Assembly: GCF_012273515.2 (NCBI RefSeq)
Contig: NZ_CP050975.2
Span: 2,976,001 to 3,040,000 of the forward strand
Direction of reading: 5' to 3'
From: Streptomyces sp. RPA4-2
Lineage (GTDB): Bacteria; Actinomycetota; Actinomycetes; Streptomycetales; Streptomycetaceae
Length of the DNA stretch: 64,000 nucleotides
A model generated the notes under the pieces. It did no database searches and was not told the origin of the DNA. It saw only the letters and a list, made by a program, of their open reading frames with translations. The number at the start of each line of letters is the position of its first letter. Positions within the stretch are counted from its first letter, which is position 1. Both the position numbers and the translations under genes were made by a program. Positions 1-64,000 of the stretch are shown piece after piece.

Positions 1-1991
<1,991 letters not shown>

Positions 1992-2012
1992 TCAGGGGAG
2001 GGGACCCAAGGC

Positions 2013-3085
2013 GTGACTGATCCGAACGGGCATGTCTGCCCGGAGTGTGCCGTGCCCCGGGCGGGGGACGGGACGCCGTCGTGCGTCTGCACGCTACGCG
2101 CGTCCGACGCCCTGCGGGACGCCCGTACGGCTGAGGCGGCCGCGGCGGAGGACTTCGATCCGCTGCGGATACGTCCGTACGTGGAGCTGGGAGTGAGGGG
2201 TGCGGGGGTGAGCCCTCCGACGCCGACGCCGAGGGCGGCGGCGGGGGTGGAGGCGGCGGGAGTGGAAGCGGGGGCGAGGACGCTTCGGCTCGGACGATGC
2301 GGTTGGGGAGGGTGCTTAAGCCGACGACACGGTGGCGCTCTTCCGGGTCGAGCACGGGACGCCAAGCTCCTGGTGCCGGTGTGGGGGGTGCGGGTGCGGG
2401 TGCGGGTGCCGGTGTGGGGGGTGAGACGGATGGGGACCGTCTCGCCGCGTCGGACGAGCAGCCGGGGCGGCGTGGGCGGCGGACCGCGCTGCTGGCCGCT
2501 GCCGGTGTGGTCGTGGCTGTCGTGGCGGCGGGGTTCGTGAGTGGGCTCTTCTCGTACGACGCTCCTGCGCGGGACGGGGCGCTGCCGGACGAGGTGAGGG
2601 CGAGCGTGCCGGATCCGTCGACGACGTCCGGCTCGGCCTCGGCGTCGGCGTCCGCGCCGCGATCGTCGCGGTCGGCGGTGGCGGTGGCGCCGTCCAGCAC
2701 CGGGCCGTCGCCCTCCGCGTCGGCCCCGACGGCGTCGGCCTCGCCGTCGTCATCCGCTTCGCCGTCCCGGTCGGCCGGGCCGTCGCAGTCCCCCGAGAGC
2801 CCCGCGGCGACCGGCTCGGCTGCGCCCAGACAGGGGACCTCGCCCTCGAACGGACAGCTGTCGGCGACGCTGCGGCGCGGTGACCGGGGGCCAGAGGTCA
2901 CCGAACTCCAGCTGCGCCTGCGCCAGCTGTTCCTCTACAACAGCAAGGCCGACGGCAGCTACTCCCGTCAGGTCGAGGACGCCGTACGCCGTTACCAGTG
3001 GGCCCGCGGCATCACGAGTGACGAACAGGGCGTGTACGGCAGGGCTACCCGGGCGAGCCTCGAATCGGAGACGCGGGAGCCGTAG
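2013..3085 (+). pseudogene. Peptidoglycan-binding protein with N-terminal zinc ribbon and one TM helix; apparent frameshift
   Basis: The GTG start at 2013 follows GGGGAGGGG. The first about 60 codons encode a CPEC...CVC zinc ribbon and an Ala-rich stretch ending DPLRIRPYVELG. The related downstream part is in another frame: from about 2190 it reads GSEGCGGEPSDADAEGG and joins the ATG at 2297. It then gives a basic stretch, a TM helix (ALLAAAGVVVAVVAAGFVSG), a long Ser/Pro/Ala linker and a C-terminal PF01471-type peptidoglycan-binding domain (LRRGDRGPEVTELQLRLRQL to about 3080). The two halves are normally one membrane protein in Streptomyces (family knowledge). Here a one-base slip near 2190-2200, in a G-rich tract, separates them; it may be decay or a sequencing error. 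A short third-frame reading around 2315-2350 (DDTVALFRVEHGTP) suggests the middle may be damaged more than once. Confidence 0.75.
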
Positions 3086-3180
3086 CAGCCGGGTGGTGGG
3101 TCGGGGCCGGGGCGGTACGTCGAGGGTGTCGCCGCCGGATCAGACGTGGGCCGGGCAAGCGACCCGCGGCTCGATCCGAA

Positions 3181-3199
3181 CGTAAGCGACACCCTTACG
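3181..3199. promoter_or_regulatory. Short inverted repeat CGTAAG-N7-CTTACG
   Basis: A perfect 6-bp inverted repeat lies in the non-coding stretch after the peptidoglycan-binding gene. It could be an operator or a weak hairpin. No gene clearly starts downstream of it, so the role is unknown. Confidence 0.3.
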
Positions 3200-3301
3200 A
3201 CGCACCGCCCCGGCCCCTCCCGCCGGCCGAACGACTGCGGGAGCGAACATCCGAATGCACGCCCCCCGGCGGTGGCATGGTGGTGGCATGGTCAGGGGTA
3301 C

Positions 3302-3637
3302 GAGGTGACCAGCGGGTTCCTGGGTGAGGTGACCAGCGGGTTCCAGGGTGAGGTGACCAGCGGGTTCCAGGGTGAGGTGACCAGCGGGTTCCAGGGTGAG
3401 GTGACCAGCGGGTTCCAGGGTGAGGTGACCAGCGGGTTCCAGGGTGAGGTGACCAGCGGGTTCCAGGGTGAGGTGACCAGCGGGTTCCAGGGTGAGGTGA
3501 CCAGCGGGTTCCAGGGTGAGGTGACCAGCGGGTTCCAGGGTGAGGTGACCAGCGGGTTCCAGGGTGAGGTGACCAGCGGGTTCCAGGGTGAGGTGACCAG
3601 CGGGTTCCAGGGTGAGGTGACCAGCGGGTTCCAGGGT
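3302..3637. repeat. Tandem repeat: 14 units of 24 bp
   Basis: Fourteen head-to-tail copies of a 24-bp unit (GAGGTGACCAGCGGG followed by TTCCAGGGT) run without interruption. Only the first copy differs, with CTG for CAG. The array then breaks into degenerate GGTTC/GGGTT repeats to about 3680. The unit is a multiple of 3, so several frames are open, but the encoded peptide (EVTSGFQG repeated) has no supported start or partner domain. I regard it as a non-coding minisatellite. There are no spacers, so it is not a CRISPR array. Confidence 0.95.
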
Positions 3638-3779
3638 TCCGGGATCCGGGTTCTGGGTTCCGGGTTCTGGGTTCTGAGGGGCGTTCTGGCGGGAACCTGT
3701 CGGGGCGGTGGAAGTTCGAAGTTCTTGGCCAACCGGGATGCGGGTTCCGGGCGGGGCGCTGGAGCTCTCGGCCGCGGCA

Positions 3780-4078
3780 TTTGCAACTCAGACGCCCGCC
3801 CCAGCCGGGGCCCAGGGGCGCACCCCCGCCGGGGAAGGCAGGGGCGAAGCCCAGTGGGACGGGACTCGGGTGCAGGGGCCCAGCCCAACCAGGGAAGGCG
3901 GGGGCGGAGCTCCTGGGACGGCAACGGGGTGCAGGGGTGCAGCCCTGCCGGAGTGCAGCCCCGCCGGGGTGCAGGGGCGCAGCCCCGCCGGGGTGCAGGG
4001 GCGCAGCCCCGCCGGGGTCTGGGGGCGGAGCCCCCTGGGATGGGAAGGGTGGGGGCGGCGGGGGCGAGGAAAAGGGCG
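3780..4078. repeat. Low-complexity GC-rich intergenic repeats
   Basis: Imperfect repeats of a unit like GCCCCGCCGGGGTGCAGGG recur, closest together at 3935-4035. They fold into many short GGGG/CCCC hairpins. Blocks of this kind are common between Streptomyces genes. The block sits just downstream of the HAD gene's 3' end and may help terminate transcription. I see no supported gene between 3086 and 4080. Confidence 0.7.
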
Positions 4079-4080
4079 GG

Positions 4081-4740
4081 TCAGCTGATGTGGAGGCGCA
4101 GGGAACCGTCGTTCACGGGCTCCACGCGGATCTGCGTCAGGTCGCGGACGAGGACGTCGGGGCGGTGGAAGCCGTACCGCGACCCGACCCCGACCACCCG
4201 CATCCCGGCCGCCCGCCCGGCCGATATCCCCGCACCGGAGTCCTCGAAGACCACACAGTCCTCGGGCGCGACGCCCAGCTCGGCGGCGCCCTTCAGGAAC
4301 CCCTCGGGATCCGGCTTGCTCGCCCCGACGGACTCGGCGGTCACCCGCACGTCGGGCAGTCCGAGCCCGGCGGCAGCCATCCGCGCACCGGACAGCCCCA
4401 CGTCCGCCGAGGTGACGAGCGCGTGCGGCAGCCCGGCGAGCGAGGCCAGGAACTCCGCGGCACCGGGGACGGGGACCACGCCGTCCATGTCGGCGGTCTC
4501 CTCGGCGAGCATCCGCGCGTTGTCGGCGTGGTTCTGCTCCATGGGCCGGTTCGGCAGCAGGACCGCCATCGAGGCGTATCCCTGCCGCCCGTGGACGACC
4601 TTCATGACCTCGTCCCCGTCCAGCCCGTGCCGGTCGGCCCAGCGGCGCCAGCAGCGCTCGACGACGACGTCCGAGTTGACGAGGGTGCCGTCCATGTCGA
4701 GCAGGAGGGCGCGGGCGGTCAGAACGGTGGTGGCCGTCAT
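4081..4740 (-). CDS. HAD-superfamily phosphatase (subfamily IA, beta-phosphoglucomutase-like)
   Basis: Cytosolic Mg2+-dependent phosphatase, 219 aa. Motif I LLLDMDGTLVNS (residues about 10-21) holds both catalytic aspartates. Motif II is the Thr/Ser of ALVTSADVG, motif III is the Lys of GASKPDPEGF, and motif IV is CVVFEDSGAGISAG. The length and four-helix cap fit sugar-phosphate phosphatases. The ATG at 4740 is preferred because the reading frame further upstream is low-complexity and unrelated to the family. It lies 3' of the Mn2+ transporter on the same strand with a 209-base gap, so co-transcription is possible. The exact substrate is unknown. Confidence 0.9.
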   Translation of the reverse strand: MTATTVLTARALLLDMDGTLVNSDVVVERCWRRWADRHGLDGDEVMKVVHGRQGYASMAVLLPNRPMEQNHADNARMLAEETADMDGVVPVPGAAEFLASLAGLPHALVTSADVGLSGARMAAAGLGLPDVRVTAESVGASKPDPEGFLKGAAELGVAPEDCVVFEDSGAGISAGRAAGMRVVGVGSRYGFHRPDVLVRDLTQIRVEPVNDGSLRLHIS

Positions 4741-4949
4741 CGGCAGGCTCCAGAACGCGGGGGAAGGAAAGGCGAGGGAAGAGGCCGCGGGTGTCCGGTC
4801 CGAGGCTCGGCGCCGGGTCCCCCGGAGGGACAAGGCGGCCCCGCCCGCCGGTCAGGGAGTGCGGACGGGAGCCACTTTGTTTCTCTACGATACAAAATGG
4901 ACGACCCCGGCGCCACCGCTTCCGCCGGGACCGTACCGCTCCGGGCGGC

Positions 4950-5531
4950 TCAGCCCGCGACCGCCTCGTACAGGCTCCACACCCCGAGCCCCAGCATCAG
5001 CACCGCGGCGACCTTGGTGATGAGCTCCAGCGGCACCCGCTTCATCAGCGCCTTTCCGCCGACGATGCCGAGCCCGCCCACCGCCCACAGCGCGAGCACC
5101 GCGCCGAGACCGACGGAGAGCGGGTCGTCGTAGCGGGCCGCGAGGTTCGCCGTCATGATCTGCGTGAGGTCGCCGAACTCGGCGACCAGGATGAGCATGA
5201 ACCCCGCCCCCGAGACCTTCCAGAAGGTCTGGTTCGCGGGGTTGCGGACCTCCTCGTCGTCCTCGCCCTTCTTCAGGAGCAGCACGGCGGCACCGGCGAG
5301 GAAGAGCACACCCGTGAGCGCGTGCACGATCTGCTGCGGCAGCAGGGTCAGTACGCTGCCCGCCGCGACGGCGAGCCCGACGTGCACGGCGAAGGCGGCG
5401 GCGACACCCACGAAGACGTACGAGGCGCGGTATCGGGCGCCCAGGACGAGCCCGGCGAGCGCGGTCTTGTCCGGAAGTTCGGCAAGGAAGACGACACCGA
5501 AGACGAGCGCCATCACGGTGATGCTGATCAA
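4950..5531 (-). CDS. GDT1/TMEM165 (UPF0016) family manganese transporter
   Basis: Six-helix integral membrane protein, 193 aa, of the UPF0016 family, which exports Mn2+ (or exchanges Ca2+/Mn2+). Both family motifs are visible: AELPDKTALAGLVLG in the first half (a Pro variant of the E-x-G-D-K/R-T motif) and AEFGDLTQIMTANLAARY in the second. They are separated by a charged loop (KKGEDDEEVRNP). The start is uncertain: a TTG at 5531 lies very close to GAGGGA, and GTG 5516 / ATG 5513 are alternatives. Family knowledge and the manganese riboswitch in its leader both indicate Mn2+ efflux induced by excess manganese. Confidence 0.92.
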   Translation of the reverse strand: MISITVMALVFGVVFLAELPDKTALAGLVLGARYRASYVFVGVAAAFAVHVGLAVAAGSVLTLLPQQIVHALTGVLFLAGAAVLLLKKGEDDEEVRNPANQTFWKVSGAGFMLILVAEFGDLTQIMTANLAARYDDPLSVGLGAVLALWAVGGLGIVGGKALMKRVPLELITKVAAVLMLGLGVWSLYEAVAG

Positions 5532-5644
5532 AATCCCTCAATCGGTCGGGGCCGCCCCACCGAGAGTGCTGTGACTGTGACGCGACACCTCGGCACGGCA
5601 GCACACATCGGCGCCCTCGCGTCCGAGGACGCGCGGGCGGTGCA

Positions 5645-5778
5645 CTGCGTTGCCGAAGGTCTCGCTGACCGGCCTCCGCGGACCCGTGGGTCACGGTCGA
5701 GGCCTGCCTCCGGGCGCCGGCTCAGACGAGCTGAGCAGTATGTCGACGGTCCGGCGAAGAGCTACTCCCCTTCTGCGC
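5645..5778 (-). promoter_or_regulatory. yybP-ykoY manganese riboswitch
   Basis: Read on the minus strand, the leader of the UPF0016 gene has the conserved aptamer pieces in order: AAGGGGAGTAGCTC, a variable stem, GAGCCGGCGCCCGG, and then GGCCGGTCAGCGAGACC followed by TTCGGCAACG. These match the yybP-ykoY consensus, which binds Mn2+. A stem-loop between the aptamer and the gene (CGCGTCC at 5618-5624 paired with GGACGCG at 5627-5633) may be part of the expression platform. High Mn2+ would be expected to turn on the exporter. Confidence 0.88.
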
Positions 5779-5979
5779 CGACCACTCTACGGGACGGCGG
5801 AACGGGCGGATAAGGGCCGAAGGTCCCATGGACACAAGGCGCACGATCCGTGACGTCACAGGTCTTGGCATGTCATGAGCACGTCACTAGCTTCTTACCT
5901 GATGCACCCCTCCCGGAAACGAGCCGGCGCAAGCATGGGCCCGCTCGCTCCAACGTCCCCCCACTCCAAGGGAGTTCGC

Positions 5980-6624
5980 ATGCCAAAGGTCTACGCGCGT
6001 CGACGGCTGAGCATACTCGCAGCCTTCACCGGCCTGATAGCCATGGCCGGGATATTCACCGGCCCCACCGCCTCCGCCGCCCTGCCCACCCCGGTCAGCG
6101 CCGCCACCGCCCGCACCTACCTCGCCTCCCTCTCGGTGAAGACGGAGAACCGGACCGGCTACAACCGCGACCTGTTCCCCACCTGGATCACCATCAGCGG
6201 CACCTGCAACACCCGTGAGTACGTCATCAAGCGCGACGGCTCGAACGTCGTCACCAACTCCGCCTGCACGGCCACCAGCGGCAGTTGGTACTCCGTCTAC
6301 GACGGCGCCACCTGGACCGCCGCCTCCGACCTGGACATCGACCACCTCGTGCCGCTGGCCGAGGCCTGGGACTCCGGCGCCAGCGCCTGGACCACCGCGC
6401 AGCGTCAGGCCTTCGCCAACGACGTGACCCGCCCGCAGCTCATCGCCGTCACGGACAACGTCAACCAGCAGAAGAGCGACCAGGACCCGGCCGAGTGGAT
6501 GCCCCCGCTCAGCTCGTACGCCTGCACCTACGTCCGCGCCTGGGTCCAGGTGAAGTACTACTACAACCTCGCCGTCGACTCCGCCGAGAAGGCCAAGCTG
6601 AGCTCCGTCCTCAGCGGCTGCTGA
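5980..6624 (+). CDS. Secreted HNH-type endonuclease, DUF1524/GmrSD C-terminal family
   Basis: 214 aa with a Sec signal peptide (RRRLSILAAFTGLIAMAG, then a cleavage-like TASAA). The mature domain carries the DUF1524 nuclease core DIDHLVPLAEAWDSGA (catalytic His in the DHxxP element), followed by LIAVTDNVNQQKSDQDPAEW, which supplies the Asn and Lys/Asp positions of the HNH fold. Four cysteines may form disulfides. The ATG at 5980 is chosen because GGGAG sits just upstream and the signal peptide begins there. Family members are extracellular nucleases, probably for scavenging or competition. It is followed at 105 bases by the phosphoesterase gene. Confidence 0.88.
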   Translation: MPKVYARRRLSILAAFTGLIAMAGIFTGPTASAALPTPVSAATARTYLASLSVKTENRTGYNRDLFPTWITISGTCNTREYVIKRDGSNVVTNSACTATSGSWYSVYDGATWTAASDLDIDHLVPLAEAWDSGASAWTTAQRQAFANDVTRPQLIAVTDNVNQQKSDQDPAEWMPPLSSYACTYVRAWVQVKYYYNLAVDSAEKAKLSSVLSGC

Positions 6625-6728
6625 ACCAGCGCCGTCCCCCCACCTCCGAAACCGGCGCGCTTTCCGGAACCTCCCCGCTCTCCTCCGTCGTTCCGTACCG
6701 TACGGGGCGACGGAGGAGGGTGATCACC

Positions 6729-8387
6729 ATGGCGGAGCTGCTCCTGGGGCCGCTGTTGAGGTACGTCGACGGCTCGTCCGCGACCTTCTGGGTCGAGGCG
6801 AACCGTCCTTGCACCGCCGAGGTGCGCTGCGCGGGCGGCGCCCGCGGCGAGGCGCGCACGTTCCAAGTCGCCGGGCACCACTACGCGTTGGTGCCGGTGG
6901 ACGGGCTGACACCGGGCACGGTGTCCGCGTACGAAGTGCTGCTCGACGGTGCCGGCGTCTGGCCGCTGCCCGGCTCGGCCTTCCCGCCCTCGGTCGTCCG
7001 CACCCCGGACGGACAGGACGCGGTCCGGGTCACCTTCGGCTCCTGCCGCTGGGCGGCTCCCCCCGCCGACGAGAAGGACCCGGTGGGTCCGGACGCCCTG
7101 GACACCCTCGCGCGACGTATCGCCGCCGCACCGGACGGCGAACGCCCCGACGTCCTGCTGCTGTTGGGCGACCAGGTGTACGCGGACGAGGTCTCGGACG
7201 CCACCCGCGCGTGGCTCACCGCCCGCCGCAGCCTCGCGGACCCTCCGGGCAGCCAGGTCGCGGACTACGAGGAGTACACCCGCCTCTACTACGAATCCTG
7301 GCTCGACCCCGAGGTCCGCTGGCTGCTGTCGACCGTGCCCAGCTGCATGATCTTCGACGACCACGACGTCATAGACGACTGGAACACCAGCGCCGCGTGG
7401 GTCTGCGACATCAGGGCCACGGGGTGGTGGCGCGAACGGCTGCTGAGCGGCCTGATGTCGTACTGGGTCCACCAGCACCTCGGCAACCTCTCGCCGCGCG
7501 AGCTGGCCGAGGACCCCCTCTACGCCGCCGTCCGCGAGACCCCCGACGGCACGGACGTGCTGCGCGGCTTCGCCGCCCAGTCCGACGCCGACCCCGCCTC
7601 CGTACGCTGGAGCTACCGCCGCGACTTCGGCCGCGTCCGGGTACTGATGGTGGACACCCGGGCGGCCCGGGTGCTGGCCGAGGACGAGCGGGCCATGCTG
7701 GATCCGGGCGAGGCCCGGTGGCTGCGCGAACAGGCACTGGACGCCCCGGGCTCGTACGACCACCTCCTGATCGGGACCTCGCTGCCCTGGCTCCTCCCCC
7801 ACCTGGTGCACGAGGCCGAGGCGTGGGATGCCGCGCTGTGCCGGGGCGAGCGGGGCACGCGCTGGGCCAGGTTCGGGGAGAAGCTGCGCCGCGGGGCCGA
7901 CCTGGAGCACTGGGCGGCCTTCCCGGCGTCCTTCGACGCGCTGGCCGGGCTGGTCGCCGAGGCCGGTTCGGGTCCGGACGCGCCGGCCACCGTGTGCGTG
8001 CTGTCGGGAGACGTCCACCACGCCTACGTCGCCGAACCCGCGTGGCCCGAGGGCGCGTCCGGCCCCGATGCCCGCGTGCTCCAGCTGACCTGCTCCCCCG
8101 TCCACAACTCCATACCCGCGTACATGCGGCTCGGATTCCGCTTCGGGTGGAGTGGGGTGGGCCGGGCGATCGGCCGTCGCCTGGCCAGGCACGGCAACTG
8201 CGCACGCCCCGCCGTCAGCTGGCGCAGGACGGGCGGACCCTGGTTCGGCAACCAGCTCATGACCCTGACCCTGCACGGGCGTTCCGCCCGGCTGCGACTG
8301 GAGCAGGCACGGGCGGGGCGGAGGAGCGGGGATGGGCGCGGGGGCGCCCGGCTGCGGACGGTCGTGGAGTCCGAGCTGAGTTCGTGA
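6729..8387 (+). CDS. PhoD-like alkaline phosphatase family metallophosphoesterase
   Basis: 552 aa, with the ATG at 6729 after GGAGG. An N-terminal beta-sandwich domain (to about residue 95) precedes the metallophosphatase core: FGSCRWA, LLLLGDQVYADE, SCMIFDDHDVIDDWNTS, VLMVDTRAAR, LLIGTSLPWLLP and VLSGDVHHAYVAEP. These are the metal-binding Asp/Asn/His elements of the PhoD family. There is no signal peptide or twin-arginine motif, so unlike classical secreted PhoD it is probably cytoplasmic. The substrate is unknown (phosphodiester or phosphomonoester). The 3' end is followed by a 299-base region without a clear gene. Confidence 0.9.
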   Translation: MAELLLGPLLRYVDGSSATFWVEANRPCTAEVRCAGGARGEARTFQVAGHHYALVPVDGLTPGTVSAYEVLLDGAGVWPLPGSAFPPSVVRTPDGQDAVRVTFGSCRWAAPPADEKDPVGPDALDTLARRIAAAPDGERPDVLLLLGDQVYADEVSDATRAWLTARRSLADPPGSQVADYEEYTRLYYESWLDPEVRWLLSTVPSCMIFDDHDVIDDWNTSAAWVCDIRATGWWRERLLSGLMSYWVHQHLGNLSPRELAEDPLYAAVRETPDGTDVLRGFAAQSDADPASVRWSYRRDFGRVRVLMVDTRAARVLAEDERAMLDPGEARWLREQALDAPGSYDHLLIGTSLPWLLPHLVHEAEAWDAALCRGERGTRWARFGEKLRRGADLEHWAAFPASFDALAGLVAEAGSGPDAPATVCVLSGDVHHAYVAEPAWPEGASGPDARVLQLTCSPVHNSIPAYMRLGFRFGWSGVGRAIGRRLARHGNCARPAVSWRRTGGPWFGNQLMTLTLHGRSARLRLEQARAGRRSGDGRGGARLRTVVESELSS

Positions 8388-8686
8388 GCCCGGGACCCGC
8401 GAGATCGAGAAGCCTTGGGTTCGGGAGGTCGCGCGTGCGCGGCACGCGGTCGATCTTCCCTCGGGCGTCCCGGACGTCCGCAGTCGTCCGCAACCGCCCT
8501 TTGTAGGCGGTGTATACGGTTGTGGCGCGCGTCGCCCGTGATGCTCGTGACGCATCACACAGCGGGCGGCCGTCCACCCGCCCGGGGCTCGGCTCCCGTG
8601 CCCCGCGACGGCATGATGAGGCGGACCGTCCGCTTCCAGCGGGCAGTTCGCCGCCATGCGCCCCACCATGCCCGGGAGTCACACTC

Positions 8687-10699
8687 TTGTCTGCACCGAC
8701 CGCGGAATCCGCAGGGCCCGCCGAGCCGACCGAGGTCTCCGTCGCCGTGGTGGGCGCCGGACCGCGGGGTACGAGCGTCCTCGAACGCCTCTGCGCCTCC
8801 GCGCCGGAACTCCTCCCGCCGGACACCAGACTGACCGTCCACGTCGTCGACCCGGCGCCGCCCGGTCCCGGCCGCGTCTGGCGCACCGCGCAGTCGCCGC
8901 ACCTGCTGATGAACACCGTGGCCTCGCAGGTGACCCTCTTCACCGACGACAGCGTGGACTGCTCGGGCCCGGTCCGCCCCCGGCCGAGCCTGCACACCTG
9001 GGCGGGCGGCGACCTCGGTCCGGACGAGTACCCGACCCGCGCCCACTACGGCCGCTATCTGGAGTGGGTGTTCGCCGAGGTGGTGCGGCAGGCACCGGAC
9101 ACGGTCCGCGTCCGCACGCACCGGGCGCGCGCGGTACGGCTCGACGACGGCGCCGGCGGCCGTCAGACCCTCACCCTCGACGACGGACGCGCGCTGCCCG
9201 GCCTGTCCGCGGTCGTGCTCGCGCAGGGCCATCTGCCGGTGTCCGCGGACCGGAGCCTGCGCGACCTCGCCTCGTACGCACGACGGCACGGTCTGCGTCA
9301 CGTCCCGCCCGCCAATCCGGCCGACGTCGACCTCTCCGCCGTCGCCCCCGGCGAGCCCGTCCTGCTGCGCGGGCTCGGCCTCAACTTCTTCGACCACATG
9401 GCGCTGCTGACGGCGGGCCGCGGCGGCCGCTTCACCCGGACCCGCCGGGGCCTGCGCTACCACCCCTCGGGCCGGGAGCCCCGTCTGTACGCGGGCTCCC
9501 GCCGCGGCGTCCCGTACCAGGCCCGCGGCGACAACGCGAAGGGGCCGTACGGCCGTCACACGCCGCTCGTCCTCACCCCCGAGACCGTCGCCCGCTTCCG
9601 CGGACGCGCCGACTCGGGTGAGGCACCGGACTTCCTGGGCGAGATATGGCCGCTGGTGGCGAAGGAGGTCGAAACCGTCTACTACGAGGGGCTGTTGAAG
9701 GGGCGCGGGCGGCTTCGCGGCGGGCCGCGGGAGTTCAGGGAGCGCTTCCTCTCCGTACCCCACGGCGATCCCCAAGAGGCCTCCCTGCTAGAGGAGTTCG
9801 GCGTGCCGAGGGCCGGCCGGTGGTCCTGGGACCGCATGTCGCGCCCGTACGCCGGACACGCGTTCGCCGACGTCGGCGAGTGGCGCGGCTGGCTGCTCGC
9901 CCATCTGCGCGAGGACGCCGCGCAGGCCGCGCTCGGGAATGTCGAGGGCCCCCTGAAGGCCGCCCTGGACGTGCTGCGCGACCTGCGCAACGAGGTGCGG
10001 CTGATCGTCGACCACGGCGGTCTGCGGGGCGGGTCGCGCCGGGAGCACCTGGACCGCTGGTACACACCGCTCAACGCCTTCCTGTCCATCGGGCCGCCCC
10101 GCCGGCGCGTCGAGGAGATGACCGCGCTGATCGAGGCGGGCGTCCTGGACGTCCTCGGCCCACGCTTCGACGTGCGGGCCGGGGACGGGGCCTGGATCGC
10201 GCACTCCCCGGACGTACCGGGGTCGGCCGTCCGCGCGACCACGCTCATAGAGGCGCGGCTTCCGGAACCGGACCTCAGGCGGACGGCCGACGAACTGCTC
10301 GCCCGGCTGCTGAAGACGGGGCAGTGCCGCCCGCACACGAGTGACGGCCACGAGACCGGGGGGCTGGACGTGACACGGCGCCCGTACCGGCTGAGGGATC
10401 GTCAAGGTCGCGCGCACGCACGGCGGTTCGCCTTCGGAGTGCCCACGGAGGGCGTGCACTGGGTGACCGCGGCCGGCGCCAGACCAGGGGTGGATTCGGT
10501 CACCTTGTCGGACGCCGACGCGGTGGCGCGGGCGGCGCTGTGCACGGCGACGGCCGAAACGGAACCGGAAGCGGACGTCAGGCCCCCGCTGAACAGGGGA
10601 CTTGCAAGCATTGATGAGGAACTCGCGAGTATGGGTGGGACGGCACTCCCCCACTCCCTCCCACTCCCCCGGCGTCAACGCACCGTGAACAACACATAA
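8687..10699 (+). CDS. FAD/NAD(P)-binding protein (NAD_binding_9 type)
   Basis: About 670 aa from a TTG at 8687 that follows GGGAG. Residues about 13-30 form a Rossmann dinucleotide-binding motif (VAVVGAGPRGTSVLERL). Further conserved pieces are LLMNTVASQVTLF, the ARGDNAKGPYGRH region and a long alpha-helical C-terminus ending in a substrate-domain repeat (PFVPTEGVHW-like). It matches the large actinobacterial family of FAD-NAD(P) proteins of unknown reaction, sometimes grouped with lysine/ornithine N-monooxygenases. The frame is open back to 8510, so the start could lie further upstream, but codons there look non-coding. The reaction is unknown. Confidence 0.8.
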   Translation: MSAPTAESAGPAEPTEVSVAVVGAGPRGTSVLERLCASAPELLPPDTRLTVHVVDPAPPGPGRVWRTAQSPHLLMNTVASQVTLFTDDSVDCSGPVRPRPSLHTWAGGDLGPDEYPTRAHYGRYLEWVFAEVVRQAPDTVRVRTHRARAVRLDDGAGGRQTLTLDDGRALPGLSAVVLAQGHLPVSADRSLRDLASYARRHGLRHVPPANPADVDLSAVAPGEPVLLRGLGLNFFDHMALLTAGRGGRFTRTRRGLRYHPSGREPRLYAGSRRGVPYQARGDNAKGPYGRHTPLVLTPETVARFRGRADSGEAPDFLGEIWPLVAKEVETVYYEGLLKGRGRLRGGPREFRERFLSVPHGDPQEASLLEEFGVPRAGRWSWDRMSRPYAGHAFADVGEWRGWLLAHLREDAAQAALGNVEGPLKAALDVLRDLRNEVRLIVDHGGLRGGSRREHLDRWYTPLNAFLSIGPPRRRVEEMTALIEAGVLDVLGPRFDVRAGDGAWIAHSPDVPGSAVRATTLIEARLPEPDLRRTADELLARLLKTGQCRPHTSDGHETGGLDVTRRPYRLRDRQGRAHARRFAFGVPTEGVHWVTAAGARPGVDSVTLSDADAVARAALCTATAETEPEADVRPPLNRGLASIDEELASMGGTALPHSLPLPRRQRTVNNT

Positions 10700-10821
10700 G
10701 CCCCCCGTGACCCCGCTGTCACACCCGCCGCGTACGCTGTATGGCTGTCACAGGCCGCCTGCCGCTCCCCCGCGACGTAGCGGCGAGGTCGTGCCTTCGG
10801 GGGAGTACAGGGGAGTTTTCG

Positions 10822-11454
10822 GTGCTGGAGAGTGTGGGGTCGCTGACGGGCAGCCCATGGATCTACGCGGCGGTGGCCGTCTCGGTCCTGCTGGACGTCT
10901 TCCTGCCGGTGCTGCCCAGCGGCGTCCTGGTCATCACGGCGGCCACCGCCGCGGCCGCGGGGTCCACGGGAGCCGTGCCGCACGCGGTGCCCGACATCCT
11001 GGCGCTCACCCTCTCCGCGGCCACCGCCTCGGTCCTCGGCGACCTGGTGGCGTACCGGCTGGCCTGGCGCGGCGGCGAGCGTCTGGACCGCGCCATCGCC
11101 CGCTCCCGCCGGCTCTCCAGCGCGCAGGAACGTCTCGGCGCGGTGCTCGCGCGCGGCGGAGGCGCGGGCGGCGCGCTGGTCGTCCTCGCCCGCTTCGCGC
11201 CCGCCGGCCGCTCGGTCGTCTCGCTCGGCGCCGGCGCCGCCCACCGCCGTGTCCGCGAGTTCCTGCCCTGGTCCATACTCGCGAGCCTGGCCTGGGCCGT
11301 GTACAGCGTGGCCCTCGGCTACTTCGGCGGGCAGTGGCTGGGCGCGACCTGGCTCGCCACGGGGGTCTCGTTCGCGGCGCTGTTCGGCGCCGGCGCGGGC
11401 GCGGCGTACCTGATGCGCCGGCCCATACCCCAGGAGTCGGGCACCGGCGCCTGA
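10822..11454 (+). CDS. DedA-family membrane protein
   Basis: 210 aa, with the GTG at 10822 after GGGGAG. Features are a re-entrant N-terminal helix (AAVAVSVLLDVFLPVLPSGV), a second segment (ALTLSAATASVLGDLVAYRL, carrying the G-D of DedA proteins), the conserved VVLARFAPAGRSVVSLGAG motif (equivalent to the F-x-R-x-x-P-x-x-R region), and two C-terminal helices. DedA proteins are undecaprenyl-phosphate or phospholipid transporters in the inner membrane (family knowledge). The proline in the ARFAPAGR motif fits. It is transcribed alone and ends at a strong bidirectional terminator. Confidence 0.88.
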   Translation: MLESVGSLTGSPWIYAAVAVSVLLDVFLPVLPSGVLVITAATAAAAGSTGAVPHAVPDILALTLSAATASVLGDLVAYRLAWRGGERLDRAIARSRRLSSAQERLGAVLARGGGAGGALVVLARFAPAGRSVVSLGAGAAHRRVREFLPWSILASLAWAVYSVALGYFGGQWLGATWLATGVSFAALFGAGAGAAYLMRRPIPQESGTGA

Positions 11455-11465
11455 CGCACGGAACG

Positions 11466-11506
11466 CTTCACCCCGGAACGGCTCCGCGGGGCCGTTCCGG
11501 GTGAAG
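11466..11506. terminator. Bidirectional intrinsic terminator
   Basis: A long hairpin pairs CTTCACCCCGGAACGGC with GCCGTTCCGGGTGAAG around a 7-8 base loop. It lies between the convergent DedA and DUF2277 genes and can serve both strands. Confidence 0.85.
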
Positions 11507-11511
11507 CCGGT

Positions 11512-11739
11512 TCATCCGGCGCGCTGGGTGACCCCGCGTACCTCCAGGCCGCCCAGCAGCTCGGCCGTGGCGGCCGCGACCGCCTCGACCGCCTGCTCGA
11601 AGACCTCGCGGTTGTGGGCGGCCGGGGCGCGGAAGCCGGAGACCTTGCGGACGTACTGGAGGGCGGCGGCGCGGATGTCCTCCTCGGTGGCCTCTTCGGG
11701 GAGTACGGGCGGGCGGAGAGTCTTGATGCTGCGGCACAT
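11512..11739 (-). CDS. DUF2277 family protein
   Basis: 75 aa, from ATG 11739. It begins MCRSIKTLRPP and contains EDIRAAALQYVRKVSGF and HNREVFEQAVEAVAAAT, the hallmarks of DUF2277, a small soluble family with a conserved N-terminal Cys and a helical body. The function is unknown. It converges on the DedA gene with the terminator between them. The frame extends upstream but the family begins at this Met. Confidence 0.88.
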   Translation of the reverse strand: MCRSIKTLRPPVLPEEATEEDIRAAALQYVRKVSGFRAPAAHNREVFEQAVEAVAAATAELLGGLEVRGVTQRAG

Positions 11740-11917
11740 GGGTCCAGTCTCGCGCGGACGACGCCGCCATGACCTCCGGTCGTCCCATCCGGTCGCCTCT
11801 TCCGGCCGTCGCACGCCCTGGTGATCCGGGGCGGTACGGGTGCGAGGTACGGGTACGGGCATCGGTATGGCGTGCCGGTACGGGAATACGGTCCCGCTCC
11901 GCCCCCTTGTGCAGAAC

Positions 11918-12691
11918 ATGACCCCTGTGGAGATCACCTACGTCGGCGGGCCCACGGCCGTCGTCGAGCTCGGTGGCGTCCGGCTGCTCACCGACCCGAC
12001 CTTCGACGCCCCCGGCGAGTACCCCATCGGCGCGCGCAAGCTGGTGAAGACGGCGGGACCGGCGGTGGCGGCCGCGGAGATCGGCGCCGTCGACGCCGTA
12101 CTGCTCTCGCACGACCAGCACCCGGACAACCTCGACACCGCCGGACGGACGTACCTCTCCGGCGCGCCCCTCACCCTGTCCACGGCGTCGGCGTACGACC
12201 GTATCGGCGCTCCCGTGCGGGCCCTGCCCGCCTGGGAGCACGTCGAGCTGCCGCGCCCCGACGGCGGCGGCGCGCTCCGGGTGACCGCCGTACCCGCGCT
12301 GCACGGCCCCGAGGGTTCGGAGCCGGTCGTGGGCGAGGTGACCGGTTTCGTACTGTCCGGCGAGGGACTGCCCAAGGTGTACGTCAGCGGCGACAACGCG
12401 TCGCTGGACGTGGTCCGCGGGATCGCCCGGCGGGAGGGCCCGTTCGACGTGGCCGTCCTCTTCGCGGGCGCGGCACGCACCCCGCTCGTGCCGGACGCCC
12501 CGCTGACCCTGACCAGCGAGAAGGCCGCGCGGGCCGCCGTGATCCTGGGCGCCCGGCACGTCGTCCCCCTGCACTTCGAGCACTGGGGCCACTTCACCGA
12601 GGACGGCGCCACGCTGACGAAGGCCTTCGCGGAGGCCGGACTCGGTGACCGGCTGCACCTGCTGGAGCCGGGGGCGTCGGCGCGGCTGTAG
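11918..12691 (+). CDS. MBL-fold metallo-hydrolase (UlaG-like)
   Basis: 257 aa, from ATG 11918. The fold starts with MTPVEITYVGGPTAVVELGG, as in L-ascorbate-6-phosphate lactonase-like proteins. Metal ligands are visible in LLSHDQHPDNLD (H-x-x-H-x-D-N), ALHGPEG, YVSGDN and the terminal PLHFEHWGHF. It is cytosolic. Its role (lactonase or RNA/phosphoester hydrolase) cannot be fixed. It runs toward the reductase gene 80 bases downstream on the same strand. Confidence 0.87.
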   Translation: MTPVEITYVGGPTAVVELGGVRLLTDPTFDAPGEYPIGARKLVKTAGPAVAAAEIGAVDAVLLSHDQHPDNLDTAGRTYLSGAPLTLSTASAYDRIGAPVRALPAWEHVELPRPDGGGALRVTAVPALHGPEGSEPVVGEVTGFVLSGEGLPKVYVSGDNASLDVVRGIARREGPFDVAVLFAGAARTPLVPDAPLTLTSEKAARAAVILGARHVVPLHFEHWGHFTEDGATLTKAFAEAGLGDRLHLLEPGASARL

Positions 12692-12771
12692 CGCCGGACG
12701 GCGCGGCTGGCATGATCCACGTTCAGGCGGCCACCGTTTCCGGGGCCGACCGACGAGAGGATCGAACGGAC

Positions 12772-13689
12772 ATGACGAAGAACGGACGCGACGAGCGGTT
12801 CACGGTGGCGGTACTGGGCCCCGGCGGCGTCGGCGGGCTGCTCGCCGCGCTGGTGGCGCGGGCCGGGTACCGGGTGATCTGTCTGGCCGGGGACGACACG
12901 ACGGGGGTGCTGCGCGCGGACGGCATCCGGGTCCGCAGCGGGCGGTTCGGGGAGTTCACGGCACGTGTCGAGGCGGACACCGAGCTGCGCGAACCGGTCG
13001 ACGCCTGTCTGGTCGCGGTCAAGCACACGACACTCGACGCGGCACTCGCCCGGGTACCCGCGCGGGCCCTGGGCGACGGCCTGCTCGTCCCCTTCCTGAA
13101 CGGTGTCGAACACCCCGCGGCCCTGCGCGCCCGCTACGGGCCGGACCGGGTGGCTCCCGCCGTCATCCGTGTCGAGTCGACCCGGACCGCGCCCGGGGTG
13201 ATCGAGCACGGCAGTCCCTTCGCGGAGATCGACCTGACCGGTGACACCGTGGCGCGCGAACGGCTCGACGCGCTCGCCGGGGTCCTCACGGCGGCCGGCC
13301 CGGACGTCCGCGTCCAGGCCGACGAGGCCGCGGTGCTGTGGGCGAAGATGTCCTTCCTCGCCCCGTTCGCGCTGCTGACGACCCGGTACGGGATGCCGCT
13401 GGGCGACGTCCGTACGCTGCACCGGACGGAGTTGACGGCTCTGGTGGCGGAGACGGCCGCCGTGAGCCGCGCGAGCGGGGGCCCGGCCGACCCGGCCACG
13501 GCCCTGGCTCGCTACGACGCCTTCCCGCCCGGTTCGAAGTCCTCCATGCTGCGGGACGCCGAGGCGGGCCGTCCGCTCGAACTGGACGCGATCGGCGGCG
13601 CGTTGCTGCGGGCCGCGGCCCGGCACGGCGTGCCCGTGCCGGTCGCGGAGCGGCTGGTGCGGGAGCTGGAGGGCGCGGGTCCCCGCTGA
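12772..13689 (+). CDS. 2-dehydropantoate 2-reductase-like oxidoreductase
   Basis: 305 aa, with the ATG at 12772 after GAGAGG. The N-terminal Rossmann domain has the NADPH motif VAVLGPGGVGGLLAALVARA. CLVAVKHTTLDAAL and FLNGVEH follow, and the C-terminal helical domain holds the catalytic Lys region (AVLWAKMSFLAPFALLTTRY) and KSSMLRDAEAGRPLELDAIG, typical of ApbA/PanE. It could reduce ketopantoate for pantothenate synthesis, but Streptomyces carry several paralogues, so the substrate is uncertain. Confidence 0.85.
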   Translation: MTKNGRDERFTVAVLGPGGVGGLLAALVARAGYRVICLAGDDTTGVLRADGIRVRSGRFGEFTARVEADTELREPVDACLVAVKHTTLDAALARVPARALGDGLLVPFLNGVEHPAALRARYGPDRVAPAVIRVESTRTAPGVIEHGSPFAEIDLTGDTVARERLDALAGVLTAAGPDVRVQADEAAVLWAKMSFLAPFALLTTRYGMPLGDVRTLHRTELTALVAETAAVSRASGGPADPATALARYDAFPPGSKSSMLRDAEAGRPLELDAIGGALLRAAARHGVPVPVAERLVRELEGAGPR

Positions 13690-13702
13690 CGCGGGGCGCG
13701 GA

Positions 13703-14290
13703 TCACGCGTGGGTCTTGGCCAGCAGTTCCACGATCTCGGCGGTCGTACCGGTCTCGCCGAGGCGGGGGAAGATCCGCTCGACGCTGTTGCGGTGGGTCT
13801 CGCCGTCCAGGTCGGTCATGGCGTCGGTGGCCAGGGTCACGTGGTAGCCGTGCTCGTGGGCGGCGCGGGCGCTGGACTCGACGCCGATGCTGGTGGCGAT
13901 GCCGGTCAGCACGATCTGGGTGATCCCGCGGCGGCGCAGCTGCAGGTCGAGGTCGGTGCCGTAGAAGGCGCCCCAGTTCCGCTTGGTGACGGTGATGTCC
14001 TCGGCGTGCCCGGCCAGTTCGTCGACGATGACGTCCCAGCCCTCCGCGAAGCCGCGGGCGCGGCTGGGTCCGTCGTTGCGGCCGCGTACGGCGTCCGCTC
14101 CGTCGGCGGCGGCGGTGACCCGTACGAGGACGACCGGGAGGCCCTGTGCGCGGAAGGCGTCCGCGAGCAGCACCGACCGCTCCACGACCTCGGCGGCGGT
14201 GTGGGGGGCGAGGCCCGGGTTTCCGACGATGCCGTTCTGCAGGTCGATGACGACGAGGGCGGTGTGCGGGTCGAGCGTGGTGACTGCCAT
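13703..14290 (-). CDS. Isochorismatase-family cysteine hydrolase
   Basis: 195 aa, from ATG 14290 just after AAAGG. The catalytic triad elements are the Asp of ALVVIDLQNGIVG, the Lys of ITVTKRNWGAFYGTDL, and the nucleophile position of IVLTGIATSIGVESSARAA. In the last motif the usual Cys (G-x-x-T-x-x-C-V) is replaced by Gly/Ile (TSIGVES), so hydrolase activity by the usual thioester route is doubtful. Upstream (14447-14500) is a short run of 18-bp repeats. It may be regulated with the neighbouring marR gene on the same strand. Confidence 0.85.
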   Translation of the reverse strand: MAVTTLDPHTALVVIDLQNGIVGNPGLAPHTAAEVVERSVLLADAFRAQGLPVVLVRVTAAADGADAVRGRNDGPSRARGFAEGWDVIVDELAGHAEDITVTKRNWGAFYGTDLDLQLRRRGITQIVLTGIATSIGVESSARAAHEHGYHVTLATDAMTDLDGETHRNSVERIFPRLGETGTTAEIVELLAKTHA

Positions 14291-14573
14291 GGTCAGGCCT
14301 TTCGGAGGGGTGTGCCCGTGCGGGTGCGGAGGGATCGGTCCGGGAGGGGCGCCGCCGGGAGCGGTACGGCTCCGGCGGGCGTGAGGGAAGCGGGCCGGTT
14401 GGTGCGGTCCACGAGGGTCGGCGCCGTCCGCGAAGAAGGCGGCGGTGGCGAAGAGGGCTGCGGTGGCGAAGAGGGCTGCGGTGGCGGCGAGGGTGGCGGT
14501 GTCGGCGGCCACGGCGCCGGGCGGTGGTACTGGGGGCCGAGAGTCCGCCGGGGCGGGGTGCTGAGTGCGGGTA

Positions 14574-15023
14574 TCACGGGCGGGTGAGCCGGTCCAGTAC
14601 GGCCATCGCCTCGATGACGCTCTGCCGCTCGGCCTCCGTGCAGCGGTCCTGGAGGGCCTTGGCCAGCCATTCCCCGCGGGCCTGCCGAGTGCCCTCGACG
14701 CGCTCGCGGCCGGCGTCGGTCAGCGTGACGAGCTGTCGGCGGCCGTCCCCCGGGTCCGGGTTGCGGGCGATCAGCCCCTGCTGGTCGAGCACGGCGAGGG
14801 TGGCGGCCATGGACTGCGGCCTGACGCCCTCGGTGGCGGCCAGCGCGCTCGCCGTGGCGGCTCCGCTCTTGCTCACCAGGGTGAGTGCGGAGACCTGTGA
14901 GGGGGTGAGGTCCTGCCGCTCGGAGACCTCCCGGATCCGCCGCCGCAGCCGGTTGAACGCCACCCGCAGATCCTGCGCCGCGCGTGCGGCGGACTCGGAG
15001 ATGCCCTCGGCGCTGTCGTCCAT
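14574..15023 (-). CDS. MarR-family transcriptional regulator
   Basis: 149 aa, from ATG 15023. The winged helix-turn-helix is clear: LTPSQVSALTLVSKSGAAT, ASALAATEGVRPQSMAATLA (recognition helix) and a wing NPDPGDGRRQLVTLT, flanked by dimerisation helices. MarR dimers usually repress their own and adjacent genes and release DNA on binding small phenolics or oxidants (family knowledge). A very strong palindrome lies 20-73 bases upstream. The isochorismatase-like gene starts about 280 bases downstream on the same strand and is a likely target. Confidence 0.93.
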   Translation of the reverse strand: MDDSAEGISESAARAAQDLRVAFNRLRRRIREVSERQDLTPSQVSALTLVSKSGAATASALAATEGVRPQSMAATLAVLDQQGLIARNPDPGDGRRQLVTLTDAGRERVEGTRQARGEWLAKALQDRCTEAERQSVIEAMAVLDRLTRP

Positions 15024-15042
15024 GGCGTCACACTAAATCCAT

Positions 15043-15096
15043 CAGTCCAGGCTGTCCAGTTTGAACTGGTCAGTTCAAACTGGACAGCCTGGACTG
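15043..15096. promoter_or_regulatory. 54-bp perfect palindrome upstream of marR
   Basis: Two exact 26-base arms flank a GT centre. The core TTGAACTG-GT-CAGTTCAA has the size of a MarR operator. The full structure can also form a 26-bp hairpin between the kinase gene's 3' end and marR. It probably acts both as autoregulatory operator and as terminator. Confidence 0.85.
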
Positions 15097-15144
15097 GCCA
15101 ACTGCTCCTGAGCGCTTCGGCCGGCCGCAGGCCGCGGCCGCGAT

Positions 15145-16062
15145 TCAGTGGCCCGCAGTTGCGATGAGGCGTCGCAGCGCGGCGTGGGCGGGTGGGCCCC
15201 AGCTGGGCTTGCCGCCAGGGCGGCCGTGGACGCCCGCGTCCGCGATGAAGACGCAGGCGAGGGCGCGCAGCACCGCCCAGCCTCGGGCGCGACGCAAGGT
15301 CGCGGCGTCCGGGGCAGGCCGGCAGGCCCCGTGGAAGCGGTCGGCGGCGCCGTCCGGCAGCAGGATCCAGGCGGCGGCGAGGTCGAAGGCCGGGTCGCCG
15401 GCGAAGAGGTCGCCGAAGTCGATCACGCCGCAGAAGGTGCCGTCCGCGGTGAGAACGTTGGCCGGATGCAGGTCGCCATGGAGCCACAGTGCCGGGCCCG
15501 CCCACTCGGGCGCGGCGGCGGCGTCCTCCCAGACGGCGCGGACGGCGTCCGGGTCGGGGATCAGCCCCCGCTCGGTGGCCGAGGCGAGCTGCTGGGCGAA
15601 CCCCTCGGCGCGGTCGGCCGGCGGCCCCCCGCGATCACGGCCGGCCGGTGCCCCGGCGGGAGCGGGTCGGTGAAGGGCCGTCAGGAAGGCGGCCAAGGTG
15701 TCGGCCGCCTCCGCGGCACGCGTGACGGGAGCCCTGTCGGCGGGCTCGCCCGGCACCCAGGTGGTGACGATCCAGGGCCGCGGAAACCGGTCGGAGGGCT
15801 CGCCGAGGCGCTGCGGCACGGGGACCGGCAGGGGAAGCCGTGGGGCGAGATCGGGGAGCCAGGCGTGTTCCTTGCGCAGCAGGGCGTCCGCGGACAGCGT
15901 GGCCCAGGGCAACCGGACGGCGAGGTCGTCGCCGAGCCGCCACAGCTGGTTGTCCCAGCCACGCGCGCCGAGCCTCACCGGGCGAGCGGCCAGGTCGGGA
16001 TGCTGGTCGCGCAGCAGATCCCGGACCAGCTCCGCGGTGATCTCGATCTCGGTACGGGTCAT
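15145..16062 (-). CDS. Aminoglycoside phosphotransferase (APH)-fold kinase
   Basis: 305 aa, from ATG 16062. The APH/choline-kinase fold is shown by the P-loop-like LGARGWDNQLWRLGDDLAVRLP, the hinge WIVTTWVPGEPADRAPV, the catalytic loop LWLHGDLHPANVLT (H-x-D-x-x-x-x-N) and the metal-binding GVIDFGDLFAGDPAFDLA. It may phosphorylate an aminoglycoside, macrolide or a small metabolite; nothing here shows which. It is on the same strand as marR, 122 bases upstream of it, with the palindrome between. Confidence 0.87.
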   Translation of the reverse strand: MTRTEIEITAELVRDLLRDQHPDLAARPVRLGARGWDNQLWRLGDDLAVRLPWATLSADALLRKEHAWLPDLAPRLPLPVPVPQRLGEPSDRFPRPWIVTTWVPGEPADRAPVTRAAEAADTLAAFLTALHRPAPAGAPAGRDRGGPPADRAEGFAQQLASATERGLIPDPDAVRAVWEDAAAAPEWAGPALWLHGDLHPANVLTADGTFCGVIDFGDLFAGDPAFDLAAAWILLPDGAADRFHGACRPAPDAATLRRARGWAVLRALACVFIADAGVHGRPGGKPSWGPPAHAALRRLIATAGH

Positions 16063-16241
16063 GCGAATCCACGGCAGTCGGGCGTCGGACCGCCGTTCGT
16101 GACGCCCAGCACTCCGTGCCGCTCGACCGGCGGCCGAGCACAGGGCGGCCGCCGGCGGACAGAAGCGCTCCGCCACCACCGTTCGTGTGAACTCCCGGAA
16201 GGAACTCGCACCTCAAAATCGAACAGGCGTACCATTGCCGC

Positions 16242-16586
16242 GTGGCTGCGACCTATGACTTCCCGAGTGACCTCCTGGCCGGCCAGGAGGAACTGCACCA
16301 GGTCCGGGCGGAGCTCCTGGCCCTGCTCAAGCGGCTCCCCTGGTCGGTGGAACCCCTGGACGGCTTCAGCGACGACAGGGGCTGGCGCCAGGTGGAGCGC
16401 CCCGCGTCCCCCGGCTGGACCGACGACGAACAGGCCGAGGTCGAGAAGCTCAGGCAGCGTGAGCGCGAGCTCGCCGTGTTCGTGACCTGCCACCGTTTCT
16501 GGTCGGAGGTCGCACCCCCGGAGACGGTCGACGCCCGCGCGAGGCTGAAGCACGCCCATGGGGTGACGGCGGCGGGCCCTTCGTAG
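16242..16586 (+). CDS. Conserved hypothetical protein
   Basis: 114 aa, GTG start. It is helical, charged and Trp-rich (PSDLLAGQEELHQVRAELLA, RGWRQVERPASPGWTDDEQ) and lacks a signal peptide or TM segment. It looks like a conserved streptomycete protein of unknown function. No catalytic motif is seen. It is divergent from the APH gene across 179 bases. Confidence 0.7.
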   Translation: MAATYDFPSDLLAGQEELHQVRAELLALLKRLPWSVEPLDGFSDDRGWRQVERPASPGWTDDEQAEVEKLRQRERELAVFVTCHRFWSEVAPPETVDARARLKHAHGVTAAGPS

Positions 16587-16615
16587 CCGTCACGCGGCGC
16601 GGCAGCCGTCGTACG

Positions 16616-16792
16616 GTGCGGCGGCCGCCGTCGTACGGTGCCTACCTCTTCGGCGGCGGCGACCGGTTCCGCATCCTCTCCCAGGGCCCCGCCGCGAAGA
16701 CCCTGACCGGCCTGCACCACGTCGTCGACGTCACGGACGGAACCGTCCGCATGACCCACCCGGTCACCGACCTGGTCTTCGCCGAGGAGTGA
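16616..16792 (+). pseudogene. Possible gene relic (58 codons)
   Basis: An open frame ends ...GGGDRFRILSQGPAAKTL, TGLHHVVDVTDGTVRM and a stop at 16790. It has protein-like composition but no convincing start: repeated CGTCGTACGGTGC sequence precedes it. It is probably the C-terminal remnant of a lost gene in the 356-base gap before 16943. The family is not recognised. Confidence 0.4.
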
Positions 16793-16942
16793 CCGCCCGC
16801 CCGAAGGCGAAGTTCCGCCTTTCGAGCCCGGAGCCCAGCACAGCCCTCGCCCTTTCGGGTGAAACCCTGCGGGCGGCGACAACCCCGCCCCTCCCCTCCC
16901 CGTCGTAGACCCACACGGGCACGAACCACCCCAGGGGAGACC

Positions 16943-17539
16943 ATGAGCGACCACGAGTACCCGCGGCGGCACCAGCGGCTCGGACGGGGCGGACCGTCGC
17001 AGGTGGCGGACTCCGGCGCGCCCGCGCCGCGGCCGCCCAGGAAGCGCGGCGTGGGCAGGGTCGCGGTGCTCGGCTGCCTCGGCGTCCTAGGCCTCGCCGT
17101 GATCATCGGGATCGCCGGGGCGGCCGGCGGTGGCGGCGCGGACGGGGACGGGGACGGGGACAGCGGCGCTTCGAACTCCTCCTCCGTCCACAACGAGGCG
17201 AAGAACGAGGCGCGGAACGACGCACGCGACGGTTCCGGGGCCGGGGACGCCGGGCCCGGATCGCGGGCGGCCGACTTCAGGTCCTGCGTGGACAAGAACG
17301 GCAGCGCCGCCGAGAAGGCCGCCGTCCGTCACATCACGAGGGTGACCGGGGCCGACGAGCGGAACAACATCCTGAACGCCCCCGAGGTGTTCACCGACTT
17401 CAGCGGCGGCCTCACCGGCCCGCACCAGGGTGAGGCCAAGCTCATCGCCTCAGCGTTCAGCTCCTGCTACGAGTCGGACAACGGCCTCGTCACCGTCTAC
17501 GACAGGACGGGCGAGATCCTCGCCAACGGCGACTTCTAG
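16943..17539 (+). CDS. Single-pass membrane protein, hypothetical
   Basis: 198 aa, with the ATG at 16943 after AGGGGAGA. A basic cytoplasmic N-terminus leads to one TM helix (RVAVLGCLGVLGLAVIIGIAG), then a Gly/Asp/Asn-rich linker and an extracytoplasmic domain with two Cys (FRSCVDKNGS and FSSCYESDNG). The domain motif AVRHITRVTGADERNNILNA and the end GEILANGDF suggest a small globular secreted domain. Function unknown. Confidence 0.8.
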   Translation: MSDHEYPRRHQRLGRGGPSQVADSGAPAPRPPRKRGVGRVAVLGCLGVLGLAVIIGIAGAAGGGGADGDGDGDSGASNSSSVHNEAKNEARNDARDGSGAGDAGPGSRAADFRSCVDKNGSAAEKAAVRHITRVTGADERNNILNAPEVFTDFSGGLTGPHQGEAKLIASAFSSCYESDNGLVTVYDRTGEILANGDF

Positions 17540-17861
17540 CGACCCCCGCACGGGCGGCCCACGGAAGACCGTCTCGCGGGCCGAGCTCGCCGATTCCGGA
17601 TGCCCCTTCCGGCACGAGCGAGGCACGGTCTTGCACGGTGGTGAGGCAGCCGGCCCTTGGAGGGCCCGGGGAACGACAGTGGCACGACCGCCACTCGACG
17701 CGACCTCTGCGCGCGACGGTCATCGGGGTCTGCCGCACTCGTGAACCGGTCACCGACCGCGGGTGACGGTCGGCTGGGGCCATGCCGGTTGCCGCACTTC
17801 TCCGCTGTACAGCACCAGTTGGAAAGATCCCGTACGCGGATGACGACCGAACTGGCACGGT
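17540..17861. other. Intergenic region, no gene seen
   Basis: 322 bases with no credible coding frame. It contains short inverted repeats (for example CCCTTGGAGGG near 17655) and presumably the promoter of the lipoprotein gene. Confidence 0.6.
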
Positions 17862-18563
17862 ATGGCGACGACATCTCACCCCTCCACCGGCGCGATCGGG
17901 CCGACCCGCGTGCTCGGTCTGATCGTAGGAGTGTGCCTGGCCGCGACCGGGTGCAGTTCCGCGGGCGACTCCGCCCGGCCGTCGGCGGCGCCGTCCGGCG
18001 GGACCGGCCGGCCGTCCGCGTCCGCGCCCGGACCCCGGCAGGCGTACTACGCGGGATTCGCCGTGGGCAAACGGCTGTTCGAAGACGGCGGCAAGGGCTC
18101 CGCGGTTCGGGAGGTGAACAGTGGGTGCGTCCGCCGCTCCCTCACCGCGAAGCCCACGGCGGTGGTGGACCTCGACCGGGGAGCATGGGTCCTGGGCTGC
18201 AAGCAGGGCAGCGGAAACGGCACCCCCAACCCGCCGAGCGGCCCCGTCACCCGGCGCGAACCGGACGCGGACCTGCTCCACCGCTTCGGAAGCTGGGCGC
18301 GGAAGAGCGAGGTGGCGGACTCCGCCCGCCACCTCACCGGGGTCACGCTGGTCCACCTCGACGCCGGCGAATACGACGTCGAGCTGACCACCACATACAC
18401 CGCTGGAGCCGACGGGCCCGGGGTGCGCCGCCCGGCCCGCGACTTCGCGCGCTGGTGGGACGGCGACGACGGTGACGGAACGGCCTGGAATCTCGTCGTC
18501 GCCGACACCGACGGGCGGCGCCTTGCCGCCCGCGACCTGCACTCCCAGGAGGAATCATCGTGA
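17862..18563 (+). CDS. Lipoprotein, hypothetical
   Basis: 233 aa, ATG 17862. The signal peptide ends in the lipobox LAATGC, so the mature protein is lipid-anchored outside the membrane. A Ser/Pro/Ala linker follows. The domain from about residue 58 (QAYYAGFAVGKRLFEDGGKG) has two Cys (NSGCVRRSL, WVLGCKQGSG) that may pair, and the C-terminus is Asp-rich. Its stop overlaps a GTG preceded by AGGAGG (18560), which could translate a short in-frame leader toward the next gene. Confidence 0.8.
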   Translation: MATTSHPSTGAIGPTRVLGLIVGVCLAATGCSSAGDSARPSAAPSGGTGRPSASAPGPRQAYYAGFAVGKRLFEDGGKGSAVREVNSGCVRRSLTAKPTAVVDLDRGAWVLGCKQGSGNGTPNPPSGPVTRREPDADLLHRFGSWARKSEVADSARHLTGVTLVHLDAGEYDVELTTTYTAGADGPGVRRPARDFARWWDGDDGDGTAWNLVVADTDGRRLAARDLHSQEESS

Positions 18564-18684
18564 CCAACCGGGTCCCGCAGAGCCCATGGGCTGCGCTGCG
18601 CGGGCCCGGCGCCCGGACCGTAGTCGGACTTTGCGATGTGCTGGCATCGCGTCTGTTGACCTCGCGTCCCGCCCGGAGTTGGAT

Positions 18685-18719
18685 CTTCCCTGCCCGTGCG
18701 GGTGTCCGGGCAAGGGAGG
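18685..18719 (+). promoter_or_regulatory. Hairpin occluding the ribosome binding site of the next gene
   Basis: CTTCCCTGCCCG (18685-18696) can pair, with one bulge, with CGGGCAAGGGAGG (18707-18719), which contains the GGGAGG site for ATG 18728. A reading frame from GTG 18560 runs through the hairpin without a stop, so translation of it could open the site. This would be a coupling or attenuation device; the role is inferred. Confidence 0.5.
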
Positions 18720-18727
18720 CTACGACG

Positions 18728-19264
18728 ATGGCTGTTGATGCCCAAGACGGGCTGATACGGGTGGCGCCCTTCGAGCGGGTGTCCGCGCTGATGACGGCTG
18801 CGGGCGCGGTGCTGTCCGAAGGGGTGCTGTTGGCTCTGATCGGTACGGCTCAGAGCCTCGAGACGCTGTTGGTGGGAACGGTGGCGGTCATTCTCGTGTC
18901 CCTCGCGATGCTGCCGCTGAGTTTCCGTCTCCCCGGCCGGCGTCGCCGCAAGTACGAGCGTGCCGCGCGGATCGACAGCGTCGCAGAACTGCTCGAGGGT
19001 CAGGACGTGGCGAGGCGGCTGTCGCTCTGGCGCGCCGCTGGGATCGTGGGAATGTCGGCCTGTTGGATGATGCTCCTCGGCTTGATGTTCCATGAGGTGA
19101 TGCCGCCGGTCATGCTGGTCCCGTGGGCCGTGGTCCTGTGGGCGCGGTCCCGGGCGACCGCAGATTGGGAGCGGGCGAACGGGGCAGCCCTGTGGCAGCG
19201 CGTTCCCGGGCTGCTGTGGAAGCGAAGCCCGGTCTTCCGCGTGCCGGCGGACGGCGGGATGTGA
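18728..19264 (+). CDS. Multipass membrane protein, hypothetical
   Basis: 178 aa from ATG 18728, chosen for GGGAGG eight bases upstream. Four hydrophobic segments are visible: ALMTAAGAVLSEGVLLALIG, LLVGTVAVILVSLAMLPLSF, AAGIVGMSACWMMLLGLMF and MPPVMLVPWAVVLWA. A basic cytoplasmic loop (RLPGRRRRKYERAAR) lies between helices 2 and 3. The frame continues upstream to GTG 18560, adding a 56-residue segment that does not look native. No family recognised. Confidence 0.75.
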   Translation: MAVDAQDGLIRVAPFERVSALMTAAGAVLSEGVLLALIGTAQSLETLLVGTVAVILVSLAMLPLSFRLPGRRRRKYERAARIDSVAELLEGQDVARRLSLWRAAGIVGMSACWMMLLGLMFHEVMPPVMLVPWAVVLWARSRATADWERANGAALWQRVPGLLWKRSPVFRVPADGGM

Positions 19265-19349
19265 ACCCGCCGCCGTTTCGTCCCGAAGACGCCTCCGGTG
19301 CAGCAGCCGCCCTGAGTCCACGGCGTAGCTCGCTCATCCGGCCAGCCGG

Positions 19350-19739
19350 CTATGCGGTCGCCGCGCGGAAGAGGTGCAGGAGGGCCTGGGCCTGCGGGGT
19401 GTCCACGTCGAAGAACTGCGTGGCCAGCGCGGCCGGCACTGCCGTTCCGTGCATGCGGACCTCGTGGCAACTGAAACAGAACGCTGCCTCGAAGAGCGCC
19501 AGATCGAGAGAGTCCTCGTACGCTCGGACACTCCAGCCTGGTGAGAAGCCGCAGCGGTGCTGCTCGCTGTCGGGCAGGGTCTCGATCAAGGTCAGGGCTT
19601 TGGCGGCCTCGCTCCCGGTCCAGTGGGCGACCGCCCTGCCGGGGTAAGGCGCACCCTTCTCGGTCGGCAGGGCGGAGATCCTCACGACCTCGATCAGCGC
19701 GGTGGACGCAACGGCTTCGGCAGGGAGCTGCATGTGCAT
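19350..19739 (-). CDS. Small hypothetical protein
   Basis: 129 aa from ATG 19739. Soluble mixed alpha/beta composition with EVVRISALPTEKGAPYPG, VAHWTGSEAAKALTLIETL and a CFSCHEVRMHG segment. The two close cysteines and His could bind metal or heme (C-x-x-C-H is present as CFSCH), but a single site in a protein without a signal peptide makes a cytochrome unlikely. Unrecognised family. It is convergent with the membrane protein. Confidence 0.6.
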   Translation of the reverse strand: MHMQLPAEAVASTALIEVVRISALPTEKGAPYPGRAVAHWTGSEAAKALTLIETLPDSEQHRCGFSPGWSVRAYEDSLDLALFEAAFCFSCHEVRMHGTAVPAALATQFFDVDTPQAQALLHLFRAATA

Positions 19740-20262
19740 AGTCTGCTCTTCTTGCCAGCGGCCGACTGATGCATGCCGAGGCCTGGGCAGAGCGCAGCCC
19801 AGGCTTGACGTTCCCCGTGGTTCCCCACTGCGACCCGCTGGAACCGGCGCGCCGTGTGCACAGAGTGCCGCTCGATGCGAGCTATGGACACGGAGGTCGC
19901 TGAGGCCTCGCGGGCTGGCGCGGAGGGTGGTCAGGCACACAGACGGTCGGCACTGGTCCGGCGGGGTTGCTGCACTTAGTTGCTCTGCCGCGACGGTCCA
20001 GGGGCACCGTCCGAGCAGTCCATCCACAGGCGGACCTCGGGCTGCCGCACGCTCAGTGGCCGAAGAACCGGATTCACATCAGAGTGGCCCCGAGGAGCTT
20101 TCCTTCGCCTCGCGCGAGGCCTGGTCTCCAGCGCCGTCCTCGCCTTGCGAGACCTGGGCGGAGGACTGAAGCTGAAGGTGAGGCATGCCTACCGACCACA
20201 TGGACCGAGCGCAGACGGCTGCGGGGCTCGGCCACCGCGGCCCATGCAGGGAGCGGATTCCG
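19740..20262. other. Intergenic region before the P450 cassette
   Basis: 523 bases without a convincing gene. A hairpin pairs GCCTGGGC (19781-19788) with GCCCAGGC (19797-19804). A frame is open upstream of the ferredoxin (ATG at 20185 after GTGAGG), which could be an alternative start. The promoter for the redox cassette should lie here. Confidence 0.6.
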
Positions 20263-20490
20263 ATGAGGCTTGTCGTCGATCTCAACCGGTGCCAGGGGTT
20301 CGCGCAGTGCGTCTTCCTCGCCCCGGACGTTTTTGCCCTGCACGGGGAAGAGGCGCTGTTGTTCTCCCCTCGCTTCGACGAGGCGCAGCGTGACCGGGTG
20401 GAGAAGGCGGCTGCCGCCTGCCCGGTCCAGGCCATCCTCGTCGACTACTCCGATGAGCCGACGAAGCGGGTCGAGCCCCATGTCGGCTGA
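20263..20490 (+). CDS. 3Fe-4S-type ferredoxin (P450 partner)
   Basis: 75 aa from ATG 20263 behind AGGGAG. It begins MRLVVDLNRCQGFAQCVFLA, with the C-x5-C spacing in which the second cysteine of a 4Fe site is absent, and ends AAAACPVQAILVDYSD with the third Cys before Pro. This is the ferredoxin type that passes single electrons to actinobacterial cytochromes P450. Its 3' end overlaps the reductase start by 11 bases, implying coupled translation. A longer start at 20185 is possible. Confidence 0.92.
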   Translation: MRLVVDLNRCQGFAQCVFLAPDVFALHGEEALLFSPRFDEAQRDRVEKAAAACPVQAILVDYSDEPTKRVEPHVG

Positions 20491-21874
20491 CACGGACGTC
20501 GAGGTCCTGCGGCGCCAGGGCCGTATTGTCGTCGTCGGTGCCTCGCTGGCCGGTCTGCGCGCGGCGGAGACGCTGCGCGAGAAGGGCTTCACCGGATCAC
20601 TGACCATGATCGGCGACGAGCTCTACGAGCCCTACGACCGGCCGCCGCTGTCCAAGCAGGCGCTGCTCGGACGGGCCCGGCCCGAGGACACCGCGCTTCC
20701 GCGGCGGCGGGACATCGACGCCGAGTGGCGTCTGGGCGTCGCCGCCGCGGACCTGGACCGGGACGCCAAGCAAGTGCGCCTGGTGAACGGCGACACCGTC
20801 CCCTACGACCGTCTGCTGATCACCACCGGGACCAGAGCGCGGCCTTGGTTCCACCCGGAAGAGGCCGCCCTGGACGGGGTGTTCGTGCTGCGTACCCGCG
20901 ACGACTCCGCCCGCCTGTACCGGAAACTGACCGGGGGCGTGCGCCGGGTGTTGGTGATCGGCGCCGGTTTCACGGGCTCCGAGGTCGCCTCCGCCTGCCG
21001 GGAGCACGGCCTTGAGGTCACCGTCGCCGAACGCGGCCCGGCACCGCTGGTGGGCGCGCTCGGCGGAGTGATCGGCGCGGTCGCGGACCGGCTGCAGCGC
21101 AAGCACGGGGTCGACCTGCGGTGCGGCGTCAGCGTCACCGCCCTCGAGGGCGGTGATGTGGGACGGCTCAGGCGCGCCCATCTGTCCGACGGTTCGGTGA
21201 TCGACGTGGAGGTGGCGGTCGTCTCGCTCGGTGCCATGCGGAACACGGAATGGCTCGCCGGCTCGGGGGTGGCCGCGGGTCCACGGGGGATCGCGTGCGA
21301 CGCCGGGTGCCGGGTGTTCGACGTCAACGGCATCGTCACCGACGACATCTACGCCGCCGGTGACGTCGCCCGCAGCCCCCACCCGCTGTTCGACTACCAG
21401 TTCCTGGCGCTGGAGCACTGGGGCAACGCGGTCGAACAGGCCGAGATCGCCGCCCACAACATGATCTGCGCCGGGCCTGACCGCCGCCCGCACCTGTGGC
21501 TGCCGATGTTCTGGTCCTCCCAGTTCGGCGTCAACATCAAGTCGGTGGGCGTGCCCTCGCTGGGCGGCCAACTGGTCGTCGCCCAGGGGACACTCGCCGA
21601 GGAGCGGTTCGTCGCGGTGTACGGCTACCGCGGCCGCGTCATCGCCGCAGTGTCCTTCGACGGAGCCAAGTGGCTGGGGTTCTATGAGCAGCAGATCGCG
21701 TCCGGCGCCCCCTTCCCGCCCGAGTACCGCTCGGTCGACCGCCGGAGCGAGACGTTGCAGCCGATCGAATCGGCCTTCCCCGACCCCCATCTGCCCACCC
21801 ACGGGCCCACCATCACGCTGACCGGCCACTCACCGAGCGAGCGGCGCGTCACGTTCGTTCCGTCGCATGCCTGA
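20480..21874 (+). CDS. NAD(P)H-dependent ferredoxin reductase
   Basis: 464 aa. It takes electrons from NAD(P)H via FAD to the ferredoxin. The FAD motif is RIVVVGASLAGLRAAETLR, followed by YEPYDRPPLSKQALL (typical of rubredoxin/putidaredoxin-reductase type enzymes), LLITTGTRARPW, the NAD motif VLVIGAGFTGSEVASACREH and the second FAD motif DDIYAAGDVARSPHPLF. A C-terminal reductase domain follows (WSSQFGVNIKSVG). It overlaps the ferredoxin gene and is 39 bases from the P450 gene, so the three form one operon. Confidence 0.94.
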   Translation: MSADTDVEVLRRQGRIVVVGASLAGLRAAETLREKGFTGSLTMIGDELYEPYDRPPLSKQALLGRARPEDTALPRRRDIDAEWRLGVAAADLDRDAKQVRLVNGDTVPYDRLLITTGTRARPWFHPEEAALDGVFVLRTRDDSARLYRKLTGGVRRVLVIGAGFTGSEVASACREHGLEVTVAERGPAPLVGALGGVIGAVADRLQRKHGVDLRCGVSVTALEGGDVGRLRRAHLSDGSVIDVEVAVVSLGAMRNTEWLAGSGVAAGPRGIACDAGCRVFDVNGIVTDDIYAAGDVARSPHPLFDYQFLALEHWGNAVEQAEIAAHNMICAGPDRRPHLWLPMFWSSQFGVNIKSVGVPSLGGQLVVAQGTLAEERFVAVYGYRGRVIAAVSFDGAKWLGFYEQQIASGAPFPPEYRSVDRRSETLQPIESAFPDPHLPTHGPTITLTGHSPSERRVTFVPSHA

Positions 21875-21913
21875 TCACCGGCCCCGCACCGCACGGAGCC
21901 CTGAGGAGTCACC

Positions 21914-23122
21914 ATGACGTCCGGCACCATCTCCGCGCAGATCACCGACTACGCCCATCGGGCCGACCCCTATCCGCTCTACGCGGAACTGCGCAAGCAA
22001 CCGGTCAGGCGGGAGGACGACGGCACCTATCTGGTCAGCACCTATTACGAGGTACGGAGTCTGGCCAACGACCCGCGGCTGAGCAACGACACGAGCAACC
22101 GCCCACCCGGCTACGCCCGCCCCGGGCAACCGGCGGAGGAGACCGGACTGCCGCCCAGCTTCATCTTCACCGACCCGCCCGTGCACGACCGGCTGCGCGG
22201 CACCATCAACCGACCGTTCGGCCCGCCGCACAGCCCCAGGTTCCTCGACGGCCTACGTGGAGAGCTGGCCAAGGTCGTCACCGAGCTGCTCGACGCCTTC
22301 GAGGGCAAGGACCAGGTCGACGTCGTGGAGGACTTCGCCTACCCCCTTCCCGTCACCGCCATCTGCAGGGTCCTGGGCGTGCCGCGCGAGGACGAACCGC
22401 GCTTCCACGTCTGGGCCGATGTCCTGGCGTCGTCCCTCGATCCCCGCTCCGGCGACGACGACGGCCCGGAAAAGGCACAGCGGGCGCGCCAGGAACTGGG
22501 CGCCTACCTGTCCGATCTGATCGAGACCAAACGCCGCCACCCCGGCCCCGGGATGCTCAGCGCGCTCGCCCCCGACATGACACCGGCAGACCTGGAGGCC
22601 ACCGCGGTGCTGCTCCTGGTCGCCGGCCACGAGACCACCGTCAACGCGATCACCAACACGACCCTCACCCTGCTGCGCCACCCCGACGTCCTCGAACGGT
22701 TCCAGAAGGACCCGGACCTGGCCGTCCCGATCATCGAGGAAGTACTGCGGTACGAGCCTCCGGTCCAGTTCGTCCCGTGGACCACCGCCCTGGCCGACAT
22801 CGACGTCGCCGGCACCACGATCCCCAAGGGCTCGCCGGTCTGGCTCATGCTGGCCGCGGCCAACCGCGATCCCCGGCGCTTCGAGGACCCCGACCGGTTC
22901 GATCCCGACCGCAAGGACAACGAGCACCTGGGCTTCTACACGGGCATCCACTACTGCTTCGGCGCCCCCCTCGCCCGCATAGAACTCCACTTGGCCGTGC
23001 CCGAGCTCTTCCGCCGGGTCAAGTTCTCCCGACTGATCGAGGACCCGCCGCCCTACCGCGCCAACGCGGTACTGCGCGGCCCACGCCAACTTCCCGTCGC
23101 CATCGAGGGCCTGACGGCCTGA
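21914..23122 (+). CDS. Cytochrome P450
   Basis: 402 aa, typical for soluble bacterial P450s. I-helix oxygen-binding motif AGHETT, K-helix EEVLRYEPP (E-x-x-R), and heme-binding loop FYTGIHYCFGAPLAR with the cysteine ligand in F-x-x-G-x-H-x-C-x-G. RBS GAGGAG precedes the ATG. It is the last gene of the ferredoxin-reductase-P450 operon and so has a dedicated electron supply. The arrangement recalls the CYP147 group, some of which act on fatty acids, but that is a guess from memory; the substrate is unknown. The island relics begin about 120 bases downstream. Confidence 0.95.
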   Translation: MTSGTISAQITDYAHRADPYPLYAELRKQPVRREDDGTYLVSTYYEVRSLANDPRLSNDTSNRPPGYARPGQPAEETGLPPSFIFTDPPVHDRLRGTINRPFGPPHSPRFLDGLRGELAKVVTELLDAFEGKDQVDVVEDFAYPLPVTAICRVLGVPREDEPRFHVWADVLASSLDPRSGDDDGPEKAQRARQELGAYLSDLIETKRRHPGPGMLSALAPDMTPADLEATAVLLLVAGHETTVNAITNTTLTLLRHPDVLERFQKDPDLAVPIIEEVLRYEPPVQFVPWTTALADIDVAGTTIPKGSPVWLMLAAANRDPRRFEDPDRFDPDRKDNEHLGFYTGIHYCFGAPLARIELHLAVPELFRRVKFSRLIEDPPPYRANAVLRGPRQLPVAIEGLTA

Positions 23123-23243
23123 GCATCACCGACACAGGACCGACTGAACAGCATGCCGGCGGCGTCACCATCGCCCTGCCGGATCGTGATTCCCGCTCGC
23201 AGGTGACCGGCTCAAGCCGTAGAACCGACCACCCCAGTCACGA

Positions 23244-23364
23244 CGACTTCTCGTCGCTGCGGGCCGCACCGACCCATCAGCACCTCGGGCAAGGTCGCGA
23301 CCACCGGACCGCCGACCACGTGGACGGCCACATCGCGAATGAACCGCCGACATTCGCCTTGTAA
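23244..23364 (+). pseudogene. Tyrosine integrase C-terminal relic (first copy)
   Basis: The peptide FSSLRAAPTHQHLGQGRD followed by ADHVDGHI aligns with the C-terminus of phage/AICE integrases and with the relic at 41944-42142 (HSSVRAALVYQHLVNGRDHE then ADYVDGQI). The catalytic Tyr is replaced (THQHL for VYQHL). It runs directly into a tRNA-like att core and stops at a TAA inside it. It is a dead fragment and marks the left edge of the island. Confidence 0.65.
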
Positions 23365-23365
23365 G
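23341..23365. repeat. att-core relic (tRNA-Val anticodon-arm copy)
   Basis: GAACCGCCGACATTCGCC followed by TTGTAAG matches the tRNA-Val sequence at 42255-42279 with one mismatch (T for C) over 25 bases. It is the outermost recognisable copy of the island attachment core. Confidence 0.65.
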
Positions 23366-23469
23366 TTCGCTCCAACTCGTCCTTGGCATGACCCAGCCGC
23401 ACGCATGCGTGTCGTCTGTGGCCGCCCAATGCCGCAGCGGACCGTGGGCGTTGATGTCAGCGTTGGATG

Positions 23470-23670
23470 TCAGCGGAACAACCCCGGCACGGGGCAGACC
23501 TCCAAGGGCTCGTCCGGTCGATCCGCCCAGTTCCACCAGACGTGCTGACTGGCACACCGCCAGAGCGTTCGACAGGTCCGCCGGCCGTCGTCATTGCGCT
23601 TGGAGAGCACGAGACCACCAGACTTCAGGGGCTGCCTGCATTCGGGGCAGGGCGGAACGTCGCTGGCCAT
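23470..23670 (-). CDS. Small zinc-ribbon protein
   Basis: 66 aa. CPECRQPLKSGG and a later WRCASQHVWWNWADRPDEP supply Cys/His ligands for a zinc ribbon. It resembles short streptomycete proteins of unknown role, in my recollection. Start ATG 23670; ATG 23700 is an alternative in the same frame. It lies in the island flank next to other small minus-strand genes. Confidence 0.65.
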   Translation of the reverse strand: MASDVPPCPECRQPLKSGGLVLSKRNDDGRRTCRTLWRCASQHVWWNWADRPDEPLEVCPVPGLFR

Positions 23671-23713
23671 GCGCCGCACACTAACCCGAGCACCACTCAA
23701 GCGCAGCCCTTGA

Positions 23714-24010
23714 TCAGTGCAGCCGAACTCTCACCTGGTGGTTGTGCTCAACGTGGTCGATGACCTCACCCCGGATGCGTACCCCGAGAGCGGGCGGTCC
23801 CATCCCCTCGGGCATGGCAGTGATCTCGGCAAGCGCCATGGCGTTCGGAACTCCATCGACGCGGATGAAGACGCCGAAGGGCTGACGGGCGACCACTTCT
23901 CCTGCGACGGAAGTTCCCAGAGGGAGAGCTGCAAGCGTCGCCGTCCAGACTTCCTCCGGCGACTGCCCCGGCACGTCGGGGTGGCGCGTTGGCCAGTTGT
24001 ACTCGTCCAT
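23714..24010 (-). CDS. S1-like RNA-binding domain protein
   Basis: 98 aa from ATG 24010. The central part has the S1 OB-fold pattern: LPLGTSVAGEVVARQPFGVF, IRVDGVPNAMALAEI, and GVRIRGEVIDHVEHNHQVRV. The Gly-Glu-Val start, the FGVFI strand and the final VIDH strand are typical. A Pro-rich N-terminus (HPDVPGQSPEEVW) precedes it. It is small and orphan, with no ribosomal-protein context. Confidence 0.8.
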   Translation of the reverse strand: MDEYNWPTRHPDVPGQSPEEVWTATLAALPLGTSVAGEVVARQPFGVFIRVDGVPNAMALAEITAMPEGMGPPALGVRIRGEVIDHVEHNHQVRVRLH

Positions 24011-24043
24011 AGGCAGATCATGACCCGCCGAGGAGTCCGCAAC

Positions 24044-24330
24044 TACAGCGTTGCAGGGGCGGACGTGGTCGGCGACCAGGATGCCCAGGTCACTCCGGCT
24101 GTAGAGCCAGCCCAGCTCATCGGAGCATCTCGACTGCGGAGAGCGGCCGTTGACCGTGATGACCGCACGATGTGGCACGGCCATGGCACGAGGACCGCTT
24201 CGTCCCGAAGCAACTTGGACGAGGGTTCCGCCTTGGGCTGGTGTGCATTTCACCTGCGCTGATAATCCGCAGACGTCCGTACTCGTCTGCGGTTGTGCGT
24301 CGGCGTTGTCACGCAGTTAGACACGCACTG
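24044..24330. repeat. att-adjacent block, copy A
   Basis: About 285 bases align with 27074-27350 at roughly 75-80% identity by eye. They start at a degenerate att core (TTGCAGGGGCGGACGTGG versus TTGTAAGGGCGGACGTGG) and end at CACGCAGTTAGACAC. The block contains one TGGCACG-N4-TGGCACG element (24173-24190). It looks like the trace of an earlier integration. No gene is supported in it. Confidence 0.75.
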
Positions 24331-24368
24331 AAGGTAAGACCTACTGCCTCGGTCTGTGGGTCGACCCC

Positions 24369-24719
24369 CTACTCTTCGGGCTGGGCCTTCCACGCGAAGG
24401 CTCCCGCCGTGAGAGTGGCCCGAGATCCGGTCCGCCACCTGTCAGTGATGTCTGTCCAGCCGTGAAGCGTGGCACGTCGGGCACCGTCCTCGGATGCTCG
24501 GTCGTAGAAGAGGCTGAACCTGAAGACTCGGCCGTCCTCAGAGATGACTTGGCCATCCTCGTGATCGGGGCCCTCGGGCAGGAGGTCGACGACAATCGTC
24601 CGGTCCGGATCGAGCCCCTGGCCCCTCAGAACCTCCCGCAGACTTTCCCAAAGGTCGTACTCGCTGGTGCGTAGGAGATCGGTGCACTGAACGACGGTGC
24701 TTGACACCATGAACCTCAT
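24369..24719 (-). CDS. Hypothetical protein, immunity-like
   Basis: 116 aa from ATG 24719. Acidic, soluble alpha/beta protein: YDLWESLREVLRGQG, RTIVVDLLPEGPDHEDG, VISEDGRVFRFSLFYDRASE and GWTDITDRW. The composition and small size resemble immunity proteins of polymorphic toxin systems, but no toxin lies beside it. The family is not recognised with confidence. Confidence 0.65.
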   Translation of the reverse strand: MRFMVSSTVVQCTDLLRTSEYDLWESLREVLRGQGLDPDRTIVVDLLPEGPDHEDGQVISEDGRVFRFSLFYDRASEDGARRATLHGWTDITDRWRTGSRATLTAGAFAWKAQPEE

Positions 24720-25191
24720 GATCGGTCCTGGCCGGGGCGAGGGGAAGCGAAAGGCAGCGTCAGAGCGAAGCGCTGGCGTCGATTGCCGTTTCGGCAGTCG
24801 ACGAGGCAACAGCCGTGAGGCCAGACCTTCCGATCCGTAGCTCTAGAGAGAGCGGTCCACGGAGGCCATAGCGGTCGCAGTGATCCCTCAGAGGTATTGC
24901 GGGTCATGGTCGGTTGCTGCCGTTGTACCTCGCTGCTGTACCGCAGATCAACTGCCCGCCCTCTATCCGCGCGATCGCCTCCTGAGACACGACCTCGATC
25001 GCTCCCCAGTAGCTCACGAACTGCGAGAAACTCGATCACGACCTTGCCTGGATCTCCAGGACGAAGCTGTCCTCCAGGCTGGCGCCGTTGAAGCCGGGGA
25101 AGCCCCTGTAAGCCGATGAGGGTGCGATTCCCTCACACGACGACTGCAGGGTCGCCACTCTTGCCGAGCGGCGACCCTGCAACGCGGACCT
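24720..25191. other. Gap between island genes
   Basis: 472 bases with no supported gene. It includes a sequence (around 24910-24950) related to the 35229-35263 hairpin (GTTGCTGCCGTTGTACC / CTGCTGTACCGC) and the terminator listed at 25146. Confidence 0.55.
25146..25180 (-). terminator. Intrinsic terminator of the cold-shock-like gene
   Basis: An 11-bp perfect stem, GCAGGGTCGCC paired with GGCGACCCTGC around a 13-base loop, lies 12 bases past the stop codon at 25192. Confidence 0.8.
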
Positions 25192-25404
25192 TCATTCACG
25201 CGTTACCCGAACGGCTCGGAACTGAAAGCCATCCTGTTCACCAGCCTCCCACTCCAAGGTGACGTGATCACCGACAGAGAGGAAGTGATAACCAGACATC
25301 TCGATTGCTGAGAAGTGCACCCAACACCCTCCGGGAGTTTCCTCGGAATCGATGACACCCCAGCCTTCTTCTTCGTGCCATACACGAACTTCTGCCTTTG
25401 TCAT
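25192..25404 (-). CDS. Cold-shock-domain-like protein
   Basis: 70 aa. It follows the CspA plan (a WxxEEGWGVI strand, SEETPGGCWVHFSAI, HFLSVGDHVTLEWE, FRAVRV) but has diverged: the usual KGFGFI and DVFVHF RNA-binding aromatics appear as EGWGVI and CWVHFS. It may bind nucleic acid. Divergent Csp-like proteins of this kind occur as orphan genes in Streptomyces islands. AAGG is unusually close to ATG 25404, so the start is a little uncertain. Confidence 0.78.
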   Translation of the reverse strand: MTKAEVRVWHEEEGWGVIDSEETPGGCWVHFSAIEMSGYHFLSVGDHVTLEWEAGEQDGFQFRAVRVTRE

Positions 25405-25444
25405 CCTTGGATTCTAGCAATCCCGAAGCCTAGCTGTCGGACGA

Positions 25445-25903
25445 TCAGACCAGGGTGACAACGAAGGGAAAGTCGACATCGACGGTTCGGGTGCCGCTGT
25501 GGCCTATCGGGAACGTCTCATGGATCGTCAGCTCCCAGTTGCAGCGAGTCATGTCGCGACCTAGAGAGGACGACATGTGGAGGAAGTATCGCGCACCGAC
25601 GGCGGCGTGGCTGTCGTGCGTCACCCTTCGTCCATTGCACGTCAAGTTGGCCGTCTCATTCATGGGGCCTGTGGCAAGGGCCGCAGTGGCGGCACTTAAC
25701 TGCCAGCCCATCTGGAACTTGCCGGTGTCGTACTTGATCTGAGCCGTGAAATTACCCCGCGGATCGTGCCCCTGGTAGAAGGCATTTCGAGGCGTATAAA
25801 CGTGGGGGTTACCAGCTGCACCCGACTGCGCTGCCATCAGGCTCAGGGCTGTAACTGTTGCGGCCGCGAAGGCCGCCGTCCGCTTCATGGTGCGTGAAAA
25901 CAT
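25445..25903 (-). CDS. Secreted hypothetical protein
   Basis: 152 aa, ATG 25903 after GGAAAGGA. Sec signal peptide (KRTAAFAAATVTALSLMAAQ, cleavage near SGAAG). The mature domain is beta-rich (FTAQIKYDTGKFQMGWQLS, VDVDFPFVVTLV) and has two Cys (NLTCNGR, TRCNWE) that could form a disulfide. Lower GC and more varied codon use than the flanking core suggest acquisition. Function unknown. Confidence 0.78.
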   Translation of the reverse strand: MFSRTMKRTAAFAAATVTALSLMAAQSGAAGNPHVYTPRNAFYQGHDPRGNFTAQIKYDTGKFQMGWQLSAATAALATGPMNETANLTCNGRRVTHDSHAAVGARYFLHMSSSLGRDMTRCNWELTIHETFPIGHSGTRTVDVDFPFVVTLV

Positions 25904-26707
25904 CGAGATCCTTTCCGGAGGGAGTCTTCATCCATTCCGGAAAGCTAGACGGGTACCAGATGTGGAAGTTCACGTTCCAGGGTAAAGGAAAACCCAAGTG
26001 ACGAACCGTAATGGGACGGGGGTCACAGTTTGGCACCCACCATCCCTCCTGCCATACGCTTCGACCTCACGACCAGGGGATCATGTCAATAATTGAACTT
26101 CCGGGATTCCTTAGTGTGACCATTTAATTTCGGCCAATACGCTCTTGAGTCTGGCTTTGGCCCGTCGCATGGTGCTGACATGGGTGCGCCGTTGGGTATT
26201 TCATCGAGGCGGTGACCTCGATGGTGCAGTGTGTGAGGGCGAGTCACCATCCTGGGGCGGAGCTGGGTGCTGGCATGGTTCCGTAATCGCGCCTGCCGCC
26301 CGGTCGTGGCCAGTTGGGCAAGCTGACTATGGCTGGCGCGCCCATCGGCAATCTGGCTGCCGATTCTTTGATGACCAACACGCCATACCTCTCCTTGGCG
26401 GTGAGGGTGCCCTCTGGGGCCTCCAGGTTGTTCGACGTGGCTGGCCGCGAACCGCAGCGGCGCTGATCTCCTCCGCCACCCACAACTCACCCCGGCTCCC
26501 ATCCCGCGCACGCCACACTCGGCCGGCACTCGCGAATGGCGCCCCCGCCATGTCGGAGCCTGAGCGCCCCCGCCGGAGGTGCGTTCTGACCGGCGGACTC
26601 CGTGTCCGGGTCTCTACTCATGGGCCGTTGCTTGCTGCGGCCCCCGGGGCCGGCCCCCAGGGGTCAGCCCGCGCTCGCGCGGGCACTTGATGAAGTAGGG
26701 AAGGTTC
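25904..26707. other. Degenerate region with possible minus-strand gene remains
   Basis: About 800 bases lack an intact gene. On the minus strand, pieces such as GRVWRARDGSRGELWVAEEI (around 26500) and EGTLTAKERYGVLVIKESAA (around 26390) read like protein but sit in different frames, suggesting a decayed gene. At 26655-26710 a sequence (CGCGCTCGCGCGGGCACTTG and on to AAGTAGGGAA) is repeated at 41150-41190. Confidence 0.45.
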
Positions 26708-26958
26708 CACAGCGAGCGCGGCGGGTGTCCGCACGGTGGCGTTCCCGGCCTCGATCGTGCCCGAGCTGGCGCACCACCTGGCGGAGCACGCGGAGGCAGG
26801 CCGGACCGGGCTCGTCTTCGTCGGGGCCCGCGGCGGTGTCCTCCGACGGAACAACTTCCGGCGCATCTGGCTCCGCGCCCTCGCCGCGGCCGGTCTCGGC
26901 GACGTCCACTTCCACGATCTCCGGCACACCGGGAACACGCTCGCCGCGACCGGCGGCG
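26708..26958 (+). pseudogene. Tyrosine integrase fragment (second copy), truncated at both ends
   Basis: The frame reads VRTVAFPASIVPELAHHLAE, GLVFVGARGGVLRRNNFRRI and HFHDLRHTGNTLAATGGA. This is the region around the H-x-L-R-H-T catalytic motif of phage/AICE integrases. The N-terminal half is missing, and after GGA the sequence jumps directly to the non-coding att-side sequence found after the stop codon in the 42.1-kb copy, deleting the C-terminal 60 or so residues with the catalytic Tyr. Inactive. Confidence 0.85.
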
Positions 26959-26959
26959 C

Positions 26960-27086
26960 AAAGTCCCCGAGAAAGATCAAGGCCCAGGTCTGCGGCTTCG
27001 CACCGGTTGACCTGGGCCTTAGTCGTGTCCTGAGACTGGTGGGCGCGGACGGTTTCGAACCGCCGACATCCGCCTTGTAAGGGCGG
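26960..27086. repeat. attL-like 127-bp direct repeat (island internal boundary)
   Basis: 127 bases match 42158-42284 with about three mismatches. The repeat includes a strong hairpin (26979-27020, AAGGCCCAGGTC paired with GACCTGGGCCTT) and the 3' 47 bases of the tRNA-Val gene (minus strand) ending at TTGTAAGGGCGG. After that point the sequence diverges from the true tRNA, so this is a partial, non-functional tRNA copy left by integration. Confidence 0.9.
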
Positions 27087-27350
27087 ACGTGGTCTGCGGC
27101 ATGTTCGCCCAGGTCACTACGGCCGTAGCGGCAGCCCAGCTGATCGGCGCATCTCGACTGTGGCGACCCGTCGTTGACCGTGGTTGACCGCACGATGTGG
27201 CACGGCTGTGGCACGGGGGCCTCTTCGCCCCGAAGCAACTCGGGAGGCTCGTTGCCCTTGGGCTGGCGCGCCCTTCACCTGCGCTGATGGTCCGCTGACG
27301 TCCACGGTTGTTCGCGGTTGTGCGTCGCGGTTGCCACGCAGTTAGACACT
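27087..27350. repeat. att-adjacent block, copy B
   Basis: Continuation of the 24044-24330 homology on the island side of the att copy. It contains TGGCACG-N4-TGGCACG (27198-27215) and ends CACGCAGTTAGACAC. No gene is supported in it. Confidence 0.7.
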
Positions 27351-27387
27351 CAATGCGCCAGGCACCGGAGCCGTGGCGCAAGAGCTC

Positions 27388-27668
27388 CTACAGGCCGCGC
27401 AGTGCCTCGTACAGATTGTTACAGGCTGCCCAACAGATGACACTGCCGTCGTCGTACAGGTGCCCATGTACCAGTCGTCGTCAACGGGCTTCACCAGGCA
27501 CAGGTCGTGGAATCCGAGGACGATCTCCGGGCGTGACATCTCGTGGGTTTCACCAACGCAGACCCACTTCACTGGCCGATCGGGATCCAAGGCGGCAGCC
27601 TCTTTATCCCCGGATACGTCGCGGATCTGCTGAAGGGTCCATCCCTGGGGTAGTCGCGCGTCTGCCAT
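27388..27668 (-). pseudogene. Hypothetical gene with a one-base deletion near its 3' end
   Basis: The frame from ATG 27668 reads MADARLPQGWTLQQIRDVSG, then VKWVCVGETHEMSRPEIVLG and KPVDDDWYMG. After about 27465 the protein-like sequence continues only in another frame (HLYDDGSVICWAACNNLYEA LRGL, stop 27388). Adding one C after ATGGGC restores it. Without it translation runs to 27342 with unlikely residues. It is a small soluble protein of unknown family. The break could be decay or a read error. Confidence 0.6.
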
Positions 27669-27747
27669 ACACAGATGATCTCACCCGCCAGATATGGAGC
27701 ACCGCTTTAGAGATCATCTCAATTGGTGGGTTGGGTAGTCTGTCGGT

Positions 27748-28101
27748 GTGCTGATGGTGGAGCGACTGGTGCCGGACGGGTTGTGGGAGTTGTTCCAGCG
27801 TGTGGTGCCGGAGGCGCCGACGCGTCCGCAGGGAGGTGGGCGGCGTCGTCATGGTGATCGTGAGGTGCTGGCGGCGATCATCTTCGTGGCTACGACGGGC
27901 TGCACGTGGTCGCAGGTTCCGCCGGTGTTCGGGCCGTCCGGAGCGACGGCCCATCGTCGTTTCATGGAGTGGAGCCGGCTGCGGGTGTGGGCGAAGCTGC
28001 ACCGCCTGGTCCTGGACGAACTCGGCGCCCGCGGCGAGCTGGACTGGTCGCGGTGCGCGATCGACTCGGTGAACATGCGGGCCCTGAAAAGGGGGACCTG
28101 A
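27748..28101 (+). pseudogene. IS5-family transposase OrfA (left part of interrupted gene)
   Basis: 117 aa from GTG 27748. DUF4096-type N-terminal transposase domain: LVPDGLWELFQRVVPEAP, RPQGGGRRRHGDREVLAAII and GCTWSQVPPVFGPSGATAHR. The first catalytic Asp is in CAIDSVNMRALK. The end AAAAGGGGGAC is a slippery run; a -1 shift would join the OrfB frame (DLTGPNP), but the IS110 insertion 14 bases later removes the rest. Confidence 0.88.
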
Positions 28102-28535
28102 CGGGTCCGAATCCTAATGGGCAGCGAAGCGAGTCATCGCTATCCGAATCCGGAGTGAGAGCTCTTTCGACAGACCGCGGGACTCGCTTCAGCAGCGGTT
28201 CCGGCCGGAACCGAGACCTCGTCCGCCACCTGGGCAGGAAGCCCCCTACTGAGAGCGATCTGACCCCGGCCGGAACCGTTCCAGTTTCCGAGCTTCGCGA
28301 GCACAACAGCGCCTCGCGAGGACACAAACGCCTCACAACGGGTCTCCGCAGACCCAGTTCAGAACACGTCACCCGACGGTGCGAACCAAGAGCTTCGATG
28401 GTCGTGGCCTGAGCCAACTACACGGAACACCTTTCATCTTGTCGCGAGCCTGAGAGGACGTTAAGTCCCGTTTCTGATGATGTGGTGTCGCCCGTTCGTG
28501 GGTGATGGGACAGTTCCGCCCTCGGGTCATGTCGT

Positions 28536-29348
28536 GTGCATGATGAGGTCGTGGGCATGGAACGGATGCCGTACGCAACCGACTTGTCCGACGAGCAGTG
28601 GGCGTTGATCGAGCCGCTGGTCACCGCGTGGAAGCAGGAGCGGGTGGCGCGGTCGGCGACCGGGGACCCGGGCTCCTGCGACCTGCGCGAGGTAGTGAAC
28701 GCGCTGCTCTACCAGAACCGGACGGGCTGTCAGTGGCGGCTCCTGCCACACGACCTCCCGGCCTGGTCGGCGGTGTTCTACTACTTCACTCTGTGGCGCC
28801 AGGATGGTCTTGACCAGCGGATTCAGGAGATCCTGCGCTGCCAGGTGCGGGAGCGGTCCAGACGATTAGAGGACCCGTCCCTGGTGATCATCGACACCCA
28901 GTCCGTCCGCGTGGCGGCCGGGGTGCCGAAGGAGACGACGGGACTGGACGCGAACAAGAAGACGCCTGGCAGGAAGCGGGGACTCGCAGTCGACGTGCTG
29001 GGCCTGATCATCGGTGTGGTGGTCCTGGCCGCGAGCGCCCACGACAACGAGGCCGGCATCGCCCTGCTGGACCAGGCGGCCGAACGATGTGGGATGCGCC
29101 TGGAAAAGGTCCTGGTCGACCAGGGTTTCAAGGACGCTGTGATCATCCACGGGGCGGTAAAGGACATCACCGTCGAGGTGGTTCGGCGCAACCCCGACGA
29201 CGAAGGCAAGGGCTTCGTCCCGCAACCGAAGCGGTGGGTGGTCGAGCAGGCCAACGGCACCCTCATGCTGCACCGGCGCCTCGCCCGCGACTACGATCAC
29301 CGGCCCGACAACGCGGCTTCCCGCGTCTACTGGGCCTCCACCGCTTAA
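28536..29348 (+). CDS. IS5-family DDE transposase
   Basis: 270 aa from GTG 28536, or more likely ATG 28557 (MERMPYATDLSDEQWALIEP). DDE motifs: LVIIDTQSVRVAAGVPKE (first Asp), KVLVDQGFKDAVIIHGAVKD (second Asp), and a C-terminal WVVEQANGTLMLHRRLARDY with the Glu. In this family the last motif is usually WVVERTFGWL, so NGTLML may be a variant. One TTA leucine codon is present (28866-28868), so full expression may need the bldA tRNA. Confidence 0.9.
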   Translation: MHDEVVGMERMPYATDLSDEQWALIEPLVTAWKQERVARSATGDPGSCDLREVVNALLYQNRTGCQWRLLPHDLPAWSAVFYYFTLWRQDGLDQRIQEILRCQVRERSRRLEDPSLVIIDTQSVRVAAGVPKETTGLDANKKTPGRKRGLAVDVLGLIIGVVVLAASAHDNEAGIALLDQAAERCGMRLEKVLVDQGFKDAVIIHGAVKDITVEVVRRNPDDEGKGFVPQPKRWVVEQANGTLMLHRRLARDYDHRPDNAASRVYWASTA

Positions 29349-29409
29349 GCATGCTCCGCCGCCTCACCACCCCTGCCCCCGCCTGGCGGGACGACGTGGA
29401 GCTGGCCGC

Positions 29410-29808
29410 GTGAACGTCAGCGAACTCCTGCGGCTGCTGCAGGCCGAGCACGATGAGACCGCCGCACGAGCCGACCACCTGCGCGAGCAGATCGTGCGGC
29501 TCACCACCGGCCTCGCCGAGACCGAAGCCCGCCTGGCCGAGCTCACCGCGACTCGCAAGGTCATCGACGGCCTCACCCCGCCCGATCACGCAACGGCCTT
29601 CGTGGAGACCGCCACCGTCTACCAGCGCATCGTGACCACGTTCAACGAGCACCCTGGGAAGGTGTTCCGTGTCCGCGACCTGCACGAGCACCTCGGCCTG
29701 CCCACCGACGAGCCCTCGATCAACGTCACCCGCTCCCGCCTGGGACGACTCGTCCGTCAAGGACTCCTCGAACAACCCGGACGCGGCCGCTACCAGAAAC
29801 GGACTTAA
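29410..29808 (+). CDS. IS passenger: helix-turn-helix-like protein
   Basis: 132 aa, ATG-equivalent GTG 29410. An N-terminal coiled coil (LLRLLQAEHDETAARADHLR, then LAETEARLAELTAT) precedes a winged-helix-like domain: ATVYQRIVTTFNEHPGKVFR, DLHEHLGLPTDEPSINVTRS, RLGRLVRQGLLEQPGRGRYQ. It lies 61 bases after the transposase and inside the inverted repeats, so it moves with the element. It probably binds DNA and may regulate or assist transposition (inference). Confidence 0.8.
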   Translation: MNVSELLRLLQAEHDETAARADHLREQIVRLTTGLAETEARLAELTATRKVIDGLTPPDHATAFVETATVYQRIVTTFNEHPGKVFRVRDLHEHLGLPTDEPSINVTRSRLGRLVRQGLLEQPGRGRYQKRT

Positions 29809-29963
29809 CGCCCTCTGAGAGCTCTCGCGAAGACGAAGGACCGTGCAGTTCGCTGGGGTTGCGAACGGCTGGTGGGATGTTGTGCCTTGAGCACTTCCAT
29901 TAGGGAGCACGCGCACCCTGCACAGGCTCTGGCCTGCGGAAACATCAGAGTGTGAGGGAGAAC

Positions 29964-31231
29964 ATGATGGAGATCGCGGGGTTACCAGTGCCGGTGTTCT
30001 GCGGGGTGGACTGGGCAGAAGACCATCACGATGTCGCTCTCGTCGATGCCGGCGCAACACGGCTCGCCAAGCTGCGAATCAGCGATGATGCAGCCGGATT
30101 CGCACAGCTCACAGCCCTGCTGACGGAGCACGGCGACAGCAAAGATCACAAGATCCCGGTCGCGATCGAGACGTCTCGGGGATTGCTGGTCGCCTGTCTC
30201 CGCGCGACGGGACGCCCTGTGTTCGCGATCAACCCGCTGGCGGTGGCACGCTACAGGGATCGGCACTCGGTCGCGAGGAAGAAGTCGGACGCCATCGACG
30301 CTGCTGTCCTGGCGAACATCCTGCGCACCGACATGGCCGCCCACCGGCCGCTGCCGAAGGACTCCGAGCTGGCACAGGCGATCGCGGTGCTGGCACGAGC
30401 TCAGCAGGACGCGGTCTGGGATCGCGTCCAGGCCCACAACAAGCTCCGCTCGCAGCTGCGCGAGTTCTACCCAGCGATCTTGGCCGCGTTCGCCGACAAG
30501 CGCGGGGGAATCTGCTCACCCGAGGCCCGGACCATCCTGGCCAAGGCGCCGACGCCCGCAGCGGCGGCCCGTCTCACGCGCCGACGTCTCCAGTCCCTGC
30601 TCAGGCAGGCTGGACGCCTGCGCGGCATCGAAGCCGAGGCCGACCGGTTCCACGAGGTTTTCCACCGCGAGTACCTCCACCAACCACCGCAGGTCGAGGC
30701 GGCCTTCGGCCAGCAGGCCACGGCTCTGCTGCGCCAGCTGGAGGCCGCCTGCACCAACGCCGACCAGCTCGAAGCCGCCACCAGGGAGTCCTTCGATCAG
30801 CATCCCGATGCCTCGATCATCTCCAGCTTTCCGGGCCTGGGCTCCTTAACCGGGGCCCGAGTCCTGGCTGAGATCGGCGACGACCGAGCCCGCTTCACTA
30901 CCGCCGGATCGATGAAGGCCTACGCCGGCAGTGCACCAGTCACCCGGGCGAGCGGCAAAAGCTGCACGGTGATGGCCCGGCGGGTCAAGAACCAGCGCTT
31001 GGCGGCTGCTTCTACGTCTGGGCCTTCGCCTCCCTAACCGCGTCGTCGGGCGCCAGAGCCCACTACGACCGCCGCAAGGAGGCTGGTGACCGCCACGTCG
31101 CTGCCCAGCGCAACCTTTTCAACCGCTTCATGGGGATGCTCTTCCACTGCCTCCAGCACGGAGAGCACTACGACGAGGAGACGGCCTTCCCCAACCAACC
31201 CGCAGCACAGCTTCCAGCGGAGGCCGCTTGA
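29964..31231 (+). pseudogene. IS110-family transposase, frameshifted near its C-terminus
   Basis: About 420 codons. The RuvC-like DEDD domain starts VFCGVDWAEDHHDVALVDAG and has VAIETSRGLLVACLRATGRP and RHSVARKKSDAIDAAVLANI. The C-terminal Tnp_20 domain (SIISSFPGLGSLTGARVLAE, GSAPVTRASGKSCTV with the serine region) is present. At about 31003-31008 one base is missing: NQRLAA continues properly as FYVWAFASLTASSGARAHYD and then EETAFPNQPAAQLPAEAA in the shifted frame. A TTA codon lies at 29982. Probably inactive. Confidence 0.88.
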
Positions 31232-31254
31232 CGAGTTACGCGCGTGGGATGTCT

Positions 31255-31689
31255 GTCGACCGGGGCAAGTACGGGTCGAAGATCCATTTGATTACCGAGC
31301 GGACCGGATTACCGATCTCCGTCGGCATCTCCGGCGCTAACCTGCACGACAGTCAGGCGCTCGAGGCGATGGTGCGGGGCATACCGCCCATCCGTTCGCG
31401 CCGCGGTCCCCGCCGGCGCAGGCCGGCCAAGCTCCACGCTGACAAGGCCTACGACAACCGTCACCTGCGGCAATGGTTCCGCTCCCGACGCATCACACCC
31501 CGCATCGCACGCAAGGGCATCGAGTCCTCCGAGCGACTCGGACGCCACCGCTGGACCATCGAACGCACCATGGCCTGGCTCGCCGGATGCCGACGCCTGC
31601 ACCGCCGCTACGAACGCAAAGCCGTCCACTTCCTCGCCTTCGCCAGCATCGCCAGCACCCTCATCTGCTACCGCCGACTCACCAATTGA
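31255..31689 (+). pseudogene. IS5-family transposase OrfB (right part of interrupted gene)
   Basis: Reads VDRGKYGSKIHLITERTGLP, ADKAYDNRHLRQWFRSRRIT (second Asp) and RHRWTIERTMAWLAGCRRLH (Glu of the DDE triad). It ends at 31689 just inside the right inverted repeat. Translation could only start in IS110 sequence (ATG 31228 region), so the protein lacks its N-terminal half. One TTA codon (31309). Confidence 0.88.
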
Positions 31690-31867
31690 GATGACCTCTT
31701 AGGAGCGAGGTTGGGCGACCCTAGGCGTGACCTGGGGATGCCGGCCTTGGGCAGCGTGGGACGGCGCGCACCCAGGCTAAGGCTTGTCCCGTAACGATCT
31801 GAGAGTTCGTCGTCTCCTGCGGCGGGAGGTCGAATCAATCTGGGAAGGCTGGGGCTAGATTCCTCGC

Positions 31868-32176
31868 ATGTCTTCGCATCTCAGTCATGGTGCTTCCGGA
31901 GCCCTGCGACGCTTCGCTGGATGGCTCGCTCGGGGGTCGGTGGGCCACCCGATGCTGGAAGGGATCGACTACTGGGAGGAGTTGCGTGCGTCGCCCTCCC
32001 AGATGGAGATCTGTGTCGCGATCTTCGCCAACGTCCTCGAACTGGATGAGCAGGGAGAACCGGTCAACGAGAAGCACGCGGAGCGCCGGGCCGCAGCCTG
32101 GATCTACCGGTATTGCACCGGGAAGCTGCCCCCGGAGGAACCGGACATCGAGCCGTGGGAATGTCAACTTCATTGA
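31868..32176 (+). CDS. DUF7677-like small protein (IS passenger)
   Basis: 102 aa, ATG 31868. HGASGALRRFAGWLARGSVG, HPMLEGIDYWEELRASPSQM, AIFANVLELDEQGEPVN and PDIEPWECQLH match, from memory, the streptomycete family named DUF7677. No catalytic residues are known. It lies inside the inverted repeats of the IS5-like element and converges with the transposase gene, 75 bases away. It may be an accidental cargo or an immunity/fitness gene. Confidence 0.7.
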   Translation: MSSHLSHGASGALRRFAGWLARGSVGHPMLEGIDYWEELRASPSQMEICVAIFANVLELDEQGEPVNEKHAERRAAAWIYRYCTGKLPPEEPDIEPWECQLH

Positions 32177-32251
32177 CCGCTGACGTGCGACGTCATTCGA
32201 CGTGTGGCGGGCCCTGTTCGCTACCCCGTCTCAATCCCCTGCTCGGTGGGC

Positions 32252-33019
32252 CTATCCGGTGAGGGCGAGGTTGTGCAGGCGGGCGACGCCGAGCATGGCG
32301 TGGTGGACCCCGTCGCCTTTCAGGCGGCAGTCACGGAGGACCCTCCAGGTCTTCATGCGGGCAAAGGCGTGCTCGACGCGGGCGCGGACCTGCTTGTGGG
32401 ACTTGTTGTGGTCCTGCTTCCACTCAGGCAGTTCTTCGCCTTTGCGGCGGCGGTGGGGCATGACGAGTCCGGTGCCAGGATAGCCGCCGTCAGCGATCGT
32501 CATGGTCTTGCCGACGGCGGCCTTGGCGCCGGATTCCTCCCATGCCTTGCAGTCGTTGCGGTTGCCAGGAAGGGGCTCGCCGACCACGACAACAAGGCGG
32601 CTGTCGGCGTCGATGACGACCTGGTGGTTGGTGGAATACCGGTAGTTCTTGGACTGTTCGGCGATCGTGTGGTCGCGGGTGGGCACCAGCGTGCCGTCCA
32701 CGATGAGCACGGTGTCCTTCGCGAAACGCTGCCGGGGCCGCAGCGCGAGGAGCGGGCCGAGCTGGTCAATGATCCGGTCGACCGCCGACTTCGAGACGCC
32801 GAACAGCGGAGCGAGCTGGCGCATCGTCAAGTTCGTGCGCCAGTAAGTCGCAACCAGTAGCACTCGGTCCTCCAGCGGCAGACCCCACGGCCGGCCCCGC
32901 CTCCCCGCGTCCGCACCCTCACGGCGCAGCGCGGTCACCAACTTCCCGAAACAGCGTGGGCTCAGCCCGGCGAACGGGGCTATCCAGGACGGTTCAGACG
33001 CCGTGATCACACCAGCCAC
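32252..33019 (-). CDS. IS5-family (HARBI1-like DDE_Tnp_4) transposase
   Basis: 255 aa from GTG 33019 (GTG 33010 is an alternative). N-terminal helix-turn-helix region SPRCFGKLVTALRREGADAG, then LAPLFGVSKSAVDRIIDQLG. DDE core: VLIVDGTLVPTRDHTIA (Asp), TMTIADGGYPGTGLV (Asp), and RARVEHAFARMKTWRVLRDC (Glu). All three catalytic residues are present and the frame is intact, so it may be active. Confidence 0.92.
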   Translation of the reverse strand: MAGVITASEPSWIAPFAGLSPRCFGKLVTALRREGADAGRRGRPWGLPLEDRVLLVATYWRTNLTMRQLAPLFGVSKSAVDRIIDQLGPLLALRPRQRFAKDTVLIVDGTLVPTRDHTIAEQSKNYRYSTNHQVVIDADSRLVVVVGEPLPGNRNDCKAWEESGAKAAVGKTMTIADGGYPGTGLVMPHRRRKGEELPEWKQDHNKSHKQVRARVEHAFARMKTWRVLRDCRLKGDGVHHAMLGVARLHNLALTG

Positions 33020-33180
33020 ATCAAGATCATCTCGCCCGTGACCAGCAGTTGCGGGACAGCCCTTAACCTCGGTTCCTCGTGAGTCCCCCGTCCGTTCTGG
33101 CACGGAAGTGGCACGCCTCCGCGACCACTGCACGTCAGTCAGCGCCAAGACCAGGTCAGCGACCCGGTGATCCGAAGGGG

Positions 33181-33540
33181 ATGGTCTCGTTGCAGGATGA
33201 GCGCATCCTCCCTCCCCGACTGCTGTGGCGTGATCCCCGGCCCATCCCCCGGTTCAATCGGCAGGAGCCGGTGACTCAGATTGTCCGTGATCTCGGCTTC
33301 TACGAGCCGAGCGATGAGGACGGCTGCTCAAGGTTCGGGTACTTCTGCCAAGCCCATGACCGCCCCTACTCGCACGAGTCCTGTGGGGAGGGGCCGCATC
33401 TCATCGCCCTGGACTGCCAAGAGCACGGACCCGAGAGTATGTGGCCGCAACCACTCATACTGATGTTCCCAGAAGGGTTCGACCCCCCGCTGAGCGACGC
33501 GCAGCTGGCCTGGGTGCAGGCGGAGGACGACGCTGTCTAG
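33181..33540 (+). CDS. Hypothetical protein
   Basis: 119 aa from ATG 33181 after GAAGGGG. MVSLQDERILPPRLLWRDPR, QIVRDLGFYEPSDEDGCS, a Cys/His-rich stretch (FGYFCQAHDRPYSHESCGEG) that could bind zinc, and a proline-rich end. Its stop codon TAG lies in the CTAG target site of the adjacent IS701 element, so the insertion did not alter the protein. Family not recognised. Confidence 0.65.
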   Translation: MVSLQDERILPPRLLWRDPRPIPRFNRQEPVTQIVRDLGFYEPSDEDGCSRFGYFCQAHDRPYSHESCGEGPHLIALDCQEHGPESMWPQPLILMFPEGFDPPLSDAQLAWVQAEDDAV

Positions 33541-35102
33541 TACTCCAGCAGCGTTTCGCTATCTGGCCTGGTCAGAGGCGTCGTCGGGAGTGTAGTTGGC
33601 TGATGGTAGGTCAGGGGCGGTGTTGGCGGACCGCCCCTCCAACGAGTGAGCTCGTTTCCGGTAGTGGCAGTGGCGGGCGACGGCCTGGCGTCTGCGTCGC
33701 CATCGTGACCAGCTCACCGCGTGAAGGCGAAGCGCTCGGCCTGGCCTTGGGGTGGGGCGAGTTGCCAGGAGCCGGCGGACTTCCGCCACGGTGAGTGGAA
33801 CCAGGGTGTCGGAACCGTTTCTGCACCCCCTTTTGAGGCCGCCTGGGCTGCCGTTGCGGCGAGAAAGGCATGGGCGAGCATGGCCAGGGTGATGTGCCGC
33901 ATCCAGCCGACGTAGCGGCGGACTTCGTACTGGTCCAGGCCGCACTCGTTCTTTGCTGCCTGGAAGCATTCTTCAATGGCCCACCGTCGGCCGGCGACCC
34001 GCACCAGCTGGTCGACGTCCGTGCCCACGGGCGCATAGCCGAGGTAGTAGGCGATTTCATCGGGCCTGGTGACGCTGCGACGGGCCAATGCCCAGCGCTG
34101 GTGTGTGGGCGTCTCGCCGTCGAAGTCCTCGATGGCAGGGAGTTGGACGGCTGCCCAATGGTAGACGCGTGGGCCCTTGGCGCCGTCGCCGCACGAGCGC
34201 TTTTCCCATGCCTCGTCCGGCGCCTGCGTGAAGAGATGGTCGATGCGGCCGAAGCGGGGCACGTGCTGGGACTTCGGGACGGCCAGGACATAGCCGACGG
34301 AGACTTCTTCGAGCATGCGGCGAAAGCGCCATTCCTGGCCGTAGGCGGAATCCGCCGTGACCCAGGCGATGGGCAGTGGCGATGCCAGTGCGCGCAGAAC
34401 GATGGCTCTGGCCAGCTCGCCCTTGGTGGCGAAGGTCCGTTCGTCGGGAATCTTCGCGGCGCGGCAGCGTTGGCGGTCGTCCGTCCAGGACTTGGGGAGA
34501 TACAGCTCCCGGTCGACCAAGGCTCGGCCGCGGGTGGTGGCATAGGCGGCGAAGACGCCGATCTGGCAGTTTTCGGTGCGGCCAGCGGTGCCGGAGTACT
34601 GCCTTTGCACGCCTGCGGACGTGATGCCCTTTTTGACGAAGCCGGTGTCGTCGAGAATGAGAACCCCGCTGTCCTCACCGAGCTTCTCGGCGACGTATAT
34701 CTGCAGGTCATCGCGGACGTTGTCGGCATTCCAGGTTGCCCCGTTCAGCAGCCGCTGGAGGCCGTCAGGGGTGTGGTGGCCTGCGTATTCGGCCAGTTGC
34801 CAGCCGTTCTTGCGGCCGACCGGACCGAGCAAGGCGCGGACGTAGTCGCGCATTCGGCGTCGTAGGTCGGCGCGGCCGAAGCGGTGCCCGATACGGAGAA
34901 AGAGGTCGTTGAGTTCCCGGTCCCAGGCCGCGTCCGCGGGGTCGTCGATCACGCCGGGAGGCTGCCCGGATCACAGCCCAGACAGTTCTCAATCCACTCG
35001 TTGGAGGGGCGGTCCGCCAACACCGCCCCTGACCTACCATCAGCCAACTACACTCCCGACGACGCCTCTGACCAGGCCAGATAGCGAAACGCTGCTGGAG
35101 TA
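33541..35102 (-). mobile_element. IS701-family element with 108-bp perfect inverted repeats
   Basis: The first and last 108 bases (33541-33648 and 34995-35102) are exact reverse complements. CTAG is duplicated on both sides (33537-33540, 35103-35106), the 4-bp target expected of IS701. One transposase gene fills the interior. The perfect ends suggest a recent insertion. Confidence 0.95.
33714..34952 (-). CDS. IS701-family transposase
   Basis: 412 aa. DDE fold of the IS4/IS701 group: SGVLILDDTGFVKKGITSAG (first Asp), IAWVTADSAYGQEWRFRRML (second Asp), and RWAIEECFQAAKNECGLDQY (Glu, the Y-x2-R-x3-E-x6-K-like motif). N-terminal helical domain GRADLRRRMRDYVRALLGPV and NGWQLAEYAGHHTPDGLQRL. The frame is intact and both inverted repeats are perfect, so the element may be active. 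Confidence 0.95.
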   Translation of the reverse strand: MIDDPADAAWDRELNDLFLRIGHRFGRADLRRRMRDYVRALLGPVGRKNGWQLAEYAGHHTPDGLQRLLNGATWNADNVRDDLQIYVAEKLGEDSGVLILDDTGFVKKGITSAGVQRQYSGTAGRTENCQIGVFAAYATTRGRALVDRELYLPKSWTDDRQRCRAAKIPDERTFATKGELARAIVLRALASPLPIAWVTADSAYGQEWRFRRMLEEVSVGYVLAVPKSQHVPRFGRIDHLFTQAPDEAWEKRSCGDGAKGPRVYHWAAVQLPAIEDFDGETPTHQRWALARRSVTRPDEIAYYLGYAPVGTDVDQLVRVAGRRWAIEECFQAAKNECGLDQYEVRRYVGWMRHITLAMLAHAFLAATAAQAASKGGAETVPTPWFHSPWRKSAGSWQLAPPQGQAERFAFTR

Positions 35103-35228
35103 CTAGGCATGATCCGAAAAAGATGCCCTAGCGGCCCCTCGATGCGAACTATGGGCGCGGTGGTCGCTGGGGTCTGCCGGGCACGTCGGCCGATCGCCTG
35201 GGGCTGCTTGCGGTCAGTGGTGGACGCG

Positions 35229-35263
35229 GTGGTTGCTGTACTTCGCTGCTGTACAGCAACCAC
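35229..35263 (-). terminator. 13-bp perfect hairpin past the gene at 35279
   Basis: GTGGTTGCTGTAC pairs with GTACAGCAACCAC around a 9-base loop, 16 bases after the stop codon of the minus-strand gene. A related but diverged sequence lies near 24910-24950. Confidence 0.75.
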
Positions 35264-35278
35264 AAGCTGTATGGCGTG

Positions 35279-35761
35279 TCAGTCCCCGGAGGAACCGAAG
35301 AAGCCCACGTGGGTGGGCTGGCAGTCGGCGTAGAGGAGCACGTAAAACCCCGTCCAACACATCCGGAGTTCACCCAGCAGCGTCGTGCTCTCTTCTCCGG
35401 GCCGACTGGTTTCCATGGCCTCATAAGACCGGGCCATCGTGTCGTTGTACTGGTCGACCGTCGGACGGTTGGTACCGAAGTAGTGGATAAGCCGGACCGG
35501 AGGCAGCGGGCGTATTGTGCCGTAATCCGCCACGTGAAGATTGCGCGGAGGTTCCGACGTCTCGACGATGCGATCTATGTCTAGGATCGAGTGGGTGCCC
35601 TCCTCGCCCATGAATTCTTCGTCGGCATAGACTGCCTCAAGGCTCTCGTATTCCTCGCCGTCGCCGTACAGCTCCTGGAAGACCTCGTCATGCAGGGCCG
35701 CTAACGTCGTCTGGACGCTTCCTTGGTATGGGGTGACGTAGTCCCACGCACTGGCACCCAT
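35279..35761 (-). CDS. Hypothetical protein, immunity-like
   Basis: 160 aa from ATG 35761. Acidic and soluble: YQGSVQTTLAALHDEVFQEL, EEFMGEEGTHSILDIDRIVE, GTIRPLPPVRLIHYFGTNRP and a conserved-looking end WTGFYVLLYADCQPTHVGFF-G. I recall similar orphan proteins in Streptomyces, often as multicopy small genes. It could be an immunity protein, but no toxin is adjacent. Unassigned. Confidence 0.65.
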   Translation of the reverse strand: MGASAWDYVTPYQGSVQTTLAALHDEVFQELYGDGEEYESLEAVYADEEFMGEEGTHSILDIDRIVETSEPPRNLHVADYGTIRPLPPVRLIHYFGTNRPTVDQYNDTMARSYEAMETSRPGEESTTLLGELRMCWTGFYVLLYADCQPTHVGFFGSSGD

Positions 35762-35865
35762 GGCTCGCCTTTCGTAGTTTGCGATCAATGGCGGTCACAG
35801 TAGCTATCGGGCACAAGAGGCCCAGGGGCTTGCACCTACCGCGCGGGCGGGCAACCACCGCTTTA

Positions 35866-36722
35866 GACGTCGTTTCCTTTGGCGGGGGTTGTCGTTGTGT
35901 TGGTATGACGAGTCTTGCTGAGCATCTGGTCTCGGATGAGTTGTGGGAGCTGTTTCGGCGGGTGGTGCCGGAGACGGTGGTGGTGCGTCCGCAGGGCGGG
36001 GGCCGTCGGCGGGCCGGGGACCGCGAATGCCTGACCGCGATCGTGTTCGTGGCCACGTCGGGCTGCTCCTGGCGGCAGTTACCGCCGGTGTTCGGTCCGG
36101 CGTGGCCCACCGTCTACCGACGTTTTGCGCGGTGGAGTCAGCAGCGTGTGTGGGCCCGACTGCACCGCGTCATCCTTGACGAGCTGGGTGCCCAGGGGGG
36201 ATTGGACTGGTTACGTTTCGCCGTTGACTCCGTCAGTGTCCGTGCCCTCAAAGGGGGCAGCTGACCGGACCGAATCCGACCGACCGCGGCAAGTTGGGAT
36301 CGAAAATCCACCTCGTCGTCGATCGTGCCGGCCTGCCCGTCTCTGTCGCCATCTCGGCCGCTAACACCCATGACAGTCTGGCCCTGCAACCCCTGGTCAT
36401 GGGGATCCCGCCGGTCCGCAGCCCCCGCGGGCCGCGGCGTCGCCGCCCGGCAAAGCTCCACGGCGACAAGGGCTACGACTATCCCTACCTGCGTCGATGG
36501 CTCCGCGAGCGGAACATCGTTCCTCGCATCGCCCGCCGCGGCGTCGAGAACTCACAACGGCTGGGCCAACACCGCTGGGTGGTTGAGCGCACCATGTCCT
36601 GGCTCGGCGGATGCCGCCGCCTCCACCGACGCTACGAACGCAAGCCCGAACACTTCCTGGCCTTCACCGCCATCGCCACCAGCCTCATCAACCACCGCCG
36701 ACTCACCAAGTGAAACGTCGTC
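35866..36722 (+). mobile_element. IS5-family element (two-ORF type), intact
   Basis: Ends GACGTCGTTTCC (left) and GACGACGTTTCA (right, reverse complement) lie between TTA duplications (35863-35865 and 36723-36725). The right TTA is shared with the next element, so the two are inserted side by side. Confidence 0.88.
35905..36713 (+). CDS. IS5-family transposase OrfAB, joined by -1 frameshift
   Basis: OrfA (35905-36264, 119 aa) reads HLVSDELWELFRRVVPETVV and ends CFAVDSVSVRALKGGS-like. OrfB covers 36265-36713 in the -1 frame (KLGSKIHLVVDRAGLPVSVA, HRWVVERTMSWLGGCRRLHR). The overlap contains AAAGGGGGC, a plausible slippage site, and a -1 shift gives the continuous sequence ALKGGQLTGPNPTDRGKLG. 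The full DDE triad is then present. One TTA codon in OrfA (36211). Confidence 0.85.
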
Positions 36723-36747
36723 TTAGGACTCCTAGCAAAAAGAGTGG

Positions 36748-37641
36748 ATGCCACCTTGGAATGACGGGCAGTCAGCTGGTGTTGTGCCTGCATTCGATGG
36801 ATCGGGGTGGGGTGTGGGGCAGCGGAGGCCGTGGGAGGTCGATGACGGGCTGTGGGAACGGATCACTCCGCTGCTGCCGGTGGTCGAACGCAGACAGCGG
36901 TACCCGGGGCGCAAACGGCTGGAGGACCGGCGGGTCCTCAACGGGATCCTGTTCGTGCTGTACACGGGGATCCCCTGGGAGTTCCTGCCACAGGAGCTGG
37001 GCTACGGTTCGGGGAGCACCTGCTGGCGCAGGTTGCGGGACTGGCATCAGACTGGGGTGTGGCAGGCCCTGCACGAGCTGCTGCTCGCCGAGTTACGGGC
37101 GGCTGACCTGCTGGACTTCACCCGGGCGGCAGTCGACGGCTCCCACCTGCGGGCGATGAAGGGCGGTGCGAAGACCGGGCCGTCTCCAGTGGACCGGGGC
37201 AGGACGGGCAGCAAGCACCACGTGATCGTGGAAGCGCACGGTATCCCGCTCGCCGCCACGCTGACCGGCGGGAACCGTCACGACGTCACCCAGCTCATGC
37301 CCCTGGTCCACGCTGTTCCGGTGGTCAAGGGCAAGCGCGGGCGTCCCCGCCGGCGCCCCGATGTGCTGTACGCCGACCGCAGCTACGACTACGACACCTA
37401 CCGCCGCGACGTGCGCGGCCTGGGCATCCGCCCGGTCATCGCCCGCCGCGGGACCGAGCACGGCTCCGGCCTGGGCGTCCACCGCTGGGTCGTCGAAGCC
37501 GCCTTCGCGCTCCTGCACTGGTTCCGCCGCCTGCGGATCCGCTGGGAGATCCGCGACGACCTCCACGAAGCTTTCCTCACCCTCGGCTGCGCCATCATCT
37601 GCTGGCGCCGCTTGGCGGCAGTTCAGCGCCGCCACTCATAG
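36748..37641 (+). CDS. IS5-family transposase
   Basis: 297 aa. MPPWNDGQSAG leader, then WEVDDGLWERITPLLPVVER, GILFVLYTGIPWEFLPQELG. DDE residues: RAAVDGSHLRAMKGGAKTGP (Asp), DVLYADRSYDYDTYRRDVRG (Asp), GVHRWVVEAAFALLHWFRRL (Glu). The frame is intact. It ends inside the 3' end of the convergent DUF5959 gene, so the last residues (VQRRHS) are shared sequence. One TTA codon (37093). Confidence 0.92.
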   Translation: MPPWNDGQSAGVVPAFDGSGWGVGQRRPWEVDDGLWERITPLLPVVERRQRYPGRKRLEDRRVLNGILFVLYTGIPWEFLPQELGYGSGSTCWRRLRDWHQTGVWQALHELLLAELRAADLLDFTRAAVDGSHLRAMKGGAKTGPSPVDRGRTGSKHHVIVEAHGIPLAATLTGGNRHDVTQLMPLVHAVPVVKGKRGRPRRRPDVLYADRSYDYDTYRRDVRGLGIRPVIARRGTEHGSGLGVHRWVVEAAFALLHWFRRLRIRWEIRDDLHEAFLTLGCAIICWRRLAAVQRRHS

Positions 37642-38075
37642 ACACCTGGTGATGACTGCAGGACTTCGCTCGGCCACTCCTTCCGCACCAGTACAAGCAG
37701 CCTGCGCTGCTCGTCGATCCAACCCTCCTCAAGACTCATGGGAAGGAACACGGAGACGCACGAGCTGCCCAGATCCTCTACACGGACAGCGGCCGTCTCA
37801 TGCTCTTCGTTGTACGGCTGGATCCTGATCTCCGGGCTGTGGTCGTCATCCCTCCAGCAGATGTCCTCGCCGGCAGCGAGCAGGTCCAAGGCACGCGACC
37901 AGTTCTCCAGGTCGGAAGGGGACAGGGACATGGCCAGTCGCCCGCTGACAAAGCTGCTCGTGACAAGGACCTCTGCGTCGAACTGGTCGTGAAGATGCAG
38001 CACACCCGGCGACCGACGCCCCAGCACGCGCACCCGGAAGCTGTTGTCACCATCCGAGAGACTGATCAGTTCCAC
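37623..38075 (-). CDS. DUF5959 family protein (IS passenger)
   Basis: 150 aa. MELISLSDGDNSFRVRVLGR, VTSSFVSGRLAMSLSPSDLE, a central SWRDDDHSPEIRI-like strand, SSCVSVFLPMSLEEGWIDEQ, and WPSEVLQSSPGVYEWRR. I recognise DUF5959, a small actinobacterial family of unknown role, often near toxin-like or phage genes. Here it is enclosed by the inverted repeats of an IS5 element and is tail-to-tail with the transposase. Confidence 0.8.
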   Translation of the reverse strand: MELISLSDGDNSFRVRVLGRRSPGVLHLHDQFDAEVLVTSSFVSGRLAMSLSPSDLENWSRALDLLAAGEDICWRDDDHSPEIRIQPYNEEHETAAVRVEDLGSSCVSVFLPMSLEEGWIDEQRRLLVLVRKEWPSEVLQSSPGVYEWRR

Positions 38076-38179
38076 CGTGTGCCCTTTGCTTTGCCCGCCC
38101 GCATCTGCCAGGACTCATGGTGCTGGACTGGATCTTCAGTCTCAACCAGCTTGTCCCAGCCTCATTCTGCTAGGAGTTC

Positions 38180-38310
38180 TTAGGAGCGAGGTTGGGGGAT
38201 CATAGGCGTGACCTGGGAATCCCTGCCTTGGGCAGCGTGGAGCGGTACGCACCCTGGCGAACCTCGCTTCCCCGTGAGTCCCCGTCCGTTCTGGCACGGG
38301 AGTGGCACGC
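38180..38310. repeat. IS target block, uninterrupted copy
   Basis: TTAGGAGCGAGGTTGGG, GGCGTGACCTGGG, CCTTGGGCAGCGTGG and CCGTCCGTTCTGGCACGGGA-like elements match 31699-31779 plus 33064-33116, where the homologous block is cut by the 1.28-kb IS. The block includes TGGCACG-N4-TGGCACG (38292-38309). It shows the ancestral state of the other copy. Confidence 0.75.
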
Positions 38311-38522
38311 CCTGGGGCCGTCCCTCGCCGCTCGATGATCAGTAGTCGAACGTCGGTGTCCTGACGTGTCCTAGGGCGATGAGCCCCGCTCCGATGACCG
38401 CGACGGTCCACGACTTCGAAGCAGCACCTACTCAGCACCCTGCGGACGCATGCCTCTATCGTGACGCATTTGGAGTGCATGGCCGCCTGCGCCTGCACAT
38501 CGACTGAGGTACGAGGGACGAC

Positions 38523-39119
38523 ATGAGCGACATGTGGGTGGGCGAGAAGGTGCGCTTGCGGGGCGTCGAGCCAGACGACTGGGAGGGCTTCCGCGCGCTT
38601 GCCCAGCACACCGTCGACGTTCGCAACGCGGATCTCGTCGAGCCGCCTCGCTCGAGGGAGAGTTTCCGGTCCTGGACCGCCGAGCGTGCTGGACGTGGGC
38701 CAGGAGGCGAGTCCTTCCGGCTGGTGATCGAGACAGTAGCCGATCAGGCCTTTGCAGGATCTGTGACGGTCGGGGAAACCGACCCCCGCGCAGGACGATT
38801 CAAGGCAGGGATTGCGATCACTCGCGATCATCGCGGCAACGGTTACGCTACTGAAGCCACCGAGCTGGTCCTCACTTACATGTTCGCCGAACAGAGGTAC
38901 AACAAATGCGAAGTCGAGGTCTACGCATTCAACGATGCCTCGCTCGCCCTCTACCGCAAGTTCGGCTTTGTCGAAGAAGGACGGCTCCGGCAGCACGAAT
39001 TCTTCGCGGGCAGCTACCACGACGTCGTGCTGATGGGCATCACCGCCGACGAACACTGGGCCGCTCACCAACGCCCGTCAGTGAGGTCTTCTCGGCAACC
39101 TGACGGTTGCAGTGCGTGA
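38523..39119 (+). CDS. GNAT-family N-acetyltransferase (RimJ/RimL type)
   Basis: 198 aa, ATG 38523 after GAGGG. Acetyl-CoA-binding core: RLVIETVADQAFAGSVTVGE, KAGIAITRDHRGNGYATEAT (the R-x-x-G-x-G/A motif as RDHRGNGYA), LVLTYMFAEQRYNKCEVEVY, FNDASLALYRKFGFVEEGRL. It probably acetylates a protein N-terminus, antibiotic or polyamine. The last about 12 residues are encoded by IS-derived sequence starting at 39082, so the native C-terminus may have been replaced. Confidence 0.9.
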   Translation: MSDMWVGEKVRLRGVEPDDWEGFRALAQHTVDVRNADLVEPPRSRESFRSWTAERAGRGPGGESFRLVIETVADQAFAGSVTVGETDPRAGRFKAGIAITRDHRGNGYATEATELVLTYMFAEQRYNKCEVEVYAFNDASLALYRKFGFVEEGRLRQHEFFAGSYHDVVLMGITADEHWAAHQRPSVRSSRQPDGCSA

Positions 39120-40048
39120 CGACCCGCTGGACGGCAGCATGGTGACCCGACGTCAGGCATGAGTGAAACCCCTGGTAGGAACAGGTCTGCGAAGATCACG
39201 TTCCCGAGCACCAGAGGCTTCACGCATTGACCGGTGTCACCTACACCGCGGTGCTCAATGCCCGTCGGAGACCGCCGAGCACGTCGCGAAACTGCTGCAC
39301 GAGCACCGGGAACGGCTCGGGACTCACAGAGGCACCCGCGCTGGGCGCCTTCAAGCAGGCAGTCCTCGTGCTGCGGTGGTTTATCGACGGTGCCCGGCTC
39401 GTCCAACTGGCCCGGGACAACGGCATCTCGACACCGACCGCCTACCGCTACCTGCACGAGGGCCTGACCGTGCTCGCCGACCACGCCCCGGACCTGTCCA
39501 CCGCCCTGGAGCGCGCGACGGCCGCCGGATACACCCACCTCAACCTGGACGGCACCGTCATCCGTACCGACCGCGTCGCCGCCCCCGGCCCCAACAAAGC
39601 AGACCTCTGGTGGTCGGGAAAGCACCGGCACCATGGTGGCAACGTCCAGGTCATCTCCGCCCCGGACGGCTGGCCGATCTGGGTCTCCCCGGTCCGCCCT
39701 GGCCGCGAACACGACACCACCTGCGCCCGCACTCACGGCCTTGTCGACGCGCTGAACCGCCTCGCCGCCACCTTGGGCATCCCGACCCTGACCGACCTCG
39801 GCTACGAGAACGCCGGCCCTGGCTTCCGTCACCCCGCCAAGAAGCCGCAGGGACGCGAACTCGACCTCAAGCAGAAGACGTTCAACAAGGTGATCCGCGG
39901 CATCCACGGCGTCGCCGAACGTGCCAATGCCCTGTTCAAGGTCACCTTCAAGGCCCTGCGCAGAGTCAGCCTCGACCCCGGCAGCATTACCCCAATCGCC
40001 CGAGCCGCCCTCGCCCTGCTCCAGATGGAGCACGGCCGCACCACCTGA
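39082..40048 (+). mobile_element. IS5-like element (ends not fully resolved)
   Basis: The first 200 bases are present again in inverted orientation at 40538-40738. The left boundary is set where the two copies start to match (39082). The right end could not be fixed; it lies shortly after the transposase stop at 40048. The second copy is only the left-end fragment. Confidence 0.6.
39227..40048 (+). pseudogene. IS5-family (DDE_Tnp_4) transposase with two compensating deletions
   Basis: 273 aa nominal. The start MTGVTYTAVLNA and the body FKQAVLVLRWFIDGARLVQL, TAYRYLHEGLTVLADHAPD, HLNLDGTVIRTDRVAAPG (Asp), TLTDLGYENAGPGFRHP (Asp) and VAERANALFKVTFKALRRVS (Glu) are in one frame. Between about 39260 and 39340 the conserved sequence SETAEHVAKLLHEHRERLGT is in another frame: one G is missing near 39265 (present in the inverted copy at 40550) and two bases near 39340. 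Translation is not stopped but about 26 residues are wrong, so activity is doubtful. Confidence 0.8.
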
Positions 40049-40075
40049 ACGAAGATCACGAACCGTCACGAGACG

Positions 40076-40312
40076 TTACCCGCGAAGGTTCAATCGCTGG
40101 ACGGCGAACAGTTCCAGGTGTGCGCAGTTCGGGCAGCGGAAGGCATCGATCTGCCATTGCGGCAGGCCCCGCGTCTTAGCTATGCCCATTATGCCCCGAT
40201 CAAGGAGGCTTCCGAACCATCGCGCGTACCCGCGGGCGCCGCTGCCACTGTCACTGACAAAGCCCTGCTCAAGCCCGACCTGACCGCATTGGGTGCACCG
40301 CATGTTGTTCAT
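40076..40312 (-). CDS. Small zinc-ribbon-like protein
   Basis: 78 aa, ATG 40312 or 40303. MRCTQCGQVGLEQGFVSDSG, a basic middle (FGSLLDRGIMGIAKTRGLPQ) and QIDAFRCPNCAHLELFAVQ give two C-x-x-C pairs for one zinc site. I recall it as a small streptomycete protein of unknown role. It converges on the transposase. Confidence 0.72.
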   Translation of the reverse strand: MNNMRCTQCGQVGLEQGFVSDSGSGARGYARWFGSLLDRGIMGIAKTRGLPQWQIDAFRCPNCAHLELFAVQRLNLRG

Positions 40313-40537
40313 CGAGGGAGTGTAAGTGGGGGCCGGGGGTTGATGCTGGTGAGTTTCGCGTATTCAACTGTCGCGAGTTCCCCAGGTCATTACCTGCAGA
40401 GAGTGACGTTCGTTCTTGGTCGGCGGGTGCATCGTCGACGGATGAACATGCGAGCTCACCAGTCTCCGTAGTGGCGGCCCGGGACGCTCGGGCCGACGAG
40501 CTCCCCGGCGGGTTGTGGGCCAGGCGTCATCACTCGC

Positions 40538-40738
40538 TGCTCGGCGGTCTCCCGACGGGCATTGAGCACCGCGGTGTAGGTGACACCGGTCAATGCGTGA
40601 AGCCTCTGGTGCTCGGGAACGTGATCTTCGCAGACCTGTTCCTACCAGGGGTTTCACTCATGCCTGACGTCGGGTCACCATGCTGCCGTCCAGCGGGTCG
40701 TCACGCACTGCAACCGTCAGGTTGCCGAGAAGACCTCA
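40538..40738 (-). repeat. Inverted copy of the 39082-39281 IS end
   Basis: 201 bases are the reverse complement of the left end of the neighbouring IS, including the first 25 codons of its transposase, in the correct frame. With the copy at 39082 it forms a large inverted repeat around the transposase and zinc-ribbon genes. Confidence 0.88.
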
Positions 40739-41320
40739 GTGCGCTGACTGCAGGGCAGCCTGATCACGACAGCAAACCGGGCCCTTCTGGTCCGCGCCTG
40801 TCAGGGACACGGCTTCAAAGGGTCCTCGCCGACTCGCGAGGGGCACGGCCGGCTTGTGGTCGACGACGGCGAGAGGTTGGCTCCGAGACTTTGGGCGGGA
40901 GCTGCCATGGGGCGAGTGATCATGGCCCCTTAAGCTTCCGGCGAGTCGGGCAGTCTGTGGACCTGCCCGTTAAAGCACGACGTTGGGGCCATGATCTTCG
41001 AGGCTCGCCCCATGGTGGCTGCCTAAAGTGTCGGAGCCAACCAGCCCATCGGCGTGTTTACTGTTCTCGATTCGGGGCCGTACCCCGCTGCGGCCCCAGG
41101 GCTCGGCCCTGGCGCCGAAGGCGCAGAGGGGCCGAAGCCCAGGGGCCATCCCGCGCTCGCGCGGGCACTTGATGAAGTAGGGAAAGTTCTATCCCGCTGG
41201 GATGAGGCGTCTATGTCTTGTCTCGGTTGATGCTTGGCACCAGGAGGCTGGCGAGCAAAGCGCGTGGCCGTCCATGGGCAGCCGTGATCCCTAGACATCA
41301 GCGGTCGCTAGCCTGTTCGC
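40739..41320. other. Non-coding island segment with an interrupted palindrome
   Basis: 582 bases with no supported gene. ATGGGGCGAG and GATCATGGCCCC (40907-40929) are repeated in reverse complement at 40985-41013. At 41150-41190 it shares CGCGCTCGCGCGGGCACTTG and what follows with 26670-26705. Probably ends of lost mobile elements. Confidence 0.6.
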
Positions 41321-41845
41321 GTGATTCCTACCGATCGGCAGTTCCCTGCCGCCCTCGCCGCCGCGCTGGCGACTCCGTTCAAATACAACGACGGCAAGGG
41401 GGTCGACTTCGAACCCTTCCAAAGCTTCCTGTCTGCGGAGGAGACCACCGACTGGTTCCGGGCCTGGACTGGCAACGAAGAGCTGAGCGGTGACAGTTTC
41501 CGCGCGTTCGGCCAGGACGGCACGGGCGGATACGCGGCGTTCTGGCTGATCCGGCCGAGCTGCCCACTCGTCGATCAGCCCGTGGTTTTCCTCGGTTCCG
41601 AGGGCGAGACTGGTGTCGTGGCACGTGATCTGGGTGCCCTCTTGTGGCTGCTGGCTGGTGGCTTCGGCCCTTGGGAAGCCGCCGCCTCGGAAGAACCCGA
41701 CTGGACGCCGTCCCCAAACCGCGAACTGATGGCCGTCGCGGAACGATTCGCGGCCGACCGGCAGCAGTCGGCAGCAGTCGTCATTGAGCAGGCGACGCGG
41801 GAGTTCCCCGACTTCGATGACACCATCATGGCGCTCTGCCGCTGA
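41321..41845 (+). CDS. SUKH (SMI1/KNR4)-like protein, probable immunity protein
   Basis: 174 aa, GTG 41321. The SUKH plan is visible: DFEPFQSFLSAEETTDWFRA, GDSFRAFGQDGTGGYAAFWL, PVVFLGSEGETGVVARDLGA and LLWLLAGGFGPWEAA, the conserved D-L-x-x-x-L-x-x-L-A region. Bacterial SUKH proteins neutralise toxins of polymorphic/contact-dependent systems (family knowledge). No toxin gene is next to it. It has lost its neighbour or acts on external toxins. Confidence 0.78.
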   Translation: MIPTDRQFPAALAAALATPFKYNDGKGVDFEPFQSFLSAEETTDWFRAWTGNEELSGDSFRAFGQDGTGGYAAFWLIRPSCPLVDQPVVFLGSEGETGVVARDLGALLWLLAGGFGPWEAAASEEPDWTPSPNRELMAVAERFAADRQQSAAVVIEQATREFPDFDDTIMALCR

Positions 41846-41943
41846 CTGAGCTCGCATACCGTCATCCAGTGACCCCCGAACAACCAGAGATCGTCTAGGT
41901 CCAACGTCAAGCTTCTGGTGAAGCCGAACCGTCAAGACTCAGG

Positions 41944-42142
41944 CCGGCACACCGGGAACACCCTCGCCGCGACCGGTGGCGCCACCACCCGCGAGTTGAT
42001 GCAACGGATGGGCCACTCGTCGGTGCGGGCCGCGCTGGTCTATCAGCACCTCGTCAACGGGCGCGATCACGAGATCGCCGACTACGTGGACGGTCAGATC
42101 CGGAAGGTGAAGCGACCTCCGCGCGGACCATCTGGCACGTGA
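41944..42142 (+). pseudogene. Tyrosine integrase C-terminal relic (third copy)
   Basis: Reads RHTGNTLAATGGATTRELMQ, RMGHSSVRAALVYQHLVNGR, EIADYVDGQIRKVKR and stops at 42140. It contains the R-H-T and the catalytic Tyr (VYQHL) of the integrase and continues where the 26.7-kb copy was cut. The N-terminal part before RHT is missing; the preceding residues come from unrelated sequence. It is next to the tRNA att site, as expected for an element's integrase. Confidence 0.88.
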
Positions 42143-42157
42143 GTGGCACGGCGGCGA

Positions 42158-42284
42158 AAAGTCGCCGAGAAAGATCAAGGCCCAGGTCTCCGGCTTCGCA
42201 CCGGTTGACCTGGGCCTTAGTCATGTCCTGAGACTGGTGGGCGCGGACGGTTTCGAACCGCCGACATCCGCCTTGTAAGGGCGG
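42158..42284. repeat. attR-like 127-bp direct repeat with the functional tRNA
   Basis: Matches 26960-27086 with about three mismatches. It includes the terminator hairpin and the 3' half of tRNA-Val, as left by integration into a tRNA gene. Confidence 0.9.
42177..42218. terminator. Strong hairpin between integrase relic and tRNA
   Basis: AAGGCCCAGGTC pairs perfectly with GACCTGGGCCTT around an 18-base loop. It lies 20 bases after the tRNA 3' end (minus strand) and 35 bases after the integrase stop, so it can serve both. The same hairpin is in the 26.98-kb copy. Confidence 0.8.
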
Positions 42285-42309
42285 CGCTCTACCACTGAGC
42301 TACGCGCCC
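42238..42309 (-). tRNA. tRNA-Val (anticodon TAC)
   Basis: 72 bases, no encoded CCA. Acceptor GGGCGCG pairs with CGCGCCC, D-arm GCTCAGTGGTAGAGC, anticodon stem CCGCC/GGCGG around CTTACAA giving anticodon TAC (codon GTA), and T-arm GGCGG TTCGAAA CCGTC. It is the attachment site of the island: its 3' part is copied at 27040-27086 and partly at 23341-23365. Confidence 0.96.
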
Positions 42310-42521
42310 AGGACGAGTCGACAGCCTACATTGCCCGGGGGCATGCCCCGCAAACCCGTATCCGGTCGGGAAAGGCCGGTGGACGGGGGTTAACCCCACC
42401 CCCGATCCGCCAGCCGCCCGGATCCCCCGTCGGCGCCCGGATCCGTACGGTCGAAGTGCGTCGGAGGAACGTGCCCGAGGGGCCCGGCGCACTCGCGTTC
42501 TTCTCAGGGGGATGGATCTTC

Positions 42522-43301
42522 ATGGCACCTACAGCGCGCACTCGGACGGTGGCCGCGACCGGCGCCGTCGTGGCCCTCGTCGCGACACTCGCGGCATGCG
42601 GCGCCGGCGCCGGGGACGACCGGCATCCGGAGCACCGGTCCTTCGCCCTGCACGGGCGCACGCTCACCGTGGACTCGGACGACTCCGCGCTCGAACTCAT
42701 GGTCGCCGGCTCCGCGCGGACGGACACGGTCGAGGTCACCCGGTGGTTCCAGGGGCACGTCGTCGTCGGCGGCGACCCCAGGGTGACCTGGGCGATGAAG
42801 GACGACCGGCTCACCCTGCGGATGAAGTGCTCGGGCATGATCGCCGACTGCAGCGCCAAGCACCGGATCGTGGTGCCGTCCGGCGTCGCCGTGAACGTCG
42901 TCGACGGCGACGGCAGCGTACGGGCGAACGGTTTCGCGGCGGCACTGAACATCCGCACGTCGGACGGCAGCGTCCGGGTGACGGACTCCTCCGGCCCGCT
43001 GGACCTGCGCAGCGGCGACGGCTCGATCAGCGCGCTCGACGTCGACTCGCGCCGGGTGCGCGCCCGTACCGAGGACGGCTCCGTACGGCTCGGGCTCGGC
43101 GTCGTACCGGACCTGGTGGAGTCCCGCAGCGGCGACGGTTCCCTCACCATCGAGCTGCCCCACGACGCCTACCGGGTGACCACCGGGAGCGACGACGGCT
43201 CGGTGCGGGTGTCCGTGCCCCGGGACCCGGCCAGTTCACACCGGGTCTCCGCCCACACCGGCGACGGGAGCATCACCGTACGGACGCGCACCGCGAAGTA
43301 G
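42522..43301 (+). CDS. DUF4097 lipoprotein (putative adhesin-like beta-helix)
   Basis: 259 aa, ATG 42522 after AGGGGGA. Signal peptide with lipobox LAACG. The body is a run of short beta-strand repeats of the type G-D-G-S-v-x-v (VVDGDGSVRANGF, RTSDGSVRVTDSS, RSGDGSISALDVD, RTEDGSVRLGLG, SRSGDGSLTIELP, GSDDGSVRVSVP, HTGDGSITVRT), typical of DUF4097 beta-solenoids. It is anchored to the outer face of the membrane. Function unknown. Confidence 0.9.
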   Translation: MAPTARTRTVAATGAVVALVATLAACGAGAGDDRHPEHRSFALHGRTLTVDSDDSALELMVAGSARTDTVEVTRWFQGHVVVGGDPRVTWAMKDDRLTLRMKCSGMIADCSAKHRIVVPSGVAVNVVDGDGSVRANGFAAALNIRTSDGSVRVTDSSGPLDLRSGDGSISALDVDSRRVRARTEDGSVRLGLGVVPDLVESRSGDGSLTIELPHDAYRVTTGSDDGSVRVSVPRDPASSHRVSAHTGDGSITVRTRTAK

Positions 43302-43506
43302 CTCGCGGTCGAGCCGACGGTGCGCACCCACGATGCGCGCTGACGGTGCGCGCCCACGGTTCAAGCTCGCGCTGATCGAACTCCCGCCTCGAACTCTCGG
43401 TTCGAACTCTCGGTTCGAACTTGCGAACCTTTCGGCCCGTGTGTTCGTCCTCTACCGGTGGGAGAATGACACCGGAACAGGGTGGATGACAGCACGGGAG
43501 AGGGAT

Positions 43507-44901
43507 GTGACGGCGACGACATCTTCAGAGCCGCACACACCGTCGCCGTCGGGCGCGCTCTCGGTACGCGCCCGTCGCCCCCGTGGGTACCGTGACGCGC
43601 TGGCCCTCATGACCCTCCCCCTGCTCGCCGCGCTCGTCCTGCCCGCCGCGTTCGCCGGCGGCGGCACCCGTCGGTGGTTCGGCGGGCGTTCCGAGAGCCA
43701 GCGGGCCGAGGCGCAGGCCGCGAAGGACGCCGCAGCGGCCGCCTTCTACGAACTGGACACCGCCCAGCGGGATCTGCGGATCTCGATCGAGACGATCACC
43801 GCTGTCGACGACTCCCCCGCCGCCCGCCGCGCCGTCTCCGACTTCGAGGCGCTGGGGCGGCGCATCGACGACGCGAGCGGGAAGTACATCGAGGCCGTCG
43901 ACGCCCACGACCTCGACCGTGACGAGCTGGAGGCCTCGGTCGCCGCGCACGCCCGTACCGAGCTGACCGCCGCCAAGGACGAGCTGAACCGGGTGAAGGG
44001 CGAGCTGGACCGGTACGCGCAGGGGCTCGGTCCGCTGCTCGGCAAGGCCGAGACCCAGCTGGCCCGCCTCGCGCCGGCCGTCGAGCGGGCCCGCCAGGCA
44101 CTGCTCGCCGCCTCGAACGCGCTCGACGACGTACGCGGCTCCGGGCTCACGGCCGACGATCTCGCCGCCCGCCTGGCCGCCCTCGGACCCGAGCTGACCA
44201 AGCTCAACCAGGGCGCCGGGCAGCACGGCGTGCCCGAGACGCTGGAGCGGGCAGAGCGAGTCTCCCGGGAGGCCGGGGCGGTGCGCGCGGAGGCCGAGCG
44301 GCTGCCGGAGCGGGCCGCCGAGATCGATCACCGGCTGGTGTCGCTGCGCACCCGCGCCCAGGCGCTGACCACCCGTGCCGGGCAGGTGGAGCCGGTACTG
44401 AGCGAGCTGCGGCGCCGCTTCACGGCCGCGTGCTGGCAGGACCTGCAGCACGTACCGGACCATGCCGCGGAGAACGTGCGGCAGGCCGAGCTGAAGCTGA
44501 AGGAGGCGCAGGCCGCGCGGGACGCCCAGCGCTGGCCGGACGCGACCTCGCTGCTGTCCACCGTGCGGGCGCTGCTGAACAGTACCGACGAGGCCGTGTC
44601 GGCGGCCGGCGACCGGCTGCGGCGGCTGAACGCCGTCGCCAAGGACCCGCAGCAGGAGATCGACCGCACCCGGTTCGCCCTGCGCGACGCCCAGCGGCTG
44701 GCCATGGCGGGCCGCAACACGCCGGACCCGCGACACGCCCGTCCCCTCGACGACGCCGTGGCCCGCCTGGACCGCGCCGTCTCCTCGCTGGAGGGGCGTC
44801 ATCCCGACTTCTGGCACTTCCTGACCGAGACGGAGGCGGTACGGGGGGCGGCGGCGCGGGTCGTCTCCCAGATCCGCGGGGAGCGGGGAGCCGGGGCCTG
44901 A
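43507..44901 (+). CDS. Coiled-coil membrane protein, hypothetical
   Basis: 464 aa from GTG 43507, with AGAGGGAT just upstream (the frame is open further back). One TM helix (ALMTLPLLAALVLPAAFAG) after a basic N-terminus, then about 400 residues of Ala/Glu/Arg/Leu heptads (LTAAKDELNRVKGELDRYAQ, RQAELKLKEAQAARDAQRWP), forming a long extracytoplasmic or cytoplasmic coiled coil. I recall similar uncharacterised proteins in Streptomyces. Upstream (43390-43430) is a short tandem repeat of TCGAACTCTCGG. Confidence 0.82.
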   Translation: MTATTSSEPHTPSPSGALSVRARRPRGYRDALALMTLPLLAALVLPAAFAGGGTRRWFGGRSESQRAEAQAAKDAAAAAFYELDTAQRDLRISIETITAVDDSPAARRAVSDFEALGRRIDDASGKYIEAVDAHDLDRDELEASVAAHARTELTAAKDELNRVKGELDRYAQGLGPLLGKAETQLARLAPAVERARQALLAASNALDDVRGSGLTADDLAARLAALGPELTKLNQGAGQHGVPETLERAERVSREAGAVRAEAERLPERAAEIDHRLVSLRTRAQALTTRAGQVEPVLSELRRRFTAACWQDLQHVPDHAAENVRQAELKLKEAQAARDAQRWPDATSLLSTVRALLNSTDEAVSAAGDRLRRLNAVAKDPQQEIDRTRFALRDAQRLAMAGRNTPDPRHARPLDDAVARLDRAVSSLEGRHPDFWHFLTETEAVRGAAARVVSQIRGERGAGA

Positions 44902-45081
44902 CCGCTCCGGGCGGCCGCCCGCCCCTGTGTTCACCTCCGCCTCCGCCTCCACCCCGCACCCTGCCGCCGCCTCTCCCCGCCGGTCCGTCCGTCGCGGGCG
45001 GTCCTGTGGTGGCGGTCGCGGCCCCGCGGGCGGATGCTGGTGGGTACGTACGGCCTCCGCTAGCTGCAGAGGGAGGCGGAT

Positions 45082-45942
45082 ATGGCCACGCACGTACTTC
45101 GTCCCGGACCCGGGAAGCGCTTCGTCCTCGACGAGCACCTGCCCGTCGATCACCGGCTGAGCACGTTCTACCGGATCGGCGCGGGCCTGATGGGCCTGTT
45201 CCTGCTCGCCTTCGGCATCCTGGGCCTGACCGACAACATCGGCTTCTTCACCACCCACGGGGACACCGTCGTGGGGCTGAACACCAACGGCACGCTCAGT
45301 GTGCTGTCCATCTGCGTCGGGCTCATCCTGTTCGCGGGCATGGTGATCGGCGGGAACGTCGCCTCGACGGTCAACATGGTGCTCGGTGTGCTGTTCATCC
45401 TCAGCGGCTTCCTGAACCTGGCGCTGCTGGACACCACCTTCAACTTCCTCGCCTTCCACATCCAGAATGTGCTGTTCAGCTTCGTGGTGGGCGTCCTGCT
45501 GATGTTCTTCGGGATGTACGGGAGGGTCGGCTCGGCCCTGCCGCACGACAACCCGTACTGGAAGGCCCGCAATCCCGAGGCGGTGGAACGGGAGGAGCGG
45601 GTCCGGACCCTGCAGGAGTCGGCCACGGCGACGGCGCTGCAACGAGGCCGCAGCACCCCGCAGGCCCCGGGGACCCCGGGAGCCACGATCTCCAGGGAGA
45701 AGGACTCCCCGGCCATGGGTCCTGGGAGCGGAACCCGCGACACCATGGACCCCGGGAGCGGAACCCGCGACACCATGGACCCCGGGAGCGAGGCCCCCGG
45801 CACCATGGGCCCCGGGAGCGAGGCCCCCGGCACCACGGACCCCGAGGGCAGGAACCACCCCGGCACCATGGGCCCGGGGGGCAGGGACCACCCCGGCACC
45901 ACGGACCACGGGGGCAGGGATCCCGGGGCCATGGACCCCTAG
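45082..45942 (+). CDS. DUF4383 membrane protein with repeat-bearing tail
   Basis: 286 aa, ATG 45082. Four TM helices of the DUF4383 type: RIGAGLMGLFLLAFGILGLT, VLSICVGLILFAGMVIGG, VNMVLGVLFILSGFLNLALL and NVLFSFVVGVLLMFFGMYGR. The usual family member stops near residue 150-170; here a cytoplasmic tail of over 100 residues follows with tandem 10-residue repeats (PGSGTRDTMD, PGSEAPGTMG) from 30-bp DNA repeats at about 45718-45940. The tail looks recently expanded. Confidence 0.88.
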   Translation: MATHVLRPGPGKRFVLDEHLPVDHRLSTFYRIGAGLMGLFLLAFGILGLTDNIGFFTTHGDTVVGLNTNGTLSVLSICVGLILFAGMVIGGNVASTVNMVLGVLFILSGFLNLALLDTTFNFLAFHIQNVLFSFVVGVLLMFFGMYGRVGSALPHDNPYWKARNPEAVEREERVRTLQESATATALQRGRSTPQAPGTPGATISREKDSPAMGPGSGTRDTMDPGSGTRDTMDPGSEAPGTMGPGSEAPGTTDPEGRNHPGTMGPGGRDHPGTTDHGGRDPGAMDP

Positions 45943-46086
45943 CACCGCGGCAGGCAACCAGTACCGCGCCGGGCAACGGCCCTCACGTGGTCGCCCGGAT
46001 CGGTCAGGGCGTGGTGCGCGCTGAAGCCCGTCACGGTGCCCGTGGTGTTCAACTGCGGCGAAACCGGGTGGATTTCATGGAGACAA

Positions 46087-46119
46087 GGTCAACTCCCCTA
46101 CCAGAAAGGTAAGTTGACC
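46087..46119 (-). terminator. Hairpin downstream of the deacetylase gene
   Basis: GGTCAACT (46087-46094) pairs with AGTTGACC (46112-46119), 10 bases past the stop codon at 46129 on the minus strand. Confidence 0.6.
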
Positions 46120-46128
46120 GGCCAAAAG

Positions 46129-47430
46129 CTACTTCACCACCGTCGACCAGTCCGGCGACTGCGCGGGATCCAGGCTGCGCAGCCGCAGCAGCGTCGCCGG
46201 CTTCTGCACGTCGAGCCAGTCGGCCAGTTCCCGGAAGGACACACAGCGAACGCCCTTCTTGGTGCAGACGTTCTTGACGACCTGATCGATGGACTTCATG
46301 TAGATGCCACCGTTCCAGTCCTCGAAGTGGTTGCCGATGAAGAGTGGCGCCCGGCTGCCGTAGTACACGCGGTCGAAGCCCGCCATGTACGACTGCACGG
46401 TCTCCTGCTCCCACTGCGGGTACTTCGCCGGGTCGCCCGTGGTCTCGCCGCCGGACTGGTTGTAGAGGAAGTTGAAGTCCATGGACAGGCCCTGGTACTT
46501 GCCCTTCTCGTACGGCAGCATCTGGAGCGGGAAGTCCCAGACGCCCTCCTGCTTGGTGGGCCATATCTGGTACTGGCCGGCCGAGCTGGCGTCGTAGCGC
46601 CACTTGTACTTCTTGGCGGTGGCCTTCATGGCCTTGAGCAGGTTCGGCTGCCCCTCCAGGCACGGCGCGCGGCCGCCGTTGACCTCACGCGTGGGGTCGA
46701 AGGGCAGGGCCGGCAGGTCGGTGTAGCCGGTGTTGGTCTTCCACTTCTCCACGAAGGAGAAGAACTGGTTGATCTCGCTCTCCCACTCCGCCACACTCCA
46801 GTCCCCGCCGCCCTTGTCACCGCAGAAGTGGCCGTTGAAGTGGGTGCCGATCTCGTTGCCCTCCTTCCACGCCTCGCCGAGCTGCTCCAGCGTGGTACGG
46901 ATGTGCTCGTCGGTGGGATAGCTGATCGCGGCGGAGCCCGGCGAGTGCATCGGCGGCTCGTAGAGCTTCTTCTTGGCCTTGGGCAGCAGATAGATGCCGG
47001 TCAGGAAGAACGTCATGTGGGCGTTGTATTCCTTGGCCATCTCCGTGTAGTGCGAGAAGAGCTTGTCGTCGCCCTGCAGGGCGCCGTCCCAGGAGAAGAC
47101 GACGAACTGGGGCGGTTTCTCACCCGGCTTGAGCGGCACGGGCTTCAACCCGCCCTTCTGCGGGCCGCTGTAGGACGTGGAGCCGTCCCCGAGCACCTTG
47201 GTCTTCCCGTCCCACACGGGCTCCTTGGGCGCCTTCGGGGCGGCACTGGAGCCGCGTCCGGCGGACGCGGCCGGAGTGGTGCTGTCCGAGCCCCGCAGAG
47301 CGAGGAAGGCGGCCGTGGAGGTGGCCACGACGAGGAACGCCGTCATCGCCACGAAACTCTGGCGCGCGGACGTGGCAGCGGAACCGGGAGCGGGCTCGCG
47401 GCGGCGGCGCCGGCTGTGCTTCGAGTTCAT
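46129..47430 (-). CDS. Secreted polysaccharide-deacetylase-like protein
   Basis: 433 aa from ATG 47430 (an in-frame GTG at 47439 is possible). A long basic stretch precedes a signal-anchor (FVAMTAFLVVATSTAAFLAL). The NodB-like fold is seen in PPQFVVFSWDGALQGDDKLF, NAHMTFFLTGIYLLP, EGNEIGTHFNGHFCGDKGG (H-x-x-x-H metal ligands as HFNGH) and MDFNFLYNQSGGE. The usual D-D of the first motif is W-D-G, so activity may be altered. It probably acts on cell-wall glycan. It is on the same strand as, and 60 bases from, the PBP gene. Confidence 0.8.
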   Translation of the reverse strand: MNSKHSRRRRREPAPGSAATSARQSFVAMTAFLVVATSTAAFLALRGSDSTTPAASAGRGSSAAPKAPKEPVWDGKTKVLGDGSTSYSGPQKGGLKPVPLKPGEKPPQFVVFSWDGALQGDDKLFSHYTEMAKEYNAHMTFFLTGIYLLPKAKKKLYEPPMHSPGSAAISYPTDEHIRTTLEQLGEAWKEGNEIGTHFNGHFCGDKGGGDWSVAEWESEINQFFSFVEKWKTNTGYTDLPALPFDPTREVNGGRAPCLEGQPNLLKAMKATAKKYKWRYDASSAGQYQIWPTKQEGVWDFPLQMLPYEKGKYQGLSMDFNFLYNQSGGETTGDPAKYPQWEQETVQSYMAGFDRVYYGSRAPLFIGNHFEDWNGGIYMKSIDQVVKNVCTKKGVRCVSFRELADWLDVQKPATLLRLRSLDPAQSPDWSTVVK

Positions 47431-47490
47431 ACGGGGCACATTCTGGGAGGGGGGCGGACGGAGCGAGAGACGGCTTCTCGGCCGTCGTGG

Positions 47491-49830
47491 TCAGCCGAGC
47501 GGGCTCATGGCGCCGGCCCAGATGCCGTACGGGACATCGTCGTCGGGGGTGCCTGCGATCCCCTTGAGCGGCAGCGGTTCGAGGCTCTTGGTCAGGTCCA
47601 GGCGGTAGAGGACGACCGCCGTCGACACGGAACTGTTCGTGCCGACGTACCAGGCGGCCTTGTCGTCGTGCGTGGTGCCGGGCTTCCCGGCCGCCCGCGG
47701 CGCGGACTGGGACGCGGCGGGATGCGCCTCGCGGAAGGAGTCCGTGAGCGCCTCGGTGACCTGGGTGGCCACCTCGGGACGTACCGCGCGGTGGGACCGG
47801 GGCGTGACCAGGGCGACCGAGGAGCCGTTGCGGGTGATGCGCCGCACGGAGTACGGCTCGGTGTGCGACCCCTCCGCGGCGAAGGTGGCGTACGAGTTCG
47901 CCATCCGGATCGCGCTGGGTGTGGAGCTGCCCAGCGACAGCGCGGGCACCTGCGGTCCCAGGCTGGAGGGGAGCAGTCCGGCTGCCTCGGCGGTCTCCCG
48001 CACCTTGTCCAGTCCGGTGTCCATGCCGAGCTGCATGAACGGCACGTTCACGGACTCGGCCAGCGCCTTGCGCAGACTGATCGGCCCGTAGGACTTGTTG
48101 CCGTCGTTGTGGGCGGCGACCTTCTTGCCGCCGCGGTCCCAGTAGGGGCCCTCGGGCGTGGAGACGGGGACGCCGTCGTCACCGTCGTAGACGGACTCGG
48201 GCGAGACCGGTGCCGCCGTGCTGTCGCGGGTCTTGTGGATCCCGTGCTGGAGTCCGGCGGCGTAGACGAACGGCAGGAACGCCGAACCGGCCGGGACGGT
48301 GGTGGCGTTGGACTCGTTGTAGCCCTGCGTGCGGTGGTCCGGACCGCCGTAGACGGCGAGGATCCGGCCGTCGGTGGCCACCGAGGCGGCTCCGTAGTGC
48401 GCGGTCTTCGCCGTACCGGGATCGCTCTTCAGCGCCTTCTTGCGGGCCTGGGACACGGCGTCGGTGAGCGCGGTCTCCCGTTTGCGGTCGAAGGTCGTGT
48501 AGATCTGGTAGCCGCCCAGGTCGAACTCCTTGTCGGAGATGTGGCCGGCCTTCTTGGCGTACTGGGTCGCCAGTTCCACCAGGTAGTCGCTCTGCTTGCC
48601 CGTGTCGTAGACCCGGCCCTGCTTGAGCGGCTCGGGGAACTTCGTGTACTGGGCGCGCTCGGCCGGCGACAGCTTGCCGATCTTGACCATGCGGTCGAGG
48701 ATCCAGGACCAGCGTTCCACGGCCCGGTCGTGGTTCTTCTGGCTCAGCGTGGGGTCGTAGAGGCCCGCGCCCTTGAGGAGCGAGGCGAGGAAGGCGCCCT
48801 CGCTCGCGTTGAGCCGGCTCACGTCCTTGCCGTAGTAGGCCTGGGAGGCGCGCTGGAGGCCGTAGGTGCCGCGGCCGAACCAGCTGGTGTTGAGGTAGCC
48901 CTCGAGGATCTTGTCCTTGCTCATCCTGTTGTCGAGCTTCAGGGAGATCATGGCCTCGGTGAACTTGCGGGTCACCGTCTGGTTCTGGGTCAGATAGACG
49001 TTCTTGACGTACTGCTGGGTGATCGTCGAACCGCCCTGGGTGTCCCCCTGGCCCACCGTGCGCACCAGGGCGCGGCTGATGCCCTTGAAGGAGATGCCCG
49101 GGTCGGAGTAGAAGCTCTCGTTCTCCGCCGCCAGCACCGCCCAGCGCACCTGCTCGGGTATGTCCTTCAACGGCATCGCCTGCCGCTGCACCCACCCGGT
49201 ACGGGCCATGGGTGTTCCGTCCGACCAGAAGTAGACGTTGTCCTGCTGGGTGGCATAGGTGTTCAGGTTCTTGGGAATGTCTGTGGCGGCGTACGCGATG
49301 GCCAGCAGCGAGGTGCTCAGGCCGATGGCCAGGCCCCACGCCGCGAGCCACTGCCGCCACGAGGGCACCCAGCGCCGCCAGCCGGTCCGGCCCGGCCGGG
49401 GGTACTGCGGTTTCAGACGGCGGGCGAGAGGCGCGAGCCGCCCGACGAGAGCGGAGGACTGCACGGGCCGACGACGGGAGCCACGATGGCGTGAATTCGC
49501 CGCTCGATCGGCTTGTTGTGTGTCTTCCTCCGCCTCCGGAGGCTCCTCGGCGGGAGTCTCGTCGGGGACATCGGCGCGCGGCGGTATACGAAGCTGGGTG
49601 GTCTCCTCGGCGGGGCGGTCCGCGCGCGGTGGCAGACGAAGCTGCGTGGTCTCCTCGGCGGGCGGTATTCGAAGCTGGGTGGTCTCCTCGGCGGGGCGTC
49701 CGGCGCGCGGCGGTATACGGAGCTGCGTGGTCTCCTCGGCGGGCGACTCGTTCCCCGTGCGCCGGCCCGCGGGGTCCTTCGGCTCGTCCTCGCGGCGGCC
49801 TGCGCGGTCGTCCTCCCCCGGTTCAGCCAT
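47491..49830 (-). CDS. Bifunctional-type penicillin-binding protein (GT51 + degenerate transpeptidase)
   Basis: 779 aa. A disordered cytoplasmic N-terminus has PAEETTQLRIPPR-type repeats, then a TM helix (WLAAWGLAIGLSTSLLAIAY). The glycosyltransferase (about 200-400) keeps the catalytic Glu236 in AAENESFYSDPG (the usual D after E is N), GGSTITQQYVKNVYL, RKFTEAMISLKL and KDKILEGYLNTSWFGRGTYG. In the transpeptidase the SxxK motif reads S516-A-F-L519, so the general-base Lys is absent. SxN is intact (S593-V-N595), and the KTG motif is K716-P-G. The glycan polymerase is probably active and the cross-linking domain not. The DNA supports these residues in frame. Confidence 0.9.
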   Translation of the reverse strand: MAEPGEDDRAGRREDEPKDPAGRRTGNESPAEETTQLRIPPRAGRPAEETTQLRIPPAEETTQLRLPPRADRPAEETTQLRIPPRADVPDETPAEEPPEAEEDTQQADRAANSRHRGSRRRPVQSSALVGRLAPLARRLKPQYPRPGRTGWRRWVPSWRQWLAAWGLAIGLSTSLLAIAYAATDIPKNLNTYATQQDNVYFWSDGTPMARTGWVQRQAMPLKDIPEQVRWAVLAAENESFYSDPGISFKGISRALVRTVGQGDTQGGSTITQQYVKNVYLTQNQTVTRKFTEAMISLKLDNRMSKDKILEGYLNTSWFGRGTYGLQRASQAYYGKDVSRLNASEGAFLASLLKGAGLYDPTLSQKNHDRAVERWSWILDRMVKIGKLSPAERAQYTKFPEPLKQGRVYDTGKQSDYLVELATQYAKKAGHISDKEFDLGGYQIYTTFDRKRETALTDAVSQARKKALKSDPGTAKTAHYGAASVATDGRILAVYGGPDHRTQGYNESNATTVPAGSAFLPFVYAAGLQHGIHKTRDSTAAPVSPESVYDGDDGVPVSTPEGPYWDRGGKKVAAHNDGNKSYGPISLRKALAESVNVPFMQLGMDTGLDKVRETAEAAGLLPSSLGPQVPALSLGSSTPSAIRMANSYATFAAEGSHTEPYSVRRITRNGSSVALVTPRSHRAVRPEVATQVTEALTDSFREAHPAASQSAPRAAGKPGTTHDDKAAWYVGTNSSVSTAVVLYRLDLTKSLEPLPLKGIAGTPDDDVPYGIWAGAMSPLG

Positions 49831-50185
49831 GGCGGGCTCCGGCGCGTGGACGGCCCAGAGGATGCGGGACATCCATGTGATGCCATGCCTCGGTCACGAC
49901 TGCGTCTCCCTCCGCACTTCGGAATTGCGCGCGCGGGCAGATGCAGCGGCCGCACATGCGGCTGCGAGCCCCCCATCCCCGACCTTGCGGCTCGTCGCGG
50001 CCCTCTTAAATTATCAGCGACTAATACGATCTCTTCGCTCAGGAACGAGACAGAAATGTTCCGGAGCTCGAGCCGGCCTGCTGCGGGCGACCGCGGACTG
50101 TCTGGTTCCGGTCCCCGCCGGCCCCGCCGGAAAGCCGCGTCACGGAACACTGCGATCGTCGCCACCGGCCCGCTAACCTGGGCAC
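49831..50185. other. Divergent intergenic region, PBP / FmdB
   Basis: 355 bases without a gene. An AT-rich patch around 50005-50035 (TTAAATTATCAGCG then ACTAATACG) stands out in this GC-rich DNA and may hold promoter elements for one or both genes. Confidence 0.6.
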
Positions 50186-50413
50186 ATGCCTCGCTACGAG
50201 TACCGCTGCCGGACCTGCGGCGACACCTTTGAACTGAGCCGACCGATGGCGGAATCCGCGGCCCCCGCGGCCTGCCCCGCCGGACATGACGACACAGTGA
50301 AACTTCTCTCCACCGTCGCGGTCGCGACGGGCGGCGCGGCGTCGGCGCCGCGCGCGAGCGGTGGTGGAGGCGGGGGCGGCGGCGGTTGCTGCGGCGGAGG
50401 CTGCTGCGGCTGA
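50186..50413 (+). CDS. FmdB-family zinc-ribbon protein
   Basis: 75 aa, ATG 50186. MPRYEYRCRTCGDTFELSRP is the FmdB zinc ribbon, with the second pair in CPAGHDDTVKLLSTVAV. A Gly-rich tail ends CCGGGCCG. These are putative regulatory proteins that bind zinc; the role is unknown. It is alone and divergent from the PBP gene. Confidence 0.88.
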   Translation: MPRYEYRCRTCGDTFELSRPMAESAAPAACPAGHDDTVKLLSTVAVATGGAASAPRASGGGGGGGGGCCGGGCCG

Positions 50414-50491
50414 CCCGCCTTTTCTCAGGAACTCTTCACGTTTGTCCGGCGGGTCCCGGGAGCGTCGCCCCCGGGACCCGTCGGCGCTTCC

Positions 50492-51319
50492 TCAGACCGG
50501 GCCGGGCCGCCCGCAGGCGGTCATGAACTCCCGCAGGATCCGTTCGCCCGCCGCGACGCCCCGCTCCGGGAGCGCCGTGACCGCCGGCCCGGTCCAGTCG
50601 GCCTCGGCCAGTTCGCCGTGGCCCGGACGCCAGCCCCGGTCGGCGGCCAGCAGCAGGTCGGCGTCGAGGAGGGAGTCACCGGCGGCGAGGGTCAGGGTCG
50701 TGCCGGTGCGCCGGGCGACCTCACGCATCGCCGCGCTCTTGGTGAGCGGCTTCGGAACGGCGTAGATCTTGCGGCCCTGGAGCGAGACGGTCCAGCCGCG
50801 GTTCTCGGCCCAGACGGCGAGCTCCTTCACCCACTCCTCGGGCAGCAGTTCGCGCTCGACGACGAGATAGACGAACAGGTCCTCGGCGACCCGGTGCTTG
50901 CGGACCCAGGCCGGGTCGGCGGTGGCCTCCAGGTGCGCGCGCACCTCGGCCAGCGGAGCGCACTCGGCGGCGAGCCGCGTGGTCACCCGCGCGTGCCACC
51001 GCGGATCGGACACGCCGTCGACGAGCAGGTGCCCGCCGTTGGCGCAGATCGCGTACTTCGGGGCGGGCCCCGGCAGGTTGATGCGCTGGTACTGCTTGCG
51101 GGTGCGGGTCGTGGTGGGCACGAAGTCCGCCGTGTCGCCGAGTTCCGAGAGCAGCGCGGCGGCCGTCTCGGTCATGTAGGACAGCGGCCTGCTCTCGTGC
51201 ACCTCGACGCAGAGCAGCCGGGGCGCCCGAGCGTCCGGCATGGTCAGCCCGAGGGCCGCGGCGGAGTAGATGAGCGTACGGTCCAGATCGCTGGCGACGA
51301 GAGCTTTTGCCGCGGACAT
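50492..51319 (-). CDS. HAD-family hydrolase of the Ter stress cluster
   Basis: 275 aa, ATG 51319. LVASDLDRTLIYSAAALGLT is the HAD motif I, with KPLTKSAAMREVARRTG and LAAGDSLLDADLLLAADRGW as motifs III and IV. Its start overlaps the stop of the preceding phosphoribosyltransferase gene by one base (TGATG), so they are co-translated. In Ter-linked operons HAD phosphatases accompany PRTase, TRSP and citrate-lyase-like enzymes that are predicted to make a nucleoside-like metabolite. Confidence 0.87.
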   Translation of the reverse strand: MSAAKALVASDLDRTLIYSAAALGLTMPDARAPRLLCVEVHESRPLSYMTETAAALLSELGDTADFVPTTTRTRKQYQRINLPGPAPKYAICANGGHLLVDGVSDPRWHARVTTRLAAECAPLAEVRAHLEATADPAWVRKHRVAEDLFVYLVVERELLPEEWVKELAVWAENRGWTVSLQGRKIYAVPKPLTKSAAMREVARRTGTTLTLAAGDSLLDADLLLAADRGWRPGHGELAEADWTGPAVTALPERGVAAGERILREFMTACGRPGPV

Positions 51320-52512
51320 CAGACCGCCACCGCCCTGCCGTCGGCACCGGTCGCGCCCCGCGTGTACTTCGGGTGGATCAACCCCACGCAGGTGTAAGGG
51401 AGTTCGGCGACCTCCTCGACAGGCACCCCGCGCTGCTCGGCGAGCAGCCGTACGTGGTCGAGGTCGGCGCCGGCTCCCGCGCGGGCCAGGATCTTCCAGG
51501 GGACCCGGCGCAGCAGCACCCGGGTGGTCTCGCCGACGCCCGGCTTGACGAGGTTCACGTCGTGGATCCCGTGCTCCTCGCTGATCCGCTCGACGGCCGC
51601 CCAGCCCTCCCAGGTGGGGGTGCGGTCGGCGGTGAGGAGTTCCTTCGCCTGGCCGCAGGCCGCCTCGGCGACGTCGGGGAAGTGGGCCGCGACGGCGTCC
51701 AGGAACTCGACGGAGACGTCGGAGCCGGCGAGTTCGCGGTAGAACTTCGCGCCGTGGAAGTCGTGTTCGCCGACCAGGTCGGAGCGCAGGACGGTCCGCG
51801 ATATCAGCCCGGACACGGTCGAGTTGAGGCAGGCGGACGGGATGAGGAAGTCCTCACGGGTGCCGTACGTCCGTACGCAGGACCCCGGGTCGGCGAGGAC
51901 CGCGATCTCCGGGTCGAAGCCGGTGATTCCCTCGGCCGCCTCGAACTCCTCGACGGCCTGGGCGAGTTCGCGGGTGATCGCGCCCTTGCCGGTCCAGCCG
52001 TCGACGAACACGACGTCGGCGGGGTCGTGGTGGGCGGCCAGCCAGCGCAGCGCGTTGGGGTCGATGCCACGGCCGCGGACGATGGAGACGGCGTAGTGCG
52101 GCAGTTCGATGCCGTGGCGGTACTGGGCCCAGCGGCGCATCAGGACGCCGACGGGGGTTCCCGCGCGGGCCAGCGACACCAGGACCGGCCGCGGGGCCGA
52201 GGTGTCCCGGCCCGGTCCGAGCGGGGAGCGGGAGCGCTCGGCGAGCACCAGTTCGGTGACGGCACCGACGGCCTGGGCGATGCGGGCGGCCGAGGTGCCG
52301 AGGGCCGCGCGGAACAGCTCCTGGTACTGGTCGCTCGGCTGGTACTCGACGGGCAGCGACTCCGCGTAGTGGGCGCCGCCGCTCTGGATCGCCTCCTCGC
52401 GCTCCTCCGTCGGCGCCTCCAGCGTCACGTCCGAGAGATCCCGCAGCAGCCAGCCGACCTCGTCCGGCTCGTACGAGGAGAAGGCGGGGCCGCGGAGGGG
52501 CTCGGGCAGCAT
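51319..52512 (-). CDS. Phosphoribosyltransferase-like protein, PRTase_1 (StiP) type, Ter cluster
   Basis: 397 aa from ATG 52512 with GAAAGG upstream. SYEPDEVGWLLRDLSDVTLE, GAHYAESLPVEYQPSDQYQE, VLVSLARAGTPVGVLMRRWA and DVVFVDGWTGKGAITRELA define the family, which older annotations call cysteine protease StiP. The frame is open far upstream (beyond 52944), directly joining it to the TRSP domain, so a TRSP-PRTase_1 fusion cannot be excluded. Its stop overlaps the HAD start. Confidence 0.82.
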   Translation of the reverse strand: MLPEPLRGPAFSSYEPDEVGWLLRDLSDVTLEAPTEEREEAIQSGGAHYAESLPVEYQPSDQYQELFRAALGTSAARIAQAVGAVTELVLAERSRSPLGPGRDTSAPRPVLVSLARAGTPVGVLMRRWAQYRHGIELPHYAVSIVRGRGIDPNALRWLAAHHDPADVVFVDGWTGKGAITRELAQAVEEFEAAEGITGFDPEIAVLADPGSCVRTYGTREDFLIPSACLNSTVSGLISRTVLRSDLVGEHDFHGAKFYRELAGSDVSVEFLDAVAAHFPDVAEAACGQAKELLTADRTPTWEGWAAVERISEEHGIHDVNLVKPGVGETTRVLLRRVPWKILARAGAGADLDHVRLLAEQRGVPVEEVAELPYTCVGLIHPKYTRGATGADGRAVAV

Positions 52513-53996
52513 GGAGGGCCTTTCGGTGGACGGCCGTGCGGGGACGTAGGAGGGGACCACGGCGAGCAGGACGCTCGGGGTGTGGTCCGCGAGCCGGGCC
52601 AGCAGTCCCCCGGGGGCGTGCAGCTCGGGGGTGTCGGCGGCGGAGTCCACGACGGCCACGACGGCGTCGAAGCCGGCGCCCGCGACGTTGTAGGCGTAGC
52701 GCTCCCCGGGGCCGTCGTCCGGGTGGTCGTGGGCCGGGAAGGCGAGCCGGGTGCGTATCGCGTAGCCGGGGTCGTCGACGGCGAGGACCGGGGACCTGGT
52801 GGTCGTGGAGTAGCGCACCTCGGCGGCCGTGACCTGCTCCAGTTCCCTGGCCAGTCGCAGCGGCGCGTACATCAGCTCCTCGAAGCCGAGCACCAGCACG
52901 CGGCGGGCGCCGGCCGGCAGCGCCTCGGCGATCCGTGCGGCCATGACGGGCAGGGCCCCGTCCAGACGGACGCGCTGTCCGGGCGTGAACCCGTGCTTAC
53001 CGCCGTCGGGAACGCCGCGCGGCCAGCCGAGCCCGACACGGGTGGCGGCCGGGTGCCCGCGGCGGCGGGGGGCGCGCTCGGGCGGGCGGGCCGGGCCGTC
53101 GGCCGTGCCCGCGGCGCCGGCGGTAAGCCGCTCTCCGGCAGCCGCCTCCCGCTCCCCCCGCCGGACAGGGCAGCGGCGGGTGTACCCGGGCCGGGGCGAC
53201 CGGCTTCGCCGTCGGACGCCACGCCCGTGGCCGGCGCGGACCCGTCGCCCGGAGCCGGCGCGGACCCGGCGGCGCTCCGGTCGGCGGACTCGTACTCCGC
53301 GACCAGGGCCTGGCCCTTCTCCAGTACGCCCTCCGGGAGCTTCACCGTGCCGCTCGCCGCGACGACCAGGTCCACTCGCGCGCCGATCTCCCGGGCGAAG
53401 TCCTCCAGCCGCCCCAGATCGGCGGCCGACCGCATGTCGACCAGCGCCACTATCACGTACCGCTCGCGCGGATGGCGGGCGTGCAGGTCACGGATGGTGT
53501 TGAGGACCGTGTTGCCGGTCGAGAACTCGTCGTCGACCAGGACCAGCGGGCCGCCCCCCGCCAGCAGACCGGGGTCCTGCGGCAGCAGCAGATGGGACGT
53601 GGCGTGCGAGTGCGACTCCTCGAAACCGCCCGCCGGGGTGACGCCCGGGACGGGGCGGCGGGTCGAGTGGAGGTAGGGCGCGAGGCCCACCCCGTCGGCG
53701 ACGCAGTGGCCGAGCCCGGTGGCCGTCTCCGCGTACCCGAGGACGACCGCCGCACGGGCGTCCTCGGTGCCGAGCAGCTCCCGCACGCGGCGGCCGAGCG
53801 CGAACCCGTACCCGTACACCACGGACGGCGACTGCGGGACGTGCTTGCCCAGCACGTTCGAGACCAGCAGATGCGCCCGCCGGGGGTTGCGCCGCAGCGC
53901 GAGTCCCAGCAGGTCGCCCAGCTTCTCGTCACCGACGAGTTCGACGCCGAGCCGCTCCGCGACCCAGGTCCCCGTCCACACCACGTTGTCCATCAA
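52513..53996 (-). pseudogene. PRTase_2-TRSP gene of the Ter cluster, frameshifted in the linker
   Basis: From ATG 53996 the N-terminal phosphoribosyltransferase reads TWVAERLGVELVGDEKLGDL, VYGYGFALGRRVRELLG, AVVLGYAETATGLGHCVADG, GGFEESHSHATSHLL and the PRPP loop GGPLVLVDDEFSTGNTVLNT. After about 53230, in a G-rich linker, the conserved TRSP domain continues in a different frame: VGLGWPRGVPDGGKHGFTP, ARRVLVLGFEELMYAPLRLA, SPVLAVDDPGYAIRTRLAFP and FDAVVAVVDSAADTPELHAP. One frame change links them. Without it the protein ends at 52872 in nonsense. It may be a sequencing error, or the two domains may be separately expressed. Confidence 0.78.
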
Positions 53997-54036
53997 TTCC
54001 TTAGTCTGCGAGGTCGTACGTGTCGGCGCGGCCCGG

Positions 54037-55203
54037 TCAGGCCGGGAGCCCGGCGGCGAGCAGCTCCACGAAGCCGATGTCCTCGTTCGCGACGCCGAAC
54101 ACCTCGGCGCGCTCCAGAGTGCGCTCGGCCCAGGCGCGGTGCGGCTTCACCTCGTTCATCTTGTTCGTGTACGCCGACCGCAGCACACCCCCGCCGCCGC
54201 GCTCGGGCCGCAGGATGTCCTGCGCGTCGCTCCACTCCTCGTGGCTGACGACGGACAGGGCGTGCACGGCCGGGACGTGCGAGGGGTGGATACAGGTCTT
54301 GCCGAGCAGTCCGTTGGCCCGGTCGAGGGCGATCTCGCGCAGCAGTCCGTCCATGTCGTGCTCGATCAGGGCCTCGCGCAGCTCCTCGACCTCGCCCTCC
54401 AGGAAGGGGCTGCGGCGCAGCTGCGGCTTGAACATGCGTTCCTGGACCCGGAAGTACTCCCAGACCGGTCCGGTCACCGTGAAGCCGGTGCCGTCCGCGC
54501 GGCCCAGCGTGTTCACCACGTCGGCGATCACGGAGGCGACGATCTGGACGTCGTAGGCGGTCATGTCGGGTGCTCGGCGCAGTCCGTACGCCGAGCAGAA
54601 GTCGGTGACGCCCAGGCGCAGCGCGAGGACGCGGTCGCGGTACTTGTCGACGACCCGGGAGATGCCCGCCAGGGTCTCCCGGCGGCTCTCCAGGTACAGC
54701 AGGCAGGGCGATTCGAGGACCGGCATGGCGAACAGCCGCCGCCCGCTCGCGGCCTCGGCCGCGGTGAGCGCCTCCAGGAACGGGACACCCCGCTCCTCGG
54801 TGAACTTCGGCAGGACGAATCCGGACAGCAGCCGCACGGACGCGCCGAGCCGCTGTACGAGATCCGGGATCTGCTCCGGCTCGCGGACCCGCACGAACAG
54901 CAGCGGGAGCTCGGCGGCGGGGCGTGCGGCGAGGTCGGCGAACTGCCGGACCAGGTTCCGCTCCGCCCCCACGACCTCGGAGTCGTCGATCGAGTCCTCG
55001 AGGCACAGCACCATGGAGACCACGCCGCGCGCGGCCTGCTTGAGGATGTCGTCGGCGAGGTGGGGCCGGGTCGCGGGGCTGTAGAGGGTGGCTCCCAGGG
55101 CCGCCGCCAGCAGGCGGGGCGGGGAGTCGGCGGTGAAGACGCAGGGCTCGCGGTGGAAGAGCCGCTGCCGCTCTACAGGGGCGATGTGCCCGAAATGACG
55201 CAT
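54037..55203 (-). CDS. HpcH/HpaI-aldolase/citrate-lyase-like enzyme of the Ter cluster
   Basis: 388 aa, ATG 55203. TIM-barrel features: GATLYSPATRPHLADDILKQ, GVVSMVLCLEDSIDDSEV (metal-binding E-D), LLFVRVREPEQIPDLVQRLG, LRLGVTDFCSAYGLRR, GLLGKTCIHPSHVPAVHAL (metal Asp/His side). It probably cleaves or joins a C-C bond in the Ter-linked metabolite pathway. The 40 bases to the PRTase_2 gene suggest one operon of four genes on the minus strand (55203 to 50492). It is divergent from terD at 55393. Confidence 0.87.
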   Translation of the reverse strand: MRHFGHIAPVERQRLFHREPCVFTADSPPRLLAAALGATLYSPATRPHLADDILKQAARGVVSMVLCLEDSIDDSEVVGAERNLVRQFADLAARPAAELPLLFVRVREPEQIPDLVQRLGASVRLLSGFVLPKFTEERGVPFLEALTAAEAASGRRLFAMPVLESPCLLYLESRRETLAGISRVVDKYRDRVLALRLGVTDFCSAYGLRRAPDMTAYDVQIVASVIADVVNTLGRADGTGFTVTGPVWEYFRVQERMFKPQLRRSPFLEGEVEELREALIEHDMDGLLREIALDRANGLLGKTCIHPSHVPAVHALSVVSHEEWSDAQDILRPERGGGGVLRSAYTNKMNEVKPHRAWAERTLERAEVFGVANEDIGFVELLAAGLPA

Positions 55204-55392
55204 GAGACTCCCCTATGGCGGCTAGTCGGATCTACGTGATGTGGCCGGTAATAGTACGTACAAATGCATGTCAGGGGTTCCCACCGGGCGTGAAGTTCAG
55301 GTAACTCGGCCATGTCGGTTGTCCTCACGCTCCGATGGGGAATCCTCACCCCCGCGTTGTCGTGACCAGGACCGAGAGGGCAGGATGACCGC

Positions 55393-56262
55393 ATGACGCA
55401 CGCGATGCTGAAGGGGTCGAACATCCCGCTGGACGCCACAGCGGTTCGTGCCGTGCTGCGCTGGACTCCCGGGCAGGGTGTCCCGGACGTCGACGCCTCG
55501 GCACTGCTCCTCGGTCCCGACGGTCGTGTGCGATCCGACGAGGACTTCGTCTTCTACAACCAGCCACGTCATCCTTCGGGCAAGGTCTGGCGGCTCGGCA
55601 AGAAGCGCGTCGCCGAGGGCCTCACCGACACGATCCAGACAGATCTGGCCGGTGTCGAGTCCGGCGTCGGACAGATTCTGCTGGTCGCATCGGCGGACGG
55701 GGTGTCCTTCGACCACGTACGCTCCCTGCGCATTCTGCTGTACGACGCCTCCGGTGCCGAGGGTGAACCCCTGGCGTACTTCGACGTCAAGCCGGAGACC
55801 GGTACGGAGACGGCGCTGATCTGCGGCGAGCTGTACCGGCGCGGAGCGGGCTGGAAGTTCCGGGCGCTCGGCGAGGGTTACCCGAACGGGCTGGAGGGGC
55901 TGGCCTCCGATTTCGGGATCACGGTGGACGAGTCGGAGCCCGAGTCCGCGACCGGGGCCGTACCGGAGGCGGCGGACTGGGCCGTCCCGGTGACGTCGCC
56001 GGAGACCTCGGTGCCGCTGCCGGCCGAACAGCCCGCTCCGGTGCCCCAGCAGCCCGCGTACGGCTATCCGCAGCCGCAGACGGCACCCGCGCAGCCCGCC
56101 TACGGCTATCCCCAGCCGGTGAGCCGGCCGGGCTACGGCTATCCGCAGCCGCAGACGGCGCCCGCCGTGCCGCCGGCGTACGGCTTCCCGCAGGCGGTCG
56201 GTGCCCTGCCCGACCCGGATTTCCGGCTGCCGCCGCAGGGTCCCCAGTTCGTCGGCCGCTGA
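55393..56262 (+). CDS. TerD-family protein with Pro/Gln/Tyr-rich tail
   Basis: 289 aa. TerD domain (residues about 1-180): [37 protein letters not shown] (Ca2+-binding D-x-D), [40 protein letters not shown] and [16 protein letters not shown]. The C-terminal 100 residues are low-complexity with repeats of [11 protein letters not shown]. TerD proteins are stress-related Ca2+-binding cytoplasmic proteins. The divergent 190-base region shared with the citrate-lyase-like gene may hold a common promoter. Confidence 0.92.
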
Positions 56263-56352
56263 GCGGCCCCGCGGGGAGCCGTCCTGCCGGGGCGGCGCTC
56301 CGCGGCCGGGACGGGGAGCTGTCCCGCGGGGACGTTCCACATCGAGGCGTGC

Positions 56353-57093
56353 TCAGCGGTCGACCTTGGACTTGTACCCCCGCCCCCACTGCAGTCCCCA
56401 GCCGTACAGCCGGTCGAGTTCGGCCTGGAAGCCGTAGACGAACTTCACCTCGCGGCGCACGGTGATCTCGCCCTTGTTGTTCTCGATCATCACGACCGCG
56501 CAGGACCGGGCCTGCGGATGGCGTTCGTCGAGCCCGATCTCGATCCGCGGGCCGTTGCTCGGGTAGAGGGTGATGACGGCGTGCGTGCGGTCGAAGGCGG
56601 GCGTCTGGTCGTAGATGTAGACGAAGACCAGCAGCCGTTTGATGTCGTCGCGGTGGTCGAGGTTGACGTACGCCGTCTCGCCCGACCCGGAACCGAAGCG
56701 GTCGTCGCCGCTGAGTTTCACGAACGGCGGACCGTTGATCTCACCGAGGAGGCCGCCCAGCGGCTGCACCACGCCCTTGGTGCCGTCCGTGAGCTCGTAG
56801 AGCACGCCGAGGTCGAGGTCGACGTTCACCATGCTCTGCGTGTGTGCCTGGACCACGTCCGGCTTGAAGATCTTGAGGGGGTGGCGCAGCAGGCTGCCGC
56901 GCTGCTGGCCGCCGCCGATGTCGGAGGTCCGCATCCGCCAGGACAGGTTGATGCGGAGGTTGCCGGTGGCCGCGCCCTGCTTGGTGAGCGAGACCGTGTG
57001 GCTGCGTTTGGTCAGTTCTATGGAGTTGGTGGCCGCGCTGCCGGAGTCGAAGTCCGTCGTGCGTCCGCGCCACAGCTCGTCCCAGAAGCCCAT
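56353..57093 (-). CDS. TerD/TerZ-family protein
   Basis: 246 aa from ATG 57093 (MGFWDELWRGRTTDFDSG). SIELTKRSHTVSLTKQG, INLSWRMRTSD, VDLDLGVLYELTDGTKGVVQ (D-x-D), FVKLSGDDRFGSGSGETAYV, RLLVFVYIYDQTPAFDRTHA and CAVVMIENNKGEITVRREVK follow the TerD plan. It has a longer, more divergent N-terminus than the short TerDs. Shares the minus strand with DUF475 and the two other terD genes. Confidence 0.9.
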   Translation of the reverse strand: MGFWDELWRGRTTDFDSGSAATNSIELTKRSHTVSLTKQGAATGNLRINLSWRMRTSDIGGGQQRGSLLRHPLKIFKPDVVQAHTQSMVNVDLDLGVLYELTDGTKGVVQPLGGLLGEINGPPFVKLSGDDRFGSGSGETAYVNLDHRDDIKRLLVFVYIYDQTPAFDRTHAVITLYPSNGPRIEIGLDERHPQARSCAVVMIENNKGEITVRREVKFVYGFQAELDRLYGWGLQWGRGYKSKVDR

Positions 57094-57264
57094 TACCGAA
57101 TCCCGCCCCCATGTTGCCTCGATACGCGGCGGGGCGGCCGTGAGGACTGGTCCTCGACAGCCGCCCCGTTCAGAGCGTTCCCTCACCGGGCCCGGGTTCA
57201 CACCCGCTCGACACCGGCACCGGCGCCCCGGAGGCGACCCGAGCCTCCGGAAAAGGGGAGTCCG

Positions 57265-58413
57265 TCAGACCCCGGACGAGACCTCAGCCTTCTCGTCCGA
57301 GGTCGTGCCTTTTCCCTCGGCGGCCGCGAGCGCCTTGTTGCGGCGTACCGACGACCAGAAGGACCAGCCGATCAGGACGACACCGACGAGACCGGTGATG
57401 ACCTCGTTGATCTGGTACTGGATGGTGACGAGCAGGATCACGGCGAGGGCGCCGATCGCGTAGTGGGCGCCGTGCTCCAGGTAGACGTAGTCGTCGAGGG
57501 TGCCCTGGCGGACCAGGTAGACCGTGAGCGAACGGACGTACATGGCGCCGATGCCGAGACCGAGGGCCATCAGCACGATGTCGTTGGTGATCGCGAACGC
57601 GCCGATGACGCCGTCGAAGGAGAACGACGCGTCAAGGACCTCGAGGTAGAGGAACATGAAGAAGGCGGCCTGGCCGGCCAGGACGACGGCGGGCTTCTTC
57701 TTGCCGGTCCGCTCGGCCTCCTCCTCTTCCTCGTGGGAGCGTTCCTCCTCCTCTTCGAGCCGGTCCTCGAAGTAGCCGGAGAGTCCACCGACGACCATGT
57801 AGGTGATCAGGCCGGCGATGCCGGAGATCAGCACCGTCTGTGCCTTGTCGGCGTGGCCGCCGCCGTGCTGGTGGGCGTGGACCGCGAAGGTGAAGGAGGT
57901 GATCAGCAGGACGATCAGGGCGATGCAGACCGACAGCATGTCGACCTTGCCGAGCTTGGCCAGCGGGCGCTCGATCCAGCGCAGCCACTGGATGTCGCGG
58001 TCCTCGAAGATGAAGTCGAGGAAGATCATCAGCAGGAACATGCCACCGAAGGCGGCGATCGACGGGTGGGCGTCGGTCACCAGCTGCTGATACTTGTCCT
58101 TGTCGTTCAGCGCGAGATCGACCGCGTCGATCGGGCCGATCTTGGCGCTGATGGCGACGATGACGACGGGGAAGACCAGACGCATACCGAAGACGGCGAT
58201 CAGCACACCGACCGTGAGGAAGATCTTCTGCCAGAAGGCACTCATCTTCTTCAGGATTCCGGCGTTGACCACCGCGTTGTCGAAGGACAGCGAGATCTCC
58301 AGGACGGCCAGGATCGCCACGATGCCAAAGGCGGTCCACCCCCCGTAGAAGGCCGCTGCGACCAGACCGATCGCGGTAATCGCGAACGACCAGCCGAAGG
58401 TTTTCAGAAGCAC
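57265..58413 (-). CDS. DUF475 (TerC-like) integral membrane protein
   Basis: 382 aa, GTG start 58413. Ten or so TM helices, including TFGWSFAITAIGLVAAAFYG, IVAILAVLEISLSFDNAVVN (E-I-S-L-S-F-D-N-A motif of TerC-like proteins), MRLVFPVVIVAISAKIGPID, and FFMFLYLEVLDASFSFDGV (a second E/D-x-S-F-D motif). An acidic loop EDRLEEEEERSHEEEEEAER separates halves. TerC is a metal-linked membrane component that works with TerD in metal and oxidant stress. The partner genes terD lie on both sides. Confidence 0.93.
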   Translation of the reverse strand: MLLKTFGWSFAITAIGLVAAAFYGGWTAFGIVAILAVLEISLSFDNAVVNAGILKKMSAFWQKIFLTVGVLIAVFGMRLVFPVVIVAISAKIGPIDAVDLALNDKDKYQQLVTDAHPSIAAFGGMFLLMIFLDFIFEDRDIQWLRWIERPLAKLGKVDMLSVCIALIVLLITSFTFAVHAHQHGGGHADKAQTVLISGIAGLITYMVVGGLSGYFEDRLEEEEERSHEEEEEAERTGKKKPAVVLAGQAAFFMFLYLEVLDASFSFDGVIGAFAITNDIVLMALGLGIGAMYVRSLTVYLVRQGTLDDYVYLEHGAHYAIGALAVILLVTIQYQINEVITGLVGVVLIGWSFWSSVRRNKALAAAEGKGTTSDEKAEVSSGV

Positions 58414-58548
58414 TGGCTACCCAATCATCGTGTGGTGGGGGCACCCCCAAGCGCCGGCTTGGGGAAGGGCTTCCCCCGCGCCGTACTCGGCTTTACCTAC
58501 TGTTGACCACGAAGTCTAGAGGCCCGCCCTCGGCTGGTGCAGGTGGGC

Positions 58549-59124
58549 CTAGGAAACATTGACCCCGAAGTCCAGGGCGATACCACGCAATCCGGACGCG
58601 TATCCCTGGCCCACCGCGCGGAACTTCCACTCGCTGTTGTAGCGGTAGACCTCACCGAAGATCATCGCGGTCTCCGTGGAGGCGTCCTCGGAGAGGTCGT
58701 AGCGGGCGAGCTCCTGGCCGTCGGCCTGGTTGACCACACGGATGAAGGCGTTGCTGACCTGGCCGAAGGTCTGGCCGCGGTTGTCGGCCTCGTGGATGGA
58801 GACCGGAAAGACGATCTTGTCGACGTTGGCCGGCACCTTGGAGAGGTCGATCAGGATCGACTCGTCGTCGCCCTCTCCCTCACCCGTGAGGTTGTCGCCG
58901 GTGTGCTCCACCGAGCCGTCGGGGCTCTTGAGCTGGTTGTAGAAGACGAACCACTCGTCGCCGAGCACCCGGCCGGAGTTGCACAGCAGCGCGCTGGCAT
59001 CCAGGTCGAAGGGGGCTCCGGTGGTGGAACGCGCGTCCCAGCCGAGACCGATCATCACGTGTGTGAGGTTCGGTGCGGCCTTGGAGAGGGAGACATTGCC
59101 TCCCTTGGCGAGCGTGACGCCCAT
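58549..59124 (-). CDS. terD: TerD-family stress protein
   Basis: 191 aa, ATG 59124 after [51 protein letters not shown] (Ca2+-binding D-x-D), [59 protein letters not shown] and a C-terminus [14 protein letters not shown] are the canonical short TerD sequence. About 60-65% like the gene at 59416 by eye, so a recent tandem paralogue. Confidence 0.95.
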
Positions 59125-59415
59125 GATCTGATTCCTCCCCGGTGAAGCGTTCACTCAGTCCTGCGGGCGGTGTCCCCGCCATTCCCGGCCGGCCCGTCCG
59201 TCTGGTCCGGGTCCGGGGGGTGTCTTCCCCCGGCACGGCACAGCATGCGCGCGGCGCCCCGGCGCTCATATGTCGCACGCGGGGCGCACAGATATCGGGC
59301 AGGCCCGGCGCCGCACCCGAAGAGGTGCGACGCCGGGCCGAGGAGCCGGAGGCCGTAAGCCGTAGGCCCACGACGGACTGGGCCGTACGGCCGGGGCTCG
59401 ACGCCGGTGTACGGC

Positions 59416-59991
59416 TCAGACGTTGACGCCGAAGTCCTGCGCGATGCCGCGCAGACCCGAGGCGTACCCCTGGCCGATGGCGCGGAACTTCCACTCCGCG
59501 CCGTTGCGGTACAGCTCGCCGAAGACCATGGCGGTCTCCGTGGAGGCGTCCTCGGAGAGGTCGTAGCGGGCGATCTCCGCCTCGCCGGCCTGGTTCACCA
59601 CGCGGATGAACGCGTTGCGGACCTGGCCGAAGGACTGCTGGCGGTTCTCGGCGTCGTAGATGGAGACCGGGAACACGATCTTCTGGACGTCGGCCGGGAC
59701 GGCGGCGAGATTCACCTTGATCTGCTCGTCGTCGCCCTCGCCCTCACCGGTGATGTTGTCGCCGGTGTGCTCGACCGAGCCGTCCGGGCTCTTCAGGTTG
59801 TTGAAGAACACGAAGTTCTGGTCGGAGCTGACCTTGCCGTCCGCGTTCGTGAGGATGGCGCTGGCGTCGAGGTCGAAGTCGACGCCGGTCGTCGTACGGG
59901 CGTCCCATCCCAGACCGACGATGACCGCGGTCAGTCCCGGGGCCTCCTTGGTCAGCGATACGTTGCCGCCCTTGCTGAGGCTGACTCCCAC
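59416..59991 (-). CDS. terD: TerD-family stress protein
   Basis: 191 aa from GTG 59991, chosen because GGGAGGA is 4 bases upstream (an ATG at 60003 would start too early, before the site). [76 protein letters not shown] and the end [13 protein letters not shown]. Same length as the neighbour. A 291-base gap with no gene separates the two terD genes. Confidence 0.95.
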
Positions 59992-60104
59992 GAGTCCTCC
60001 CATTGGTGTCCGGGGGCGGGGAGCCCCGTCGTGCGTTGGTATCGGATCAACGTGTCGATCCTAGTGACGGGTTCCCGCACCCTGCAGGCCCTGCGACCGA
60101 AGAA

Positions 60105-60563
60105 TCACAGGGTGTCGAGCGCCTTCACGTACTCGTTCAGGTCACGCGCGTCCGGCAGACCGTTGACCACGGTCCAGCGCACGACGCCCGCCTTGTCGAT
60201 GATGAAGGTGCCGCGCACGGCACACCCCTTGTCCTCGTCGAAGACGCCGTACGCGCGTGAAGTGTTGCCGTGCGGCCAGAAATCGGAGAGCAGCGGGTAG
60301 TCCAGGCTCTCCTGCTCGGCGAAGACGCGCAGGGTGTGGATGGAGTCGTTGGAGACGGCCAGCAGCTGGACGTCGTCGTTGACGAACTTCGGCAGTTCGT
60401 CGCGCAGGGCGCACAACTCGCCGGTGCACACACCGGTGAAAGCGAACGGGTAGAAGAGCAGCACCACGTTCTTCTCGCCGCGGAAGTCGGACAGCTTCAC
60501 GGTGGCCCCGTGGTTGTCCTTGAGCTCGAAGTCCGGTGCCTCGGTGCCGACCTCGATCGCCAT
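60105..60563 (-). CDS. AhpE-type peroxiredoxin
   Basis: 152 aa from ATG 60563 (a GTG at 60569 is a close alternative with better spacing). [40 protein letters not shown] with peroxidatic Cys46 and a nearby Cys51, [20 protein letters not shown] and [18 protein letters not shown]. It reduces peroxides in the cytoplasm using a thiol reductant. Its place beside terD and aceE fits oxidant defence. Same strand as the Ter genes and DUF3052. Confidence 0.93.
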
Positions 60564-60721
60564 ACTCACACGCTTCCCTTCCAGGGGGCTGTTCGGGTGA
60601 CGACCACCCTACGCAGGGACGTCCGGGCGTCCCGGATCGGCCCATGACCGAGGCCCCCGCCGGCGGATCGCCGGCGGGGGCCTCGCACACACGGATGCTC
60701 TGCGTCAGACGGAGCGACAGC

Positions 60722-61150
60722 TCAGCGCTTCGACTTGGGCGTGGCCAGACGCGTGCCCGACCACTCCTTCCCCACGGAAATGCTCTTCGTCTGGGAGAGG
60801 CCCGCGGTCTGGGCGGCGTCATTGATGTCGCTGGGCTCGACGTAGCCGTCCCGGCCGGTCTTCGGGGTCAGCAGCCAGATCATGCCGCCGTCCTCAAGGA
60901 GACCGATGGCGTCCACCAGGGCATCCGTAAGGTCGCCGTCCTCGTCGCGGAACCACAGCAGTACGACGTCTGCGACGTCGTCGTAGTCCTCATCGACCAG
61001 GTCCTGGCCGATCAACGATTCGATACCTTCACGGAGGTCGTGGTCAACGTCGTCGTCGAAGCCGATCTCCTGGACCACCTGTCCGGGCTCGAACCCCAGC
61101 CTGCCGGCCGGGTTGGTCCGCTCCTCCGCGTGGTCCGCGGTCGCGCTCAC
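60722..61150 (-). CDS. DUF3052 family protein
   Basis: 142 aa from GTG 61150 with AGGAGG seven bases upstream. GRLGFEPGQVVQEIGFDDDV, REGIESLIGQDLVDEDYDDV, ADVVLLWFRDEDGDLTDALV, DGGMIWLLTPKTGRDGYVEP and SISVGKEWSGTRLATPKSKR match DUF3052, a conserved actinobacterial single-domain family of unknown biochemistry. It is divergent from aceE across 480 bases. Its presence between the peroxiredoxin and aceE is a usual streptomycete order. Confidence 0.93.
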   Translation of the reverse strand: MSATADHAEERTNPAGRLGFEPGQVVQEIGFDDDVDHDLREGIESLIGQDLVDEDYDDVADVVLLWFRDEDGDLTDALVDAIGLLEDGGMIWLLTPKTGRDGYVEPSDINDAAQTAGLSQTKSISVGKEWSGTRLATPKSKR

Positions 61151-61501
61151 GGCTTGCCTCCTGATCATGTTTCGGTAGATGTCTCAGCCACGCGCGTGCG
61201 CGAAGCATTGGCCGTAGTCCACACGGGCGGGGCGGATCGCGCAAGTACCCGGCCGTCGAGACCGCCGAAACGGTGACGATCCCGGCGGTGTCGGCGCAAC
61301 TCCAGTCGGCGAATCACGGCCATAGGTGACGCACACCACACCTTTCTGCCCCATTTGTGAAGTTCGGAACCCTTGGAGCGTACGAGACCCGAACGACTTT
61401 GCGGAACGCGTCACGGAGTGAGCGTATCGTTGCGTTTTGGTCTGGCCCGTCCCGGCGAACTGCGGGAATGTCTCGGTTACCTATCGGTAGAGATGACGAT
61501 T

Positions 61502-61531
61502 CCGTTCCCGAGGTACACGATTGGGGAACGG
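61502..61531 (+). promoter_or_regulatory. Inverted repeat in the aceE leader
   Basis: CCGTTCCC and GGGAACGG flank 14 bases, about 100 bases before the aceE start. It could be an operator for a pyruvate or TCA regulator. The rest of 61151-61630 has no gene and should carry the divergent promoters. Confidence 0.5.
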
Positions 61532-61630
61532 TGCCGAGACACCGTGAATCCGCCCCAGACAGCGCCCAGAAAGCCCTTACTCAGCCCCCCGGGCAGCCTT
61601 CAGACAGCCCTCTGACAGCGAAGGAACAGC

Positions 61631-64000
61631 GTGGCTTCCGGATCCGATCGCAATCCGATCATCATTGGCGGCCTTCCCAGTCAGGTCCCGGACTTCGACC
61701 CCGAAGAGACACAGGAGTGGCTCGACTCGCTCGACGCCGCCGTCGACGAGCGCGGCCGCGAGCGCGCCCGCTATCTGATGCTGCGGCTCATCGAGAGGGC
61801 CCGCGAGAAGCGCGTGGCCGTGCCCGAGATGCGCAGCACGGACTACGTCAACACCATCGCCACCAAGGACGAGCCCTTCTTCCCCGGCAACGAGGAGATC
61901 GAGCGCAAGATCCTCAACGCGACCCGCTGGAACGCGGCCGTGATGGTGTCCAGGGCCCAGCGTCCGGGCATCGGCGTCGGCGGCCACATCGCCACCTTCG
62001 CCTCCTCCGCCTCGCTCTACGACGTCGGCTTCAACCACTTCTTCCGCGGCAAGGACGGGGGCGACGGCGGTGACCAGATCTTCTTCCAGGGTCACGCGTC
62101 CCCCGGCATCTACGCCCGCGCGTTCCTGCTCGACCGGCTGAGCGAGCAGCGGCTCGACGCGTTCCGCCAGGAGAAGTCGAAGGCGCCGTACGGGCTGTCC
62201 TCATACCCGCACCCGCGGCTGATGCCGGACTTCTGGGAGTTCCCGACCGTCTCGATGGGCCTCGGCCCGCTCGGCGCGATCTTCCAGGCGCGGATGAACC
62301 GCTACATGGAGGCGCGCGGTATCGCGGACACCTCCGCGTCGCACGTCTGGGCGTTCCTCGGGGACGGCGAGATGGACGAGCCGGAATCGCTCGGACAGTT
62401 GTCCATCGCGGCTCGGGAGGGCCTCGACAACCTGACCTTCGTGGTCAACTGCAACCTCCAGCGTCTCGACGGCCCGGTGCGCGGCAACGGCAAGATCATC
62501 CAGGAGCTGGAGTCACAGTTCCGGGGCGCCGGATGGAACGTCATCAAGCTGGTGTGGGACCGCAGTTGGGACCCGCTGCTGGCGCAGGACCGCGACGGCA
62601 TCCTCGTCAACAAGCTGAACACCACGCCCGACGGCCAGTTCCAGACGTACGCCACCGAGACCGGTTCGTACATCCGCGACCACTTCTTCGGCGACGACCA
62701 CCGGCTGCGCGCCATGGTCGAGGGCATGACCGACGACCAGATCCTGCACCTGGGCCGCGGCGGTCACGACCACAAGAAGATCTACGCGGCGTTCTCGGCG
62801 GCCAAGGCGCACGCGGGCCAGCCGACGGTGATCCTGGCGCAGACGGTCAAGGGCTGGACGCTCGGGCCGAACTTCGAGGGCCGCAACGCCACGCACCAGA
62901 TGAAGAAGCTGACGGTCGCCGACCTCAAGGGCTTCCGCGACCGGCTGCACCTGCCGATCTCCGACAGGGAGCTGGAGGACGGCGCGCCGCCGTACTACCA
63001 CCCGGGCCGCAACTCCGAAGAGATCCAGTACATGCACGACCGGCGCAAGGGACTCGGCGGCTACGTCCCGACGCGTGTCGTGCGCGCGAAGCCGCTGGAG
63101 CTTCCCGAGGACAAGACGTACGCGAGCGTGAAGAAGGGTTCGGGTCAGCAGTCGATCGCCACGACCATGGCGTTCGTACGGCTTCTGAAGGACCTCATGC
63201 GGGACAAGGAGATCGGCAAGCGGTTCGTGCTGATCGCGCCCGACGAGTACCGCACCTTCGGCATGGACTCCTTCTTCCCGAGCGCGAAGATCTACAACCC
63301 GCTCGGTCAGCAGTACGAGTCCGTGGACCGCGATCTGCTGCTCGCGTACAAGGAGTCGCCGACCGGTCAGATGCTGCACGACGGCATCTCGGAGGCGGGC
63401 TGCACCGCCTCGCTGATCGCGGCGGGCTCGGCGTACGCCACGCACGGCGAGCCGCTGATCCCCGTCTACGTCTTCTACTCGATGTTCGGTTTCCAGCGCA
63501 CCGGTGACCAGTTCTGGCAGATGGCCGACCAGTTGGCGCGCGGTTTCGTGCTCGGCGCGACCGCCGGCCGTACGACGCTGACCGGCGAGGGACTGCAGCA
63601 CGCGGACGGCCACTCCCAGCTGCTCGCCTCGACGAACCCGGGCTGTGTCGCGTACGACCCGGCGTACGGCTTCGAGATCGCGCACATCGTGAAGGACGGT
63701 CTGCGCCGGATGTACGGTCCGGACGCGGAGGACGTCTTCTACTACCTCACCGTCTACAACGAGCCGATCCAGCACCCGGCGGAGCCGGCGAACGTCGACG
63801 TGGAGGGCATCCTCAAGGGCGTCCACCGCTTCAGCGAGGGCACTTCGGGTTCGATCCCGGCTCAGGTCCTGGCGTCGGGCGTCGCGGTTCCGTGGGCGCT
63901 GGAGGCGCAGCGGATCCTCGCCGCCGACTGGAACGTCAGGGCGGACGTCTGGTCGGCGACCTCCTGGAACGAGCTGCGGCGCGAGGCCGTCGAGGTGGAG
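61631..64000 (+). CDS. aceE: Pyruvate dehydrogenase E1 component (homodimeric), 3' truncated by window
   Basis: GTG 61631 after AAGGAACAG; 790 codons are present of about 900 in the family. It decarboxylates pyruvate with thiamine diphosphate and reductively acetylates lipoyl-E2. The ThDP motif is [20 protein letters not shown] ending with the N of [15 protein letters not shown]. Also seen are [76 protein letters not shown], and the C-terminal half [40 protein letters not shown]. It is the AceE-type E1 of actinobacteria. Confidence 0.97.

What the first reader, a model, noticed from the sequence alone, without database searches (positions are those of the whole stretch)
23244..42309. Decayed multi-layer integrative island at tRNA-Val(TAC)
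The tRNA-Val gene (42238-42309) has its 3' end duplicated at 26960-27086 inside a 127-bp direct repeat, and a shorter, degraded copy at 23341-23365. Three different truncated tyrosine-integrase relics sit next to these: 23244-23364, 26708-26958 and 41944-42142. Each lost a different part: the second lacks the Tyr-bearing C-terminus, the third lacks everything before RHT, and the first is degraded. No intact integrase exists in the island. This indicates at least two or three successive integrations at one site followed by collapse, leaving a trapped cargo.
Basis: partly seen in the sequence, partly recalled or inferred. Interest (0 to 1): 0.75.

Follow-up and report, generated by a model that had tools for sequence, protein, structure and literature searches.

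The report
Decayed pile-up of mobile elements
A Streptomyces chromosome holds the rotted remains of at least three related mobile DNA elements that inserted one after another at the same transfer-RNA gene, a known kind of event, but the remains still carry the element ends and a conserved folded DNA segment whose job is not yet known.

Summary
Relatives at this tRNA carry intact RepSA-Xis-Int elements, and S. albicerus has a complete 9.1-kb att-P'arm-hairpin-TraB-RepSA-Xis-Int-att copy: a pSAM2-type AICE. The island is larger than stated: relatives place the native genes (16242-17539) directly before the tRNA, so foreign DNA spans about 17540-42234. Of 100 relative loci, 53 are empty or nearly so, 24 occupied, 23 undetermined. 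AICE accretion and decay are published, so this is a new member of a known kind. Additions: 27037-42284 keeps both att ends and putative arm sites without tra, RepSA, xis or a whole int; in 6 of 12 loci with truncated int of this lineage a conserved AICE segment lies close upstream of int; and that segment includes a hairpin (40875-41042) with compensatory changes in 20 of 52 pairs, on repSA's strand wherever both were seen in one element.

The parts
16242..16586 (+). native chromosomal gene that directly precedes tRNA-Val in empty relatives
   Evidence: tblastn hit ends 45 bp to 1.8 kb before tRNA-Val in the 53 of 100 relative loci counted as empty; no Pfam family
16943..17539 (+). native gene that lies between the preceding gene and tRNA-Val in some relatives; last chromosomal base about 17539
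   Evidence: both genes then tRNA in L134 and L135, second gene then tRNA in L136
17540..23240 (.). left part of the foreign DNA: two genes found elsewhere in relatives plus a ferredoxin-reductase/P450 pair
   Evidence: 17852-18568 is 91% and 88% identical to copies elsewhere in G236 and G024; 18570-19288 is 87% to a copy in G236 about 30 bp from a P'-arm sequence; 20123-23131 is 92% to G033; Pfam
23251..23334 (+). integrase relic 1 (residues 337-364 of 377)
   Evidence: tblastn E 1e-5, 64%; 79-82% nucleotide identity to relatives
23341..23365 (+). att relic 1 (tRNA positions 21-45, one mismatch in the anticodon-stem part)
24048..24355 (+). P'-arm of element A1, with putative arm-type repeat at 24173-24190; att core lost
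26646..26707 (+). piece of the conserved AICE segment (matches 41128-41189 at 90%), 7 bp before integrase relic 2
26715..26958 (+). integrase relic 2 (from residue 244 to about 325); 3' part missing between two GGCGGCG repeats
   Evidence: junction read
27037..27086 (+). att copy 2, 50 of 50 identical to tRNA-Val 3' half
27087..27380 (+). P'-arm of element A2 with putative arm-type repeat 27198-27215
27709..31699 (+). IS4/5-type element with 26-bp inverted ends (88%), apparently split by an insertion that holds a second IS4/5 transposase, an AbiEi-like regulator and an IS110 transposase
32252..33148 (-). DDE transposase
   Evidence: Pfam
33534..35109 (-). IS701 element with 115-bp inverted ends
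   Evidence: NCBIfam IS701, 443 bits against cut-off 150
35779..37641 (+). two IS4/5-type transposases, one in two frames
38523..39119 (+). GNAT-family acetyltransferase (cargo)
   Evidence: Pfam
39079..40741 (+). DDE_Tnp_4 element with 190-bp inverted ends
40875..41042 (+). conserved AICE hairpin
   Evidence: DNA fold of 40870-41050 z -10.8; 20 of 52 pairs with compensatory change; in complete elements
41072..41240 (+). second conserved AICE noncoding segment
41321..41845 (+). 174-aa reading frame, no family
41945..42139 (+). integrase relic 3 (residues 313-377)
42133..42150 (+). putative arm-type repeat over the int stop codon
42160..42234 (-). element-borne hairpin just downstream of tRNA-Val, terminator-like
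   Evidence: RNA fold -39.9 kcal/mol, z -5.1; terminator function inferred
42235..42309 (-). tRNA-Val(TAC), intact; 3' part is the att core

Best explanation
At least three pSAM2-type actinomycete integrative and conjugative elements (AICEs) with related tyrosine integrases integrated one after another at the 3' end of tRNA-Val(TAC). Each event used a core that ends at the last base of the 7-nt anticodon loop and rebuilt the tRNA with the element's own 3' half and terminator. The array then decayed. The left element lost its outer att site and nearly all of its integrase. The middle element (A1) was cut to a 3-kb stub with part of an integrase. The right element (A2) lost everything from the conserved hairpin segment to integrase residue 313, including tra, rep and xis, and filled with insertion sequences. 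Shown: the repeats, relics, empty sites, and the intact relatives with their gene order. Inferred: that tra, rep and xis were once here, crossover in the anticodon loop, arm-site function, terminator function, and the order of events. The A2 segment keeps core plus P'-arm on the left and int-side arm plus core on the right, so it works like, at most, a cis-mobilisable relic that an incoming AICE with this integrase might move. That step is not shown.
For: Repeat and relics. Empty site with native genes directly before tRNA-Val. G232 (L085): att relic at 9711, RepSA (PF20199, E 1.6e-149), HTH_17 Xis, Int of 377 aa, tRNA-Val. S. albicerus (L242): att 2155, arm motif 2316, hairpin 3250, TraB homologue 5390, RepSA 8422, Xis 9789, Int 10001, arm motif 11125, att 11227; the whole tRNA is not in the fetched stretch. 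Tandem arrays in other species: G024 with three extra att copies, G064 with two and three integrase pieces. P'-arms of A1 and A2 only 81-88% alike, against simple duplication. Arm motif TGGCACGNNNGTGGCACG: five sites at 0-1 mismatch, all + strand and all inside the island, against 0.53 expected at up to 2 mismatches, where 8 were found; in the 12 occupied relative loci scanned mostly after the core and at the int stop (L045 has none), and in none of the four empty loci scanned.
Against: No RepSA, xis or TraB-like remnant was found in the window, so the class is assigned from relatives of the integrase, the att sites and noncoding segments. The outermost left att was not found, so how 17540-23240 entered is not shown. 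Two arm-like motifs at 33098 and 38292 have no att core beside them and are unexplained. The D3 repeats are 97% alike, which could also come from gene conversion.
Confidence: 0.93

Rival explanations
1. One element integrated once; the 136-bp repeat and the second integrase piece arose by later duplication or rearrangement inside the island.
For: The 39-bp overlap between relics 2 and 3 is 95% identical and the 136-bp repeat is 97%; relics 2 and 3 cover complementary parts of one integrase.
Against: The two P'-arms differ by 12-19%; a third, more diverged integrase and att relic exists; 5 of 100 relative loci have two or more extra att copies at this tRNA; the 136-bp segment is 89-96% alike over its matched part even in other species (L031, L081, L082, L083, L085), so its high identity is expected from constraint.
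Confidence: 0.05
2. The repeats were left by prophages or T4SS-type ICEs that share the tRNA, not by AICEs.
For: Other integrase lineages (26-30% identity) also sit near this tRNA in L042, L045, L089 and L091.
Against: All three relics match one AICE integrase; the hairpin and segment 41072-41240 occur with RepSA and TraB; no phage or T4SS gene was seen among the reading frames scanned (not every frame was scanned).
Confidence: 0.01
3. The left 17540-23240 stretch is an unrelated later or earlier insertion, and the AICE array starts only at 23.2 kb.
For: No att was found near 17540; the P450 pair is found outside this tRNA in relatives.
Against: A homologue of 18570-19288 lies about 30 bp from a P'-arm sequence in G236, as cargo of such an element would; integrase relic 1 at 23251 faces the att at 23341 and needs an element to its left.
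Confidence: 0.3

Closest known systems
pSAM2-type AICEs (RepSA family)
   Same: tyrosine integrase at a tRNA 3' end; gene order att, tra, rep, xis, int, att in complete relatives (general order in passages of PMC3218068); RepSA Pfam family
   Different: the window copies lack tra, RepSA, xis and any whole int
AICE accretion and decay in a Streptomyces population (PMC9513070; passages read)
   Same: several elements in one tRNA, remnants with a partial integrase and direct repeats, a family at tRNA-Val with 46-nt repeats
   Different: there the accretion case is tRNA-Arg, and intact elements coexist; here no intact element remains in the island and insertion sequences dominate the right segment
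CIMEs (cis-mobilisable elements of Streptococcus thermophilus; recalled, only a citation of Pavlovic 2004 was seen)
   Same: att ends on both sides, no site-specific recombination or conjugation genes
   Different: mobilisation not shown; AICE rather than T4SS-type parent; heavy IS load
Tandem AICEs Fean5518/Fean5534 of Frankia and Sav3708/Sav3728 of S. avermitilis (PMC3218068; passages)
   Same: tandem elements in one tRNA
   Different: those are listed as AICEs with their genes, and the Frankia pair was shown to excise

Membership tests
AICE (functional) | integrase gene, whole | tested here: not met
   three fragments only
AICE (functional) | FtsK/TraB-type translocase | tested here: not met
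   no tblastn match with one TraB homologue, best E 0.47
AICE (functional) | replication initiator of RepSA type | tested here: not met
   no RepSA match in the window below E 0.4 and none there in the genome search; RepAM and Prim-pol, which other AICEs use, were not searched
AICE relic (decayed) | site-specific att repeats of a tRNA 3' end | tested here: met
AICE relic (decayed) | integrase relics of a lineage that elsewhere accompanies RepSA and Xis at the same site | tested here: met
AICE relic (decayed) | insert absent in relatives (empty attB) | tested here: met
   53 of 100 relative loci with the native gene within 2.2 kb and no extra att, int or rep
CIME | attL and attR on both sides with no site-specific recombination or transfer genes | tested here: met
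   27037-27380 and 42133-42284, no such genes whole
CIME | mobilised by a related element in cis or trans | not testable with these tools
   needs an excision assay
pSAM2 arm-type sites | 17-bp arm sequence GTCACGCAGTTAGACAC (recalled) | tested here: inconclusive
   present at 24308 (0 mismatches) and 27333 (1 mismatch); the sequence was found in no held paper, so the link to pSAM2 rests on recall

The most novel reading that the evidence does not exclude
The right segment is not only wreckage but a non-autonomous AICE satellite. It keeps the DNA that such an element would need in cis (both att cores, both arm regions and a conserved hairpin that may be the single-strand or transfer origin) while all proteins come from an incoming AICE. 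The recurrent loss of tra, rep, xis and the 5' part of int between the same noncoding region and int in several species would then be a route by which AICEs turn into satellites.
Probability: 0.1. Interest if true: 0.65.

Novelty: new member of a known kind. Interest (0 to 1): 0.36.

Why it matters
It shows, with empty, intact and decayed states side by side, how AICEs pile up and rot at one tRNA, and that the decay often follows one path: loss from a conserved noncoding region into int. The covarying hairpin is a concrete candidate for an uncharacterised cis site of RepSA AICEs and can be tested directly. The array itself is an ordinary case of published accretion.

Tried and rejected
Rfam scan of 16000-43500: only the tRNA itself is credible.

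Idea that integration adds CCA to a CCA-less tRNA gene: CCA is encoded in 21 of 25 occupied loci (window included) and 23 of 53 empty ones, Fisher p 0.001, but on a tree only 8 independent pairs exist and on average 1.5 are informative; not claimed.

Idea that the anticodon-stem allele filters hosts: CCGCC 17 occupied (window included) and 8 empty, CCTGC 2 and 44, p 1e-8; more than one exact core copy in 9 of 38 CCGCC genomes and 3 of 130 CCTGC genomes, of 392 searched (p 9e-5). The labels are strongly clustered on the tree and only 4 (starred) or 5 independent pairs exist, median p 0.5, and p 1 when occupancy is judged by extra att copies alone; left as an observation. The occupied count also leans on an integrase query taken from a CCGCC host, and the first 20 loci were chosen from a ranking that favoured occupied sites. 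Undetermined loci (23 of 101) and four other stem alleles were dropped before the 2x2 counts of alleles; 25 of 101 loci were dropped before the tree, which holds 76.

Presence or absence among conspecific strains could not be tested: no close relative appeared (best flank identity 77-79%).

The link of 24308 to a pSAM2 arm site is recalled and found in no held paper.
Full report
OBSERVATION. The window lies in a 9.86-Mb single-contig genome. ARAGORN finds one tRNA in the window, tRNA-Val(TAC) at 42235-42309 on the minus strand. A 136-bp stretch, 26951-27086, repeats at 42149-42284 at 97%, and its last 50 bases equal the tRNA 3' half. A 25-bp core also lies at 23341-23365 with one mismatch; no shuffle of 100 gave any match at up to three mismatches. 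Three integrase fragments are present, covering residues 337-364, 244-327 and 313-377 of a relative's 377-aa protein.

WHAT WAS MISSED. A second repeat, 24048-24355 against 27072-27380 at 81-88% (D4, D5, D10), directly follows the att core in the second case. Similar sequence follows att cores in G024 and G236, so it is the far arm of the att site. The short motif TGGCACGNNNGTGGCACG occurs five times at 0-1 mismatch, always on + and always inside the island; at up to two mismatches there are eight in the window against 0.53 expected. In the 12 occupied relative loci scanned it lies mostly after the core and at the int stop codon (L045 has none; L031 and L089 have further ones), and in none of the four empty loci scanned. 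I take it for the integrase's arm-type site; that is inference. Two of the five, at 33098 and 38292, have no core beside them and belong to a 134-bp sequence with copies in G024 and G016; they stay unexplained.

EXTENT. In relatives with an empty site the gene matching 16242-16586 is followed within 45 bp to 1.8 kb by tRNA-Val. In G221 and G148 a second gene, matching 16943-17539, stands between them. The native chromosome therefore runs to about 17539 and the foreign DNA is about 17540-42234, 24.7 kb. The left part holds two genes whose best copies among 295 genomes lie on other contigs of G236 and G024, and a ferredoxin reductase and P450 pair 92% identical to G033 and 91% to G279. Those species are not close to the window: their tRNA-Val flanks match at 72% (G279) or not at E 1e-60 (G033). 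One of the left genes sits about 30 bp from a P'-arm sequence in G236, which fits element cargo.

WHAT THE ELEMENTS WERE. G232 (L085) carries at the same tRNA a diverged att copy, RepSA (E 1.6e-149), an HTH_17 Xis and the intact integrase. The genome-contig scan returned 78 loci; ten of them and one own-genome locus were examined. All ten have int, xis, rep and a TraB homologue in the same order. S. albicerus (L242) shows a complete element of 9.1 kb between att copies: att, arm motif, hairpin, TraB homologue, RepSA, Xis, Int, arm motif, att; its right att matches only the first 48 tRNA bases and another integrase lies beyond it, so it too seems to be in an array. The window elements are decayed relatives of this pSAM2-type AICE. 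The own genome also holds an intact RepSA-Xis-Int set at 4071458-4074092 beside tRNA-Arg(CCT), whose integrase is 57-58% identical.

HOW IT WORKED AND DECAYED. In the 101 loci examined (100 relatives and the window), the match of 13 of 25 extra att copies ends at tRNA position 45, the last base of the 7-nt anticodon loop TTGTAAG, and 5 end at position 50; strand exchange in that loop is inferred. The element brings a strong hairpin just downstream of the rebuilt tRNA, probably a terminator. Counting loci, 24 of 100 relatives are occupied by extra att, int or rep, 53 are empty by a gap under 2.2 kb with none of these, and 23 cannot be judged; 17 of 100 have at least one extra att and 5 of 100 at least two. 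In one search, 12 loci (window included) have truncated integrases of this lineage. In 6 of the 12 a conserved noncoding segment (hairpin or 41072-41240 type) lies within 1.6 kb upstream of the truncated int with no tra, rep or xis match between: the window (twice, at residues 244 and 313), G024 (125), G064 (twice, 125 and 355), G236 (192), G291 (71) and G119 (159). In the other 6 (L039, L184, L190, L193, L200, L208) no such segment was found near. In complete elements the hairpin stands 6.6-8.7 kb before int (L242, L245, L246, L249). So deletion between this region and int looks like a repeated way to die, though not the only one. The IS load of A2 (IS4/5, IS110, IS701 and other DDE transposases) is separate.

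IS THE A2 SEGMENT STILL MOVABLE? It keeps core plus P'-arm on one side and arm motif plus core on the other, so a related integrase might recognise it. No test was possible. The idea that direct repeats of remnants allow later cis-mobilisation is already in PMC9513070 (passages).

THE HAIRPIN. 40870-41050 folds with z -10.8 as DNA, the stem being 40875-41042. Thirty copies were aligned: the window and 29 of 36 located stretches; the seven left out were two of the window itself, three repeats of copies already in, a second copy in one plasmid record, and L082. Of 52 pairs 20 have compensatory changes, against a mean of 8.0 in 500 shuffles, none reaching 20. Slid versions pair in 30-43% of cells against 94.6%, and have 9-15 pairs and 12-19 cells with changes on both sides against 20 and 61. 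Related sequences can exceed such shuffles without structure, but the slid control and the changes UA/CG, UA/AU and GC/CG in 8-9 sequences each are clear. Of 20 loci, 19 have the hairpin; RepSA was found in 9 of these, each time downstream on the same strand, and in 10 no RepSA lay within the fetched stretch. The same strand and order hold in 3 of 3 plasmid-form records (one of them has a serine-type recombinase instead of a tyrosine integrase), in 4 of 4 of the ten named loci that have it, and in L042, the one tRNA-Val locus with both in one att interval. A strand-specific single-strand origin, or a transfer site, is my best guess; a small transposon-like repeat is less likely given the place and strand, but the 10 loci without RepSA in reach keep it open. 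Five full-text searches were made in all; the two for origins and hairpins listed no paper whose title or shown abstract describes it, which does not show that it is unpublished.

VERDICT. The finding is real, under-drawn on its left side, and of a known kind: AICE accretion with decay (PMC9513070 and PMC3218068, passages read). It earns modest interest, raised a little by the recurrent deletion path and the conserved hairpin.

Noticed in passing
window 40875-41042: Conserved 168-nt hairpin of RepSA AICEs with compensatory changes in 20 of 52 pairs, on the strand of repSA wherever both were seen in one element; candidate single-strand or transfer origin.
   Followed up: yes
tRNA-Val(TAC), window 42235-42309 and 100 relative loci: The anticodon-stem allele of extra att copies equals that of the resident tRNA in 24 of 25 cases, and the CCGCC allele is far more often occupied than CCTGC; clustering on the tree leaves this unproven.
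   Followed up: partly
window 23341-23365: The one att copy with another stem allele (TCGCC), which is the resident allele in G014 and G010; either a point change or a trace of another host.
   Followed up: no
window 31697-31780 with 33060-33117, and 38178-38311: A 134-bp repeat ending in the arm-type motif but without att core; three stretches in the own genome, four in G024, one in G016, among 41 genomes.
   Followed up: partly
window 20123-23131: Ferredoxin reductase and P450 pair 90-92% identical to copies in not closely related species (G033, G279, G016), so probably exchanged; no tRNA within the fetched stretches of about 20 kb around those copies.
   Followed up: partly
L042, L045 (other integrases at the same tRNA): Integrases only 26-30% identical to the window lineage sit at the same tRNA-Val beside RepSA proteins 75-83% identical, which looks like a module swap without change of site.
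   Followed up: no
G000:C1:4065000-4084000 (L176): Intact RepSA-Xis-Int set next to tRNA-Arg(CCT) in the window's own genome, with the hairpin 98% identical to the window copy.
   Followed up: partly
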